A stretch of 64,000 bases of DNA from Haliclystus octoradiatus (Eukaryota; Cnidaria; Staurozoa; Stauromedusae; Haliclystidae). Below, one piece after another: positions 1 through 64,000 of this stretch. The notes under the pieces are model-generated. The model saw only the letters and a list, made by a program, of their open reading frames with translations. It was not told the origin of the DNA and made no database searches. The position numbers and the translations under genes were made by a program. Position 1 is the first letter of the stretch; the number at the start of each line of letters is the position of its first letter. Location: assembly GCA_916610825.1 (NCBI GenBank), contig OU744449.1:7894243-7958242 (forward strand). Direction: 5' to 3'.

Positions 1-97
1 CAGTTCATGAACAGTTCAGGAAAATTGGAGCCAAATAACGTTCATGAACTGTTCATGAACTGTTCATGAACTCCTGAACTGTTTTTTGCAGGGGTAA
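1..97. mobile_element. GTTCATGAAC-type MITE, right part, cut by window start
   Basis: Repeated GTTCATGAACT units followed by the terminal CTCCTGAACTG ... GCAGGGGTAA. The end matches the inverted terminus of the complete copy at 6839-7007. Confidence 0.75.
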
Positions 98-301
98 CAG
101 CATTTTATTTGTATTAATTTGTTTGTTAACGTTCTAGGTTATACATCTTCTGCCATTTTAAATCTATGAAAACGGGTTGATTACTGATTACTTGTTCATT
201 TTTAATTTTTTTAATACCCCAACTAAATGGAATCATAACCAATTATTGTATTATTTTTGAAATTCACATTCATAAAAATATTTTCTGATGTTTATTGTTA
301 G

Positions 302-3300
302 ATATCCAACATTTCACTACTTTAAATATGGAAAAGATTCTTTCAAATACACTGGTGGAAGAAAGGTATGTTGTATGCCAGGGTTTCTTTAGCCAAGCAA
401 AATCCACTCTGCTACTCTGCAAATTTGATCCAGTATGTCGTTACTGCCAAGCGTACTAGTAATGTAATCGATCGAATCCGATACTATTGCTGCTGACGTG
501 ATCACATTGTCAATACACATATTTTGTTGCTACGAAAAAGCTAATCAGCAGCTAGCGAATTATCAAACTCAAGGTAATTAGAAGGTATGGTATTTCTTTG
601 CATTCTAATCATTTCTTTCATGATGGCAATAACACAGTTCAGTAAGTGATCTATTCATATTCTTCATGCACATATTTGAAAATAAGCCTTCTCGGGGACA
701 GCAACATGAAATTTAAATCATTTAGCAGTTGTGGAAGAGTCAAAAGCAAAATATAATGTTACCGATGCGTCTATAAAGGCTATTTAATCATTGAGTAACT
801 TACTGAACTGATATATATATTCAATTTGTTTTTTTATATTTTCAGGCCAGTGATTTTATTGCATTTATGAAATCTCCAACAGAAGGCCCTCTACCTCCTC
901 CACCAGATGCAGAATGGAAAGACACACCAAGCGATGTCAATCATCTCACTGATTCTACTTTTGATGAGTTTGTTTCTGAAAACCCATCTGTTCTTGTTAT
1001 GTTCTATGCACCATGTAAGATACCGAATGGAAAAAATCATCTTTGAAATTTTTACAGAATTCAAACCAAATAGTGTACATAAAAACCCCAGCAGTTCAGT
1101 AGAGGTTTAATTTGCGATCATCAGACGGTTTCTGAAACCATTTATTTATTTGGAACCTGATTAAGAATAATCAAGCTACGGCACAGGCTTTTGCCTCATT
1201 TTTGTTTCTGATTCTATATTATGATTTGTCTTCTGAAACATTGGGCACTCTCTCACATACATTTGTCTACTTAATATTATTCCTATAAAACTTATTATTC
1301 AAAACATCTGCCACTCAGTCAACCTAACAGACAAAACCTCTGAACCAATTGACAGTAAATTATAGAATCTTGAGTTTGCTTTTAATGAATTATGGTGATG
1401 GAGATGATGATCATAGATCAAAATTTAAAATTTTTTGACGTCATCAACCTCTTTGAAAATGGTACATGCGTGTTAGATGGTCTAATTGTCATGAACTGTT
1501 CATGAAAGGTTCATGGGAACCCTTGTGAAAAACAGTTCAGAAGTTCCTGAACAGTTCATGAACGTTAAATGGCCTCAAATTTTCAGGAACTTTTCATGAA
1601 CTGTCCGTGAAGATTCATGACAGTTCATGAAAAACTGGATGTTTAATGTTCATAAACTATTTATGAACTGTTTATAAGGTGTTCATAAACAGTTCATAAA
1701 CGTTAAATGGCCTTAAATTTTCATGAACTGTTCATGAACTGTCCGTCATGATTCATGACAATTCATGAAAAGTTAACATTCAAAGTTTATAAGCTATTTA
1801 TGAACTGTTTATAAGGTGTTCATGAACGGTTTGTAATTGTCTGTACAGTTAATGAACTGGTCCTTAGTAGTACATGAAGTTCATGAACTCAGTAACATTT
1901 TTGCTGGCAATATGACACTATCAAACAGGCCCAGTTAATCATTACTCCTGATGGTAATCTGCTTGCATTATATAGCGCCATATCTAAATGTATGTATGAA
2001 CTATTTATTCTCTTATAAGGGTGTGGCCATTGTAAGAAAATGAAGCCTGATTATCAAGATGCTGCTAAAGAGTTGCTTGACATGAAAGTAAGTCAAATGT
2101 TCGCTTTTTTGGATCCCCTGCGAAAAATAAATCATGAGTTTATGAACACTTCATGAACAGTTCATGAAAGTTAAATGGCCCCAATTTTCATGAACGCTTA
2201 ACGTTCATGAACGTTTCAAAAAATCTGGGACATTTAACATTCTTAAACAGTTCATGAACGGTTTCCACAGTGGAATTCCAAAGTAGTTTAAATTTAGATA
2301 AGTTGGATTAATTTACCTCTTCTGACTTTGTATTTTTGTTGTATGATTCTTGCATGAGCTCTCCATTTTTAAAACTAATTGCCTTCAAACTTGAGTTATT
2401 GCTACAGACTGCTACTGCTGACATACAGACAATTAATCCTATGTCTGGGCTATTAGATCAAATCAAGCTACTGCATATAATAATACAGCAGAAAAAATGA
2501 TGATTTTTTATCAAGATAATAAAGATTCAACTGTTAAGACATTTACTGGGTTCATAAACTATTCATGAACTATTCATGATTTATCCACACACTTCATTAA
2601 ACCCTTTATCTCGAATCCTTAGCATCACAATAAATTTGGCCTAGGTGCTTGGTTGGTGGGAGGTTGGCAGCAAAATACAATAGCTAGTTGAGCAATAGCA
2701 GACCTGACACCACCAACCAAGCTCCAGTCACACTGCTAAGTCAGTGGAATTCCTAGTTATACTTATCTTTATCAACCAACAAAGGGATGGGTAGGGAGGG
2801 GAAAGTAAACAATGAACAGCGTAAAATATCAGCAGCACATAAATCAACCGCTTCAACAAATACAATAGCAACAGCATAACAATTGTACTCATATACAAAC
2901 TTGACATCATTGTTTAGATGAAAGGCTTTTACATAACAGATCATAGGCATACATGCAGTCACAGATCAAACGAGCCATTCAATAAGCATAAACCCTCATC
3001 AACTTTCCTCAACCATTCAGCGGTGCGTTGAAGCAAAGAAAGAACAGTATCGCCCTGAGCCGCACCGATAATTAGCTTAATCTAGGGTCCTAGGAATAAG
3101 AAACTGACAGGGTCATGCTGTTACATGTCCCCAATCAACACTAAGGCAGATTGGTGTCTATAAGAAGACTTTGTGCCATTTAACAGGAGAGCTTGCAGCG
3201 GGATTCAAAGATAGTGTTTAACCTCAGTAAAATTTCATTTAACTACAATTAACTATTCATAATAGTTCAACAGTTTGTGAGAATTTGGCAATTTAACATT

Positions 3301-6300
3301 CATTGACTGTATTCACGTGGTTTGGATAAAACCTAAAGATAAGATTTTTACACATTTTCGATCAATCACAAAGGCAACACTCCTTACCGATCTATGGTAT
3401 TCGAATAATTGTGCTTCAAATAAAATCATGTATTTCATTTCAGTCTGGTGGTAGATTAGCTGCAGTTGATTGTACACAAGAGCGTGGATTAACAGAGAAA
3501 TATTCAATTAATGGTTACCCAACGTGTAAGAAATTGCCAATTGTTTACCTAATCAATTACTGTATTGTTGTAATGTCTTGTTATTGCTGCAGAACCTATT
3601 AACATGTTTATGTTTTCTCAAACATAATTACTTGCTTAATTTATGTTACCATACCTAGAGCCAAGTGGTCAAACATTAGTGTTTTATGAAATTAAAAGAT
3701 GTAGAAGCTTGATATTTGTTATTATCAGATAGAATTAAATTCCAGGCAAGAGCTTAATGGCTCAGGCTATTCGAATTACTCTCAACCTTGCAGCAGACAA
3801 AGGATACCCTATTGCCAGCCCCATTATTTTTATTCTTCCTCTCACCCTTCTACATTTATGCTGACCTGTGTTCGCCTTTCTTTTTTATGTTCTGAACGAT
3901 GTCAACAGTGAAATATTTCAAGTAAGTATCAACAACGTTTGGTTTACAGATTCATTTTCAAATATAATTACTATACTTAATGACATTACCAAAGTCTAAT
4001 CAGATGGCATCACTCTGTAATATGCTGTTCATGAACTTGTTGGACATTATTAACTGGTTATGGAATTTTCATGAACAGTTTTTACCAGTATTATTTCACA
4101 AAGTTTAAAATAATAGCTCAAATTGTTCATGAACTGTTCTGTAAGTTCGAAAAGTTATTACAGTAGTAACAAATCTCATGTACAATTCATAATCTCAATG
4201 AAATAGTTTTCAGATGGTACAAGGCTTCTGTTTCTAATAGCTAATTTCTAATATTTTTGTAGAAACGGTCAAGAAATGAAGGAATATGATCAAGAAAGAA
4301 CAAAAGATAGCATTGTCACATATATGTTGAAGTAAGTTTTTCTATTGTCACTTAATTACCTGGAATATGTAAATATGAAATCGTGATTTCTTTGGATTTG
4401 TGGCGTTCTTTTTGTAGCAAATATATTAGGCGGAGAAAGAGAGATGGCACATTCTTAAAATGTGACCATCTATGCTACAACTACTATTGTTACCATTTCT
4501 TTGAGGCCTTATTCATTCATACCTTGCTTGTATCACTCCTGCAGGAAGTTTTAGATGTAGTTTTTAAACTATTAAACTAATGCATGACTCTTGTTGTTGT
4601 GTATTGTTCTATGCAAAGTGCTTGTTCTATGCATTTATAATAATGTTACAACTTCACAACATAATAAAGAGACTTAATTTACAATATTTTGTTATCTTCT
4701 TGATAACACTTTCAGACTAGAAAGGGAATGTAATGTAAATTTACAAGAGAGAATACTTATACCTTAAAATCTATGGCAAGAAATACACAGGTAACAATTT
4801 CAAAGATTGTCAGTATAATAATTATACAAAATTAATTAACTTTTACTTAACCAAAAGAGGATATTTGGACTCCCCTGGACAACTTAAAATTCACATAGCA
4901 GTGTTCATAAAGATACCCTAAATATGTTTCTGCTTCTTATTTTAGTAAAATTTTATTGTGGAATGAATTCAAATAACAGTTTACAGACGTAGCTGGCTTT
5001 CGATACATATCTTTCCTGTTTTCGTCGTTCTTCTATGAATTCACAAAATCATGGTACATCAAACGAATCAGAGACGATATTCTTAAATGTTAATAATTAG
5101 CCTTTGACTGTGAATAATGGAAAGTAAATTGAATCTTTGAAACATTTTACAATTACGGTTTGATTAAACAAGAAACGGGAGAATATGTGGAATATTTTTT
5201 ATGAACTCCTTCATGTGAATTTCAGTTTCCCCGGAGAAACCTTCCTTGTGGCTCTCTGTTTGTAAATCTGTGTGGTTTCAAGCATTCTATTATATTGATT
5301 AGGGCTGATGGTGCATCATCGCAGAAGGTCGATCCAGAAGTTGAATGGAGTGAAGATGGCACGCAGATTGATTTTCCAACTGATAAAACATTTGACGAAT
5401 ACATCAAAACTAATCCATCAACTCTTGTTATGTTCTATGCACCATGTAAGTTGTATTATTGACAGTGTTATTACCCCTGCAAAAAAATTTGCAACTGTCC
5501 AGATGAAAAGTTCAGAAACTGTTCATGAACTTTCTGAATTGTTCATAAACTTCATGAACTGTTCATGATCTGTCTGAACTGTTCATGAAGAGCTCATTGA
5601 CAGTTCATAAACAGTTCAGAAAGTTTATGAACAGTTCAGGAACAGTTCATGAATACACTATAAACAATCTGTTTGTCTTTCTATCGTTTTTTGGAATAAT
5701 ACTATCGGCGTTACTGATGTGGATTGTACATTACTGTAGTATTAATTATTTCTTTGTATTGATAATGATGTTGTCTGCAGACCTTGATGATAAATTTATG
5801 CAACTCTTCTGTTACTTACAATTGCTAGTAATTATTTCCGTTTGTTTATTTGTATATTAGGGTGTGGCTATTGTAAACAGATCAAACCAGATTATGCTGA
5901 AGTTGCTACCATAGTCAATCAACACAAAATTGTATGTGATTTTAAAGTCTCTCATCATTCTGCTATGATCATTGGAAAGCATAAGAGGATGCACACAAAT
6001 CATGCCAATATCTTTTTAGAGAATTTTTTCTATCACTTACTTCTACTCACGATATATGGTTAAGGCGCTGGACCTCGGTCCGCATGGTCTTTGGTTCAGT
6101 CCCTGGCAGAAGCACTCTTGGTTCATTTCAGGAAGGGCATCTGGCCATCAAACTCACACTCCCTCCAAATATACTAACCAACTAGCCAATCACCTGGGCA
6201 GTGGAAACAAGCTAGTTACTAGCTTACCCGGTTTGTGATGAAATGATAAATCAAAAAAAAAAATAGTTACAATAATATCCATCGTCTATTTATAGTCTAA

Positions 6301-9300
6301 CTAAGCTATTAGCTACACAAGAGAAAACCATTGCTGTTTCTGACAAATTTATCGCGGAATCATTCACCTTTTCCATGTTTCCAAGACGACATGGATCATG
6401 ACTCAATCTATACTTGGGTTAATATTTTGTATCATCTTTTTTAGGTACCAGGTCGAATTGCTGCGATTGACGCAACACAATATACTACGTTGGCAAGTCG
6501 CTTTGAAGTTAAAGGATACCCAACACGTATGTGTCTGTTTGTGTATTTTGCTCATTTTATCTACAAGTTTCATTTCTTGCATTGAGTTCCTGGATGAGTG
6601 TTTCCAAGTTCGCTTAATCTTGGTATATATTTACAGCTCTGATGCAGCCTTCACCTCAGTCAGTGTTTGACAAAAGGCTTCGCCCTCAGCAATCTTCTCA
6701 AAATATTGTACTTTTTATGTATTTTTTTGTATTTTTTCTTTTGATTTTTTAATTGAGGTTTTGTAGTGCTTACAATATTTATTAACCTCCTTTGTATTTA
6801 ACCTCGTCTACATTCATATATAAGATAAGTGTTTGATCTTACCCCTGCGAAAAACAGTTCAGGAGTTCATGAACAGTTCATGAACAGTTCATGAACGTTA
6901 AATTGCTCCAATCTTCCTGAACTGTTCATGAACAGTTCATGAAAATGTGGGGCCATTTAACGTTCATGAACTGTTCATGAACTCCTGAACTGTTTTCGCA
7001 GAGGTAATAACACAGTTTATGTTTAGTTATCACAACTATCAGGTCTTGTTTATTGTCTCTTGTATTATTAACATTGAGTGTAACCCAAACCCAACAATTT
7101 CCAGGCCTATAAATCAGAAAATTATTAATTTTCTTCTGAATTTGCTCTAGCCTTCCAAATTCTAGGATCCCAGGATCCCCATTTTGTCGGACCCTGAGCC
7201 CGGTTGACATTTATAAGGGCACAATATAAGATAATTATTGTTTTAATTGTCATTTAACATTTTCCATTCTTTTTCATGTTGAATTTACCTCTGATCAGTC
7301 AAATATTTCAAGTAAGTTACAACTGAATATTTTATGTTACTGTTAATAATACCAATTATAATAATAATAATAATTATCTGGTCAAGTTGATCATAAACCG
7401 CTTTGACTTTGTTGTTGTGTTTAATTATAGGGATGGGAAAGAAGGCAAGAAATTTGATAACGAACGAAATAAATATGGAATATTAGAGTTCATGAAAGAG
7501 TAAGTGAAATATCTTTATTGACTTCTTTACTTTATCAATCAGAATAAAGGAAGGATGGGATGGTTCGAAATAATATAACTTATTAATATAACTTACATGT
7601 GTGTCTACATTACATTTTAATATTTATTTCATCGGCATTGTAGCACTCATATCTTAGTTAATAACATCAAACTTGAAACAGTTCAGGAGTTCATGAACAG
7701 TTCATGAATCTTCGCTCACAGTTTATAAACAATTCAAGAAAATTTGAGAGTATTTATTTAACGTTCATTAACTTTTCACAAACTGTTCATGAGCTTTTTG
7801 CATGGGAATCTACACATGTTTCTTTTTCCATGCTTCTCTAGAAGTTTTATTGATATAAAGGTATCATATCTTCAATTATAAATGGGTGGTTAATCTTTCT
7901 GATTGCCAGATGGAACCCAAGCCATATCACAGTCAAGTACTTTTTATGAATTGCTCGCAAACTGTTAAATTTTTTTAAAAAAAATCATTAACTGTCCATG
8001 ATATATTCATGAACTTTATAGAGCATTTCTCAGACGTGATGATCTCCTTACAAACATTTCTGGTTATTGCAGAGGATCCTGACTGATATACTGTATCTTA
8101 AAAAATATACTGTCTTAATTGTTGATCTGATTTATAACAGATTGTATTCTTCTTGATTTCTTTAGGGTTAATAGAGACGATATGGCTGATGCTTCGACCA
8201 GTTCTGATTCAAGTGATTGGAGCAGAGACACAGAATATGTACAGTTTTTAACTAAAGATAGTTTCAAACCATTTTCAGAAACTCAACAGGAAATGCTTGT
8301 CATGTTTTATTCACCTCGTAAGTGTGAATCAATTGATTACCTTTAATTGATTTATTCTTCTCAGTTTTCAGTTCATAAGTTTAGAAAATCTTGAAGATTA
8401 ACGTTCACAATGTTTTCATAAAAAGTTCATAAAAATACCTACCTTTTTTGAAATAAGTTCATGAACTTCACAAATAAACAATATTTGTGAGCAATTCTGC
8501 TGATGAGTTCATACACATTTCATTTAATCCTGGAGTTTGTGAACACAATATAGGCCCTTTCATGAAAAGCTTTTTCTTTTTTCTTATGGCACGCTTTCTA
8601 ACTAAATTGAAGTACCGGCAAAGTGTGGCAAACAATCCTTCAAGATGGCCTATATTAAAAGAAATGTTTTGAATATGATTTATTTGATTATGCAACAACG
8701 AAAGAGGATGAATTCTTGCTTCTTTTTATAACATCTTGATACATGAAAAGTTCATACAATTACACCTTTCGAGAAAGGTTCATGAACTCCACCATAAATC
8801 CGTGAGCTGCATTATTAAAGTGTTAACTGTTCATTACTAAACTCTCGAAACGTCTTGGTCTAGTTTGACAATGGTGAATATAATCAATATCGCAAGTGGG
8901 GTATTTCACCGTCGTGTTTTTCTTTCCACTTAGCTTTAAATCTTAGCTTTTAAGGTTAAATATAACTTATTCTGAAATATATCATGCGCTAGGAAAATCT
9001 TTATCAGTCTTTTTGTTTTTTATATTTTAGATTGTGGACATTGTGAAAGTCTTAAACCTAACTATTTAAAAGCAGCAGAAATTCTTAACACAGAAACGGT
9101 AAAGTTTGGCTTATGAATCTAAACATAAGTACAATTGTTATATTATGTAATGATTCTGTCTGGTTTCTCTGTGACCCAATGGGGTGTATCACAAGAAGCC
9201 CAGACAGAGTTATGAGATAACCATGTGCTTTGTAGCATTTTTAGTGTTGATTTGAGAGAGTTTTGTTTAAAAATATATCTGATCTTATGTTATTATATTA

Positions 9301-12300
9301 TATTTATGGATGTGTGATATTTTGAGGTCCACTATACTTAACAACTATATTAGCTTAATTTCCAGTATATTCCTATTCTTTAACACCCTGGCATGCTAAG
9401 ACATTTTAGGAATTTAAATTGAATCTTTTTGGCATTATCAAAGTACAGTAATAAAGCTCCTTGATAAGGTTAAGAGTTGAGTTGAGTATTAGCAAGTGTA
9501 ATAAATATATTTAGTCACCAATCAACAGGTCAAGAGGAAAATTAAGCAATCCGATTGGTCGAATATGTTTGGACTCCATTCAATTCTAAACTGTATTGAC
9601 CGCTCGACAATATTTGCGATTTGATGCATTAGTGATCACTTTATATGTTCCAAGATTGACAGTTCTTGATCTCAGGCCAAATGAATGTCGAGATAATGAC
9701 TTTGATGGACCTTGATCATTATTAACCGATATTTACGTCGCCTTCGATCAATAAGTATTACATATTATTGTTTCTCTAATTTTTGTTTGAGAAATTGAAA
9801 TGAATGATTCAGACTGATAAATTTTTAGTTTTTTTTTCCTCAGCCGCATGTTACTCTTGCTGCTGTTGATTGCCACAAGGAAGTCAGTCTTGCACAAGAT
9901 CATAACATTGATGGATATCCAACAAGTAAGATACTCAATTGCAGTATTTTGAATTGTTTACCTTCCAATAGAAATCCGTACTATCATACAAGGAGTTTTT
10001 ACTCGATTCTGTGCACCCTTGTCAACAATTCAAATTTTGAGGTGTGTTTCCCCATTCCCAAAAGTGGGTGTTCATGAACTGTTCATGAATATTGTGCAAT
10101 TTAGCGTTTTAGAGCTGTTTTCAAAAGGAAATACTGAAAATCATTCCTAAAATACGCCATCCCCTTGCAACAATCTCACTTTTCTGTCACTTATATTTAT
10201 ATGATCTATGAGAATTATGACGGAGAGTTTCTCATTTTATCAAATTTGAACGATGGATTCAACTTAAGCTTTGTAGATGTATGTGATCATATGTACCCAA
10301 TATAATAGGCCTTAGATAAACCGGCACTTGTACCTGAAGGGTGCCGTCAAGCATAATCATTATGAACATTTTGCAAATACAATCCTGTTAATGTAAATTA
10401 ATCTAGTTTAAATGTAGACTACTCATTGTATTAAATTTGTTCCATTGATAAAATTGTTTGAAATATATCCATATATCTAGAATATTTGTACTATATATTA
10501 ATTATAATAAGAATAAGAATATTATGCAAACCATTTAAGAGAGTGCTCGATACAGTTCAGTAGAGCAATGTATAAATGAAACAAAGATATATAATATAAT
10601 CCTTGATTTTACGTATAGATTGACGCTAATTTAAATAATAATTATTTCACTACTGGTATTTGCCTGTTGAGTTTAGTTGTAAAATGCATAATATGTATAT
10701 AAATATAATACAATATTTGTACTATATTAATTATAATAAGAATAATAATAATAATATGCAAACCATTTAAGAGAGTGCTCGATACAGTTCAGTAGAGCTA
10801 GGTATAAATGAAACAAAGATTAGTCAGTTATAAATATATAATATAATCCTTGATTTTACGTATAGATTGACGCTAATTTAAATAATAATTATTTCACTAC
10901 TGGTATTTGCCTGTAGAGTTTAGTTGTAAAATGCATAATATGTATATACATATAATACAATATTTGTACTATATTAATTATAATAAGAATAATAATAATA
11001 ATATGCAAACCATTTAAGAGAGTGCTCGATACAGTTAAGTAGAGCTATGTATAAATGAAACAAAGATATATAATATAATCCTTGATTTTACGTATAGATT
11101 GACGCTAATTTAAATAATAATTATTTCACTACTGGTATTTGCCTGTTGAGTTTAGTTGTAAAATGCATAATATGTATATAAATATAATACAATATTTGTA
11201 CTATATTAATTATAATAATAATAATAATATGCAAACCATTTAAGAGAGTGCTCGCTACAGTTCAGTAGAGCAATGTATAAATGAAACAAAGATTAGTCAA
11301 GTTTTACACTGTAAAACATGACTAATGTTTGTTTCATTTATCCATATATCTATAATGTTCATGGTCGTTTTATAACATGTGTCGATTCGATTTCTCCTAT
11401 TATGTTGGTTGTATCGTTTGTATTATATTTTTATATATTTTTTTTACTTTCAGTGGTGTATTTTAGGTAAGTGTGTGACAGTTGAAACTTTATTACTTCA
11501 CTATATTATTTTGTTGATAGCGTTGGCCGGGGTCATGTCTCTCTTGACAAGCCTTCTAGTATACGTGGAAAACGATCATACTATTATTATTATATCCGGA
11601 CATATATTATTATATGAAATGGCTGAAACCATAATTATCAGGCGTGTTGTTCATTGTATGTATATGAATAAACAATGCACTTGGACTATTATTAATTGCA
11701 AGTTATATTCCTTCATAATTGTAACACATCAACTTTCAAGATGCATGTTGCTTGAAATGGGCCGTCGTTATAGTGAGAGAAAAATTCGATAGGGAGTTGC
11801 TAGCATTCAGATGGGGACTGTTTACACATATTGAAGTAATTGTTAAATACAGTAGCAAAAATGCTATTTTCATTATTCTTTCAATTTGTATTTTAGTAAT
11901 GGTGTCCGTGTAATGGAATTCAAAGAAGGGCGCGAAGTTGATGATATTGTATCGTTTATGCAAAGGTTTGAATATATGAATTGATTGATGATACTTATTT
12001 TGTAGCTTTCGGTTTAACAATTGGGTTTAAGTTATTTGATTTGAGAAATTGCCCGTAAATCCTCAAAATACCATATTATTAATTTTCGATTAATTTCACC
12101 CGATGGTAACCTCCTATAACCAGAGCCATCTATTTATAAGAGTTAGTATTTCGTTCCATTGAAAACGAGGTTTTGCTTGGAACAAAAAGTGTTTCGAATT
12201 CATGATATTATTTTTGTTCAAATTTCGCGAGCCAGGGTTTGACGGAACGAAAATGGCGTGAATCAGGTGACTGGCATTTGTCTAATTGGAGCTAAGAACT

Positions 12301-14572
12301 ACACATGAAAGATTGTCCTATTTCTTGTATATAATGGCTCTGCCTGTAATATGTCGACGGTAGGCTAGATGAGTGGAACTTTTCTCTTACAGTAATAATA
12401 GTAAATGCTCATTTACTGATCTGAGCCGCGACAATGCAGATCAATTTCAACAGATTTCATGGCAGATATTCATTGCTTTCCAATGCTAAGCGATACGCTG
12501 CAGCTCTTCATAATGCAATTCCCTCTGAACCATTCCAGCCTCCGTCAAACGATGGTATAATCTTTTGATGTTCAGACAAAAATAAATTTAAGGTTTAGTT
12601 GGATCTGAGATGATTGCTGCATAACGCCAGTCATAGTGCTTCCTGCCTTGTTTCAATATTTTATGTTTATGTATATAATGAAATGGTTTCTTAATTGAGC
12701 ATCAAGGTTAGTTTATACTCGTTATTTTTGGCATGGCAAAACTAATCTCAAAATGTTCACGAAAAATGTACAAAGTCAACAACTAAATTGTGCTGTTTAT
12801 CGCAACGAAAAATACCTTTTTGAATCAATCCACCAGATTCTTTTTGCTTAGTTAGTATTATTTTGCTATATCGATAAAAAATTTTTAGATTTAAAAACTT
12901 TTGTATTTGCGGTTCTTTTGCTAGTACAATGGACATTGAGAATAAGAAATAGATCGTTACCAATTATGAACGTTAGCAGCTTTCATTTGTAGTGTTCGCA
13001 TCTTCTTCTAGGAAAATAAATTTTTATATAATTTGTTTCTTCTTGCCTTATAGAGAAAATAAAGTACAACGTAAAAATGTTGACATAGATAATTCTAGGT
13101 GGCAAGATTTACCAAGTCCTGTTTTACATGCCACACCGGAATCATATTTTTGGATGTTGAAATCAAAGAAAAATTCATTTGTTATGTATCATCGTCAAGG
13201 TAATATTGATTACTAATATTTAGTTTCACCCAGTATCCTTATTAGCTACCTATTGGTTTCGCGTGACTTTTTAATGCTCTATGGAGTCTGGGGAGTGTCA
13301 TCATTGATACTTTTCTCTCAATTTTCTGAATTCTCTCAATTATTTTGAATTTTATACAATGTTTAGACTCAGATGATTGTATGCCTGCCAGAGCCAACTT
13401 CATGAGAGCATCATCACGAATGAAAGCATCAACTGAGATTGGTTTTATTGCCATTGACTGTGGAGATCATCAAGGTTAGTAATGTTAATGAAATGTTTTT
13501 ATATGTTCCATCTTTTAGTCATAAGTAATTGAATAACATGGATAACAAGACAAAGGATCAGACTTGAAATTCTATGATGCTTGTTTTGTTTTTACTAAAC
13601 ATGAATGCGCATACGATGTAGTCCATTTTTTATTGTATGCGATGTCTAATATTGAAATGTATATAAAAATATACAAACAATTTATTAACAAGCAGGCAAT
13701 ACTATTAATATAGAGATTGCCACGTGAAAAATACTGGGAGACGCAAGGGAGTATTGGCAGCAGAAAAAAATCACGAAAGTACAGTATATCTTTGCCTTTG
13801 TTGCTAGTAGCCTCGCCTTTTTCTTTCGGTTACGTTCTGGTTTTGTTTTGTTCTTCGGATACCAACATTTAAACCTTGATTCATATTCTAATTCGTTGGA
13901 TTTTACCTAGCTCCAACCGTCTTCCATGTGCATTTGATAATCAGACCAAACTTACATTTGACTTAAAACTTTCAAATTATTATGTATTTTCTTCTGTTGT
14001 ATAATATTTCGTCAGCTATTTCATGCGGGCACATGAGATAGTTAAGATAATGTCGTTGGATTTGATTCTTGATGCTCGTTCTGCATTATTTAATGATTAT
14101 AATTCGGTTGATGCGGTTCTTAACCTTTGTGGTTAGATATATTTATAAATAAATATAACATTGAATAGTATCTGACTTTTAAGAGCTTGATATGACCAGC
14201 AGTATTGATTTTGTTGTATTCATGTAAGAAACGAGTTTCCGAAATACAAAATGCTACTACGTAATTGCATGAAATCGAGTTAGAAATTTGGCCCAGAGAT
14301 TCTGATTTCCATTTTAGATTCTTTGGATGTAAAATGCAATGCGATAATAGCGAGCTGGGAGTCGTTTATGTACTATTAATCTTCATTTTTAACATTCTAA
14401 ATTCGAATTAAATTTTCATTTTTCAGCTCTATGTAACCAAGAAAACATTAACACATATCCAACTGTCAAATATTATGAAGGCACCGTACCAAAGGATACT
14501 TATACTGGAGGCATGACACCTGAAGATTTTACAGACTTTTTAACAAAACATAATAAAAAAGATGAATTGTAA
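302..14572 (+). CDS. PDIA5-like multi-thioredoxin-domain protein disulfide isomerase (5' partial)
   Basis: ER protein disulfide isomerase that would make and rearrange disulfides in secretory cargo. Nineteen coding exons join in one open frame: 302-365, 846-1014, 2020-2087, 3444-3525, 3909-3921, 4263-4331, 5303-5445, 5861-5931, 6445-6526, 7299-7311, 7431-7499, 8166-8317, 9031-9098, 9844-9925, 11454-11466, 11897-11965, 13054-13199, 13373-13474, 14427-14572. They give about 539 residues, and more lies upstream of the window. The visible protein starts in the end of one thioredoxin-like domain (YPTFHYFKYGKDSF). Four further domains follow, with active sites WCGHC, WCGYC, HCGHC and a degenerate DDCMPAR. 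Each keeps a cis-proline motif (GYPT or TYPT). The chain ends KKDEL, an ER-retrieval signal. The linker PLPPPPDAEWKDTPSDVNHL followed by TDSTFDEF resembles the PDIA5 linker; human PDIA5 is shorter (519 residues), so this is a domain-expanded relative or a related multi-domain PDI. Exon 13373 could instead start at 13367 (in frame, two residues more). Confidence 0.9.
1488..1890. mobile_element. GTTCATGAAC-type MITE cluster, nested or tandem
   Basis: Diverged units of the same palindromic family. The segment with GTTAAATGGCCT occurs at about 1563 and again at about 1704, an internal duplication of about 140 bp. It lies in the PDI intron before the WCGHC exon. Confidence 0.7.
2116..2262. mobile_element. 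GTTCATGAAC-type MITE, diverged copy
   Basis: Starts CCCTGCGAAAAATAAATC like the family terminus, then TTCATGAACAG units and GTTAAATGGCCCC. A separate short piece with two units is at 2552-2582. Confidence 0.65.
3909..3921 (+). other. 13-nt coding microexon, PDI domain 1
   Basis: The flanking exons end ...CCA ACG T (donor gtaag) and resume after a tag acceptor at 4263. Only the 13 bases between cag and gtaagt keep the frame, and they encode TLKYFK of the thioredoxin beta strand after the cis-proline. Included in the CDS above. Confidence 0.85.
4024..4145. mobile_element. GTTCATGAAC-type MITE, degraded copy
   Basis: Scattered GTTCATGAAC and TTCATGAACAG units in a PDI intron; termini not recognisable. 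Confidence 0.5.
4420..4500. repeat. dispersed repeat shared with 21590-21660
   Basis: TTAGGCGGAGAAAGAGAGAT, CACATTCTTAAAATGTGACC and TCTATG recur in diverged form at 21590-21660 (TTAGGCGGAAAGAGACG, CACATTCCTGTAATATGTGA). Nature unknown. Confidence 0.55.
5471..5655. mobile_element. GTTCATGAAC-type MITE copy
   Basis: Begins TTACCCCTGCAAAAAAA, the family terminus, and continues with about a dozen GTTCATGAACT-like units. The right terminus is not clear. Confidence 0.7.
6050..6263 (+). mobile_element. tRNA-derived SINE, copy 1
   Basis: The head resembles a tRNA gene: a TGGTTAAGGCGCTGG A-box region and a GGTTCAGTCCC B-box region. A body with CAGGAAGGGCATCTGGCCAT follows, then CCGGTTTGTG and an oligo(A) tail ending at 6263. 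It sits in a PDI intron. Confidence 0.8.
6839..7007. mobile_element. complete GTTCATGAAC-type MITE (reference copy)
   Basis: Left end TTACCCCTGCGAAAAACAG and right end CTGTTTTCGCAGAGGTAA are inverted repeats, and the match continues inward through GTTCAGGAGTTCATGAACAG to GTTAAAT, so each arm is about 65 bp. The inside has no coding potential. Length 169 bp. TTA/TAA at the ends may include the target duplication. It occurs in a PDI intron. Confidence 0.85.
7299..7311 (+). other. 13-nt coding microexon, PDI domain 2
   Basis: Same position, length and phase as the microexon of domain 1. It lies between a cag acceptor and gtaag donor and encodes TLKYFK across the junctions. Confidence 0.85.
7676..8012. 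mobile_element. GTTCATGAAC-type MITE fragments
   Basis: Two diverged pieces (about 7676-7797 and 7930-8012) with CAGTTCAGGAGTTCATGAAC and TTCATGAACTTT units. Further weak pieces are at 8366-8470, 8743-8790 and 10068-10095. Confidence 0.55.
10490..11300. repeat. tandem array, about 3.5 copies of a 221-247 bp unit
   Basis: The landmark ATATTTGTACTATAT occurs at about 10492, 10713, 10960 and 11192. Each unit contains GCAAACCATTTAAGAGAGTG, CCTTGATTTTACGTATAG and CACTACTGGTATTTGCCTG. The array ends at a foldback near 11278-11335 (ATGAAACAAAGATTAGTCA against its complement). It lies in a PDI intron. Confidence 0.92.
11454..11466 (+). other. 13-nt coding microexon, PDI domain 3
   Basis: Third copy of the same microexon, here encoding TMVYFS across the junctions, bounded by cag and gtaagt. 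The 1.5 kb intron before it holds the tandem array at 10490-11300. Confidence 0.8.
12121..12341. mobile_element. MITE with CAGAGCCAT ends, copy 1
   Basis: Ends CAGAGCCATCTATTTATAAG and (inverted) CAGAGCCATTATATACAAG. The interior TCAAATTTCGCGAGCC and GAACGAAAATGGCGT recurs at 55375-55594. No ORF. Confidence 0.75.
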
Positions 14573-14825
14573 ATCAGGGTTAGTTATTTTGTGATAAAAA
14601 AAAAATAATGTAAAATTTTAGATGTGTTTTTTCAACTCGAATGTTTAATAATAATAATGGGTTGTTCACTGTGGTCACAGCAAATTGATTAAATGTGGGA
14701 AATGTTATGTATGTGTTCGTTTTTTAATCTTCCTACTTAAACCATCATAATTATTTTTTAACGAGTAATCATATAAACCCACGAGAGAATAATAATTAAT
14801 AAACATCTTGTCGTTGGATATTAAA
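14573..14825 (+). other. PDI 3'UTR with candidate poly(A) signal
   Basis: AT-rich sequence after the TAA stop. An AATAAA hexamer lies at 14798-14803, so cleavage near 14815-14825 is plausible. The endpoint is inferred. Confidence 0.5.
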
Positions 14826-15363
14826 TACCTTTTAAATGTGACTTCATGAAAAGCAACTTAAACCATAACACTTGCAACAATTTTGCAATAATGTTAAACA
14901 GACTTCATCATGATAAATATAGTTTTGCATTGATATAATTTTAATATTATTAATTACAAGAACATGTTGGAAATGTTATCCATCAAGCAAAGTCGTTTAG
15001 TCTTTCAGGGGGCACATCTTAATAACTTATACAATTGCAAACCAGGGGTTATGGTGTAACGATTTCTCCAATGCCATCTATATACAATTTTTAAATAGAT
15101 GGCTCTGGATTTCTCTTGTAAACGAAGCAATTTCACAATTGAACGCACATAGGTCTATAAAAACACTCATAAACTAACCAACTTCCCGATGAAATAACGC
15201 TAACTCGCACATAGGCTCAATAAAAACACCAACTAACTAACTAACCAACTAACCAACCTCCTGTGTATCTGATTAAGCTTAAGAATCTAGGATAGTGATA
15301 ATTACTGCTTTCAAATGATGGCTTTGCTTTATACCTTCATTATTTGTTGAGATATTGTCTTGG

Positions 15364-15592
15364 TTTTTTTTTTTTTGTTTTTGGATTTATCATTTATCCA
15401 CAAACCGGGTAAGCTTGCAACTTTTTTTCACCGGAGTGGTTGGTTAATTTGTTAGTATTTTGAAGCTTGTGTGCGTTTTATAGCCGGATACCCTTCCTTA
15501 CGCCAACCTATAGTGCTCCGGCCAGGATTGAACCCGGGACAATGCGGGCCGTGGTCCAACGCCCTAGCCACTACACCAAGGCCGCACTACGT
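15364..15592 (-). mobile_element. tRNA-derived SINE, copy 2
   Basis: On the minus strand: GGCCTTGGTGTAGTGGCTAG (A-box region), GGGTTCAATCC (15535-15525, B-box), GGAGCACTATAGGTTGGCG, ACCCGGTTTGTGGATAAATG and an oligo(A) tail. It is downstream of the PDI gene. Confidence 0.85.
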
Positions 15593-15599
15593 TTGGTTT

Positions 15600-16680
15600 T
15601 CATATGCACCAGAGAGACATCAAATTGATACAAACTGTAGTATACTGTAGTATATCCGCTGTGCCCTTTTATATCATGGATTTTAGTTGAGGATTAAATC
15701 ACACTATTACTGCATTAAAATGCAAATCTCCAACTTTATTTCTTTATACAAAACTTGAATAGAAATAACAGTGTAATTGTACATCCACATGTATTTGTAA
15801 TTCTCAACAGAGCAAAATACTGTAGATTGAACCCAACTTACACAAGATTGAAGCAAAGCCTTTTCCATAACCCGGAGTTGCACGCTTTAAGCGATCTTCA
15901 AACTTAGACTTTTTTGTGTTCAAATCTTGAATAAAGTCATAAAGTCAATGCCGGATTAATATTATCAGAATATCAGTTACCTTTGACGATGTGTTAAAAA
16001 GGGGCCTACCAGTTTTTCAAATAAAGACAAAGAAATAGTAAGATTGGTAAAAAACAAAAGATTCAATTTTTATTTTTTTTAATATAAATAGAGCGTGATA
16101 CACAGACACACAAACATCATGATAGATATAGATGTTAATTAACCTAAAATAGTGAACTAAAAACCAAATTTATTCTATTTCTCTACGGCATAGCTTTACA
16201 AATATTTCAATGATTATAGGGCCGGAATACTATCTTATGTTAAGGCCTGCTGTTTTATACTCGTATTATTAAATATAATAATTTTAATAACGATATTAGT
16301 TTGCATTATATATGCAAATAATAAATCTTGAAATCAAATCAAACATTTGAAAATTAAACAAAAGTTTTATAAATTAGCCTCACTTGAGAATTAACAATCT
16401 ATATTAATTTAAATTATAATAATAATTAATGAAGAAATCCTTTGAACTGCTAATTATTATAGTATATAAGAAGTTCTATCATATCAGTCTTTAATATTAT
16501 ATTTTCGTTATGAGATTTTGTATCAAAAGTTTCCCAAATATAGCCATTTAAACAGACACATCCATCACACCTCGTGAAATCATGGTTCGTGATTAAATAT
16601 ACAATATGGCTACGTCATTAAGTGATACTAGAATTGGCTATCTCTTTCTCTCTCTCTCTTTATACCACTGTTCTTTAGCT
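15600..16680. other. intergenic, no feature recognised
   Basis: AT-rich spacer between the PDI side and minicollagen A, with a small CT-rich tract at 16641-16662. PDI and minicollagen A are convergent here. Confidence 0.6.
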
Positions 16681-16681
16681 T

Positions 16682-17998
16682 TTAATGTTTTCGTTCGATT
16701 ATAATGATTGGTTTATCTGGATGTGATACCATGCTCTTCTTCCTTTTGCCTGGTGGGCAACATTGTGCTGGACACTGAGGTAAGAAGCATTGGCTTTGAC
16801 AGATCACTGGGCATGTTGGTGGTGGTGGAGGTGGGGCAGCTGGGCAGCATGCTGCAGGGCATACAGGTGCACATGCAACGGCACAGACGGGTGGACATGG
16901 TGGTGGTGGTGGAGGTGCTGGCGCTTGAGGACAGCAATATTGTGGGCATGCTGGTGCACATTGGGTGAAGCATTGAGCTGGGCAAGGTGCTGGTGCTGGA
17001 GCAGCAATACCTGGAGGTCCTGGTGGGCCTGGGAGGCCAGGTGGTCCTGGAGGCCCTGCAGGTCCTGGTGGTCCATTAGGTCCTTGTGGTCCTGGTAATC
17101 CAAAGGGTCCTGCTTGTCCAGGTGGTCCTGGAGGTGGAGGAGGAGGGGCGGGATAGCAACAAGAGGGTGGACATGATGGGGCACATCCAACAACACATTG
17201 CATTGGACAAGCTGGTGGTGGTGGAGGAGGTGGTGGAGCTTTGACACAACAGCTTGGTTTACATGCGGGGGCACATGCTGCGGGACATCCAGATGCGCAT
17301 TCAGCGCCACGTGAATCTATAACGCAAAACAAATAACAGGTTATTGGAATAATGAAGATCAGGCTATAGAAAAAATAAAGTCTTACACTAAGTTAAGCAA
17401 TAATAAAGCAATAACCCACTATGAATTATACCAATGTAATTGGTAATTGAATATCCGATTTTATTAGTTCTCTTGAATTTATGTTTACAAGACAAAACGG
17501 TGTCGACATCTTTGGTGCACATTTGCCTTACCCTCCAACCTAACTAAATATCCACATATCACATTGTATAATGATCAATATAGTTGTTGTCTATTTTATT
17601 TTTATTTTCAATCAACAACTGCTTTCAAAAGATATCTTTTTAGTATATCTTACCTCACTATATTATATATTATATATTATAATCTATCCAGTAATACGAA
17701 GATCACAAATAAAGTGAAATTTAGCGGGATAGTATGTATTTTATCCGTAAAGTTTCATTCTAATTTAGCTCTAGTTAAAAATTGTGACCTTAAATTCAAT
17801 TGCCAATCAACAATTTTAGAAACTTTAAGCATCTTATTTTGTTTTTCTGAAGTATACTATTTTTTTTAATATGATCATTTGAAAATGACGGATAGGTTTA
17901 TAATTGTTATATTTTGAATGCTTACCTCTTACTAATGAATTAGCTTGGGTACATGCCACTACTACTGCAATGCAAATTAATATCTGTATCTCCTTCAT
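16682..17998 (-). CDS. minicollagen A, five cysteine-rich domains
   Basis: Secreted nematocyst-wall minicollagen, 235 residues. Exon 1 (17998-17926) encodes the signal peptide, starting [16 protein letters not shown] and ending in phase 1. The intron is 17925-17317 and exon 2 is 17316-16682. The order in exon 2 is CRD1 [18 protein letters not shown], polyproline, CRD2 [18 protein letters not shown], polyproline, 14 uninterrupted Gly-X-Y triplets, then CRD3 ([18 protein letters not shown]), CRD4 ([18 protein letters not shown]) and CRD5 ([19 protein letters not shown]). CRD5 has one four-residue spacing. A basic tail (GKRKKS...) follows. Most minicollagens have one CRD per end; this resembles the multi-CRD subgroup. 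Unlike its neighbours it has no Lys-Arg propeptide site before CRD1. A tatag acceptor 14 bp before the ATG implies a 5'UTR intron; a donor at 18147 and a TATATAAA near 18354-18361 could mark the 5' exon and promoter. Confidence 0.93.
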
Positions 17999-18984
17999 AA
18001 TTTGCCAGTTCTCTATAATAAAAATATATCGAATAATTAAAGGATTTGAATTAATAAAATTAATTAATCGTTATTGATTTGTTTAATCTGAAATGATAAT
18101 AACCGAATTAAAATTGTAATATATGAATGAAATTATTAATGTCTTACTTTGTCTCCACAATATCCACCCTTCTTTGACAAAAGTTATGGAAATCTGTTAA
18201 ACCTATCTATTGTTCATTTACAATTTTATACGACGACCCCTCTCGTTAATATTTGATCACTTTAAAAATGCGACGTGTTCTTCAAATCGTATTAAAAAAT
18301 TCAGTAATCTTGTGATCTTACGAGCCTTACACCTGTGATCTTTTCACCGCAATTTATATAGTCATTTAAAATTAACAAAAAAATTAATGAAAAACTTTTA
18401 CTAGATATTAAACTGTGTTGCTCTTAACCGAAATTGCAACCTAGAATTACGCTCTCACGCCTTCAATTTTACAGTACCTTGCATTTCGTTCTTATATAAG
18501 TCGCTTTGTGTAATCTGTAATTGGTTTGAATCGTGATTTTTCAAGCCGCACTTTAATATAGCGTAGGTTAATTCTCCTACAACAAAACATGATGACCTCG
18601 TGTTCTTTTGGTTGACCGATTGATTCTTCAGTGAACCGGTTTTAAACAGGTATTACGCTAAGAGCGGAACGCAGGTAAAGAGACTCTAATTAAAAATCGT
18701 CTGTTTTTGTATTTGTATGACGACTTGGTTCTAAAGATCATTGATTTTTATAGTTAACAATCATTTGTATTAATTTAATTATTTGACCTTATCCCTTTCC
18801 ATCAATTTTTTGTTATCAGCTGTATCTTCAAAAATAAAAAACTTTTTACTACAATTGAATGTGACTGAAAATGTATAAGTTGAAGATCTCCAAATGATCA
18901 TTAGAACAGTGTCTCTTTTAAATTTGGAACTACGCGCAATCAGTCCTGTGAAAAAAGTTCCATGTGAAATGATCAGGTCCTGAA

Positions 18985-19028
18985 CAAATGATGATGATGA
19001 CGATGATGATGATAATGATGATAATTAA
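18985..19028. repeat. (GAT)n microsatellite
   Basis: Imperfect GATGATGATGACGAT-type triplets over about 40 bp. Confidence 0.85.
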
Positions 19029-19335
19029 TAAATTTTTTTCTGTTATACTCTGGCGATAAACTCGCAACATGTAAATTCAAAACTAAATTTTTTCCCTAAT
19101 ATAGCTCATTTTACTAATGCGTTCTATTTGTTAAATATCTGTGCAACGCGTATACGAAAATATTCGATTTTCTGTCAGACATGTTCCAATCGCAAACCGT
19201 TCAGGGTAACGAAAACGATAATATTTTTACATAAATTCTACTACTATATCGATCAAATGGTGTGACCTAACCCATATAAACCATAAACCTGCACTAAATA
19301 CTGACATCGTATATATACATACATATATATATATA

Positions 19336-19476
19336 TAATAATAAAATTTATGTTTATCTAATAGCAGATAATATAGGGCTCTATGTCTTCATTTGACAGA
19401 GCGGTAAATAATAATAATATAGTAATAGAGTAACAGTAAAGAATGTGTATTCTTTGACTCTTTCGCCATATATTAT

Positions 19477-19522
<46 letters not shown>
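19336..19522. repeat. dispersed repeat plus (TA)n
   Basis: GATAATATAGGGCTCTATGT and TTCATTTGACAGAGCGGTAA recur at 47467-47553. The adjacent AGAGTAACAGTAAAGAATGTG recurs there in reverse complement. A (TA)n tract of about 38 bp follows. Confidence 0.8.
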
Positions 19523-19525
<3 letters not shown>

Positions 19526-20861
19526 CTTCATGGTCACGACCGTGATTTGATTCAAGGGCAAGCTCAGTATTTACGTAGAATGACGAATCTCATATATAGT
19601 ACGAGTGTTATAACTAGAATGAAGCATCTGAATGTTGTATCAACTTTGTTCATAAAATGACTGATTCTAAAGTAAAAAAATAATCAATTTGTTTCTCTTC
19701 AAATTAATTTGCTTAAATGATTATACTTTTTAATATTTAATAAGAACTCTAAGGCTGAAATTGCTAAAATGCAAGAACAAATTAAACATTCATTTTATTT
19801 TCAGATTATTTTTAGAATCACAAATTTAAATTCTCTTGAACAATAATAAACCTTAGCATTAAAAATTTATACTATGTCATGTAAAAAAAAGTATTATTTT
19901 TTTGAAACAGACTGTTAAACAGACTGCGAACTACATTAGATAGTGTACTGTAGGATACACAAGAAAATGACATGCAGTATGATATAATATTGAATCTATA
20001 GAGAAACAAAATTCTGAGTTAAAAACATTTTGAGGCTCAAATCATGAAATTTTAAGAACACTGATGATTTAAAAACCTCGGCCCATAGTTTCTTATACAG
20101 TAAAACGATGTACTTCATTTAGTTATTCGCATCTGTAGAATTTGTTTTTTTCCTCTTGGCGACAGCTAGGATGAATTCAATCTCTGACATGTTTAATTGT
20201 CTATTCTGCATGTGCGTAATGCATAATCACACATGAGAGGCTCAAAGGGGAACCATACTGTAGAATCAAAGTCAGTTTTGATAGCAAAAGCGTCATTAAT
20301 CAAATTTAATCGTGGATAAACTGGGATTCTAAAATTTATAATATTAGGTTTGTAAGAAGACTCATTTGAGTTTTCCAAAGTAAAATGGTTTGATTATGAA
20401 TCATCTCTTTTTTGCTTGAGAATGTTTTAACAATTTCCTAAATTATGAAAATTGATTATACATGAAATTGGAATGTGACATTTTCGAATGAGACACTTTC
20501 CTGCAAAAAGGTTTCCCTGCTGCCAAATTACAGCAAATGGGAATGAAGACCCTAAAATTTTATGTTTTTTGAGCAAAACAAAAAAAAAGTTCTAAAAATT
20601 TTGAAAATTTCTAAATTGAGACTGTAAAATTTCACAAGAATCTGGTTAGCATGAAAATTAATCATCATTTTCTGCTGTATCGTAAAATGTCGTAACTCTT
20701 GATTGCATAACATTTGAGACATGGAATATTATTTGTTTTATTCCGTCCTCTTAAACCACAGCATACAAAACAACGTCTCTTAATGAAATGAATTTAACTG
20801 TTTAACTGTCAATATGACTCTAATCATGTTCAAATGTGGCTATAACCTCGACAAGCATTGG

Positions 20862-21070
20862 ATTTTTTTTTGTAAGTTTCATTAACCGGGCAAGCTTGAG
20901 GCTTTATTCTCCGGGTTGGTTGGTTAATTGATTAGTATTTTTGAAGTATTTGTGCATTTTATCGCCGGATTCCCTTCTGACGCCATCCAATCAATTGTGC
21001 TTATGCCAGGAATTGAACCCAGGACCCTGCGTACCAGGGTCCAAATCCCAACCACTACACCAAGCCTGCA
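20862..21070 (-). mobile_element. tRNA-derived SINE, copy 3
   Basis: Minus-strand copy with GCTTGGTGTAGTGGTTGGG, GGGTTCAATTCC, the shared CCGGCGATAAAATGC body region and CCCGGTTAATG before an oligo(A) tail. Confidence 0.85.
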
Positions 21071-21960
21071 TTTGACACTATCATTTGCGATTGGCACATT
21101 TTCTCCGTTGAATAAGACTCCATTACTTCAAGCAGAATAGAAGTATAGCATTTTCTTCTATTTCTTTTACAACTATTTGCAAATCTGTAAATGCTAATAA
21201 AAACAATTATTCAGCAAAAGTATTCTTGAAATTGTGTATGAGATAAAATTAATGTTGTTTATCCCCCTGGAGAACAATAGATTTAGAATCTCCCTGGGAA
21301 CTTAGATCTTATATTATTGAATGTGTTTTCTATAGGTTGGATCTTTTAAATTGCCTTCTTTCTTAATTCCTGAAAATAAATAAACTTCTTCATTTAATGT
21401 ACACCAGAGAATCAGTCAATGATTTCATTCTTCTTTTTGTATATATGTATTCCTTTACTCTTTTGCTGAAAGGCCTGAAAGCACTGTGAATTAAAAACCT
21501 GTCACTGTCACTTGAAATCGGCTAGTATAAAACAAGGCTTACTATTGGTACTCAGTCATTGTTCATAGAATTAGAGACATAAGAGATAGGTTAGGCGGAA
21601 AGAGACGCCACATTCCTGTAATATGTGACTGTCTATGATATCTGCTATCCTACTATAGGGAACTTTAAATGAAGAGATGGTAGAAATTTAATCAACAATA
21701 GAATATATATTTTTTATGTCCACTAACAGCAGTGATTGTATTTATTTCCTCAATTTAAAGATCGCAACGGACTTTTAACCGTCGTGTTGATATTTACAGG
21801 AAAAGTCAAGCAGCAATAATAAGATTAGATGAAACAGTTACAACTATAAATGCATACACGATATTCGCTTAAACTGTCACAAAACGTTATTGATTCTACT
21901 ATCTCACAATTTAACGACACAAAACAGAAAAATTCAATTAAGTTATTATGTTATCTAATT

Positions 21961-22887
21961 TTAATGCTTGCAACATGCTGGTGGGCACGATTTTACACAT
22001 TGTTGCGTACATACAAATGGGCATGGTCCTGCACCACCGGATGGTCCAGCGCCGCCGGATGGTCCAGCAGATCCTGGAGGTCCAGCACCTCCTGCTGGTC
22101 CTGGGGGTCCTGGAGGTCCATCAGGTCCTGGTGGTCCAGCTGGAGCACCTGGTGGTCCTGGTGGTCCTGGAAGTCCTGGAGGTCCTGGTGGTCCTTGTGG
22201 TCCTCTTGGTCCCAATGGTCCAGCTGGTCCTGCTACTCCAAGTGGGCCTGGTGCACCTGGTGGGCCTGGTGGAGGTGGTGGTGGTGGTGGTTGTGGAGCG
22301 CAGCAAACAGGTGAACAAGCTGGAGCACAAAAACTAGGACATCCACCGCCGCAGGCACGAGCACTTCTCTTATCTGAAAGTAATCAAATATATATAGTAA
22401 TTAAAAATATATTAGTATATATGCATTGAAATACTTCACAATATTTCAACAGAAGATATCCTAAATGGGCATAAGTAACCTTCGTAGCGAATGTATATTT
22501 TTGTATTGATATTTGAAAGATGTTTTGCGTCTCTTACAGGACAACAAAAATATTGTTCTTGAAAGGAAAAATGATTTGAGGCTAAAACTCTTGTTTTCGT
22601 ATTGATATTTTTATAAGAAAGTTGTACTCTCGATTAATTGATAATATACTTATCCAAAATGTATATTTTTGGTGAACAGATTTCTTATTTTTAAAGAGTG
22701 GTTAATCACATAAATGATGTAACACACGTAGTTTGATGATGAATTTGTAAATATTCAAAGATGCTGCTGCATAAAACTGTGAGGTATGATTTCTATGCTA
22801 CTGTATCGATTGCTTACCTTTTTCTCTTGGTAATGCGGCATTAGCCAAACCGAAAATTACAACGAACAATATAAGTCGTGTATCCAT
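21961..22887 (-). CDS. minicollagen B, extended collagen helix
   Basis: Minicollagen of 160 residues. Exon 1 (22887-22818) encodes the signal peptide [17 protein letters not shown] and ends in phase 1; the intron is 22817-22374 and exon 2 is 22373-21961. A propeptide ends in DKR, the usual Lys-Arg processing site. [22 protein letters not shown] is followed by about eight prolines. The collagen region has 14 triplets, one extra Ala (GAPAGPP), then 12 triplets, the last part rich in GGA and GPS rather than proline. It runs almost directly into [22 protein letters not shown] with no C-terminal polyproline tract, which is unusual here. The tail is KH. Signal exon and CRD1 are very like those of minicollagen C, so the two are recent duplicates. 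A tttag acceptor about 20 bp upstream of the ATG implies a 5'UTR intron. A plus-strand tttatt near 21738 (AATAAA on the coding strand) could be the poly(A) signal. Confidence 0.93.
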
Positions 22888-23122
22888 TGTTGTAAATTGT
22901 TTAAACTAAATAAAGATGACAAGAATAACTTTTATAACAAAATACACAATATAGATAAATGTATTATAAGAAATAATCAAAACGTCGAATCCTTTGATAA
23001 ATAATAGAGATTATGACAGCATTTTAAGATTTCTATTTTAGAAAATGCAAACACTTAGAATAGAAGCTATAAAGTTCAATATCGAAAAACTGAAGTATCT
23101 TAATTTACAAGAATTGATTATA

Positions 23123-23166
23123 TCAAGATATTATAATAGAACCATGGTTCTATTATAATATCTTGA
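23123..23166. repeat. perfect 44-bp palindrome
   Basis: Two 22-bp arms meet at the centre of CCATGG with no spacer. It lies upstream of minicollagen B. Confidence 0.95.
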
Positions 23167-24284
23167 ATATATCTAAAATTTGACTTACCAAACAAAAGTT
23201 TAACTTTATCAAAGGAACAAAAGAATAAATTAAAAATGTGAATTTGGAGCAAAAGATAGCTTATTTCAAATTATTATGCTAATGATATAAATATATAAAT
23301 AAAATTGATGAATATGAAAACTTAAACTTTGATAATATTATCATGGAACATCAAATGATTGAGTTATGCTATATTATTAAACATCAAAGGAAATTTAACT
23401 GATTACATAAATCTAGACATATCTTTCTTCAAAAACAAATACATTGATAAATTCAAACTTACGGTTAAAATATCTATTCAGAAATGTGATTAATGTGTTG
23501 TTAGTATCCAACTTTTACCATTAAGATCCAACTTGAAGGAAAATATTCTCGAATTTTGATAAAGAAAATTTTAAAATTGATGATGTGTCCAAAACTATGG
23601 ACATCCTCCGATCCAACGATGAAATGTAAGTTGTTCTTAAGGTCACGTGGTCTTTGGCACAACTTTGTATCCACCCGCTGCCTCGTTTACAATTCAACGA
23701 TCCTTTGAACTTTTTAACAATGTAATCAACGTGCTTTTAACCATGAAAATTATTCAACAGGGCAGCGATCATGGTTAATAATATAAGGGTCCCATAGAAG
23801 AGATGACTTTAGCGTCACCCCTACAAAGGAGCCTCTGTTCTGAGTTCAAATAAAATAGTTTAGACTGTGTATTATAGTGTGTTTTAGACTGAGAATATAT
23901 GGATCAAATTAAATAGTCTTTCCTCCCTTGCATGTTTTGCAATATCTGCCTTTTTGTAAACTCACGAATTAACGCACATTTTTCAATTCTAATCATTTAT
24001 AAAGCGAACAAATAATATAACATGTTACGTGTTAATAATATAACAACTAATCAAGATGTATTATAATTATATTTCATTTCTAATATTCCTTAATATCCAT
24101 TTTCTTAATTGAAAAATTTGATTTTCAAATAATTCTAAATGATTTCTTCTTTCAAATTTGGTGACAGGTAGACATTGACCCTATAATTGAATGTTTTAAC
24201 CTTTTGAAGTTAAATCATGTGTGCTACAGGTTGAAGTTATCTTATCTCAATTCGTAGACATATTTATAGCCATGAGCACAACAA

Positions 24285-25070
24285 ACGTGATCAATCACTC
24301 GTTCTTTTGTTTGGGAACTTCTTTCTATAGCTACTTTGATACCTAAATAATTAATGTCGGTTCGGTTAGCTCGTACTTGTTTCTTGTCTAGGAACTTTTC
24401 ATCAGCTACTCTGATGCCTAAATAGTTAATTTTGGTTCGGTTAGCTCGTACTCGTTTTTTGTCTAGGAACTTTTCACTAGCTACTCTGATTCCTAAATAG
24501 TTAATGTTAATTCGGTTAGCTCGTACCATAGTTTGTAGAGGATTCCCCTATGATACAAACTATGCTCGTACTCGCTATTTTGTCTGGGAACTTCTTTCTA
24601 TAGCTACTCTGATTCTTCAATAACTTAACATTCCTTCAGTTAACTCGTACTCTTTTGTCTAGGAAATTTTCACTAGCTACACGGATTCCTAGATAGTTTA
24701 TATCAGCTCGGTCAACTCGTACTATTTCTTTTGTCTAGGAACTTCTTTCTAGCTACACGAATGTCTAAATAATTGACATTAGTTCGGTTAATTCGTACTC
24801 ATTCTATTGTCTGGGAACATTTTTTCTAGCTACACGGATTCCTAAACAATTTATGTCAATTCCGTTAGCTCGTACTCGTTCTTTTGACTACGAATTTTTT
24901 TCTAGCTACACGGATTCCTAAATAATTTATGTCAATTCGGTTAGCTCGTACTCGTTCTTTTGTCGAGCAAATTTTTTCTAGCTACACGAATTCCTAACTA
25001 ATTTATGTCAATTCAGTTAGATCGTACTCGTTCTTTTGTCTATAGGAACTTCTTTTTAGTTATACGTATT
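24285..25070. repeat. tandem array of 75-79 bp units
   Basis: TTCGGTTAGCTCGTAC recurs at 24361, 24436 and 24511 (75 bp apart), then in diverged form at about 78-79 bp spacing to 25020. Between the two halves sits a foldback (24527-24564, CATAGTTTGTA against its complement). The 75-bp units stay open on the minus strand with period VRANRTKINYLGIRVAD. Confidence 0.92.
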
Positions 25071-25079
25071 TCATACTCG

Positions 25080-26350
25080 TTTAGAATTCTTAGATTTCCC
25101 AATGAAATTGTGAAGTATAGGCTCATCACGGGAGTTAAAAACTCCCACTTTTCTGAAATTTCACAGACAAACAAAGGATGCATTATGCGTCTACTAAATC
25201 AGAAATATAATTAGACAGCTGAAACTAATGTTTAAGTAATTATCTTGACATTTTCTGTAGTTTAAAAATTGAGTTTTTGTTAAAAAAGATTTTTCAGTTA
25301 AAATTTTTTTTTCAATTTTTCGCAATCTTCTTAGTTTTGTTATTAAATTACCAACAGAGAATGACGGTCCATCGTGACTGTCTCTGACTCCTCTTCAACC
25401 TGCTTTTCTTTTAGATTGGCACGATGATTTTTGATTTTTAAACCATATTTTGTTACCTTCGATGCCCAAAACCTTGCAGAATGTATATCTTTACAAGGCT
25501 CTATATAGATTTGAAAATTTGGCTATTTTTATGTCCGCCATTTTAAGAACATTAAACTTCCCATTGATACTACTTTCAGTACTATCATACTATTATATGA
25601 ATCATTACATCATCATAATTCTACAAAGATTCACCCTTTGAAGTGGAAACAATATTTTCAATAGAAATGACAAGTTTATTGCTTGCCTGGGATTTATCTA
25701 TCAATTACAGGGCGTTGCAGCTGGATTAAACTATCACAATCATTGCCAATTTCTTATGCAAAGCCTTTCTTGCGGATAAGAATTTTACAGCCTAATGCTT
25801 CATGGTAATAGACAGATATTGTCACATTTACCACAAGGCACTGTAGATTCATCTAATTTATCCCGCAAAAAGTGTTAGATTTGAAAGAATGACTAGTATA
25901 ACCTCCACTGGTATTGGAGAAAATCATCCCTGAAGTAGTGAGTCAAATGGCTGTCGCCATGGTCTTCCCTTTGCCATTACACGAGGGACTGCGTCTAACT
26001 GTAAATTTGTCTGCACACAATCAGAATGAGAAATAACAATAAAGTAGAGTATGAGATAACAATAAGATGAAGAGACAATTTTTGTAATTTTTACCCGTTT
26101 TTATTATCTGATTATCTGATATGGATAGTATATCCATCAACTAATTGACAAATTATCCGGGGTGGGTTGATGCTGGTTAGAATTATTGATAATTGTATAA
26201 TCATTTAGAAAACATTCAATTGAATTTATACGGTTCTAAATAGTAATTTTGTAGCAAAAGTCAATTTTATTATTCCATCCAATGACTTTGACATGCAAAT
26301 ACAACGGAGTACAGGAATAAAACGTTCGATGTGATTGTAATCATTTCCTG
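25080..26350. other. intergenic between the 24 kb array and minicollagen C
   Basis: AT-rich, no recognisable coding exon. The last about 100 bp carry the candidate poly(A) signal of minicollagen C. Confidence 0.55.
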
Positions 26351-26352
26351 GT

Positions 26353-27137
26353 TTAATGTTTGGCACAGCAAGCTGGTGGACATGATGGTACACAGGCTGT
26401 TGTACAGACAAATGGACATGGTGGTGGTGGTGGTGGTGGGGGTGGTGGAGGTGGTGGTGGAGCTGGGGCTCCTGGCATTCCTGGGGGTCCTGGTGGTCCT
26501 GGTGGTCCTGGGAATCCTGGTGGTCCACGTCCTCCTGGGGGTCCAAGTGGTCCTGGTGCTCCGTTTGGTCCTGGTGGTCCTGCTGGGGCTCCTGGTGGTC
26601 CTGGTGGTCCTGGAAGTCCTGGTGGTCCTCCTGGTCCTGGAGGTCCTGGTGGTCCATTTGGTCCAGCTGGTCCTGGTGCTCCGAGTGGTCCTGGGGCACC
26701 TGGTGGGCCTGGTGGTGGTGGTGGTGGAGGTGGTCCAGCTGGGACGCAGCACACTGGCATACATGCTGGTGCACAGACTGATGGACATCCGCCGTCACAT
26801 GCTTGTGGACTCCTCTTATCTGAAAGTAATCGATATTAAGAATAAGATCAGTAAACGACTCTAAGATTTCTCATTCAACATGGTATGGCTATTTCTTAAC
26901 GAAGTTGATCTGATCCCAGAATACTGATGTAAAAGTAAAACATTGAAGAAACAAGGCCAATCAAATATTTCAAACCAAAGAAAACTGCTTCAAATCAATT
27001 CCAACTTATCAGGTCGCCTTTTATCGTTAATATCAAGTAACATTATAATTAACAGATGTATTCTTACCTTTATGACGTGGGAGGGCTGCGTAAGTTGCGC
27101 CGATAACGACTAAGATGAAAAATAACCTTGTATCCAT
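26353..27137 (-). CDS. minicollagen C, extended collagen helix
   Basis: Minicollagen of 178 residues. Exon 1 (27137-27068) encodes the signal peptide starting [17 protein letters not shown], phase 1; the intron is 27067-26820 and exon 2 is 26819-26353. The propeptide ends [25 protein letters not shown], then AG and about eight prolines. The collagen region has 14 triplets, one extra Ala (GAPAGPP), then 13 triplets. About 14 prolines lead to [22 protein letters not shown] and the tail AKH. Close paralogue of B. An AATAAA on the coding strand lies at 26271-26266, about 85 bp after the stop. The 5' end has a predicted UTR exon and TATA box (see 27391-27448). Confidence 0.95.
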
Positions 27138-27390
27138 TTTTGTAAATGTATGGACCTATAAAAGATAGATGAGAAAAAAAATCAGATATTGTAACCTTTA
27201 TATCATTGATTCCAATATAAATAGCTGCCTTCAGTTAGATCCATTGTAAAGTCAATAAGCCTTTCATCAAGTAATAAGTTAGTAAGTTCTCTTGTATAAT
27301 AATGATGGTAAAAACCCATTGGAGTCAATTCAATTCATCTTTCATATAATAATTTATCAAAGTGTTGTAGACTACTGTATACTTCCTTAC

Positions 27391-27448
27391 CTTCCTGTAG
27401 TATGTCAAGAATAACTCATTGATTTCAATCAATCTGATTTTTTATATT
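27391..27448 (-). promoter_or_regulatory. predicted promoter and 5'UTR exon of minicollagen C
   Basis: On the coding strand AATATAAAAAATC (about 27448-27438) is a good TATA box. A possible first exon follows, ending CAGGAAG at 27391 with a gtaagg donor. The matching acceptor ttttatag lies about 16 bp before the ATG at 27137. The start site is inferred from the usual 25-30 bp spacing. Confidence 0.5.
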
Positions 27449-28340
27449 GCGATTCACTGAAACATTAATGTTCACGGATGGTAACCCGTCTACGTATCTG
27501 TTCAGTGATTGGTCCACGCTCATAATGCTTATGCATAATCAACTCATGCGAACGGAATGCGTTCACTAACTCTTTGACCCAATGCTCGTTGAGGTTCATC
27601 AAGTTTTTAACAGGTGCTCAAAGAGCCACCTACATTGATTTATTAACCTCACTAAAGATTTCTAGCACTTATTTCACGTATTCCGTAACGTTATTTCTAA
27701 TGTCAATAACATATATAGCTAGAACTATGATTTTTAGACTACTGTGTAATTTTTGAGTGGTTTAAAAGGGTTTATATGATTAAGTACGGTTGTTCATCTA
27801 TAACCATTTCGATTGGTTAACCACACGGATCATTGGTTCGATCAACAGGTGCCCTCTACGACCATTTGACTGTTTTTCTTCATCCGGTCAAGCGTTGGAT
27901 AAAACTGAATCGTGTCGCCTTATGAAGACCCAATAAGTGACGTCATTTATTAAAAAGACTCTGAATCGTGTGCTAAATCTCGTTTTTTATCAATTCAAAT
28001 TTTTGATCTGTTTTCATAAGGAATTTCTATAATAATTTAAAATAATTATAATATGATAAATTGTAATGGATTTTAACTTGGTTTAAATTTAAATTTCAAA
28101 TGCTATAATGTTGTATTTAATTCATCCTCAATGATTATAGACGTGAACCTAATTTATCTTTTTTTCGGGACATTATAGCCTTGAGAATTTGAAACTCACA
28201 GTTGCAATAAAGCCTATATATATTACCACTCTATAGGCTTCGCATTATAGTACTGAATCACTTGACCAAATACGATAAAAATATTGATGCAAATGAAAAG
28301 AGGATTTCAAATTACATGAGTATTAGCCGTTATGATTGTT

Positions 28341-28374
28341 AGTCGTATCATCATTTTTATATGATGATACGACT
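28341..28374. repeat. short foldback, 14-bp arms
   Basis: AGTCGTATCATCAT and its exact complement separated by 6 bases. No associated element recognised. Confidence 0.85.
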
Positions 28375-29379
28375 CATTAATTTTTTGGATGACCAATTTA
28401 TCAGCTTAATAATCAGCTTTATCAGCTCATTCAGTAAATCTTATTGTAACAGTATCATATAAATATTCGACTTCTACAGTGGTCACTCTTCGTTGGTTTA
28501 TCTTCGATTTATATACGTATACGAACATTTCGGGCAATTGTGAGCGACCATTTGTTTACCTTGTGTTTATGGAACGATCTTCCTTCTATTTTGAAATATT
28601 GACATTCTATCATAGTTCCGAAGTGACCTTATGTTAATTTTAAGGCTTGAAATCAAGTATAGATATACTGTGACGTGAAATCAATAGATATAAGAAAAGT
28701 AATTTGAGTAAAGCAACCTACAGAAAAATAATTGTAATATATTATCTTAGTGTAAGTAATCACACGTAATAATATAGCTTGACCGATTAGCTTGACCTGT
28801 CTCATTTATACGAAGACAGCAATGTTTCATAAACTACATCATCAAACAGATCATTAAGGATCCACTTCTAGTATTCATACTCTAACTTCATTTGTCTTGA
28901 ATATTTTCTTTATCATAAATTGGATCATTTTATACATATTTTTACGAAATGCCTTTGATAGTCTGAAAATGTCTGACACCAGTAAAATTCATTGTTCACT
29001 ACACTACGAAAACATCACAGTTCAAGTTTTTATAGAAACAGTGATCTTTTAACATTTAAATCGTTTGATATTGTTATAGTGAATTAATTAATGTGGGTAT
29101 CTGTAAGTTAAATTGTCCACTCCTTATTTACTGTTTACTTTCTCAATATATAGATGGACTTTAATAATAATGTGCTCACGTGTAATCATTTTCTATAAAA
29201 ATTGAAGATGAAAAAGTTAAGGTATGAAAATATTAAGTTCTTTGTTTGCTGTATTTCTTTCAAAATCTGTAATTATAGATTTATCCCTTTGCGGGATCCT
29301 ATAGTTTTATGTAACACTTGACACCTATTATTTTGATCAGTCCTTGGTAAGAAAGCACGTAGCTTATTTCCATCACAAA

Positions 29380-29860
29380 TTTCTTTAAGTTGTCTGTTTA
29401 CTTATTATCGTGTGCTTATCTGATAAATGACCAACATTGTAGCCTACTTCTTCTTGGAATTAATCAAACGGATAGACTAAAACTAGAAAGAATTCAAGAA
29501 AAATCACTAAAACACCTAACACGATCCAATACTGGAAAAGAATATCATCTTCCATCTCTAAACGTCAAGAATAGTAAAATTAACCAATATGATCCACAAA
29601 ACACTCATAACAGAAACTCCAAAACTTTTACACTCCCTCTTCAAGATATCCAACACTAAATATACGTCATCTTGCCGTCCAAACAAACTCATCCCATCCA
29701 TTTGAAGAACAACCCTGATGAAATGGTCGATTGTAGCAGTAGGTACTAGAGTCTGGAACTTTATCCCGGAAGTAATACGTGGGGAAGCAATAAGAACATT
29801 CAAAGAGTCAACTCTTGCGTATTTGACATCCCTGGGATGGAAAATAAATTATTGGTTTAT
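29380..29860 (+). pseudogene. decayed non-LTR retrotransposon, reverse-transcriptase C-terminal tail
   Basis: The plus strand reads LLGINQTDRLKLERIQEKSL and then, after frame breaks, VWNFIPEVIRGEAIRTFKES. This pattern (RLE-RIQ-K-A followed by WN-LP-VI...FK) is typical of the region just after the RT domain in LINE-type elements. Stops and frameshifts break it; no intact RT or endonuclease is present. Confidence 0.65.
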
Positions 29861-31132
29861 GTCAATCAGCTGTCGATAGTTAGATTATAATGTTATAAAT
29901 ATCAAAAACACTAGCATTCTCGTCATAAATATAATACAATTAGCATAATTATGGAATTTATCTCGTTAAAAAAACGAGAGAAGAAAACGAAAAAAAAAAA
30001 AATAATAATAATAAAATAATAAAATAAAAATAAAAATTATATTATATTATTAATACTATTATCCTTATCATTATTTCTACTAATTTACAATATTATAATT
30101 AATAACTTACTTTTAAATTCGTATCAATGTATAAACGAGCATTTGCTCATTTTGGTTACGAATCGAAATAAAATTATACACACACACACACCATTGTGAA
30201 CACCATCTTCACATCAAAACTCTATGTTACTTTTTAATGCTAGTGTTTTCCCTAGCCTAATGTAAATATATGACTGAGACCGTTTTTCTATCGACATCAA
30301 GTGGTATATTCTAGGTGGACACTTTAAACTAACATTCGGAGCATTCGGTCTAAAAAATTCCGTCACATTATTTCTAACTTAAAATTATTTCAAGTCACGC
30401 GTAATGCCTAATAGACTGTTAGGATTTACTGTATCAAGCCTTGAGCACGCACAATATCTCTAATCTCTGTTTGGTTCAAAATGAAACGCCCCTCGGATGT
30501 TGAAATGCCGCATGAAGATCGATAGAATGTAATGCTGCTGTATCACCCTACAGAAGGCACCTGACGTATTTAGATATTTGTATAGCAGATATTTTTACTT
30601 AGAGCAATGACGATGGATGCGCTCTTAAGCCCTCTTACACATGTCTCAGTTGTGAATCTTCAGATTATACCGTCGATTGAGACTCGAAACATGGTTCTAA
30701 AAGTGGTACTTGGACATAGCATCTGATATCCTCTCAGTATCATCGTTTATTGTACACTTTATAGACTCATTGCAATAATGTCTTAATATAATTAGATATG
30801 AATATAGCAGCATCTAAAATGACCCTCGACGCGGGGACATCATTCAAACGTGATAAATGCAAGACAAGATAAACAACAGAGGAAAACAACAATACAAAGT
30901 CCAGTTTAACTTTATTAATATTCCTTTCCTTTTGAAAAGTTCGTTTTACACACACATTTAGTAGCATCACAGTGTATACGCATTATCGGAAGACCATTGG
31001 AAAATGATGGTGCTTTCAATTTGTGTTCGTCAAATCAATCTATCGATGTGACAATATAATTTACACGATTTCATCATCTAGAGATTCAAGGCCAAGAGGG
31101 AGAATTTAACTAAACTGTTGTTGTTAGTATCT

Positions 31133-31869
31133 TCATGGACAACATTGTTGTGGGCACTGTGGTGTGCATGTAACTCTGCAGACGTATGGACATGGTGGTG
31201 GAGGTGGTGGTGGTGCTGGGGCTCCTGGTGGTCCTGGTGGTCCTCCTGGTCCTGGTGGTCCTGGTGGTCCGTTTGGTCCTGGGCCTCCTGGTGGTCCATT
31301 TGGTCCTGGGCCTCCATTTGGTCCTGGTGGTCCAGCTGGAGCTCCTGGTGGTCCTGGTGGGCCTGGAAGTCCTGGTGGTCCTCCTGGTCCTGGTGGTCCT
31401 GGAGGTCCAAGAGGTCCTGGTGGTCCTGGTGCTCCGAGAGGTCCTGGAGCTCCTGGTGGTCCTGGTGGTGGTGGTGGAGGTGGTGGTCCAGCTGCGCAAC
31501 AGATTGGTCCACAGACTGGTGCACATACAGCTGGACAGCTAGCTGGGCATAGTTGCCTCTTGTGTGCTGCTGAAAGAAATAAAAACATATTAATATTGGT
31601 TAGCTATCCCAATAAATCAAACCAGAAAATAAAAGACATGTTTCGATATCATCGCTAACGAATCACTTGATCGATTGATTAACTATATATTATTTGAACA
31701 ATTATTATAAGGATTTTCATCGTGGGGGCGATAAGAATTTTCATCGAGGCATTATATTTATTTATTAGTAGACATGAGGGTATAGTGAAATTTTTATCTC
31801 ACCTTTTTGGATTGTTTTACTTTGCACAATGGCAATAAGCACAATGGCAACAATGATTCTCAGATCCAT
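31133..31869 (-). CDS. minicollagen D, extended collagen helix
   Basis: Minicollagen of 167 residues. Exon 1 (31869-31803) encodes the signal peptide [17 protein letters not shown], phase 1, with a gtgaga donor; the intron is 31802-31570 and exon 2 is 31569-31133. The propeptide ends [28 protein letters not shown] and about eight prolines. The collagen region is 14 triplets, one extra Ala (GAPAGPP) and 13 triplets, with many GPN and GGP units. A short polyproline leads to [22 protein letters not shown] with a single terminal Pro. A ttattag acceptor directly abuts the ATG. A donor at 32414 with exon end GTCAAG at 32415 is the likely 5'UTR exon; a TATTTAT lies upstream near 32473-32480. Confidence 0.94.
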
Positions 31870-32479
31870 CTAATAAAATAAATAAAAATAAATGAATAAT
31901 TAAATCAAACGATACCATGTTAGGCCAATCATAAGTATTTTTTATTTGAAAGATTGTGATATGGCTTAGGCTAATTATGTACACATTTATTTCCTTCGTA
32001 ATTTATTAGAACATAAATATCAATGTGAAGGATTGTTTTTCTCCCGTTTTTCTATGAGAGTGCCTTATTTTTCAAAGTAATAATATAATTTATTTTAAAT
32101 ATAGCTGACCTATAAGTAAGATATCAATTATACAACCTTAGCAAGTTAGAAAAAAAATATATATCAAAGAACAAATGAAAAAATTCCTTTTAAAAAGGTT
32201 CTTAATAAATTCGGAAAGCAACAATTTAAGTTTTCCAATACAATATAGAATTGCTTTCCAAATTTAAGAAGCCGAATACGAGATTAAATAAGAAGTAACT
32301 GTATTGTTCTACGCTAATTTTGTTATTAAATAAACTATAGTATAAAAGAACACAAAATAATTATGTTGTTGTTCACATTTTTTCTGGTTACCTGAAATAT
32401 AGAGTAAGTCTTACCTTGACGATTGTTCCTTTTGATCTGTTCAATATCGTAACAATGAACTGGTCTCCCAGAAATAAAT

Positions 32480-34358
32480 ACCCCCTAGATTAATTATTAA
32501 CGAATAGATCAACGAAGCCACTGACCATTAGTGTTCACCTGTCGAAGTGGGCTTGTGTGACCTGTCTTAATTATAGCCACGAAGCCTAAACAACGAGAAT
32601 CTAGTCTTCAAGGATCAATGCTAGTTTACTGATCTGCTCATCTCAAGACTGGTGGTTTTACTGTGAATCCGGTCAAGTCAGACCATAAGATCGACGTTTT
32701 TGATTATTTCAAAATGGTTAGTTTCATGATTATTAAAGTCTACAACACGTTTTAACATGACGTCAGTTATCTAAATTTGTTCGTTTTTTGTGTAAATTAA
32801 TTTACTCCTACATAGATATTTGTATAAAATGCCTTATATTTTTAATCTTATTGGGAAATTCAACAATTTGTATCTTGATTTGAATATCTTTTGATAAAAA
32901 TGAAGGAAAAATTGTTCTTCAGATATTCATAGAATACAGGGTGATGATAGGCATAACAAGGCATAGGGATATATATTATAGCTATTTTTATGTTAATTTA
33001 TTTCAATTTCTCTGAAAAATACTCATTAAAAATGATATGATAATAATTTTTCGGAAGGTCACAGGGCTGGTTTGGTCTCTCTACAATGTTTGCCTCGTAA
33101 TGGAGTGAATAAATGATTTCATTTTGAATGATTTTGAGTCAGAAAGCTTTTACTTTATTGAAATTAATTGTTTATGGTTTTACCAATGAACCAAAACGCG
33201 GGTTACTTTTCAATAAGAAGAAAGACACAAATGATATTTAAAGGCTTCTATTCATTCACTTCATGGCATAATTATTCCTCATTTTAATTTACAACAATTT
33301 CTTAATTTTATATGATATTCTAGAACAATTGATGAGCCAAAAGGAAAAGTATTTGCATCATTTATCAAGTCATTTAATTGTGTTAAGGATTAAAAATGTT
33401 TAACTACTATATCCAGAACAGAAATAATTATTTTGATACTAAAATCTATCGTCCGTCTGTAGGAGATCTTGATTTTAAGAAGTATATATTAGTATGTACT
33501 CTTTGTTATGTATTGTATATGTCATTTATGATGACAATTTCTTTGTATTTTATAAATTTAAGTATATACTGCACACACATGGGCAGCTATAGTAGAGCCT
33601 TGATGAATAATTAAGATTTGAAAAGCTAGCAGAGAACCAATTAAATATCTACCACATCTGTTAAAATATCCATATACAACAACTGACAATAATGATCAAA
33701 ATAATTTATTTAATTTATAAATGCAAAGAAGTGGAACAGTTTTATTTTACTTTTTTGGGTTTGTAAGTTGTTATTATTGCGAATTTGAAAATTTATAAAA
33801 CATTATATTACAAGAATCGATGCTTATGTGTATAAATTACAGGAAACCACAACAATAAACTGCTATAAGTTCTCTTTCAGCTAAAGGGTTCTGATATCTC
33901 ATTTGAAGCAGCTATCCTGTTGGCATAATTACTCCCTAAGATAGTTTGAGGGGAATGCAACTTCCAGAAAACCCCAGTACCCCAAAATGTTCTCAAAAGG
34001 AGAAATATAACATTCCTAATAATTCTATTTGGACAGGCCTTTCAAATTGATAAACTCTAATTAAGAATTCATGGAAATCTAATTTTGATTTACAATGAAA
34101 TGATGCTTGGTGAAATTTCATTGGTGAATTAATGCCCTAATTCAATTTGAGGTGATGCATTCTACGTCAGTTTCACCAACAGCCACAGCAGTACATTCTT
34201 CAATGTCCGTGTCTAATTATATATGATCGATAATAATGATAATTGAGCTACATAGTTCAAATTTGTGTTGAAAGATGAAGATTCTAGGTTTAAGTTAAAA
34301 TTATTATTGCTTTGGAAGTGTCAAAAATTGCACTATATAGCTCATTTGCAACACCCAT
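32480..34358. other. intergenic, upstream of minicollagen D
   Basis: No gene or repeat recognised. A 72-aa open frame at 33396-33614 has no domain and no neighbouring splice support. Confidence 0.55.
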
Positions 34359-34440
34359 ACAGTAAAACCTGTCATAGTGGTCACCTCTATGCAGTGACCA
34401 CTTGTATGCAGTGATCGAGTTAGTGATATACAAAGGCATT
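34359..34440. mobile_element. pogo/Tc1-like MITE terminus
   Basis: TACAGTAAAACCTGTCATAG and GGTCACCTCTATGCAGTG match the left end of the complete element at 54188-54368. Only one end is present. Confidence 0.6.
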
Positions 34441-34674
34441 TCTCTATCTAAATCTAAATCTGGAATATCTAGTTGTTATTATATCTAGATATTTTGTTTG
34501 ATTTCCTGATTTTTGATTTTGAGTCTGAGTTGATCAAAAACATTCATCAGTCGGACATTATAGATCATGTGGTTGTACATGTATATGTAATTAACTAAGT
34601 AAAAGAAAATCCACATACACACATACCTAGACCACTCACAGCTCTCGCTGTAATTGGTCACACAAATATTTTGG

Positions 34675-34765
34675 AGCCGTTGTTGACTCTCATATATAAA
34701 TGCTTTGATTAATGTCATTGCGCACTATACGAAGAACTGGCGTGGAACAATCCCACTATTAATAT
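34675..34765. repeat. dispersed repeat, inverted relative to 52280-52365
   Basis: About 80 bp including AACTGGCGTGGAACAATCCC and AAATGCTTTGATTAATG match the reverse complement of 52285-52360 almost exactly. Confidence 0.85.
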
Positions 34766-35058
34766 TATTATATTATTATTATTGTGTTATTTCATTTATA
34801 CATAATGTAAACAAATATTATAATACATCTGAAATTCATAACCATATCATTAAATTATTAAAATTATAATTCTATTCAAATTGAGATCCATAACATAAAT
34901 GTTCATATTTTACACATCCATGATCCATGATCAGAAATGTTACTTGCCTTGATCTCCATCAGAAGCTATATAATGAACACTTTGTTCCCGCAAAAGTTTA
35001 TGTGGTTCTTAATTTCATTATTCTACCCTTCAACTAAGGGGCGTAGTAGCACCAAATA

Positions 35059-36270
<1,212 letters not shown>

Positions 36271-36559
36271 TGTCTACATAGAACATAAAATGTTGTAATG
36301 TGATTATAATGATATATCTACAGTTTAATTAATGGCAATTACGATGTAAGAACAACATATATCAAATATTTATCATGAAGATATTCATCTTATTCCTCTC
36401 TCATTTTCAAACATTACTATATATAGTACTGACGTACATATATCTTGCATTAGGCTAATATTAGCTGTATGCCTTTACATGGCAGTTTATTAGTAATATC
36501 ATCCACTATAAATGTTGTAAGCGAATTTTTGTCTTGAAAGTACGAAGTAAAATATTGCC

Positions 36560-37030
36560 ATTGGTCGCTAATATCAGGTAAAAAGTCTGAATGAGGCAAC
36601 CTCACATTCTCTTTCATAAGTAATCTCACAAAAATATAATTTCATCCCAATTATCAATAATACATGCTATTGAAAAAAGAAAACAGCATACAGGAATACA
36701 AGTTACATACATTGATTGTGTAAACATTGTATAGTTAGATATATAGATATTAGGTCAAAGAACACGTGTTTACTCCATTACTCTCAATTTCGCGTACACA
36801 GGCTTTTCAGACAGTTTAATAAATGAAAAAACATTGTGATGTGCTCAAGTATATACATGACTTAGGAATGCTAGTCTTGAATAATATCTATGTGTTATCC
36901 GTTATAGATATATAGATGTATTTTTATAACAAAAACAATGTCATGTCAGGCAAATGTATTTGTTGGGTAACTATATTACCAACAAGAAAGTGATATTTTA
37001 CCTGTGATTAGCGACCAATATTTTGACACG
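36560..37030. repeat. inverted repeat pair flanking about 470 bp
   Basis: ATTGGTCGCTAATATCAGG near 36560 is mirrored by CCTGTGATTAGCGACCAAT near 37001-37020. Inside, GTTTACTCCATTACTCTCAA recurs as GTTTACTCCGTTACTCTTAA near 60911. Probably another foldback element lying upstream of minicollagen E. Confidence 0.6.
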
Positions 37031-37039
37031 ACTTTCTGT

Positions 37040-40000
37040 CGTACTTTCCAGAAAAGAAAGTTGGATTTTCTGTATATACTATGTACAATCTTCTATAAAT
37101 ATGTGGTTGTGCACATATACTGACAGGTTGTTTTTGTAAGATAAATTAATACGCAAACTTCTTGTTTGATAATTCAGTGATAGAAAAAAGATTTAGTGAA
37201 TTGGGAAAATGAGATTTTTAATTGTTCAGCCTCCATTCCATACCCCGAAGGATCATCGTTAAATGATAACAATATGGGGACGTGTACGTATACTTATAAC
37301 ACTTTAAGCGTATCCAATTCCAAGAGAATTAATATTTTCTCGTGACATTTTCAAATTTCTGAAAAATGTCACCATTATTATTTTGCTAGAAAGTAAAATG
37401 AAAAATAAGCAATTGAGGTAATGCTGATCAAGTTAGGAGTTTTGTTTGTGATATTTTGTATTATTAATTTGAATCGGTTTTCCTGAAAATGGCGCACGTT
37501 CGTCAACATATTTTAGGGGGTTATACCCCTTGGACTATATGGTTTTATAATGACGTAATTTACAGGATCTACGTAGATTGATAAGAAAAACAAGAAACAT
37601 TGATATCAATGCCAAACTGAAATTTATGATTACCATTGCATAAGTGACAGAAACAATAGATATATATATATTTATATATTTCTTTTTCTTTATCCTCTCG
37701 AAAAACATGACATTCATATAATGATATTTCATTCGTGTGTATTAAATAAAACATTTAATGTATAATCAGACATAATTATGTCTCGAATAGAGAAGTAATA
37801 TAGTAATTATTTACTGTTATTTAGTTAGGAGAGGTGATGCACTAGAATCGTAAAACAACATTTATATGTATATAATTTACAATCTCCCTTCGAAATTTCA
37901 TACTAATTACCTACTTTCTAGCGTTGAATTTATACAAAAATACAGTTCAAATTTTCATCGCACTCCATACCTTATATTTGTTGGGTTCCTTAATGAATTT
38001 ATTTATAGTGTTTCAATTGCAACTGCCAATATTCATTACTGTTCTCCTATTAAACATTCAACTTTTAATTAAATCTATAGACACATATTATTACAAAAGA
38101 AAAACCAGCAACAAGCTTAAATCCCCAAACAAAAAAGATCGATTTTTTATTAGCAGGTAAAACTTTAAGATCAAAACGTGCTTCTATGTTCTCCAAAGTT
38201 CCTTTTCAAAATTTTGACGGAAAAGATCATTGATCAGCTCTATATTATAGTTATATCATCATTGTATTTTACAGTTCTGATTAATACTCGAATATATTGT
38301 CAAAACATTTTTCTGAGATTCTGCTGTTGGCAATGCAATAAATTAAGTCGATTGCCATGAAAATATCGTGAAAACACGATGAAAATATACAAAAGACAAA
38401 ACGATAAATCTTTCAAAGTTTGAAAACCATGAAAACATCCATATATTCACGAAATTAAAATGTGAAGAAATTGCCATAAAAATGCCTTTAAATGTCACGA
38501 TTTCTTCATGGTTTTGGTGCCAGCTAGCATTGGTTAGAAATATGAAACTGGTGATCATTCAAGGTTTAAGAGATCTAGCAGAATTCCTTCATACTTTGCT
38601 ATAAGAACACATTTCATCAAAACATTCTTCTGTGACTCATTTTGAAAACACCTTTTTCTATAATATAGAAAATCATAGTTTCAATTAGATTAAATCATAC
38701 CATCGTACAATCATACCATTTCCAACCAATAGGGGTAGAGAGAGAGACCAGTGGTTGTTTTGGTGAAAAATGAAATCTTAATATTATATTTGCAAAGTAC
38801 TTAATACGTGCAAGATGTGAATGCCCATGCAGTACTCCTTTCAGACACACACATTGTACATCACTATACAATAAGGCCATAATAATATCAGATTTACATT
38901 GCAGAAAAATCATTAAGGGTACATTTCAGGCTGACATTTCTGGAAACTCCCGTAGAAACTGAAACCTTATATAAAAATGTAAAGAAATGATACGTGAAAT
39001 GTTGTAGGACTGTACACAGTAAAGCATGTATAGTAGAATTGCGCAGTAATACTTAAAATATATTTCTGACAACGACATTAAATTATTCCTATGTGTCGAA
39101 TATATATTCAATTCAATAAATATAAAGTAGCAAATTTCTCGTTCATAACCCAAGGAGATTTTTAATCTTTATGGAAACATGTGAATCCATTATGTCTTTT
39201 ATACGATATACAACATCTGTGAGGCATTGAATTGTGCGAATTGCCATATTGTATCAAATCTGTTGCCTAAATAAAATTTAATTTATTGTGATCAATTTCA
39301 ATGTTTATTCCTATTTTCTCAGTATTGGGTTTAGCAAAATATACGCTTTGATTAAATTGTGAGTTTCTAGAGAAAATTGAACAAAAATCAGTGGCTGTGA
39401 CTTACAATTACAATTTTTTAATTTTCTAACTTTTTCTGTCTATGGGAATATTGGATTTACTGCATCCCTCAGTTATCGAGGCTTCACTATACCTGAGGTT
39501 ATGAAATGGGTATATAATTCAACAGAAATCAACATTGGCTTTGATTATATATACTCCAAAAAATATTGCATCAACAAAATGACCAACATTCTGAAGCTAT
39601 ACAATTAATAATTCCCCCAATTTTTTTTTCATGATCTAATCAGCTATCAATGTGATTGAATGAGAACTTATAATACAAAGATATTGTATAAAGTTGTACT
39701 TTTAACAAATCTTTTATAGGCTCATTTGTTTATTTCATTATAGTTTGCTAATAATATCCATAAACTCGCTTATTCTGAAATTATACAAAAAATATCATAT
39801 AATTGTAAAATTAATAAGTTTGTGAATTGATCGTGGCACCGTTTAGAGAATACAATATTTGTTTTTTCTTGTGCAACTGGTACTTGACATGAACTGAAAA
39901 AAGTTGAAAAGTTTTTCAAACAACTGCTGGTCGATCATTTAATATTCGTGCAAAACATTTCTCTGTGATTTTCTTTTTCGTTTTCTCTATAAGTGAATTA

Positions 40001-40580
40001 TGAAAAGTAAAAGCCAATATTTTATAAGAGTAATCCTCACAATCGAGGCAAAAATCTATACAAATTTTTTTCTTGTAGAAATATTGCACCAATCTTTGAT
40101 TCAAGACATTTAAATGCAACTTTCTCAGTTTTCTTTGAAAGGAACATATTAAACAATATAGATATACAAAAATGTGGAAAGAAAAATGTTGGTTTCACTG
40201 CTTAATTGAAAATGTGTTGGCTATTTTCATTTAGTATGCAGATACAAAATTATTCAAGAGAATAATATCTGACACCTGATATTTGCCCGCTAATTTTATG
40301 CACAAAACGTATCTCTTCGAGTTGATTGCTAAAGATAGTATTCTTCAAAGATTCTGCAAGCTGTATATTTGAACAATTTAGAATTTGAACTGCTAATTCT
40401 TTAGACTGCCCATCATCCCATGGTCTGATTGTTAGTTACTTCAAAGTTCAGAGGCTGATAAGCTATTCAGATTGATCAGCTAGGATCATATTCGTGTTCA
40501 CCCATTCGTCCCAGTTGGGAACAATCCCTTAGTCATTTCTTATAAGAGAAGTGAAGTAGAGTTTATAGACAACAAATGAA
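37040..40580. other. intergenic between minicollagens E and F
   Basis: About 3.5 kb of AT-rich DNA with several short open frames on both strands, none with motifs or convincing exon boundaries. Confidence 0.55.
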
Positions 40581-40858
40581 TACAATAAGTTTATTTTCTC
40601 ATGCCATTCCAATTTATTCCAATGTGAAATATCAAAAAGGCAGGGTAAGCGAGAAAGGTCACATCACATAGTATGTATTCTACGTTATTTTTACAAACAA
40701 TTAATTAATATGATCGTCATTGACAAATAACTCAAAATAACATTCATTGCGAGTTCTTAGACGCGCACTACTCAATTAAGCACGCCCGTGTCAGATGATA
40801 GTTTATGAGTTGTAAATCATTCCAGGAATCGTCAATCGAATTGTAGTGAAGATACCAT

Positions 40859-41534
40859 TTACTTCCTCTTGGCTGGGCAACAGTAAGTTGGGCATGATGC
40901 AACACATTGTTGTGGGCAGATTGGTGGGCATGGTGCTGGTGCTGGTGCAGGCTGTCCTGGTGGTCCTCCTGGTCCTGGTGGTCCTGGTGGTCCTGGTGGT
41001 CCTGGAAGTCCTGGTGGTCCAGCTGGTCCTGGTGCTCCTGGAGGTCCTGGACGTCCTGGGGGTCCTGGGTTTCCTGGGATTGGTGCTGGTGGTGGTGGTG
41101 GTGGTGGAGGAGGTGGTGGTGGTGGAGGTGGTGGTGGTGGTGGTGGTGGGGGTGGTGGTGGTGGTGGTGCACAACATACTGGAGCACATGCTGGTGCACA
41201 TGCGGCTGGGCATGATGGAGCGCAAGGGTTGGCCTCACGTTTCAACATTTCTAAATAGAGACAAAAAAGAAAGAGTGTTTCAGTAAATCATCAAAATATA
41301 AACATGCGCAGTTGAAGAGAGTCCAATTATGAAGCCCAATTGTATCAGAGTCTTGAGAAAAGGGACCAAACTCCATTCGAGCAATAGTTCAAATCAGATA
41401 ATGGTCATCAGCCAATCATTAGTATAATTATCAACCAAAGTGAAGATTAAATTTATGAACTTACCGTGGAGGGTTTTGGCATTGGCATAAGCCAAGCACA
41501 TAACGAAGCAAACGACGATGATTCTTGCTGCCAT
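40859..41534 (-). CDS. minicollagen F, canonical architecture
   Basis: Minicollagen of 153 residues, the most textbook member here. Exon 1 (41534-41465) encodes the signal peptide MAARIIVVCFVMCLAYANA, phase 1; the intron is 41464-41251 and exon 2 is 41250-40859. The propeptide ends [26 protein letters not shown], polyproline of roughly 28 residues, 14 uninterrupted Gly-X-Y triplets starting GNPGPPGRP, a short Pro-Ala spacer (QPAPAPAP), C-CRD CPPICPQQCVASCPTYCC, and the basic tail PAKRK. AATAAA on the coding strand at 40595-40590 is a candidate poly(A) signal. A 5'UTR intron is implied by the tttttaag acceptor 6 bp before the ATG and a donor near 41727. Confidence 0.95.
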
Positions 41535-41726
41535 TTTGACCTTAAAAATAGAACAAAGAAGAAATCAATAATGTGTTCCAATGAATACATCTTTAAAAGC
41601 CAACTCTTTTTTCTGTTAATATCACTGACTAGTTCATAATAGTTGTAGTAGTAGTAGAATAATTAAAGCCAATCAATGTATTAGTGCATGTCTCTCTCTA
41701 TTTCTTTCTCTCTCTGTTGCTTACCT

Positions 41727-41792
41727 GTGTGTGTTGTCAACAGCTCGATGAGAAGATTCTGATTGTTAAAGTTCTGATATGGAACTTTTATA
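41727..41792 (-). promoter_or_regulatory. TATA box and predicted 5'UTR exon of minicollagen F
   Basis: The coding strand carries TATAAAAG at 41792-41785. About 60 bp downstream the sequence ends CACACACAG followed by a gtaagc donor, giving a short noncoding first exon (about 41762-41728). It is the clearest core promoter in the cluster. Confidence 0.6.
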
Positions 41793-41799
41793 GCAGGCC

Positions 41800-44629
41800 T
41801 AGCTTATGAATAATTACTTTGATACGACGTGTAACGTCATTGAGCAATGAAAGCATTGTGTTTAGTGATCTTTGACTGTAAACACTATTGAAAGGTGCTG
41901 ATGTGAATCAAAGTAAAACCAGCTCCTCTATTGCATATTTAATGAATGTTAAAAGTCTCAAAAGATCACTGAACACGCAAATCAAATTTACGGTCAAGCA
42001 TAACAAAGACTCAATGGCTTGTGACCTCGTTTTAGCAGGTTGAAGCAGCGTGGTCATTATTTAACTGCTTTACCTGCCTCTTTATTACGTAGTAAAGCTA
42101 AAATCCATAGAGAAATATTAGCATGCATTACAGTTTTAAGAGCTGAAATCATTTGCTTCGCTGCATTTACTTGAAAATATTATATTTTGATGATATTTCT
42201 CTTCAAGAAAAAACAGGAATTGAATTTTAAAATCTTTAAAAGTTAATTTGCTGAAAAACAGGTCATATTTTTAACTTCAAAATATCCTTATTGGAGGCAT
42301 TTACTTTAATACTTCTTGTTAAAGTATTCTGGAGTGTATTTTGAGGTTTTTTACGTGATAGAATATTGGAAGTCCCTATTAAAATGTTACTAATGCAAGA
42401 TGTAACCTAGGCGACAAGCGACCACTTAGAGGACGATGGTCGAAAGATCAACAGGGGTCAGATACAATTTGCTTAATTTCTTAGCCCCGAGGCCGCTACG
42501 AATCATAACGTTTTCTTAAAGGTATCTCCCTTACTATAGTTAGATTTTTTAACAATATATTTTGTTTGAACAGAGCACATTAATTCTTTGGTATATTTAA
42601 TGCATTTTAAAGTAAGTTAATATCCAAATACCCAGCTGAAATTGGAAAGTTGTAACAGTTTGGTTATATCGAAAATGAGAAAAATACGAATGGAAACGTT
42701 ATATTTTAATGATTGATTAAATGATTGACTAATACTCCAATGCTGTTGTATACAACAATGTCATTTTAATAAATTATTTATGATTATGAATCTTTTTGAT
42801 ATTTTGAATTTGAAAAGTCTGTACTGTATTTTGTATTTATTGTGTCTCTAAATTGCTTCGTATCCTGCAATTAATCAGGTTAAACTAGTTTTCTAGCCAT
42901 TTCAAATTTTAGACTGTGAAAGATAGCGTGGCTTTAACAAGATTTTGCAATGCTGATGTTCGCTACTATTGATACAATTCGGTATACATGTTCGCTATCT
43001 TATCAACCCAGAAGTGTTTTCAAACTTCCAAGCTAACAAAGAACACGGCATATAGAGAAGTACGTACATATGAAGTAGCGGACACTATCATTGTGAAGAA
43101 TATGTTAAATTTCTAATTAACGTTTCGTTATGATGGTCAGTATAGAATATGCGACAAAATTACTGCTATTATTGTGAACATAGTTGTTTTTGAAAGTAGA
43201 TTTCTGACAACATTGAAACCGAGAAATATTTTATTGAAACTAAACTTGTATGTATGAATGTTGTTTTAATACATGAATAACTCAATGATCATTTGAATAT
43301 ATTTACCACGACTCACGAGGCATTTGATTAGCTCTCAATTAATCGTATAACATTGTGTGTGTTATATTCTTTCAACCAGAATCATTTTTCTCGTGCATGC
43401 TACATATATATCACCGATGGGCTTCGGGTATAGACGATTGTGTTTTTCAAGCTCCATGATGGCTTATGGGACACTTTTGTGGTTGTTTTGATTTTGATTT
43501 GTGTGTCCGTCGCGGGAAGTATCGCAAAATGTATAAATCTGAGGTCAGGTTGAAAAGAATGATTATGTATTATCTGAAAAAAATTCCCTTCTTTGTTAAT
43601 TTAATTTTGAAATATACAACGTTATCAATGTAATGCATTTATTTTTTGAGGGGGGTGTCAAGCAATAAGTTTGCCGACTTCACAAGAATCCGATGAATCC
43701 GATCCTGATATGTAACCGTAAATTGGAAGCAGGTTTAAGGTGTGGTATGCGGAGTTGATTCCGCCACACAAAGGTTTGCCATGCGTGGCTGAATTGTACA
43801 TTGACGTAAGGTCATCATCGGGAGACTTAGCGAGTGTAGCGAGGAAAAGTTTTTGGGCCATCTTTGTAAGAGATCCCATCGCATATGACCAAAATTTATC
43901 TCGTCTGTCCTGATTAAACACCAAAATTGAAGATAATTGTTTCTACGGTATTCGTGATTTGCGTGGACATGAATAAATGGACAATAATTGAAAGAACTCT
44001 CTTATTTCTACTCTTAGAAAGCGAACATCACAATACTCCTTTGTCATTCTTCTCTCTTCTGCCAACTGGAGACATTTCGAGGCAGATTTGCCGACTAACA
44101 AAGTCGCCAGGGGGTGTCACGCCCACAATACCCCATACTAGGAACGACCCTATACTCCAATCGTAACCTGCATTTGCTCTTATATCAATACAGTATTTGA
44201 TTTGATAGCAAATATAGAAGAAATGATGACATCTTTTCTGCTGGATCTGGCCCGAAATCCAGATGCATCGATGGATTTATGTTAAAGGACCCATAAACCA
44301 CGTGCTCGTAAAATTACTCCATAATATATATATATTATTTGACAGCAAAAGTCGGTGGACAGCAATGTATATTATGCAGTCGTAATAATGATTACGATAT
44401 GGCGATAAAGCTTTAATGCATAAAATCCTGTGTACAACCGCTTGAAGATTTACATAAATACGTTTGCTAGAAATGATTTCTGTGCAATATTTGACGCCTT
44501 GATGGTCTTCACTATCATGAAATTGAGACTATAGCATAAATTAGAGAGGCTACGTACAGCATGAATCGACGGCTTCTATCTAGAGCCTTCTACTTCTCTC
44601 CGGTAGAGATGAATGGTCACCCGATAAAT
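41800..44629. other. intergenic, with an unrecognised GC-richer patch at 43640-44170
   Basis: Mostly AT-rich. Around 43658-43924 (minus) and 43927-44166 (plus) two head-to-head frames of 88 and 79 codons occur in a GC-richer stretch. I recognise no domain; they may be relics of an older insertion. Confidence 0.4.
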
Positions 44630-45025
44630 TCGGTCGTGGCTAGATCAGGGGTAACTCAAAGACATTCTATCATTTTTTAAAGCTGCTTTTATTTGTATTA
44701 AATTCTGTTTTCAACCGATTTTCAAAATTAATTTTGCATATGGTACCTTTGTATATTTACTGCTAATATATCATGTGTAAAATGAAAAGTAAAAAAGTTA
44801 TTACACTTTTGAACTAAACTTGTAGGTAATCGTTTATGTTTGACTAACATTTGTTGCAATAACTATTTTATTTTTCATTTCATGCAAGGTAGATTGTAGT
44901 AAATGTGCAAACGTAACATATGCAAAAAGAATTTTGATAATCGATAGAAAGCAGAATTTAATACAAATAAAATGCAGCAGCGATAAAATGATTAATTGAT
45001 TTTCCCCTGATCTAGCCACGACCGA
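44630..45025. mobile_element. long inverted-repeat element
   Basis: Left arm 44630-44748 (TCGGTCGTGGCTAGATCAGG, TATTTGTATTAAATTCTG, TTTTGCATATGGTA) pairs with right arm 44912-45025. Each arm is about 115 bp and the spacer is about 165 bp. No ORF of note. Confidence 0.85.
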
Positions 45026-45029
45026 TAAA

Positions 45030-46877
45030 GTCATGTCCGTCACAACTTCAAATCGAGACTACTATTTGAAATCTAATCGAATCCGAAGTAATTTGAAAGA
45101 TTTTGTCGCACTGTCAATTAAGGCGGACAACAGGTTTTCTAACAACTGTGTCTGTTCGAACTTCTATTTTACTTCAAATCGAATGCTTAATTGCTTATTA
45201 TGCATTTTCGTATATGATGTTCATCAGTTTTTATTTGAAATAAACTACCAATGCCCTCATTCCAAACTATAACTGTCGCTCTTGAATTTGTCTGTGTGTA
45301 TACAGGTCATATCACACGTGAAGGGTCTTGAAAGTTTTCTGAAGTATAATTTGAAAATATTATTGCTAGAAATCGAGAAGGCTCTAGTGTGAGCGTTTAT
45401 ATGTTTATTATACTGTACAGAGATTTACACTTATAAAACAGTTTGATTTTATGAATTGAGAAGGCAGATTTAACTGCTATATACATTGATGAGAACTGTA
45501 AAATTATGTTGAAGAAACAATAATAACAACGTTGATTGAATTGATTTCTATGTTTCTTCTTATGAATAATAATATTAATTCCAAGTTGATATGTTGATAG
45601 TAAGTTAGTTTAAAGATAATAAGATCATTTATATTCTACATTTGCTGTATTTATAGTGTTTTAAAAGAAAGCTAGAATCTGCTAGATCATGCATGGTCAT
45701 TGTGAGTCAAGCGGGGAGTCATGAGGCTCTCCTTGTTCTAGAATGTTCTAGATGGTTCAGGAAGGTTCCTAAAGCATCTTGACGCCATTTTACAAAATTT
45801 TCTTTTCTTATGTAGCATTTTGCATAAAGAGAAACTCGGAAATCTCCATACGGCATATTTTCACTATTGAAAAACATCGTACGCCCAATCAGAGTCGCAT
45901 ACCATGCTCTTTCACTGTCGAAAGGAGTGAAGTGTGATTTCTAATTCGCCGAAATTTATTATGTAAATCTCTGTATGTATGCGATAAATAAATATACGTA
46001 GAAATACATACAAAGAATAATATCCCTTTTCATAAAACCTAGATCCAATTTGATTGATTAATTCCAACTCGTGGTATCGTTATAAATTATAATTAGTTAG
46101 CTTATAGGTTTTGATTCAAATTATAAGTAATGAGCTAACTACAGTAGTTAAAATTGTTGCCAGTCATTGGAGTAAGTCAAATAGTTTGAGTTGAATTAAA
46201 ATCGATTTTAATGAGTTAAGATAAATCCAATGCAAAGAATGATCTCGTTTTGAAGTTCTGACGTACATGACTGTATCGAGTGACGATTCGATGGTATCTA
46301 ACAAATTCTGTATTACCAAACATTTTTAATACTCTGTCTTCAAGAAAATATAGAGTACCTCAAAGCAGATTCAAACACACACAATAAACACTGTTGTGTG
46401 ACATTTTCCAATGTATACGTCGCAACAAGATGTTTCCTAAATCTTGATTAATCTGCATACAGAAATCCTATAGTAGGCATGATACAATAGTTATCCTTAA
46501 TTTTTGATGGCAAGTAGCTATAGCATGCATGTATTACGTTTACGTATCTTCATGTATCCTATGTATGCTTAATCCAGAACATATCAAAAATATACCTATA
46601 TGTGGAGTTGTTTTTTTTCATTATATTTTAATCCATTTTTAATTAATTTTATTACATTTTATATTTTCTAAAAAAAAAAGAAAAAAGATACGAGGATGTA
46701 AGATCTAAAAAACTATTTACAACTTTGAACTTTGCATATTATCTACATGTTAAAAATTTCTGTAATGCCATCACAAGTCGGTAAAGTTCTCATAATGCTT
46801 ATTAGAAAATGTGGATTAGAAGAGGTGTCACTGAGTTATTCTTAAAGGGATAGAAAACGGTTAATATGTATTGAATC
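45030..46877. other. intergenic, no feature recognised
   Basis: Spacer between the inverted-repeat element and the 176-bp array; nothing recognisable on either strand. Confidence 0.55.
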
Positions 46878-47408
46878 ATCATGCTTGGAATTTTGAACGT
46901 TGGATGTATTGAGATCCATCGATTTGATGACAGAGAAGTCCTTTCTAGAAGTATAATATGTGCGTCCTTACTTTTGTGTATTTAAGGGGAAGGGTTCAAT
47001 ACACCACCTCCCGATAATTGCATGTGAGATTATTTGACAAAAGACATACCACATCATGCTTGGAATTTTGAACGTTGGATGTATTGAGATCCATGGATTT
47101 GATGACAGAGAAGTCCTTTCTAGAAGTATAATATGTGCGTCCTTATACTTTTGTGTATTTAAGGGGAAGGGTTCAATACACCACCTCCCGATATTTGCAT
47201 GTGAGATTATTTGACAAAAGACATACCACATCATGCTTGGAATTTTGAACGTTGGATGTATTGAGATCCATGGATTTGATGACAGAGAAGTCCTTTCTAG
47301 AAGTATAATATGTGCGTTCTTACTTTTGTGTATTTAAGGGGAAGGGTTCAATACTCCACCTCCCGATAATTGCATGTGAGATTATTTGACAAAAGACATA
47401 CCACATCA
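46878..47408. repeat. tandem array, three copies of about 176 bp
   Basis: ATCATGCTTGGAATTTTG starts copies at 46878, 47053 and 47230. The copies are nearly identical, so expansion is recent. No gene; the 88-aa minus-strand reading frame is a product of the repeat. Confidence 0.95.
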
Positions 47409-47466
47409 TCAACCCGGGGGTGCTTCCATACGTTTGATATAATGGGGACGCTTATATACTAAAGGG

Positions 47467-47597
47467 TAATAATAAAATTTATGTTTATCTTATAGCAGAG
47501 ATAATATAGGGCTCTATGTCTTCATTTGACAGAGCGGTAAGTAATAATAATATATGGTGAATGAGTCAAAGATTACACATTCTTTACTGTTACTCAA
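47467..47597. repeat. dispersed repeat, second copy
   Basis: Same units as at 19336-19487, the right half inverted relative to that copy. Confidence 0.8.
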
Positions 47598-48366
47598 GTT
47601 TCACGCATTTCAAGTTTTACTGCGATCTCAATTCTCAAGGAAGAGGTTTTACTCGATATTTTGATAGTTAACTTCTATATTTTCATTTTCAAATTTCACC
47701 CAGCGGAGCGGGTTCGCTTCACTAATTAGTAATATTATTTTTCTTATGATCTGAAACTTTTTACGGTTATTCTGCCAAAGTTCTATTTAAATAATGACCT
47801 CATCGAAGCGCAATGTGAGTTATCTCCGGGTTATCATTATATGTTAATAAAATCAACCCCTCGCATCATAAAGATAGTAAAGATACATTACTTCAGTTGG
47901 CGCTTTCAAATTATAGTGGCATGTATCACATGTCGAGCCATTACACTCCAAGCAGTACAAATTTCATTATATAAATGATCCACAAAGATTGGTATGCCGC
48001 AAGGTATGGCCTATTGGAATTATATATTATTGATTAGAAGTAAGCAACAGTGGTCTACAGAATACTGAAACATTGAGTCCCGTGTCTTCCAGCATATCAT
48101 ACTTAATGCAGTAAATTATTGAATCTGATAATTTGAGAGATTGAATTGAAACACAATTGAAATGGTTAAAAAACAAAGCATCAGAGTATCTGAAAAAATT
48201 AAGAAACTGTTGTGACTTGTCTTTGTTTTATTATAAAATCATTCAATTGTTCCAGATGATACATCAATTTCTTTAGACTTCAGTTTTTCCATTGAATTGC
48301 AGTTGATAGAATCAATCCATGTTGATCATAGTAATCTTTCAAATGCAATGCTCCTTCTTGCGATAT

Positions 48367-49651
48367 TTAACAGCATTGTGGAGGGCATGATGGCAAGCAA
48401 GTGATAGGGCAAGCCACAGGGCATGGAGGAGGAGGTGGTGGTGGTGGAGGTGGAGGTGGTGGGGGTGGTGGTGGCGGTGGTGGAGGTGGTGGTGGAGGTG
48501 GTGGTGGTGGTGGAGGTGGTGGAGGTGGTGGTGGTGGAGGTGGTGGAGGAGGTGGTGGGGGTGGTGGTGGTGGTGGGGGTGGTGGTGGAGGAGGTGGTGG
48601 TGGAGGTGGTGGTGGTGGCGGTGGTGGGGGTGGTGGTGGTGGTGATGGAGCAGGCATTCCTGGTGGTCCTCCTGGTCCTGGAGGTCCTGGAGGTCCTGGA
48701 GGTCCCGGTGGTCCTGGTGGTCCTCCTGGTCCTGGTCCTCCTGGGCCACCTGGACGTCCTGGTGGTCCTGGTGGACCTGGTGGAGCTGGTGGAGGAGGTG
48801 GTGGTGGTGGTGGTGGTGGTGGAGGAGGTGGAGGTGGTGGCGGTGGTGGTGGTGGCGGTGGAGGTGGTGGTGGAGGTGGTGGTGGTGGCGGCGGTGGTGG
48901 TGGAGGTGGAGGTGGTGGAGGAGGTGGAGGTGGTGGAGGGGGTGGTGGTGGTGGTGGAGGAGGTGGTGGTGGTGGTGGTGGAGGTGGTGGAGGAGGTGGA
49001 GCACAGCAAATTGGTGCACAGACTGGTGCGCAGATTGCTGGACAAGGTGTACCACAGGCATCAAATTGTCTTTTGAATAAATCTGTAAAATGAAGGGAAT
49101 CCATATATTGCCATGTTTCATTTTATATACATTTTAAGTTGAACATTTGTATTTGGGATTTGATACGCCTGGCTGATTTTTCTTATAAATTTGTCTGGCT
49201 CGTTAAATAAACAATATTGAGTCACAATACAACGAATATGTAGTACAACGAATCAGTATGGCCATCCAAAGACAAATTGAAACTTGAGTCATGGGCACGA
49301 TCATGCATAAAGAAAGCGAGTATTACTTTATTAAAGGACTTTATCTGTTTTTAATTCAATTTTATTTAATTTTGCTAATTTTGTTTATTTAAGAAGTAAT
49401 TTTTAATTCAATTCTACTTAATGATCCTTTTACAATTTTTCTTAGTAAGATGTTTTACATACTCTCAATTTTCAATTTTATAACTATGTATATACACTAT
49501 TCAAATAAAATATTATCATTTCAAAAGTGCTAAAAGAAAAGAGTTGTATATATAATGCTGTATTTATGACTGACTAACCTTTTTTGTGCTTCCTAGCATG
49601 GGAAGCTGCTACTAGCAGCACAAGTGCTGTAACTAGCACTGAAAGTCTCAT
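48367..49651 (-). CDS. minicollagen G, giant polyproline tracts
   Basis: Minicollagen of 262 residues. Exon 1 (49651-49579) encodes the signal peptide MRLSVLVTALVLLVAASHA, phase 1, donor gttagt; the intron is 49578-49083 and exon 2 is 49082-48367. The propeptide ends LFKR. N-CRD CGTPCPAICAPVCAPICC, then 71 consecutive prolines (48999-48787), Ala, 14 uninterrupted Gly-X-Y triplets including GRP, GGP and GMP, then PAPS, 73 consecutive prolines (48642-48424) and C-CRD CPVACPITCLPSCPPQCC ending at the last cysteine. Codons CCA and CCT dominate with scattered CCC and CCG, so the tracts are imperfect triplet repeats rather than a pure microsatellite. AATAAA on the coding strand is at 48232-48227. 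A ccatttcag acceptor sits 3 bp before the ATG; a gtgagt donor at 51319 and exon end at 51320 may be the 5'UTR exon, giving a UTR intron of about 1.7 kb. Confidence 0.94.
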
Positions 49652-52279
49652 GATCTGAAATGGAAAATAAACAAAATCATTAATTATTGGAAGCACAATA
49701 ATATTTATTTCTAAAAAATTGAATGAAGCAATTCATTCTCACATTTTGCTCATTTTTATTTATAAAGATAGATCTATAGGTCTCATTCAGTTCGCTTCAT
49801 AATTTGTTTGAGTGATACTGATATAATTTCTTACATCGGGATCACATAAATAATCCCATTGGTTGACCTATTATATGAATTTCTCAAGGTCTTGCACGAA
49901 GAACGTTATGATCATCGTTATTTGTGTTGCTCTCACGTTTAACTATAAAATAAACCCTATTTTGAATTATACTTTCGTGTTTATATATCATTGTTGATCA
50001 TATACGTGCATTGATATCTAATATTTATTAAGTTTTTCATTTTTAGTCTTAATAGGGTTCATAAGCGTGATCCATTCTTTTAGGTTTATACAGTTTTTTG
50101 TGCCTAAATTTCAGCGTTCATATTGATCTTTATTGATCGTAGTGGAAAGAAAAATGTATCTTGCATTTGTTTGATTTAGTTCTTATGAAAGGTAGAGAAA
50201 AACTACATTAAATATAATGAAGTAATTATGTGAAATAAATATGTAAACATAGAAGGAATATACAATTGAGTAATTTTTAAATGAAAACTAATTCAAGTTT
50301 TCTATTTTAAAAAATCAACATTTTCCTTATTTATGATAATAATTTGAATTAAAGGGAATCAATTTATATACATATTCACCTTCAAACGAATGCCAAATTG
50401 ATGTTTAAGTTAGAAATATTTGTCTACAATTTTTGAACAATGTTGTAGAAATTTTGAAATTAATGCAAATTTTATACACCACAAACAAATATTCAAATTT
50501 AGAGAAAAATTCTATCTACTAAAGTTTTGAATAGCAATTATATTAACTGCTAGACCATATACTTCGAATTATCTTCTCTGCCAAAAATAGCGTATAATAA
50601 TAACTGCATTAGCACACCACCCGCTAAAAAACACGTGTAACTTGAAGTAATGGCATGAACAAACTATAAACACGTTCAGGACCAGCACACCCTATAATAA
50701 AATAATTGATTTTTGGCTTTATGAAATTACTATTTTTTATTTGTTAAATATCACAATAAAAATCTGAGTGAAAATCAGTAATTTTGTGTTCCGGGATCAC
50801 AATTATCATGCTATCAAATTGAAGTGTTCAAAACATTGAAGAAAAATAATTTTTTTTTTTTTTTTTTCGTTCCATCAAGTTACATGATTGTGTTTCAGTA
50901 AATTTGAAACAATTCCTTTTTTCATATACCGATAGAAATCAGTTCATTGATAAATTATAAAAGTTCTCATAATATATTATTGATAAGCTCTAAATCAAAT
51001 TATATATATTCTAGAAAAAATCGCTTTAAATGGGTAGGTTTTGATTAACTGTCGAAAGTAAATGTACACATTTAATCGTTAGTTGATTGCTAAATAGAAG
51101 TATACTTCATTACATAATCAGAATTTGTAAAAAAATCCATGTCTACAACAATTGTTCAAAAATTGTAGACACATATTTCTAACTTAAACATTTATTGGGG
51201 CATTCATTTGAAGGTGAATATCTATATAAATTGATTCCCTTTAATTCAAAAAGCATACTATTATCATAAATATCAATACTATTATCGAAGAAAATAATTA
51301 AAATATAATTTTCACTCACCGATTTGTTTTTACTCCGTTAAAGTTGATATTCTTTTGAGTAATGATTCTAACCTATCTCCCGTCGGCTGATATACATGTC
51401 AAAGATTTTGTTTAGATTCTGATGCCATAACCTCAATTCTTTGAAAGCACAAACTATGGAGCCAGCATGATTTTCTGGTATTAAATGAATTGGTTAATAA
51501 GCAAAGCAACAATTTAGGTTAAAACCACCCGTCAAATCAACGACCTATAATTAGGTCATCGAGGGGGAATGGTAGAGAGTATTGAAATCGGTCAGGTATA
51601 TGCTGATTGGTTAAAAAATATCATCTATTCACGTGGACTTGAAATGATCTATTTTATAAAATTTTTTTAAAGATGATTATTCGATCTATGTTAGCTAATT
51701 TCAATCTATTTAATTTAAGAATTATTTCTTAACATTTCCAAAAATTTGCAATCCCTTCATAAATAAATCAACCTTCTTTCTAAATTAAAAAACTGCAAAT
51801 TGTCTCTATTTTTCTATATTTTATCGTCATATTTTATAGGTTATTCTCCTTATATGATATGATATATTCGTGGTTTATGGTATGATGGTTCCTTATATAT
51901 AACATTTTTACTTCTCTCAAGAGTGTTTAAATTATCGTTCAGTTGAAATTTTCAAGAATAACGGGGTGCGAGACTTTTGTGCTAAAAAAACTTTCTCAGT
52001 TATAAACCAATAGTCTATATCTACATGTAGACTACCACGTTTGGTTTGTATTCAGATTTTTCAAAAAACTATCGATATTTCATCCGCCATATAGCTCTAT
52101 TTATAACTATTTAGTTTATTTAACTGAGTTTAGTTAATCGATTTGTCTGAAAAATTATCGACATTTCATCATCAAGAAAGCAATATTTACAACTATATGT
52201 AGCTTATTTAACTGATTTACTTTGTATTTAATCTTTGACCCCTCTTATTATTTATTTATAACTATATTATAATGATAAT

Positions 52280-52655
52280 AATATAATAATATTAATAGTG
52301 GGATTGTTCCACGCCAGTTCTTGGTATAGTGCTCAATGAAATTAATCAAAGCATTTATAGAATGAAAGTCAAAAATGAGAAATACGCTACTTCAAGTTTC
52401 ATACCAGAAGGCGATCATCAGGCAATTTATTTCAACTAGATTTAATTTCAGACTAGAATTTTACACAATAGACATAATTGAAGAAACAATAGCATAATCA
52501 ATTACCAATCAACATATTAACTCATATAGGATAAGAATGAATTTTTGTAGTCTAGACAACTATAGTTGAAATAAATCGCCTAATGACCACAATCTGGTGT
52601 GAAACTTGAAGTAACGTAATTCTAGCATGTTTCATTTTTGACTCTCATTCTACTA
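52280..52655. mobile_element. foldback element, GAAACTTGAAGTAGC family
   Basis: Left arm from about 52361 (AATGAAAGTCAAAAATGAG, CTTCAAGTTTCATACCAG, GGCGATCATCAGGCAAT) pairs with the right arm up to 52652. The first 80 bp are the dispersed repeat also found at 34.7 kb. Confidence 0.75.
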
Positions 52656-53658
52656 TATTAATTTTATACGCATTTAGTTTATAGGCGAGCAAGTTATCAA
52701 GCATTTATGGGTTAATCAGGACATGTTTTTGATTATTAATATCTCTATAGCCGCTATCCCACTTCATCATTAGCACATGTTGTTTGAGAATTATAGGCGA
52801 AATAATTGAAAGCTGCTGAGGGAGTAAAGGTTAGTTATCAGAGCCTTGTAAGTAACGCGGTATTACGTAGAACACGTCTATTGCACAATGAGAAAAAGGG
52901 AAATATAGTCAAGCAATAATGTTTCCCGGGGGACTGTCCAGGTTGTTTTGCTTGTAAAAACATGAAATTTTAGAGTCTACATTCTCATTTGCTGTGAAAT
53001 ATTACGGTTTTCCTCTATTTTTGAAAATGGCACACCCCCGTCAAAAAATTACCGAGGTATACACCCCCCCGGAATACAGCATATGCTGTGGCTAATGATT
53101 ATCACAGGGAAGGTTAGATTATTGTAAAAAGTTATGTCCTGAATCAAGGTCCTTACCCTTTTCCTGCTTAAAAAAACTATGACTTTCACGAGATGATCCC
53201 CACTTTGTTTTTGCGTGAGAAAATATTTTGACCACTTTTTAAAATGCTTTGAACTCATTTGAGCTAAAACCTTAATCCTAATTTGTAGGGGGAGGAGGAG
53301 CAGTTTGACGAATGTTACAAATTTAGGCTTGAGAGGAAATTGCGGAAAAAAATACAAATAGACATTGACCTTGAATGGAGAATATTATTCTTGCAAGTAT
53401 CGAGGATATTTCCTATCTAGGTATACTGTACTATATTAAATGCTTTGGATTAATTAATTGTTTCAATTAATACTACAGGCTTGAGTTCAATTGAGAACGA
53501 TAATTGATTTCCTTGTTATAATAGGAAAATATTATTAATGTCCCTCCTAACATTGTGATTCATGAACATTTCTGTACTTGTTGTAAAATGGTATTTTTCT
53601 TGCATATCTCTTTTCTATTCAATTTGTGATTACTTAGATATGGTTATTTTTTAAAACA

Positions 53659-53819
53659 AAGATGAGGCAAAGCCTGTTTCCGCTACTAGGAGTTTCACGC
53701 GTTTTATCAAACGCGTATATAAGCGTTTCTATACAAACTTGTTTATCAGTATTACCGTCTGAAGATCGCAATTAAGCACGTGAAACTCCGAGTAACGGAA
53801 AAAGGATTTTCCTCATCTT
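53659..53819. mobile_element. foldback MITE
   Basis: Left arm AAGATGAGGCAAAGCC and CTACTAGGAGTTTCACG pairs with right arm CGTGAAACTCCGAGTAACGG and CCTCATCTT. The arms are about 42 bp. It shares the CTACT...AGTTTCAC motif with the 52.4 and 61.1 kb elements. Confidence 0.75.
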
Positions 53820-54187
53820 CCTCTTATATTTTATAACTTTTGCTCTGTTTTAACCAATACTGAGCACTTTCATGTGTATCTGAGTTTATGCTCATTATAA
53901 TTAATTTTTTTAATTTATTATTATAACTTCTTAAAACATAAATTCTTATTAAATGCTCGTTTGTTGTACAATATATTAGGAGCCTTTCTAGGGGAATCTT
54001 GATTGTGAAAACTCTCTAGAGGTGACCCAGGTGTGATATGTCGAAAATGGGACGGCATGGTACATACGACGGTTGTAAATTTCTATAATGTGACTTTCTA
54101 TATTACTCCTAGGTCGTAAATGTGCCTATAAATTGCTGGTTCTCGTTGAAATGTATCAAAGAATCTTATTTGCTACGTCTCATGGTA

Positions 54188-54368
54188 TGCAGTCAAACCT
54201 GTTATAACGGCCACCTCTATATAGTGGTCACATGTCTATAGTGGTCACTTTTTCAATATCTAAAATAATTGTTTCTAATGAAATGTCCCTCTAAATAAAG
54301 CATACCTGCATATAGTGGTCAATTTATCTACCTCTCATAGCTGGCTGTTATGTACAGGTTTCACTGTA
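54188..54368. mobile_element. pogo/Tc1-like MITE with TA target duplication
   Basis: Inverted ends TGCAGTCAAACCTGTTATAA and TACAGTGAAACCTGTACATA flanked by TA on both sides. Internal GTGGTCA units; no transposase ORF. Confidence 0.8.
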
Positions 54369-55239
54369 TAGGAATTTTCTTCGGATTTATAAATTAAAAT
54401 TCTTTACTTAGTATCCTATCAAAGTAGATGATGAAATGATTTATAATGGAGTTAGTCTCTAATTTTCAGTCATTTGTTGCTTCCTCCATGCCTCCATGTA
54501 TACTGCATATCACCAATTAGTGATATGTATTAATATAAGTATTAATCACAAAGTACAAAGTATCAATATAAGTGAGTTTTCCTGCTGACTGGTATAGAAG
54601 CTAGCGAAAGTTTCTCATGTATGTATTCACTCTATAGTTGTATGTTTACATATTTTGTCATAAAAAGTTTAAACCAGTAAATACAGGAATGAAACATTCA
54701 CTAAATTACACAATATTTTTCAACTGCTTTGTACCTCTAAGATTTCGTCAGATAAAGTGATACTGATCTCAACAAGGAAGTATTCTATTTATAATATAAT
54801 ATTTGACAACTTCAAGGGATGGACGTAGTATTGGATGTGAGTATCTTGTGTACCATTAAGTATTAAGTATATATGTCCTTGCAGTCCTCAATATAGTTCG
54901 TTGCGGGGCTCATTCTCAAAATTGTGTTAAGAAATTGCGATATTGGACTTTCAAAAACTATCAAAAAGCTAACTTCGTTTAACTTATTTAATAAAATTTT
55001 TATAAACTTGCTACGTTTAAATGTTTATACCCTATTCCTGTATATATCACATGATAAGCAATATATTGCCATCTGGCTACAATAATGCCAGTGTATGACA
55101 GGCTGAGAACGTTATGTAATAACTTATAATTAAGATAACATTATGATATGCGTTATTGGTCATTTCTTTCTTTCCCAATGATTCTGTTAGTCTGATGCTG
55201 AAGGTCTGACGTCATAAACAGTAAATCAGATCTTTATCT

Positions 55240-55340
55240 CGATGCCTTAATGTAGCGGTTAGGGCCGCAGGGTGTTGGGCTCAATCCCTTGGCAGGAGCA
55301 CTATTGGTTGACGTCAGGAAGGATCAGCGCCATCAATATA
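55240..55340 (+). mobile_element. tRNA-derived SINE, copy 4, 3' truncated
   Basis: TTAATGTAGCGGTTAGGGCC, GGGCTCAATCCC, GGAGCACTATTGGTTGACG and TCAGGAAGG match the other copies. The tail is replaced by the repeat at about 55329-55594. Confidence 0.75.
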
Positions 55341-55594
55341 TAAGAATTGGCACACGCAACTTTTGGAGCTCAAAAATCACCATTTGCGTCCCATTGAGAA
55401 CGAGGTTTTGTTTTTGAATAAAAAGTTTTTCGAATTCATGATACTATTTTCGCCGGCTTTGTTCAAATTTCGCGAGCCTGGGTTTGAGAGAACGAAAATG
55501 GCGTCCATAAAATCATGTGAATGGCATATGTCCAATTGGAGCTGAGACCGGTACATAAAAGACTGTCTCAACTCTTGTAAATAGATAGCACTGG
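55329..55594. mobile_element. MITE with CAGAGCCAT ends, copy 2
   Basis: The interior matches the 12.1 kb copy (ACGAGGTTTTG, TTTCGAATTCATGATA, TTCGCGAGCC, AACGAAAATGGCGTCC). It is fused to the truncated SINE on its left. A solo-terminus remnant of the same family is at 15072-15109. Confidence 0.7.
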
Positions 55595-56116
55595 CAAGGA
55601 TATCTAGCCATTAAACTTATGCAAACCGGATTAGAACTTTTGCTATGTATTTCGTGCATATATAGAGAAATTACAATATGTGAATTTTGTGCTACTAAAA
55701 GCGGAAACACTATAATGTAAGACATTCGGATAATCATACACATATTATATATACCGTTCTGCATGAAATTTTGTGTGTAAAACTTTCAAAATTAAGCATT
55801 GACAGTATGGAAGACACAAAAGACAAAGTTATTCGAGATTGAGTTAATTTCCTCGTAAATTTTATTTGAATATCATCACAGCATCTCTTGAGATATATAA
55901 ACTAATAAGTGGTTTTGGTAATAGAAGTTTAGTTTACAAAAATATTTTGTGACGGAAGTCTGACTGACTTCAAAATGTTATTCAGTTCAATTGAAATAGC
56001 TTCGATATTGTGCTGCGAAGAAATAACACTGCTGTTCATATTGTCCTCAGCCAATTTAGTTTCCAAGTTTAACTTCCGGTCAGTCGTCTGGTTTGATGAG
56101 TGAATGAATCTTGTCT

Positions 56117-57123
56117 TTAACCGCAGCATGGAGCTGGTGGTGGTGGTGGAGCACAGCACATTGGTGGTGGTGGTGGAGGTGGTGGAGGTGGTGGAGGTGG
56201 TGGAGGTGGTGGAGGTGGTGGAGGTGGTGGTGGTGGTGGTGGTGGTGGTGCACAACATGGCATTGGGCAGATCTTCATGCAGTGGTGAACACAGATTGGT
56301 GGACATGGTGGTGGTGGTGGTGCTGGGGCTCCTGGTGGTCCTGGTGGTCCGGCTGGTCCAGCTGGTCCTCCCATACCTGGGGTTCCTGGAGGTCCTGGTG
56401 GTCCTCCGCCTCCTGGTCCTCCGATTGGTCCTGGGGGTCCTGGTGGACCTCCTGGTCCTGGTGGACCTGGCATTGGTGGTGGTGGAGGTGGTGGTGGTGG
56501 AGGAGGTGGTGGTGGAGGTGGTGCACAACACATTACTGGTGGTGGTGGAGGAGGTGGTGGTGGTGGTGGTGGTGGTGGTGGTGGAGGTGGTGGTGCACAA
56601 CAAGATGGTGCACATGCTGGTGCACATGATGGAGCACATCCAAATCCACATGGATTAGGAGATCGCTTCTCTGTTGAGATAAGCAAATATAGAACATATG
56701 AGTGGGTAATCAAAGACAATAACACTATCATAGTAGTCAATCAACTCCGATCTAAACCGAGGTTAGCTATGTTATTAGTAATTGAATTCAATGGAGAACA
56801 TATGAAACGAGTAGATGACCATACACAATTTGATACATTCATTTGTACGAATAAGTGGCCATCAATCAATTCTAAAAATGAAATGACTTCAGTTGAAATT
56901 TGAAAGAAAATAATAAACCTAGAAATTTTATTGAGACCAGTATACCTACAACATTACAATATGAGACAAGCTATATCAGTATTATCAACAGCAGCCTAAA
57001 TTTAAATAAAATAAACTTAATATAATCGGAAAGACAATGTATGACCAAAACAATACCTTTTACTGAGAAAGCTGAGGCATTTGCCACGAGGGCCAAACAT
57101 ACGATTATTACTCGGATCTCCAT
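56117..57123 (-). CDS. minicollagen H, with extra vicinal-cysteine pairs
   Basis: Minicollagen of 206 residues. Exon 1 (57123-57057) encodes the signal peptide MEIRVIIVCLALVANASA, phase 1; the intron is 57056-56671 and exon 2 is 56670-56117. The propeptide ends VKEKR. N-CRD CGFGCAPSCAPACAPSCC, about 19 prolines, an isolated VMCCA, about 16 prolines, then 16 triplets including GGG and GMG, a short proline run and C-CRD CPPICVHHCMKICPMPCC. After the C-CRD the protein does not stop: about 30 prolines, another MCCA, five prolines and APCCG follow. The three extra CC pairs are not full CRDs. A tttacag acceptor directly abuts the ATG; a donor at 57774 with exon end CAAG at 57775 is the likely 5'UTR exon. 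AATAAA on the coding strand lies near 55865. Confidence 0.93.
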
Positions 57124-57849
57124 CTGTAAATAATCCAATTGGAAAGCAATAGAATTAATATCCTTATGATAAAACCAATAGACAAGACTTGAATATTAGT
57201 AGATCAATATGAAGAGCCAGTTGTCAGTATATCTTAATAGCTCAACGTCTGATCCTTAACTGTGTTAATCGTTCAACTGATTGATCACATTCATTCATTA
57301 TCATTACGTGGCAATATTGAAAGTCAATGATTGAACAGGTAATGGGTCATGAAATACCTGCTCAAGTTAGCCCTCATGTTCAAGACTTTTGAGCCCTCTA
57401 CCAGCAAGCCAATGAACACTGATCAATGAGCCAATGATCCAATCAATCAACCGATGAAAGTATTATTGAAATAAGGAAATCACGAATAGGGATAGAATAA
57501 TATTATATGTAATTCTATATTGAGAACCTTTCCTGTATAGCCTTTTCCTTAGTGAAATAGTAGTAATACGACCGGGTAATGATGTTGAGAATAATAGACA
57601 GACTACTGGTTTAAACATATAGGGGCATAAATAACCTATACCTTGTCACATAGATAGCATTATAACAATTTTATCAATATATATTTCTTACAGGCTACAG
57701 ATCGTATTCATAAAACTGCCTTCCTATAGTCAAGAATAATAAATTGAAAATTTCCTCTGAAGAGGAGCACATACCTTGTATTGTCCAATCACTATCAAAG
57801 TTCAAGCTACTGAAAATCTATGCGCTGGATCTTTTTGTTCAATCGCTCG

Positions 57850-60800
57850 GCCAATCAGAGAACAGTTCAATTATGCAATACCTTAGGTAACGTTACATCA
57901 ACGCCCGGTCAAGAGTGAATAATAACCAATCATGCTTGAATGGGCTAGTGTAAACAAAACATCGTAAAGTAAATGCACCCAACAGCTAAAGACCTCTGTT
58001 GCTCGATGGGTGAATGGATCCAACGGGTAGATCAGCTGGTGGTTTGTTCTACGTAGCTTCATATGTCTATACGCTCATTGATTTTGGCTTCTCATTGAAC
58101 CAATCGATGATCAGACATCTGGTTACATCTCTGACCAGACTACAATACCATTGATTGAATTGTGTTTACATTGGTATTCAATGGAGTTTTAAACATTATT
58201 TCTAACATAATATAAATCTGTGTTTCTACGTGATATCTAGAGCATTTATTTTATGATCATTTCCCGAATCAGTTTTTTTTTTAATTGAAATAATATAAAG
58301 AAATTATTTCATATTTTAAAATGCTTATATTGGTTAAACATATTCATTACAATTGTCTGATTTTTGTGATTATTATTTATTGAACATTATTTTAGTAAAA
58401 CCCTCCGTTTAGCGGCTCATTACCATTAACGATTCTACTGTGTGAAACTAGGAAAGCTATATATACACATACATAACACATCCAACTTTTAAGTCAGTCT
58501 TTCATAGTGATATTTCGACAGTTATTTTATCCGCAGAAAAGCAACAAACTTGGAGAAAATTGAAATGAAATATTAACGCCCATCGTTCAAAATGTTGAAC
58601 TATCCATAAAGCAGTTTTAAATTATGTACAACTCTTGTATTTATTTTATGCCAATTTAATCGAGTACTTCTCCTGTGACTTACGGAAGTAATAGTTGTGG
58701 ATACAGAAGTTGAATATATTTTTTTTCAAGATCGAATGGCACGACGTTTAAATGCCATAAACGGTGCAATTGGTGAAATTATATTTCAATAATAAGATTT
58801 CTCGTAAATATTGGTATTTGCAAATTATTTCGTTTGTCAAAAGTTTTGATTTTATTTATAGAATCAAGATTGAAAAAGATAAATCTTCAAATTAATTTCA
58901 TTCAGCATTCATTTTCGCCATATATCCGGTAATGGTTGGCACTTCTCGAATCGTTACTCAATTCTACCGCTGACATTCCTGTCAACATTTATTTCCAATT
59001 GTAGTTAAAATTTTCAAAACTAACTAACACACATTGCTAGAAATACAATTTGGATTCATAAAGTATTCTAAATATAAGATTTTGAGAATAATTATCTCGA
59101 TTTAAAGAGGTCAGGTTTTCTCATTTCGAGAAAAATTGTTTTGCTCGAGAGTTCACAATGTGCAATTTTTTATTGCAATGTTCAATCCAAACAATTTTTT
59201 CTCAAAGCAAAATAATGACACCTTGAATGGAATATATTATGATTTTCTTGCAGAGAATGCTTGTTTGAAGTTTGAAACAGCATCAGTTTTACAATAATTT
59301 CCACGCATAAAACACAGTACCTATTATTTGCATGTTGTATTATGTACAATGTATATCTGCATAATTATTCTGATTATGCAAATGTATCCCTTTAAAACAT
59401 AATCTTTTATCATAACTCTATCCCTATATTATTCCTCTATTGCTAATAATAATGTTTTTGAATAATTTCAAACTATATGCAATTTATAGAACTCATTTAA
59501 TAGTTGTCTAACGGTTTCTCGATAAATTTTAGTCATTATAACAAGAATCACAAAAATTAATATAAAATCATAAAACAGTTGGATTGAATAATAGTTTGTT
59601 GAAATTGGGCATAATTTCCATCACATAACGATCTTATAATTGCAGGCGGAAAGATACCTAGTATGAGAACTATGATTAATTTTCAGATTCATTAGCTTGT
59701 CAAAATCATACATTTCTGCATAAAAACACACTGAAGTAAAAATTTTGAATAGAAACTTGACATAGTCTAGCTGGAGCTCACTAGACGAAGTGATAAATCA
59801 AACAACTACTAAAATTTATATGATAACCGAAACGCTTTTGATTTTAGGGCGTGGTATAATCTAGCAGGGAGGAAGTTTGTGATAGCTCAAGAAATTATAT
59901 GCATATATAATAAATGCAAACTAAATGAAAATAGTGTTGATAAAAAGTTTTTTTGTTTCTTCATAAGGAATCATGTTGGATTCAACATGAAGCAAATATT
60001 TCAGGGATGGGAGCATCTTTGGCCTCTGCACTAAATATTTATTGCTGAACAATATAGATGATACGGTTCACGGAGAAATGAAACTACTGTTCAATGATTA
60101 TCCAGCCTTAATATTTCTATAGATTAACAAACAAAGAAATTCTCTTCTCAGACTCCAATAATCATCTATTAAATGGAGAAAGTTGACAGTTTTCAATTGA
60201 AATTCATATATAAAATCCAACCAAGAATGACACATTGCTTAACATTGTGGTTCTATACCAAATTGAAATAATTCAGTGCCGGAATATTTACGAATTTTTT
60301 TGGAGGGAACATATATCTTATTTTCTGCCCTTGACTCAGAATGTTTATTTTATTCAACAGCAAAAAAGTGAGCTTTTGCTTCATTACCCGCTTGGTTTAT
60401 TATACATTAGAGATTATATATATGTTTTCATCATGGATTAATTCTTTTTAATTGAGCTCGACCAATGAAAAGCAATGCTTCAGCCGATAACCCAGCACGA
60501 GCCCATGCGAATAAAAAACTGATGTGATGCATGCCATGCCTGGTCTAAGCTGGCGTGTTCTTCTTTAGCTGCCTTTACATACATGTATAAACATTATTTC
60601 TTTTCATTTCAATTTTATGCAATGTTCGAATTCATAATCTTTTTTTCCTAAATTTTTTACCCGTAGATGGATTGTAATTACTAATTGTAAATTTAAAATT
60701 AGAAATAGAGTCAAAGACTAGACGTTGATAACGTCTTTAACTTTATTTCTATACTGCTCTGCATATCTCAATCGAGCACTTTACTGATGCTTTGCCATCA

Positions 60801-61070
60801 ATAAAGTTAAATATAAAGTTATGTATATAAAGTAATTGTATGGACAAAACATCAATTTGAGTGCTCAATTCTAGAAACAGAGCAATATAAATAGTAGATC
60901 AAAGATCACGAGTTTACTCCGTTACTCTTAAAGACGCGTAAAGACGCTCTTCAGACGGTTTATTGGATCTGAAAAGTTATGTATATATACATTAATGTGT
61001 TTTAAGTTGTCTTACTGATTGAACATATGGATCAATGCTATACAGCAGAGTTTTAAATAATATTATAAAA
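57850..61070. other. intergenic, upstream of minicollagen H
   Basis: AT-rich spacer of about 3.2 kb; a 68-codon open frame at 60235-60441 has no recognisable motif. Confidence 0.5.
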
Positions 61071-61071
61071 T

Positions 61072-61239
61072 ATGATTTCAAAAATCAGACAATCTTGCTT
61101 GCTACTCAAAGTTTCACACCAAGGCGATCATCAGGCAATCTATTCAATAGAATAGATTGAATCGATTGCCTGATGATCGCCTTGGCGTGAAACTTTGAGT
61201 AGCAAACATGATTATCTGATTTTTGACTTCATATTTTAT
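61072..61239. mobile_element. near-perfect palindromic foldback MITE
   Basis: Arms of about 80 bp: CAAAAATCAGACAATC, GCTACTCAAAGTTTCACACC, AAGGCGATCATCAGGCAATC, mirrored around about 61154. A partial third repeat of the end (AAAATCAGACATTCATATTT) is at 61270-61290. Confidence 0.85.
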
Positions 61240-61449
61240 GTATATATACATTAGAATGTAAATAAACGCAAAAATCAGACATTCATATTTGCTACTACTA
61301 TACAGATTCACACCTTTTATTTATTATTAAACATCTCGGCATTTATGGCATAGAGCAATATGAAAACAGCAAGACTGCATAAGTACTTTTATATTGTTAT
61401 TACAGTATATTATAATTATTATGTATCTGTAGTTTAATTTAAGTCAAAA

Positions 61450-61510
61450 AATCTTGAAAGAGGGCCTTGAGGAAAACAAGCTTTCATGAGCTTACTAATA
61501 ATCACCTTCA
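61450..61510 (+). mobile_element. LINE 3'-end remnant
   Basis: GAGGGCCTTGAGGAAAACAA followed by a small GCTTTCATGAGCTTACTAAT stem resembles the conserved 3' end seen again at 63217-63295. Confidence 0.45.
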
Positions 61511-62309
61511 CTGATTAAGTGTATGATGATGGAGATGAAGAGATGCAAATGTTTGAAAGTGTAGATACAGATATTCTAATAAAATCATGAATTTTATATC
61601 ATTATCAGATGTTAAAGGCATTAAATCTATCTGTTTCAATTATAATATAAAGCCAGATGATTGTTTATATTAAGTTTAATGCGCTTAAACATTGCTAAAC
61701 AGAGGTCTCGAAATGTTTGATAATTATTCTCAATCACCAACAAGCTTTGAACTAAATACAAATGTTATGATTATAGTGGATTATTGGCTTAGATTTTTAT
61801 TATCATGAAATGGTTTTTGATAGCGATAAATGTAATTTCAACATGATATTATTCTCACAAACAAAAACGGAATTAGTGTTACTATATAACGTTGTATACG
61901 CGTCAACTAAACTAAGAAGATTTTCGAGATCCAGTAATTTACTATCGATGACATTCTCCGATGTCGACATACTATTTATTTGAAATTTATTTGAAGCAAT
62001 TTCTTTGAAAATGGTGACTTACTCAGATCAATTAACCGATCAATACGAGAGGAAGATTATTAGAAATTTTTATTAATTTTCGATTCTCAAAAGCAATTGA
62101 ATATTTGAAACAATGGTTGGCAATGGCTTTGAACATTCCAAATATAGAACATTCCTCTTTGATTGCACAAATGTATCTAACCAGTAAATATTAAACTCCT
62201 TCAGAAGAAAATTTCTGGTATAGTAGGATGTTTTACTGAAAATACAAGCAAAATTCAGGAAAAAAATATCGTGGTAATAAGAGTCCAAACGAGAGTCCAA
62301 CCTCTCCCT

Positions 62310-62620
62310 GGTAACACAATTTTCTACTGAGAAAATCATCAAATTTGATATGCTGAGAGAGGCCATTGCGAGATGGTAGCATTGCTTGATCTGATGAATA
62401 CTATAACAGGTACCAGCCCTCTAGGCAAGGCGTGAATTGAAGCTTCAGAAAATCGACGATTTAGAACAAAAGACCCCCTACGAAGATACGAGCACGTCAT
62501 ATTGACCACCGGTAAAAGGGGCATACACCGAGAAAGGTCACGATTGAAGAAATCTTCACACAATTCAGTTCTACTACTGGAGACGGTCGGTTCAAGTAAA
62601 AAGGTAAGATTTTCTATCAT
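62310..62620. other. GC-richer patch, unrecognised; may hold a 5'UTR exon
   Basis: A 93-codon minus-strand frame covers it without recognisable motifs. On the plus strand it ends AAAAAG followed by gtaaga at 62604, a good donor pointing to the signal-peptide exon at 63568. A noncoding first exon is one explanation; a transposon relic is another. Confidence 0.35.
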
Positions 62621-63216
62621 TTCTATTCAATAATTTGAATTATCATCAACTTAAATCCTTAGGCTATCACTATAGGTTTTCATAAATTAGGCTATTACCT
62701 GTTTTGGATTCATTCCGAATTCTCCAGATTATCATCTAGGGTTTACTTGAGATTTCATGCATCGTTTATTTTTGTTGACAACAATTCATCACAAATAGTA
62801 AACATTTATTTCTGAAGAAGATATATCATATCTTTGCTTTAAAGCCTTAATTACAATTGATTAGATATTTAACGTTGTCTGAAACCTTCGAATGCAGATC
62901 GGCGTTATAAAATCAATGTTAATTTTTTCGAAGTCATAATTTTTTAGACAATATGTTAGATTGCCCAAAAAAATGCAGATATTTATACCTCATTAAATAT
63001 GATTTTTATCCTGCTTTCGCTATAACAATTTCGAAAATCTTACAGAGATTCAAAACTATTAGTAATAAATTATATTTTTATGATAAATCAATTTTTTAAA
63101 ATTATTTCTATCATTACAACTATTTTTATATTTAATCTGTTTCTATTCAAATCATATACTTTAAAATGAATTATTAGTTTTATATTGGTTATATTACTTT
63201 AATCTGTATGCTATTT

Positions 63217-63295
63217 GCGAGGGCCCCAAGGAACACAAGCTTCAAGCTTATTGGATTGCCTTCTTTAAATAAAATAAATGAATAGAATGGAATTT
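63217..63295 (+). mobile_element. LINE 3'-end remnant
   Basis: GAGGGCCCCAAGGAACACAA, then AGCTTCAAGCTTATTGGATT and CTTCTTTAAATAAAATAAAT. A short stem-loop followed by TTTAAATAAA is typical of CR1/L2-type LINE tails. It sits within the predicted 5'UTR intron of the rightmost gene. Confidence 0.5.
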
Positions 63296-63567
63296 ATCTT
63301 GTCTACTACGTACTAAAATCTAGACGAAAGCCTCTATCCCATGCTCTCATCCACGAAATTGAGACTTACGACTTGCAGTCTGCTGAAAGGTCTGGTGTAA
63401 TCTTTCAGGGTAAGGGCGCTTGCCTATAGTATCTACTGTCTACAAGTACTTATATCCCTGACGTGGAAATATTGAACATATGTAAAATCAAATCAAATTA
63501 TCAATGATCAGACAGGTTAGATATCAGACATTTTACCGATTTCATCCCTTTTATTTTTAGAACAATC

Positions 63568-63646
63568 ATGAAGTTTAGGTCAATTCTTTGCATCTGTTTG
63601 GTGATGTGCATTGCTTTGCAGTTGGTTGACAGCAAGGCCATCAAAG
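63568..63646 (+). CDS. signal-peptide exon of a secreted protein, 3' partial (possible ninth minicollagen)
   Basis: ATG AAG TTT AGG opens a 26-codon exon, a hydrophobic signal sequence (MKFRSILCICLVMCIALQ) ending ...SKAIK plus one base, followed by a gtaagc donor at 63647. A tttttag acceptor lies 7 bp before the ATG. Length, phase 1 and the 5'UTR acceptor match every minicollagen gene to the left, but the strand is opposite and the second exon lies outside the window. The product identity is inference. A strong gtaaga donor at 62604 could be its 5'UTR exon end. Confidence 0.6.
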
Positions 63647-64000
63647 GTAAGCTGATAATGAAAATTCCAGAAACTGTAATGCATAATTAATTCCTCATAC
63701 ACTAATCTTCGAGATTCCGCATTCCACATTCTAACCTTGTATTACCAACGCGATCAGTCAGCCTCTAAAAAAGTGTGACAATTCGACTAGACTAAAGCAG
63801 TGTGACAATTGCGTTTGATATTTTCAGATTTGTTATCTTTTAAGGATGAACTTATCGTAAAATGTTTTCGTCCCCTTCTGGATTACTTTACATCGTATCC
63901 ATTTTAAAATACCTCGAATTGAGCCCATGCTATACTGATGTTAGCCTGCATGCAGACCTATTATTTTCCTTCGTAAAGCGTAGGGTCTGCAAAACACTGG

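Follow-up and report, generated by a model that had tools for sequence, protein, structure and literature searches.

The wall of the cnidarian stinging capsule is held by disulfides, which are rearranged during maturation. Human PDIA5 (PDIR), one of the known systems closest to the locus considered here, has three catalytic domains with the active sites CSMC, CGHC and CPHC, and its C-terminal end is KEEL. In the available portion of PMC4863159, the minicollagen pattern is given as CX3CX3CX3CX3CC with 12-16 GXY, and a nematocyst disulfide isomerase is postulated. Three PDIs of Nematostella (NVE15732, NVE15733 and NVE26200) are described as having cnidocyte-specific expression in the available part of PMC6161364; they belong to the PDI family, like the Haliclystus enzyme, and two of the three carry consecutive gene numbers; that part gives neither the PDI subfamily of the three nor where they lie with respect to minicollagens. 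Aurelia minicollagens are clustered, as they are in Haliclystus, and co-expressed, according to the section of PMC9112765 that cites Khalturin 2019, and a PDI is not mentioned in that section's account of the Aurelia cluster. The main text of a nematocyst proteome comparison (PMC8773148), as far as it was accessible, contains no word beginning with isomerase. In the accessible portions of PMC6599738 and PMC12239612, minicollagen occurs only within a reference; that of PMC13137736 mentions neither minicollagen nor disulfide, and that of PMC10548089 does not mention disulfide. No positional linkage between a PDI and minicollagens was found in the literature, which was searched mostly at the level of titles and the starts of abstracts.

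Gene structures, orientation, domain make-up and, within the limits of the genome searches, copy number were established for a locus of Haliclystus octoradiatus that lies in a 64,000-base window on contig C5 (C5:7894243-7958242), and positions within the window are used as coordinates. The exons of the PDI gene were placed by eye and by script in the window plus 30 kb upstream. The resulting model was derived from DNA only and consists of a splice-consistent chain of 36 exons joined to a phase-compatible signal exon, MDRKFRFILTLAIVVQL, which was picked as the top candidate by splice phase and hydrophobicity. It describes a plus-strand gene of 37 coding exons that spans 37.2 kb and encodes 1,010 residues in one open frame, with GT-AG boundaries at all introns. 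An earlier note on this DNA had placed the start of the gene at position 302; this position instead opens exon 19 of 37, and the gene begins 22,601 bases (about 22.6 kb) before the window. Exons 1 to 18 are upstream. The 19 coding exons inside the window (exons 19 to 37; 302-14572, plus strand) encode the end of domain a3, domains a4, a5 and a6, a degenerate thioredoxin domain, KDEL and the stop codon, as determined from the spliced model and Pfam.

The predicted protein comprises, in order, a signal peptide, a PDIA5-type N-terminal domain, six catalytic thioredoxin domains, the degenerate domain and KDEL. CxxC motifs at residues 179, 301, 425, 548, 673 and 802 read CGHC, CGHC, CGHC, CGHC, CGYC and CGHC, and a GFPT or GYPT cis-proline motif lies downstream of the CGHC or CGYC in each of the six catalytic domains. 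The C-terminal thioredoxin domain lacks a CxxC and ends in KDEL. Pfam Thioredoxin matched the full protein in seven stretches (2e-166), and the degenerate domain alone was matched at 3.7e-6. The N-terminal domain, submitted as a 127-residue query taken directly after the signal exon, matched 4i6x, the PDIA5 domain of known structure, at 2.8e-24; among other PDIs the best match reached only 0.095, and between the two stood a non-PDI chain, 7rdr, at 1.6e-7. Because the match to 4i6x was far ahead of that to the next PDI, the enzyme was identified as PDIA5. The first reading of the window had listed CGHC, CGYC and CGHC sites and a KDEL end, and the spliced model confirmed them on the plus strand in domains a4 (2022-2033), a5 (5863-5874) and a6 (9033-9044) and, with the TAA stop, at 14558-14572. 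Three is the correct count of sites for the window; the total for the full-length protein is six.

The signal-peptide-like start and the C-terminal KDEL are the features by which an ER protein is recognized at sequence level, and ER localization of the product is predicted. The protein would be retained in the ER and is predicted to be catalytically active. Both human PDIA5 and the Haliclystus protein have a non-catalytic N-terminal domain, serial thioredoxin domains and an ER retention signal. In comparison with the human enzyme, the Haliclystus protein has six catalytic domains and an extra degenerate C-terminal domain; the first three of the six occupy the place of the human three, and the remainder are extra. 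Judged by its sequence, the gene encodes a PDIA5 that exceeds its human counterpart in domain number, and this enlarged PDIA5 is the firmest new fact of the analysis. The proposal that a multi-domain PDI lies here was upheld, the model having a signal peptide, six catalytic domains and KDEL, and published work, in the available part of PMC4863159, calls for such an enzyme.

As the PDIA5 model was built from DNA alone, two PDI genes might have been fused in it, or the PDI and the minicollagens might have been brought together by a misjoin. The exon at 846-1014 (plus strand in the spliced model), however, carries the end of a3 and the beginning of a4, joined by a proline-rich linker, which shows that both PDI halves are one gene. 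The GT-AG introns and single frame further argue against an artefact, as do the 264 kb around the locus, which contain no N, and the origin of the assembly from HiFi and Hi-C data, as given in the available text of PMC9975415. An artefact of either kind is very unlikely.

The exon structure of the gene bears on how the catalytic array grew. Exon lengths of 82-13-69 with phases 1-2-2 recur in a4, a5 and a6, and a2 comes near to the same pattern with 82-13-66. A 13-base micro-exon, encoding KYF or VYF, is found at the equivalent place in a2, a4, a5 and a6. Identities between domains were 50% for a2 and a4, 46% for a2 and a3, and 44% for a4 and a5. The tree of the eight thioredoxin domains was short and weakly supported, and exon lengths were relied on instead. 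These repeated exon lengths indicate internal duplication, and in-frame duplication of an exon module is the simplest account of a six-site PDIA5.

Searches of the 261,861,806-base, 33-contig assembly were performed with protein queries, exon by exon, and the counts obtained are lower bounds. Two queries were used to assess the copy number of PDIA5, one of 542 residues from the C-terminal half, based on a provisional model, and one of 479 residues from the N-terminal half. These queries returned exons of this gene together with more weakly matching relatives at C5:0.64 Mb, C5:17.58 Mb, C2:20.6 Mb and C1:0.61 Mb, and a further weak PDI relative at C11:12.6 Mb was a marginal match. A second PDIA5-type N-terminal domain was not found in the genome by this exon-by-exon search, which gives a lower bound, and PDIA5 is likely present as a single copy. 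Since no second PDIA5 was found, the gene looks like a conserved family member and not a capsule-specific copy. A search of the genome with PF00085 yielded 22 exon matches, which were grouped into 14 loci; this number is a lower bound, as the exon-by-exon search misses domains cut by introns, including those of the present PDIA5.

Downstream of PDIA5 lie the minicollagens. All eight genes reported earlier were found, all on the minus strand, and the end point then assigned to them, 57123, coincides with the MC8 start codon. In every gene, a body exon is accompanied by a candidate signal-peptide exon of compatible phase, and the upper coordinate of each span given here is the start codon. MC1 (16682-17998) contains five CRDs, four of the form CX3CX3CX3CX3CC and one, the outermost, a CX4C variant, along with a run of 14 GXY. 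MC2 (21961-22887), MC3 (26353-27137), MC4 (31133-31869) and MC5 (35059-36270) each have an N-CRD, a doubled GXY body of 14+13 with a one-residue break, and a C-CRD. In MC5, a 621-base simple repeat separates the signal exon from the CRD. MC6 (40859-41534) has an N-CRD, 14 GXY and a C-CRD; MC7 (48367-49651) has an N-CRD, a very long polyproline stretch, 14 GXY and a C-CRD; and MC8 (56117-57123) has an N-CRD, 16 GXY, and a C-CRD with short MCC motifs. Pfam Collagen was matched in six of seven minicollagen body frames at E up to 0.01 (MC5 was outside this set); the MC7 body frame was unmatched, and the MC8 match was under the curated cut-off. With 37 PDIA5 exons in one frame, all introns GT-AG, and at least two CRDs in 8/8 minicollagens, the genes of the locus are secure.

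The array resembles Hydra NCol-1 type minicollagens in having a candidate signal peptide (8/8), KR, a predicted basic propeptide cleavage site, before the first CRD (7/8, MC2 to MC8, with MC1 as the exception), CX3CX3CX3CX3CC at both ends (8/8, allowing for the MC1 variant), and GXY runs of 14 or 16 with polyproline on their flanks. Unlike the Hydra type, the GXY body of MC2 to MC5 is doubled and MC1 has five CRDs. The doubled body is common to MC2 to MC5 only among the eight, and growth of a tandem array is visible in it. Such growth is compatible with an ancient linkage kept by low rearrangement, in which PDIA5 and a founder minicollagen were ancestral neighbors and the array grew in place, with no functional coupling between them; we regard this history as improbable.

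The cluster was earlier thought to close with eight genes at 57123. This boundary did not hold, as a further gene, encoding CRDs and polyproline, begins on the plus strand with a signal-peptide exon at 63568-63646 (donor GTAAGC) and runs past the window. Beyond the window it continues with a lysine-rich part and then three bodies, each ending in TAA and each preceded by an AG acceptor, all in the same phase. The bodies hold 2, 1 and 1 CRD-like motifs as well as polyproline, and a GXY run of five or more is absent from all three. They look like alternative last exons. Pfam was run on 10 open frames around the window, three of which were these bodies; two of the ten were matched, to a REJ domain and a phosphatase, and no Pfam family was found for the three bodies. 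In window coordinates, the capsule locus extends to roughly 68.5 kb. Its sequence content supports a capsule-gene locus made up of the eight minicollagens and the neighboring CRD/polyproline gene, and to that extent the idea of a nematocyst assembly neighborhood is supported; functional membership of the PDI in it is not.

Capsule-type genes were also found elsewhere in the genome. The possibility that all minicollagens form a single cluster was rejected, as three more are located at C5:3.626-3.658 Mb, 4.2 Mb away. Protein queries further detected CRD proteins that lack collagen repeats at three C2 sites (28.38, 30.88 and 33.55 Mb), and five other GXY matches had no CRD in frames of at least 60 residues. 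The minicollagen tally is a lower bound, with further GXY matches outside it, for example at C11:7339198 and C11:2045066. When MC3 served as protein query, MC6, MC7 and MC8 were missing from the matches, which means that distant minicollagens are poorly found, and further copies may be present elsewhere in the genome. No PDI match was detected near the second minicollagen group by search matches, from which intron-cut PDIs can escape. By search matches alone, which can miss intron-cut PDIs, a PDI-type gene occurs at one of five CRD loci. Conversely, a CRD locus occurs at one of 15 thioredoxin-family loci, a set made up of the 14 from PF00085 (a lower bound) and the present PDIA5.

The reported distance of about 2.1 kb between the PDI and the minicollagens was exact to the scale given: 2,109 bases separate the PDIA5 stop (14572) from the MC1 stop (16682). 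PDIA5 is on the plus strand and the minicollagens are on the minus strand, and this convergent, tail-to-tail arrangement excludes a shared promoter. Cnidarian genomes hold roughly 20,000 genes. Using this number, the PF00085 loci and two flanks, the chance of a thioredoxin-family neighbor was estimated post hoc at about 0.1 to 0.3%, and it rises to about 2% if any of approximately 200 folding or collagen-processing genes, a guessed number, would have counted. The estimate was given little weight because it was made after the fact. The adjacency is a single event, and its rarity is insufficient for it to carry weight alone.

Promoter words were scanned in the 500 bases preceding each of the eight minicollagen starts and compared with 1,500 segments of equal length drawn at random from the 264 kb; the PDI and CRD-gene promoters were tested apart from these eight. 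The best raw values were 1.3e-3 among 1,224 6-mers, 4.5e-5 among 2,294 7-mers, 1.5e-4 among 3,150 8-mers and 2.5e-5 among 3,615 9-mers. None of these 6- to 9-mers passed correction (best about 0.1) in a scan of eight 500-base promoters that has little power. The top 7-mer, CTTATGA, occurred in five of eight minicollagen promoters and in the PDI promoter, did not occur in the CRD-gene promoter, and failed correction.

The reading we favor, with a probability of roughly 0.6, is that a probably single-copy PDIA5 was enlarged to six domains by exon-module duplication and stands beside the minicollagen array as a neighbor without shared control. In the ER, PDIA5 would form and isomerize the disulfides of secreted proteins, and in nematoblasts a large share of its load would plausibly consist of CRDs in minicollagens and in CRD/polyproline proteins. 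Minicollagens are thus plausible clients of the enzyme. The adjacency itself is probably incidental and would most likely not reflect shared control, given the convergent groups, the separate promoters, and other minicollagens that have no PDI match near them.

Several observations run counter to the incidental view. Given the cnidocyte-specific PDIs of Nematostella (PMC6161364, available part), a capsule-tied PDI is not an implausible idea, and strong demand for disulfides would be in keeping with an enlarged catalytic array. Genes in convergent orientation may nevertheless have chromatin or enhancers in common, and an exon-by-exon search can miss an intron-cut PDI near the second minicollagen group.

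A functional adjacency is unlikely. In its full form, PDIA5 would be the nematocyst disulfide isomerase, co-expressed with the minicollagens from a common chromatin domain, and its six sites would carry out large-scale processing of CRDs and maintain C-CRD cross-links up to the point of switching to wall polymer. PDIA5 does adjoin the minicollagens, the adjoining CRD gene widens the capsule locus, and, in the portions available, such an enzyme is postulated in PMC4863159, cnidocyte-specific PDIs are reported in PMC6161364, and clustered, co-expressed Aurelia minicollagens are described in PMC9112765. Against a dedicated enzyme of this kind stand the failure to find a second PDIA5, and hence a specialized copy, the tail-to-tail orientation, the lack of a common promoter word after correction, the minicollagens and CRD genes elsewhere that have no PDI match, and the absence of isomerase from the accessible main text of PMC8773148. 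The suggestion in the earlier note that the PDI belongs to the neighborhood by function was not supported: no second PDIA5 was found, a shared promoter is excluded, no promoter word survived, and the second minicollagen group has no PDI nearby among the search matches.

The most far-reaching version of the dedicated role, in which the enlarged PDIA5 would be the long-postulated nematocyst disulfide isomerase, with an array grown for CRD-rich clients and a locus that is old, selectively kept and traceable across cnidarians, is decidedly unlikely. If PDIA5 proves to be broadly expressed and unlinked to minicollagens in other cnidarians, the finding would amount to a coincidence and a domain expansion. 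The locus offers a specific candidate, unusual in having six active sites, for a nematocyst enzyme that has so far only been postulated (PMC4863159, available part).

When the genome was searched exon by exon with the Pfam Thioredoxin model (PF00085), no match was returned at the PDIA5-like PDI gene. The introns of this gene split the PDI catalytic domains after MFYAP. Exon-wise searches of this kind under-count intron-rich PDIs. Inspection by eye identified a retroelement-like stretch with long repeats on its flanks in the second intron of the PDI gene (positions 240-4000 of L015, a piece upstream of the window), and dispersed GTTCATGAAC-rich repeats at many places in the PDI introns (e.g. 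1480-1870, 5480-5660 and 6850-7000).

Adjoining MC8, in divergent orientation, is a plus-strand gene that encodes CRDs and polyproline but lacks collagen repeats (63568-63646, and 703-4512 of L017, the piece past the window end). Three last-exon candidates, all of one phase, were found in this gene, and these may represent alternative capsule-protein isoforms. CRD proteins without collagen repeats, either polyproline or glutamine-rich, were also located at L044, L045, L053 and L054 on C2, a different chromosome from that of the minicollagen cluster; one of them carries four CRDs. A second minicollagen group of three divergent genes, with altered C-terminal CRDs, lies 4.2 Mb away from the main cluster (L051, C5:3625600-3627400; L052, C5:3655800-3659000).

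Within the main, minus-strand cluster, MC1 (16682-17998) encodes five CRDs, two ahead of the collagen part and three behind it, and lacks KR ahead of the first CRD. MC5 contains a 621-base AAT simple repeat (35529-36150) between its signal exon and CRD. The four adjacent genes MC2 to MC5 (21961-36270, minus strand) share a doubled collagen body of 14+13 GXY triplets separated by a one-residue break. This common body in neighbouring genes suggests that the array grew from a single doubled founder.
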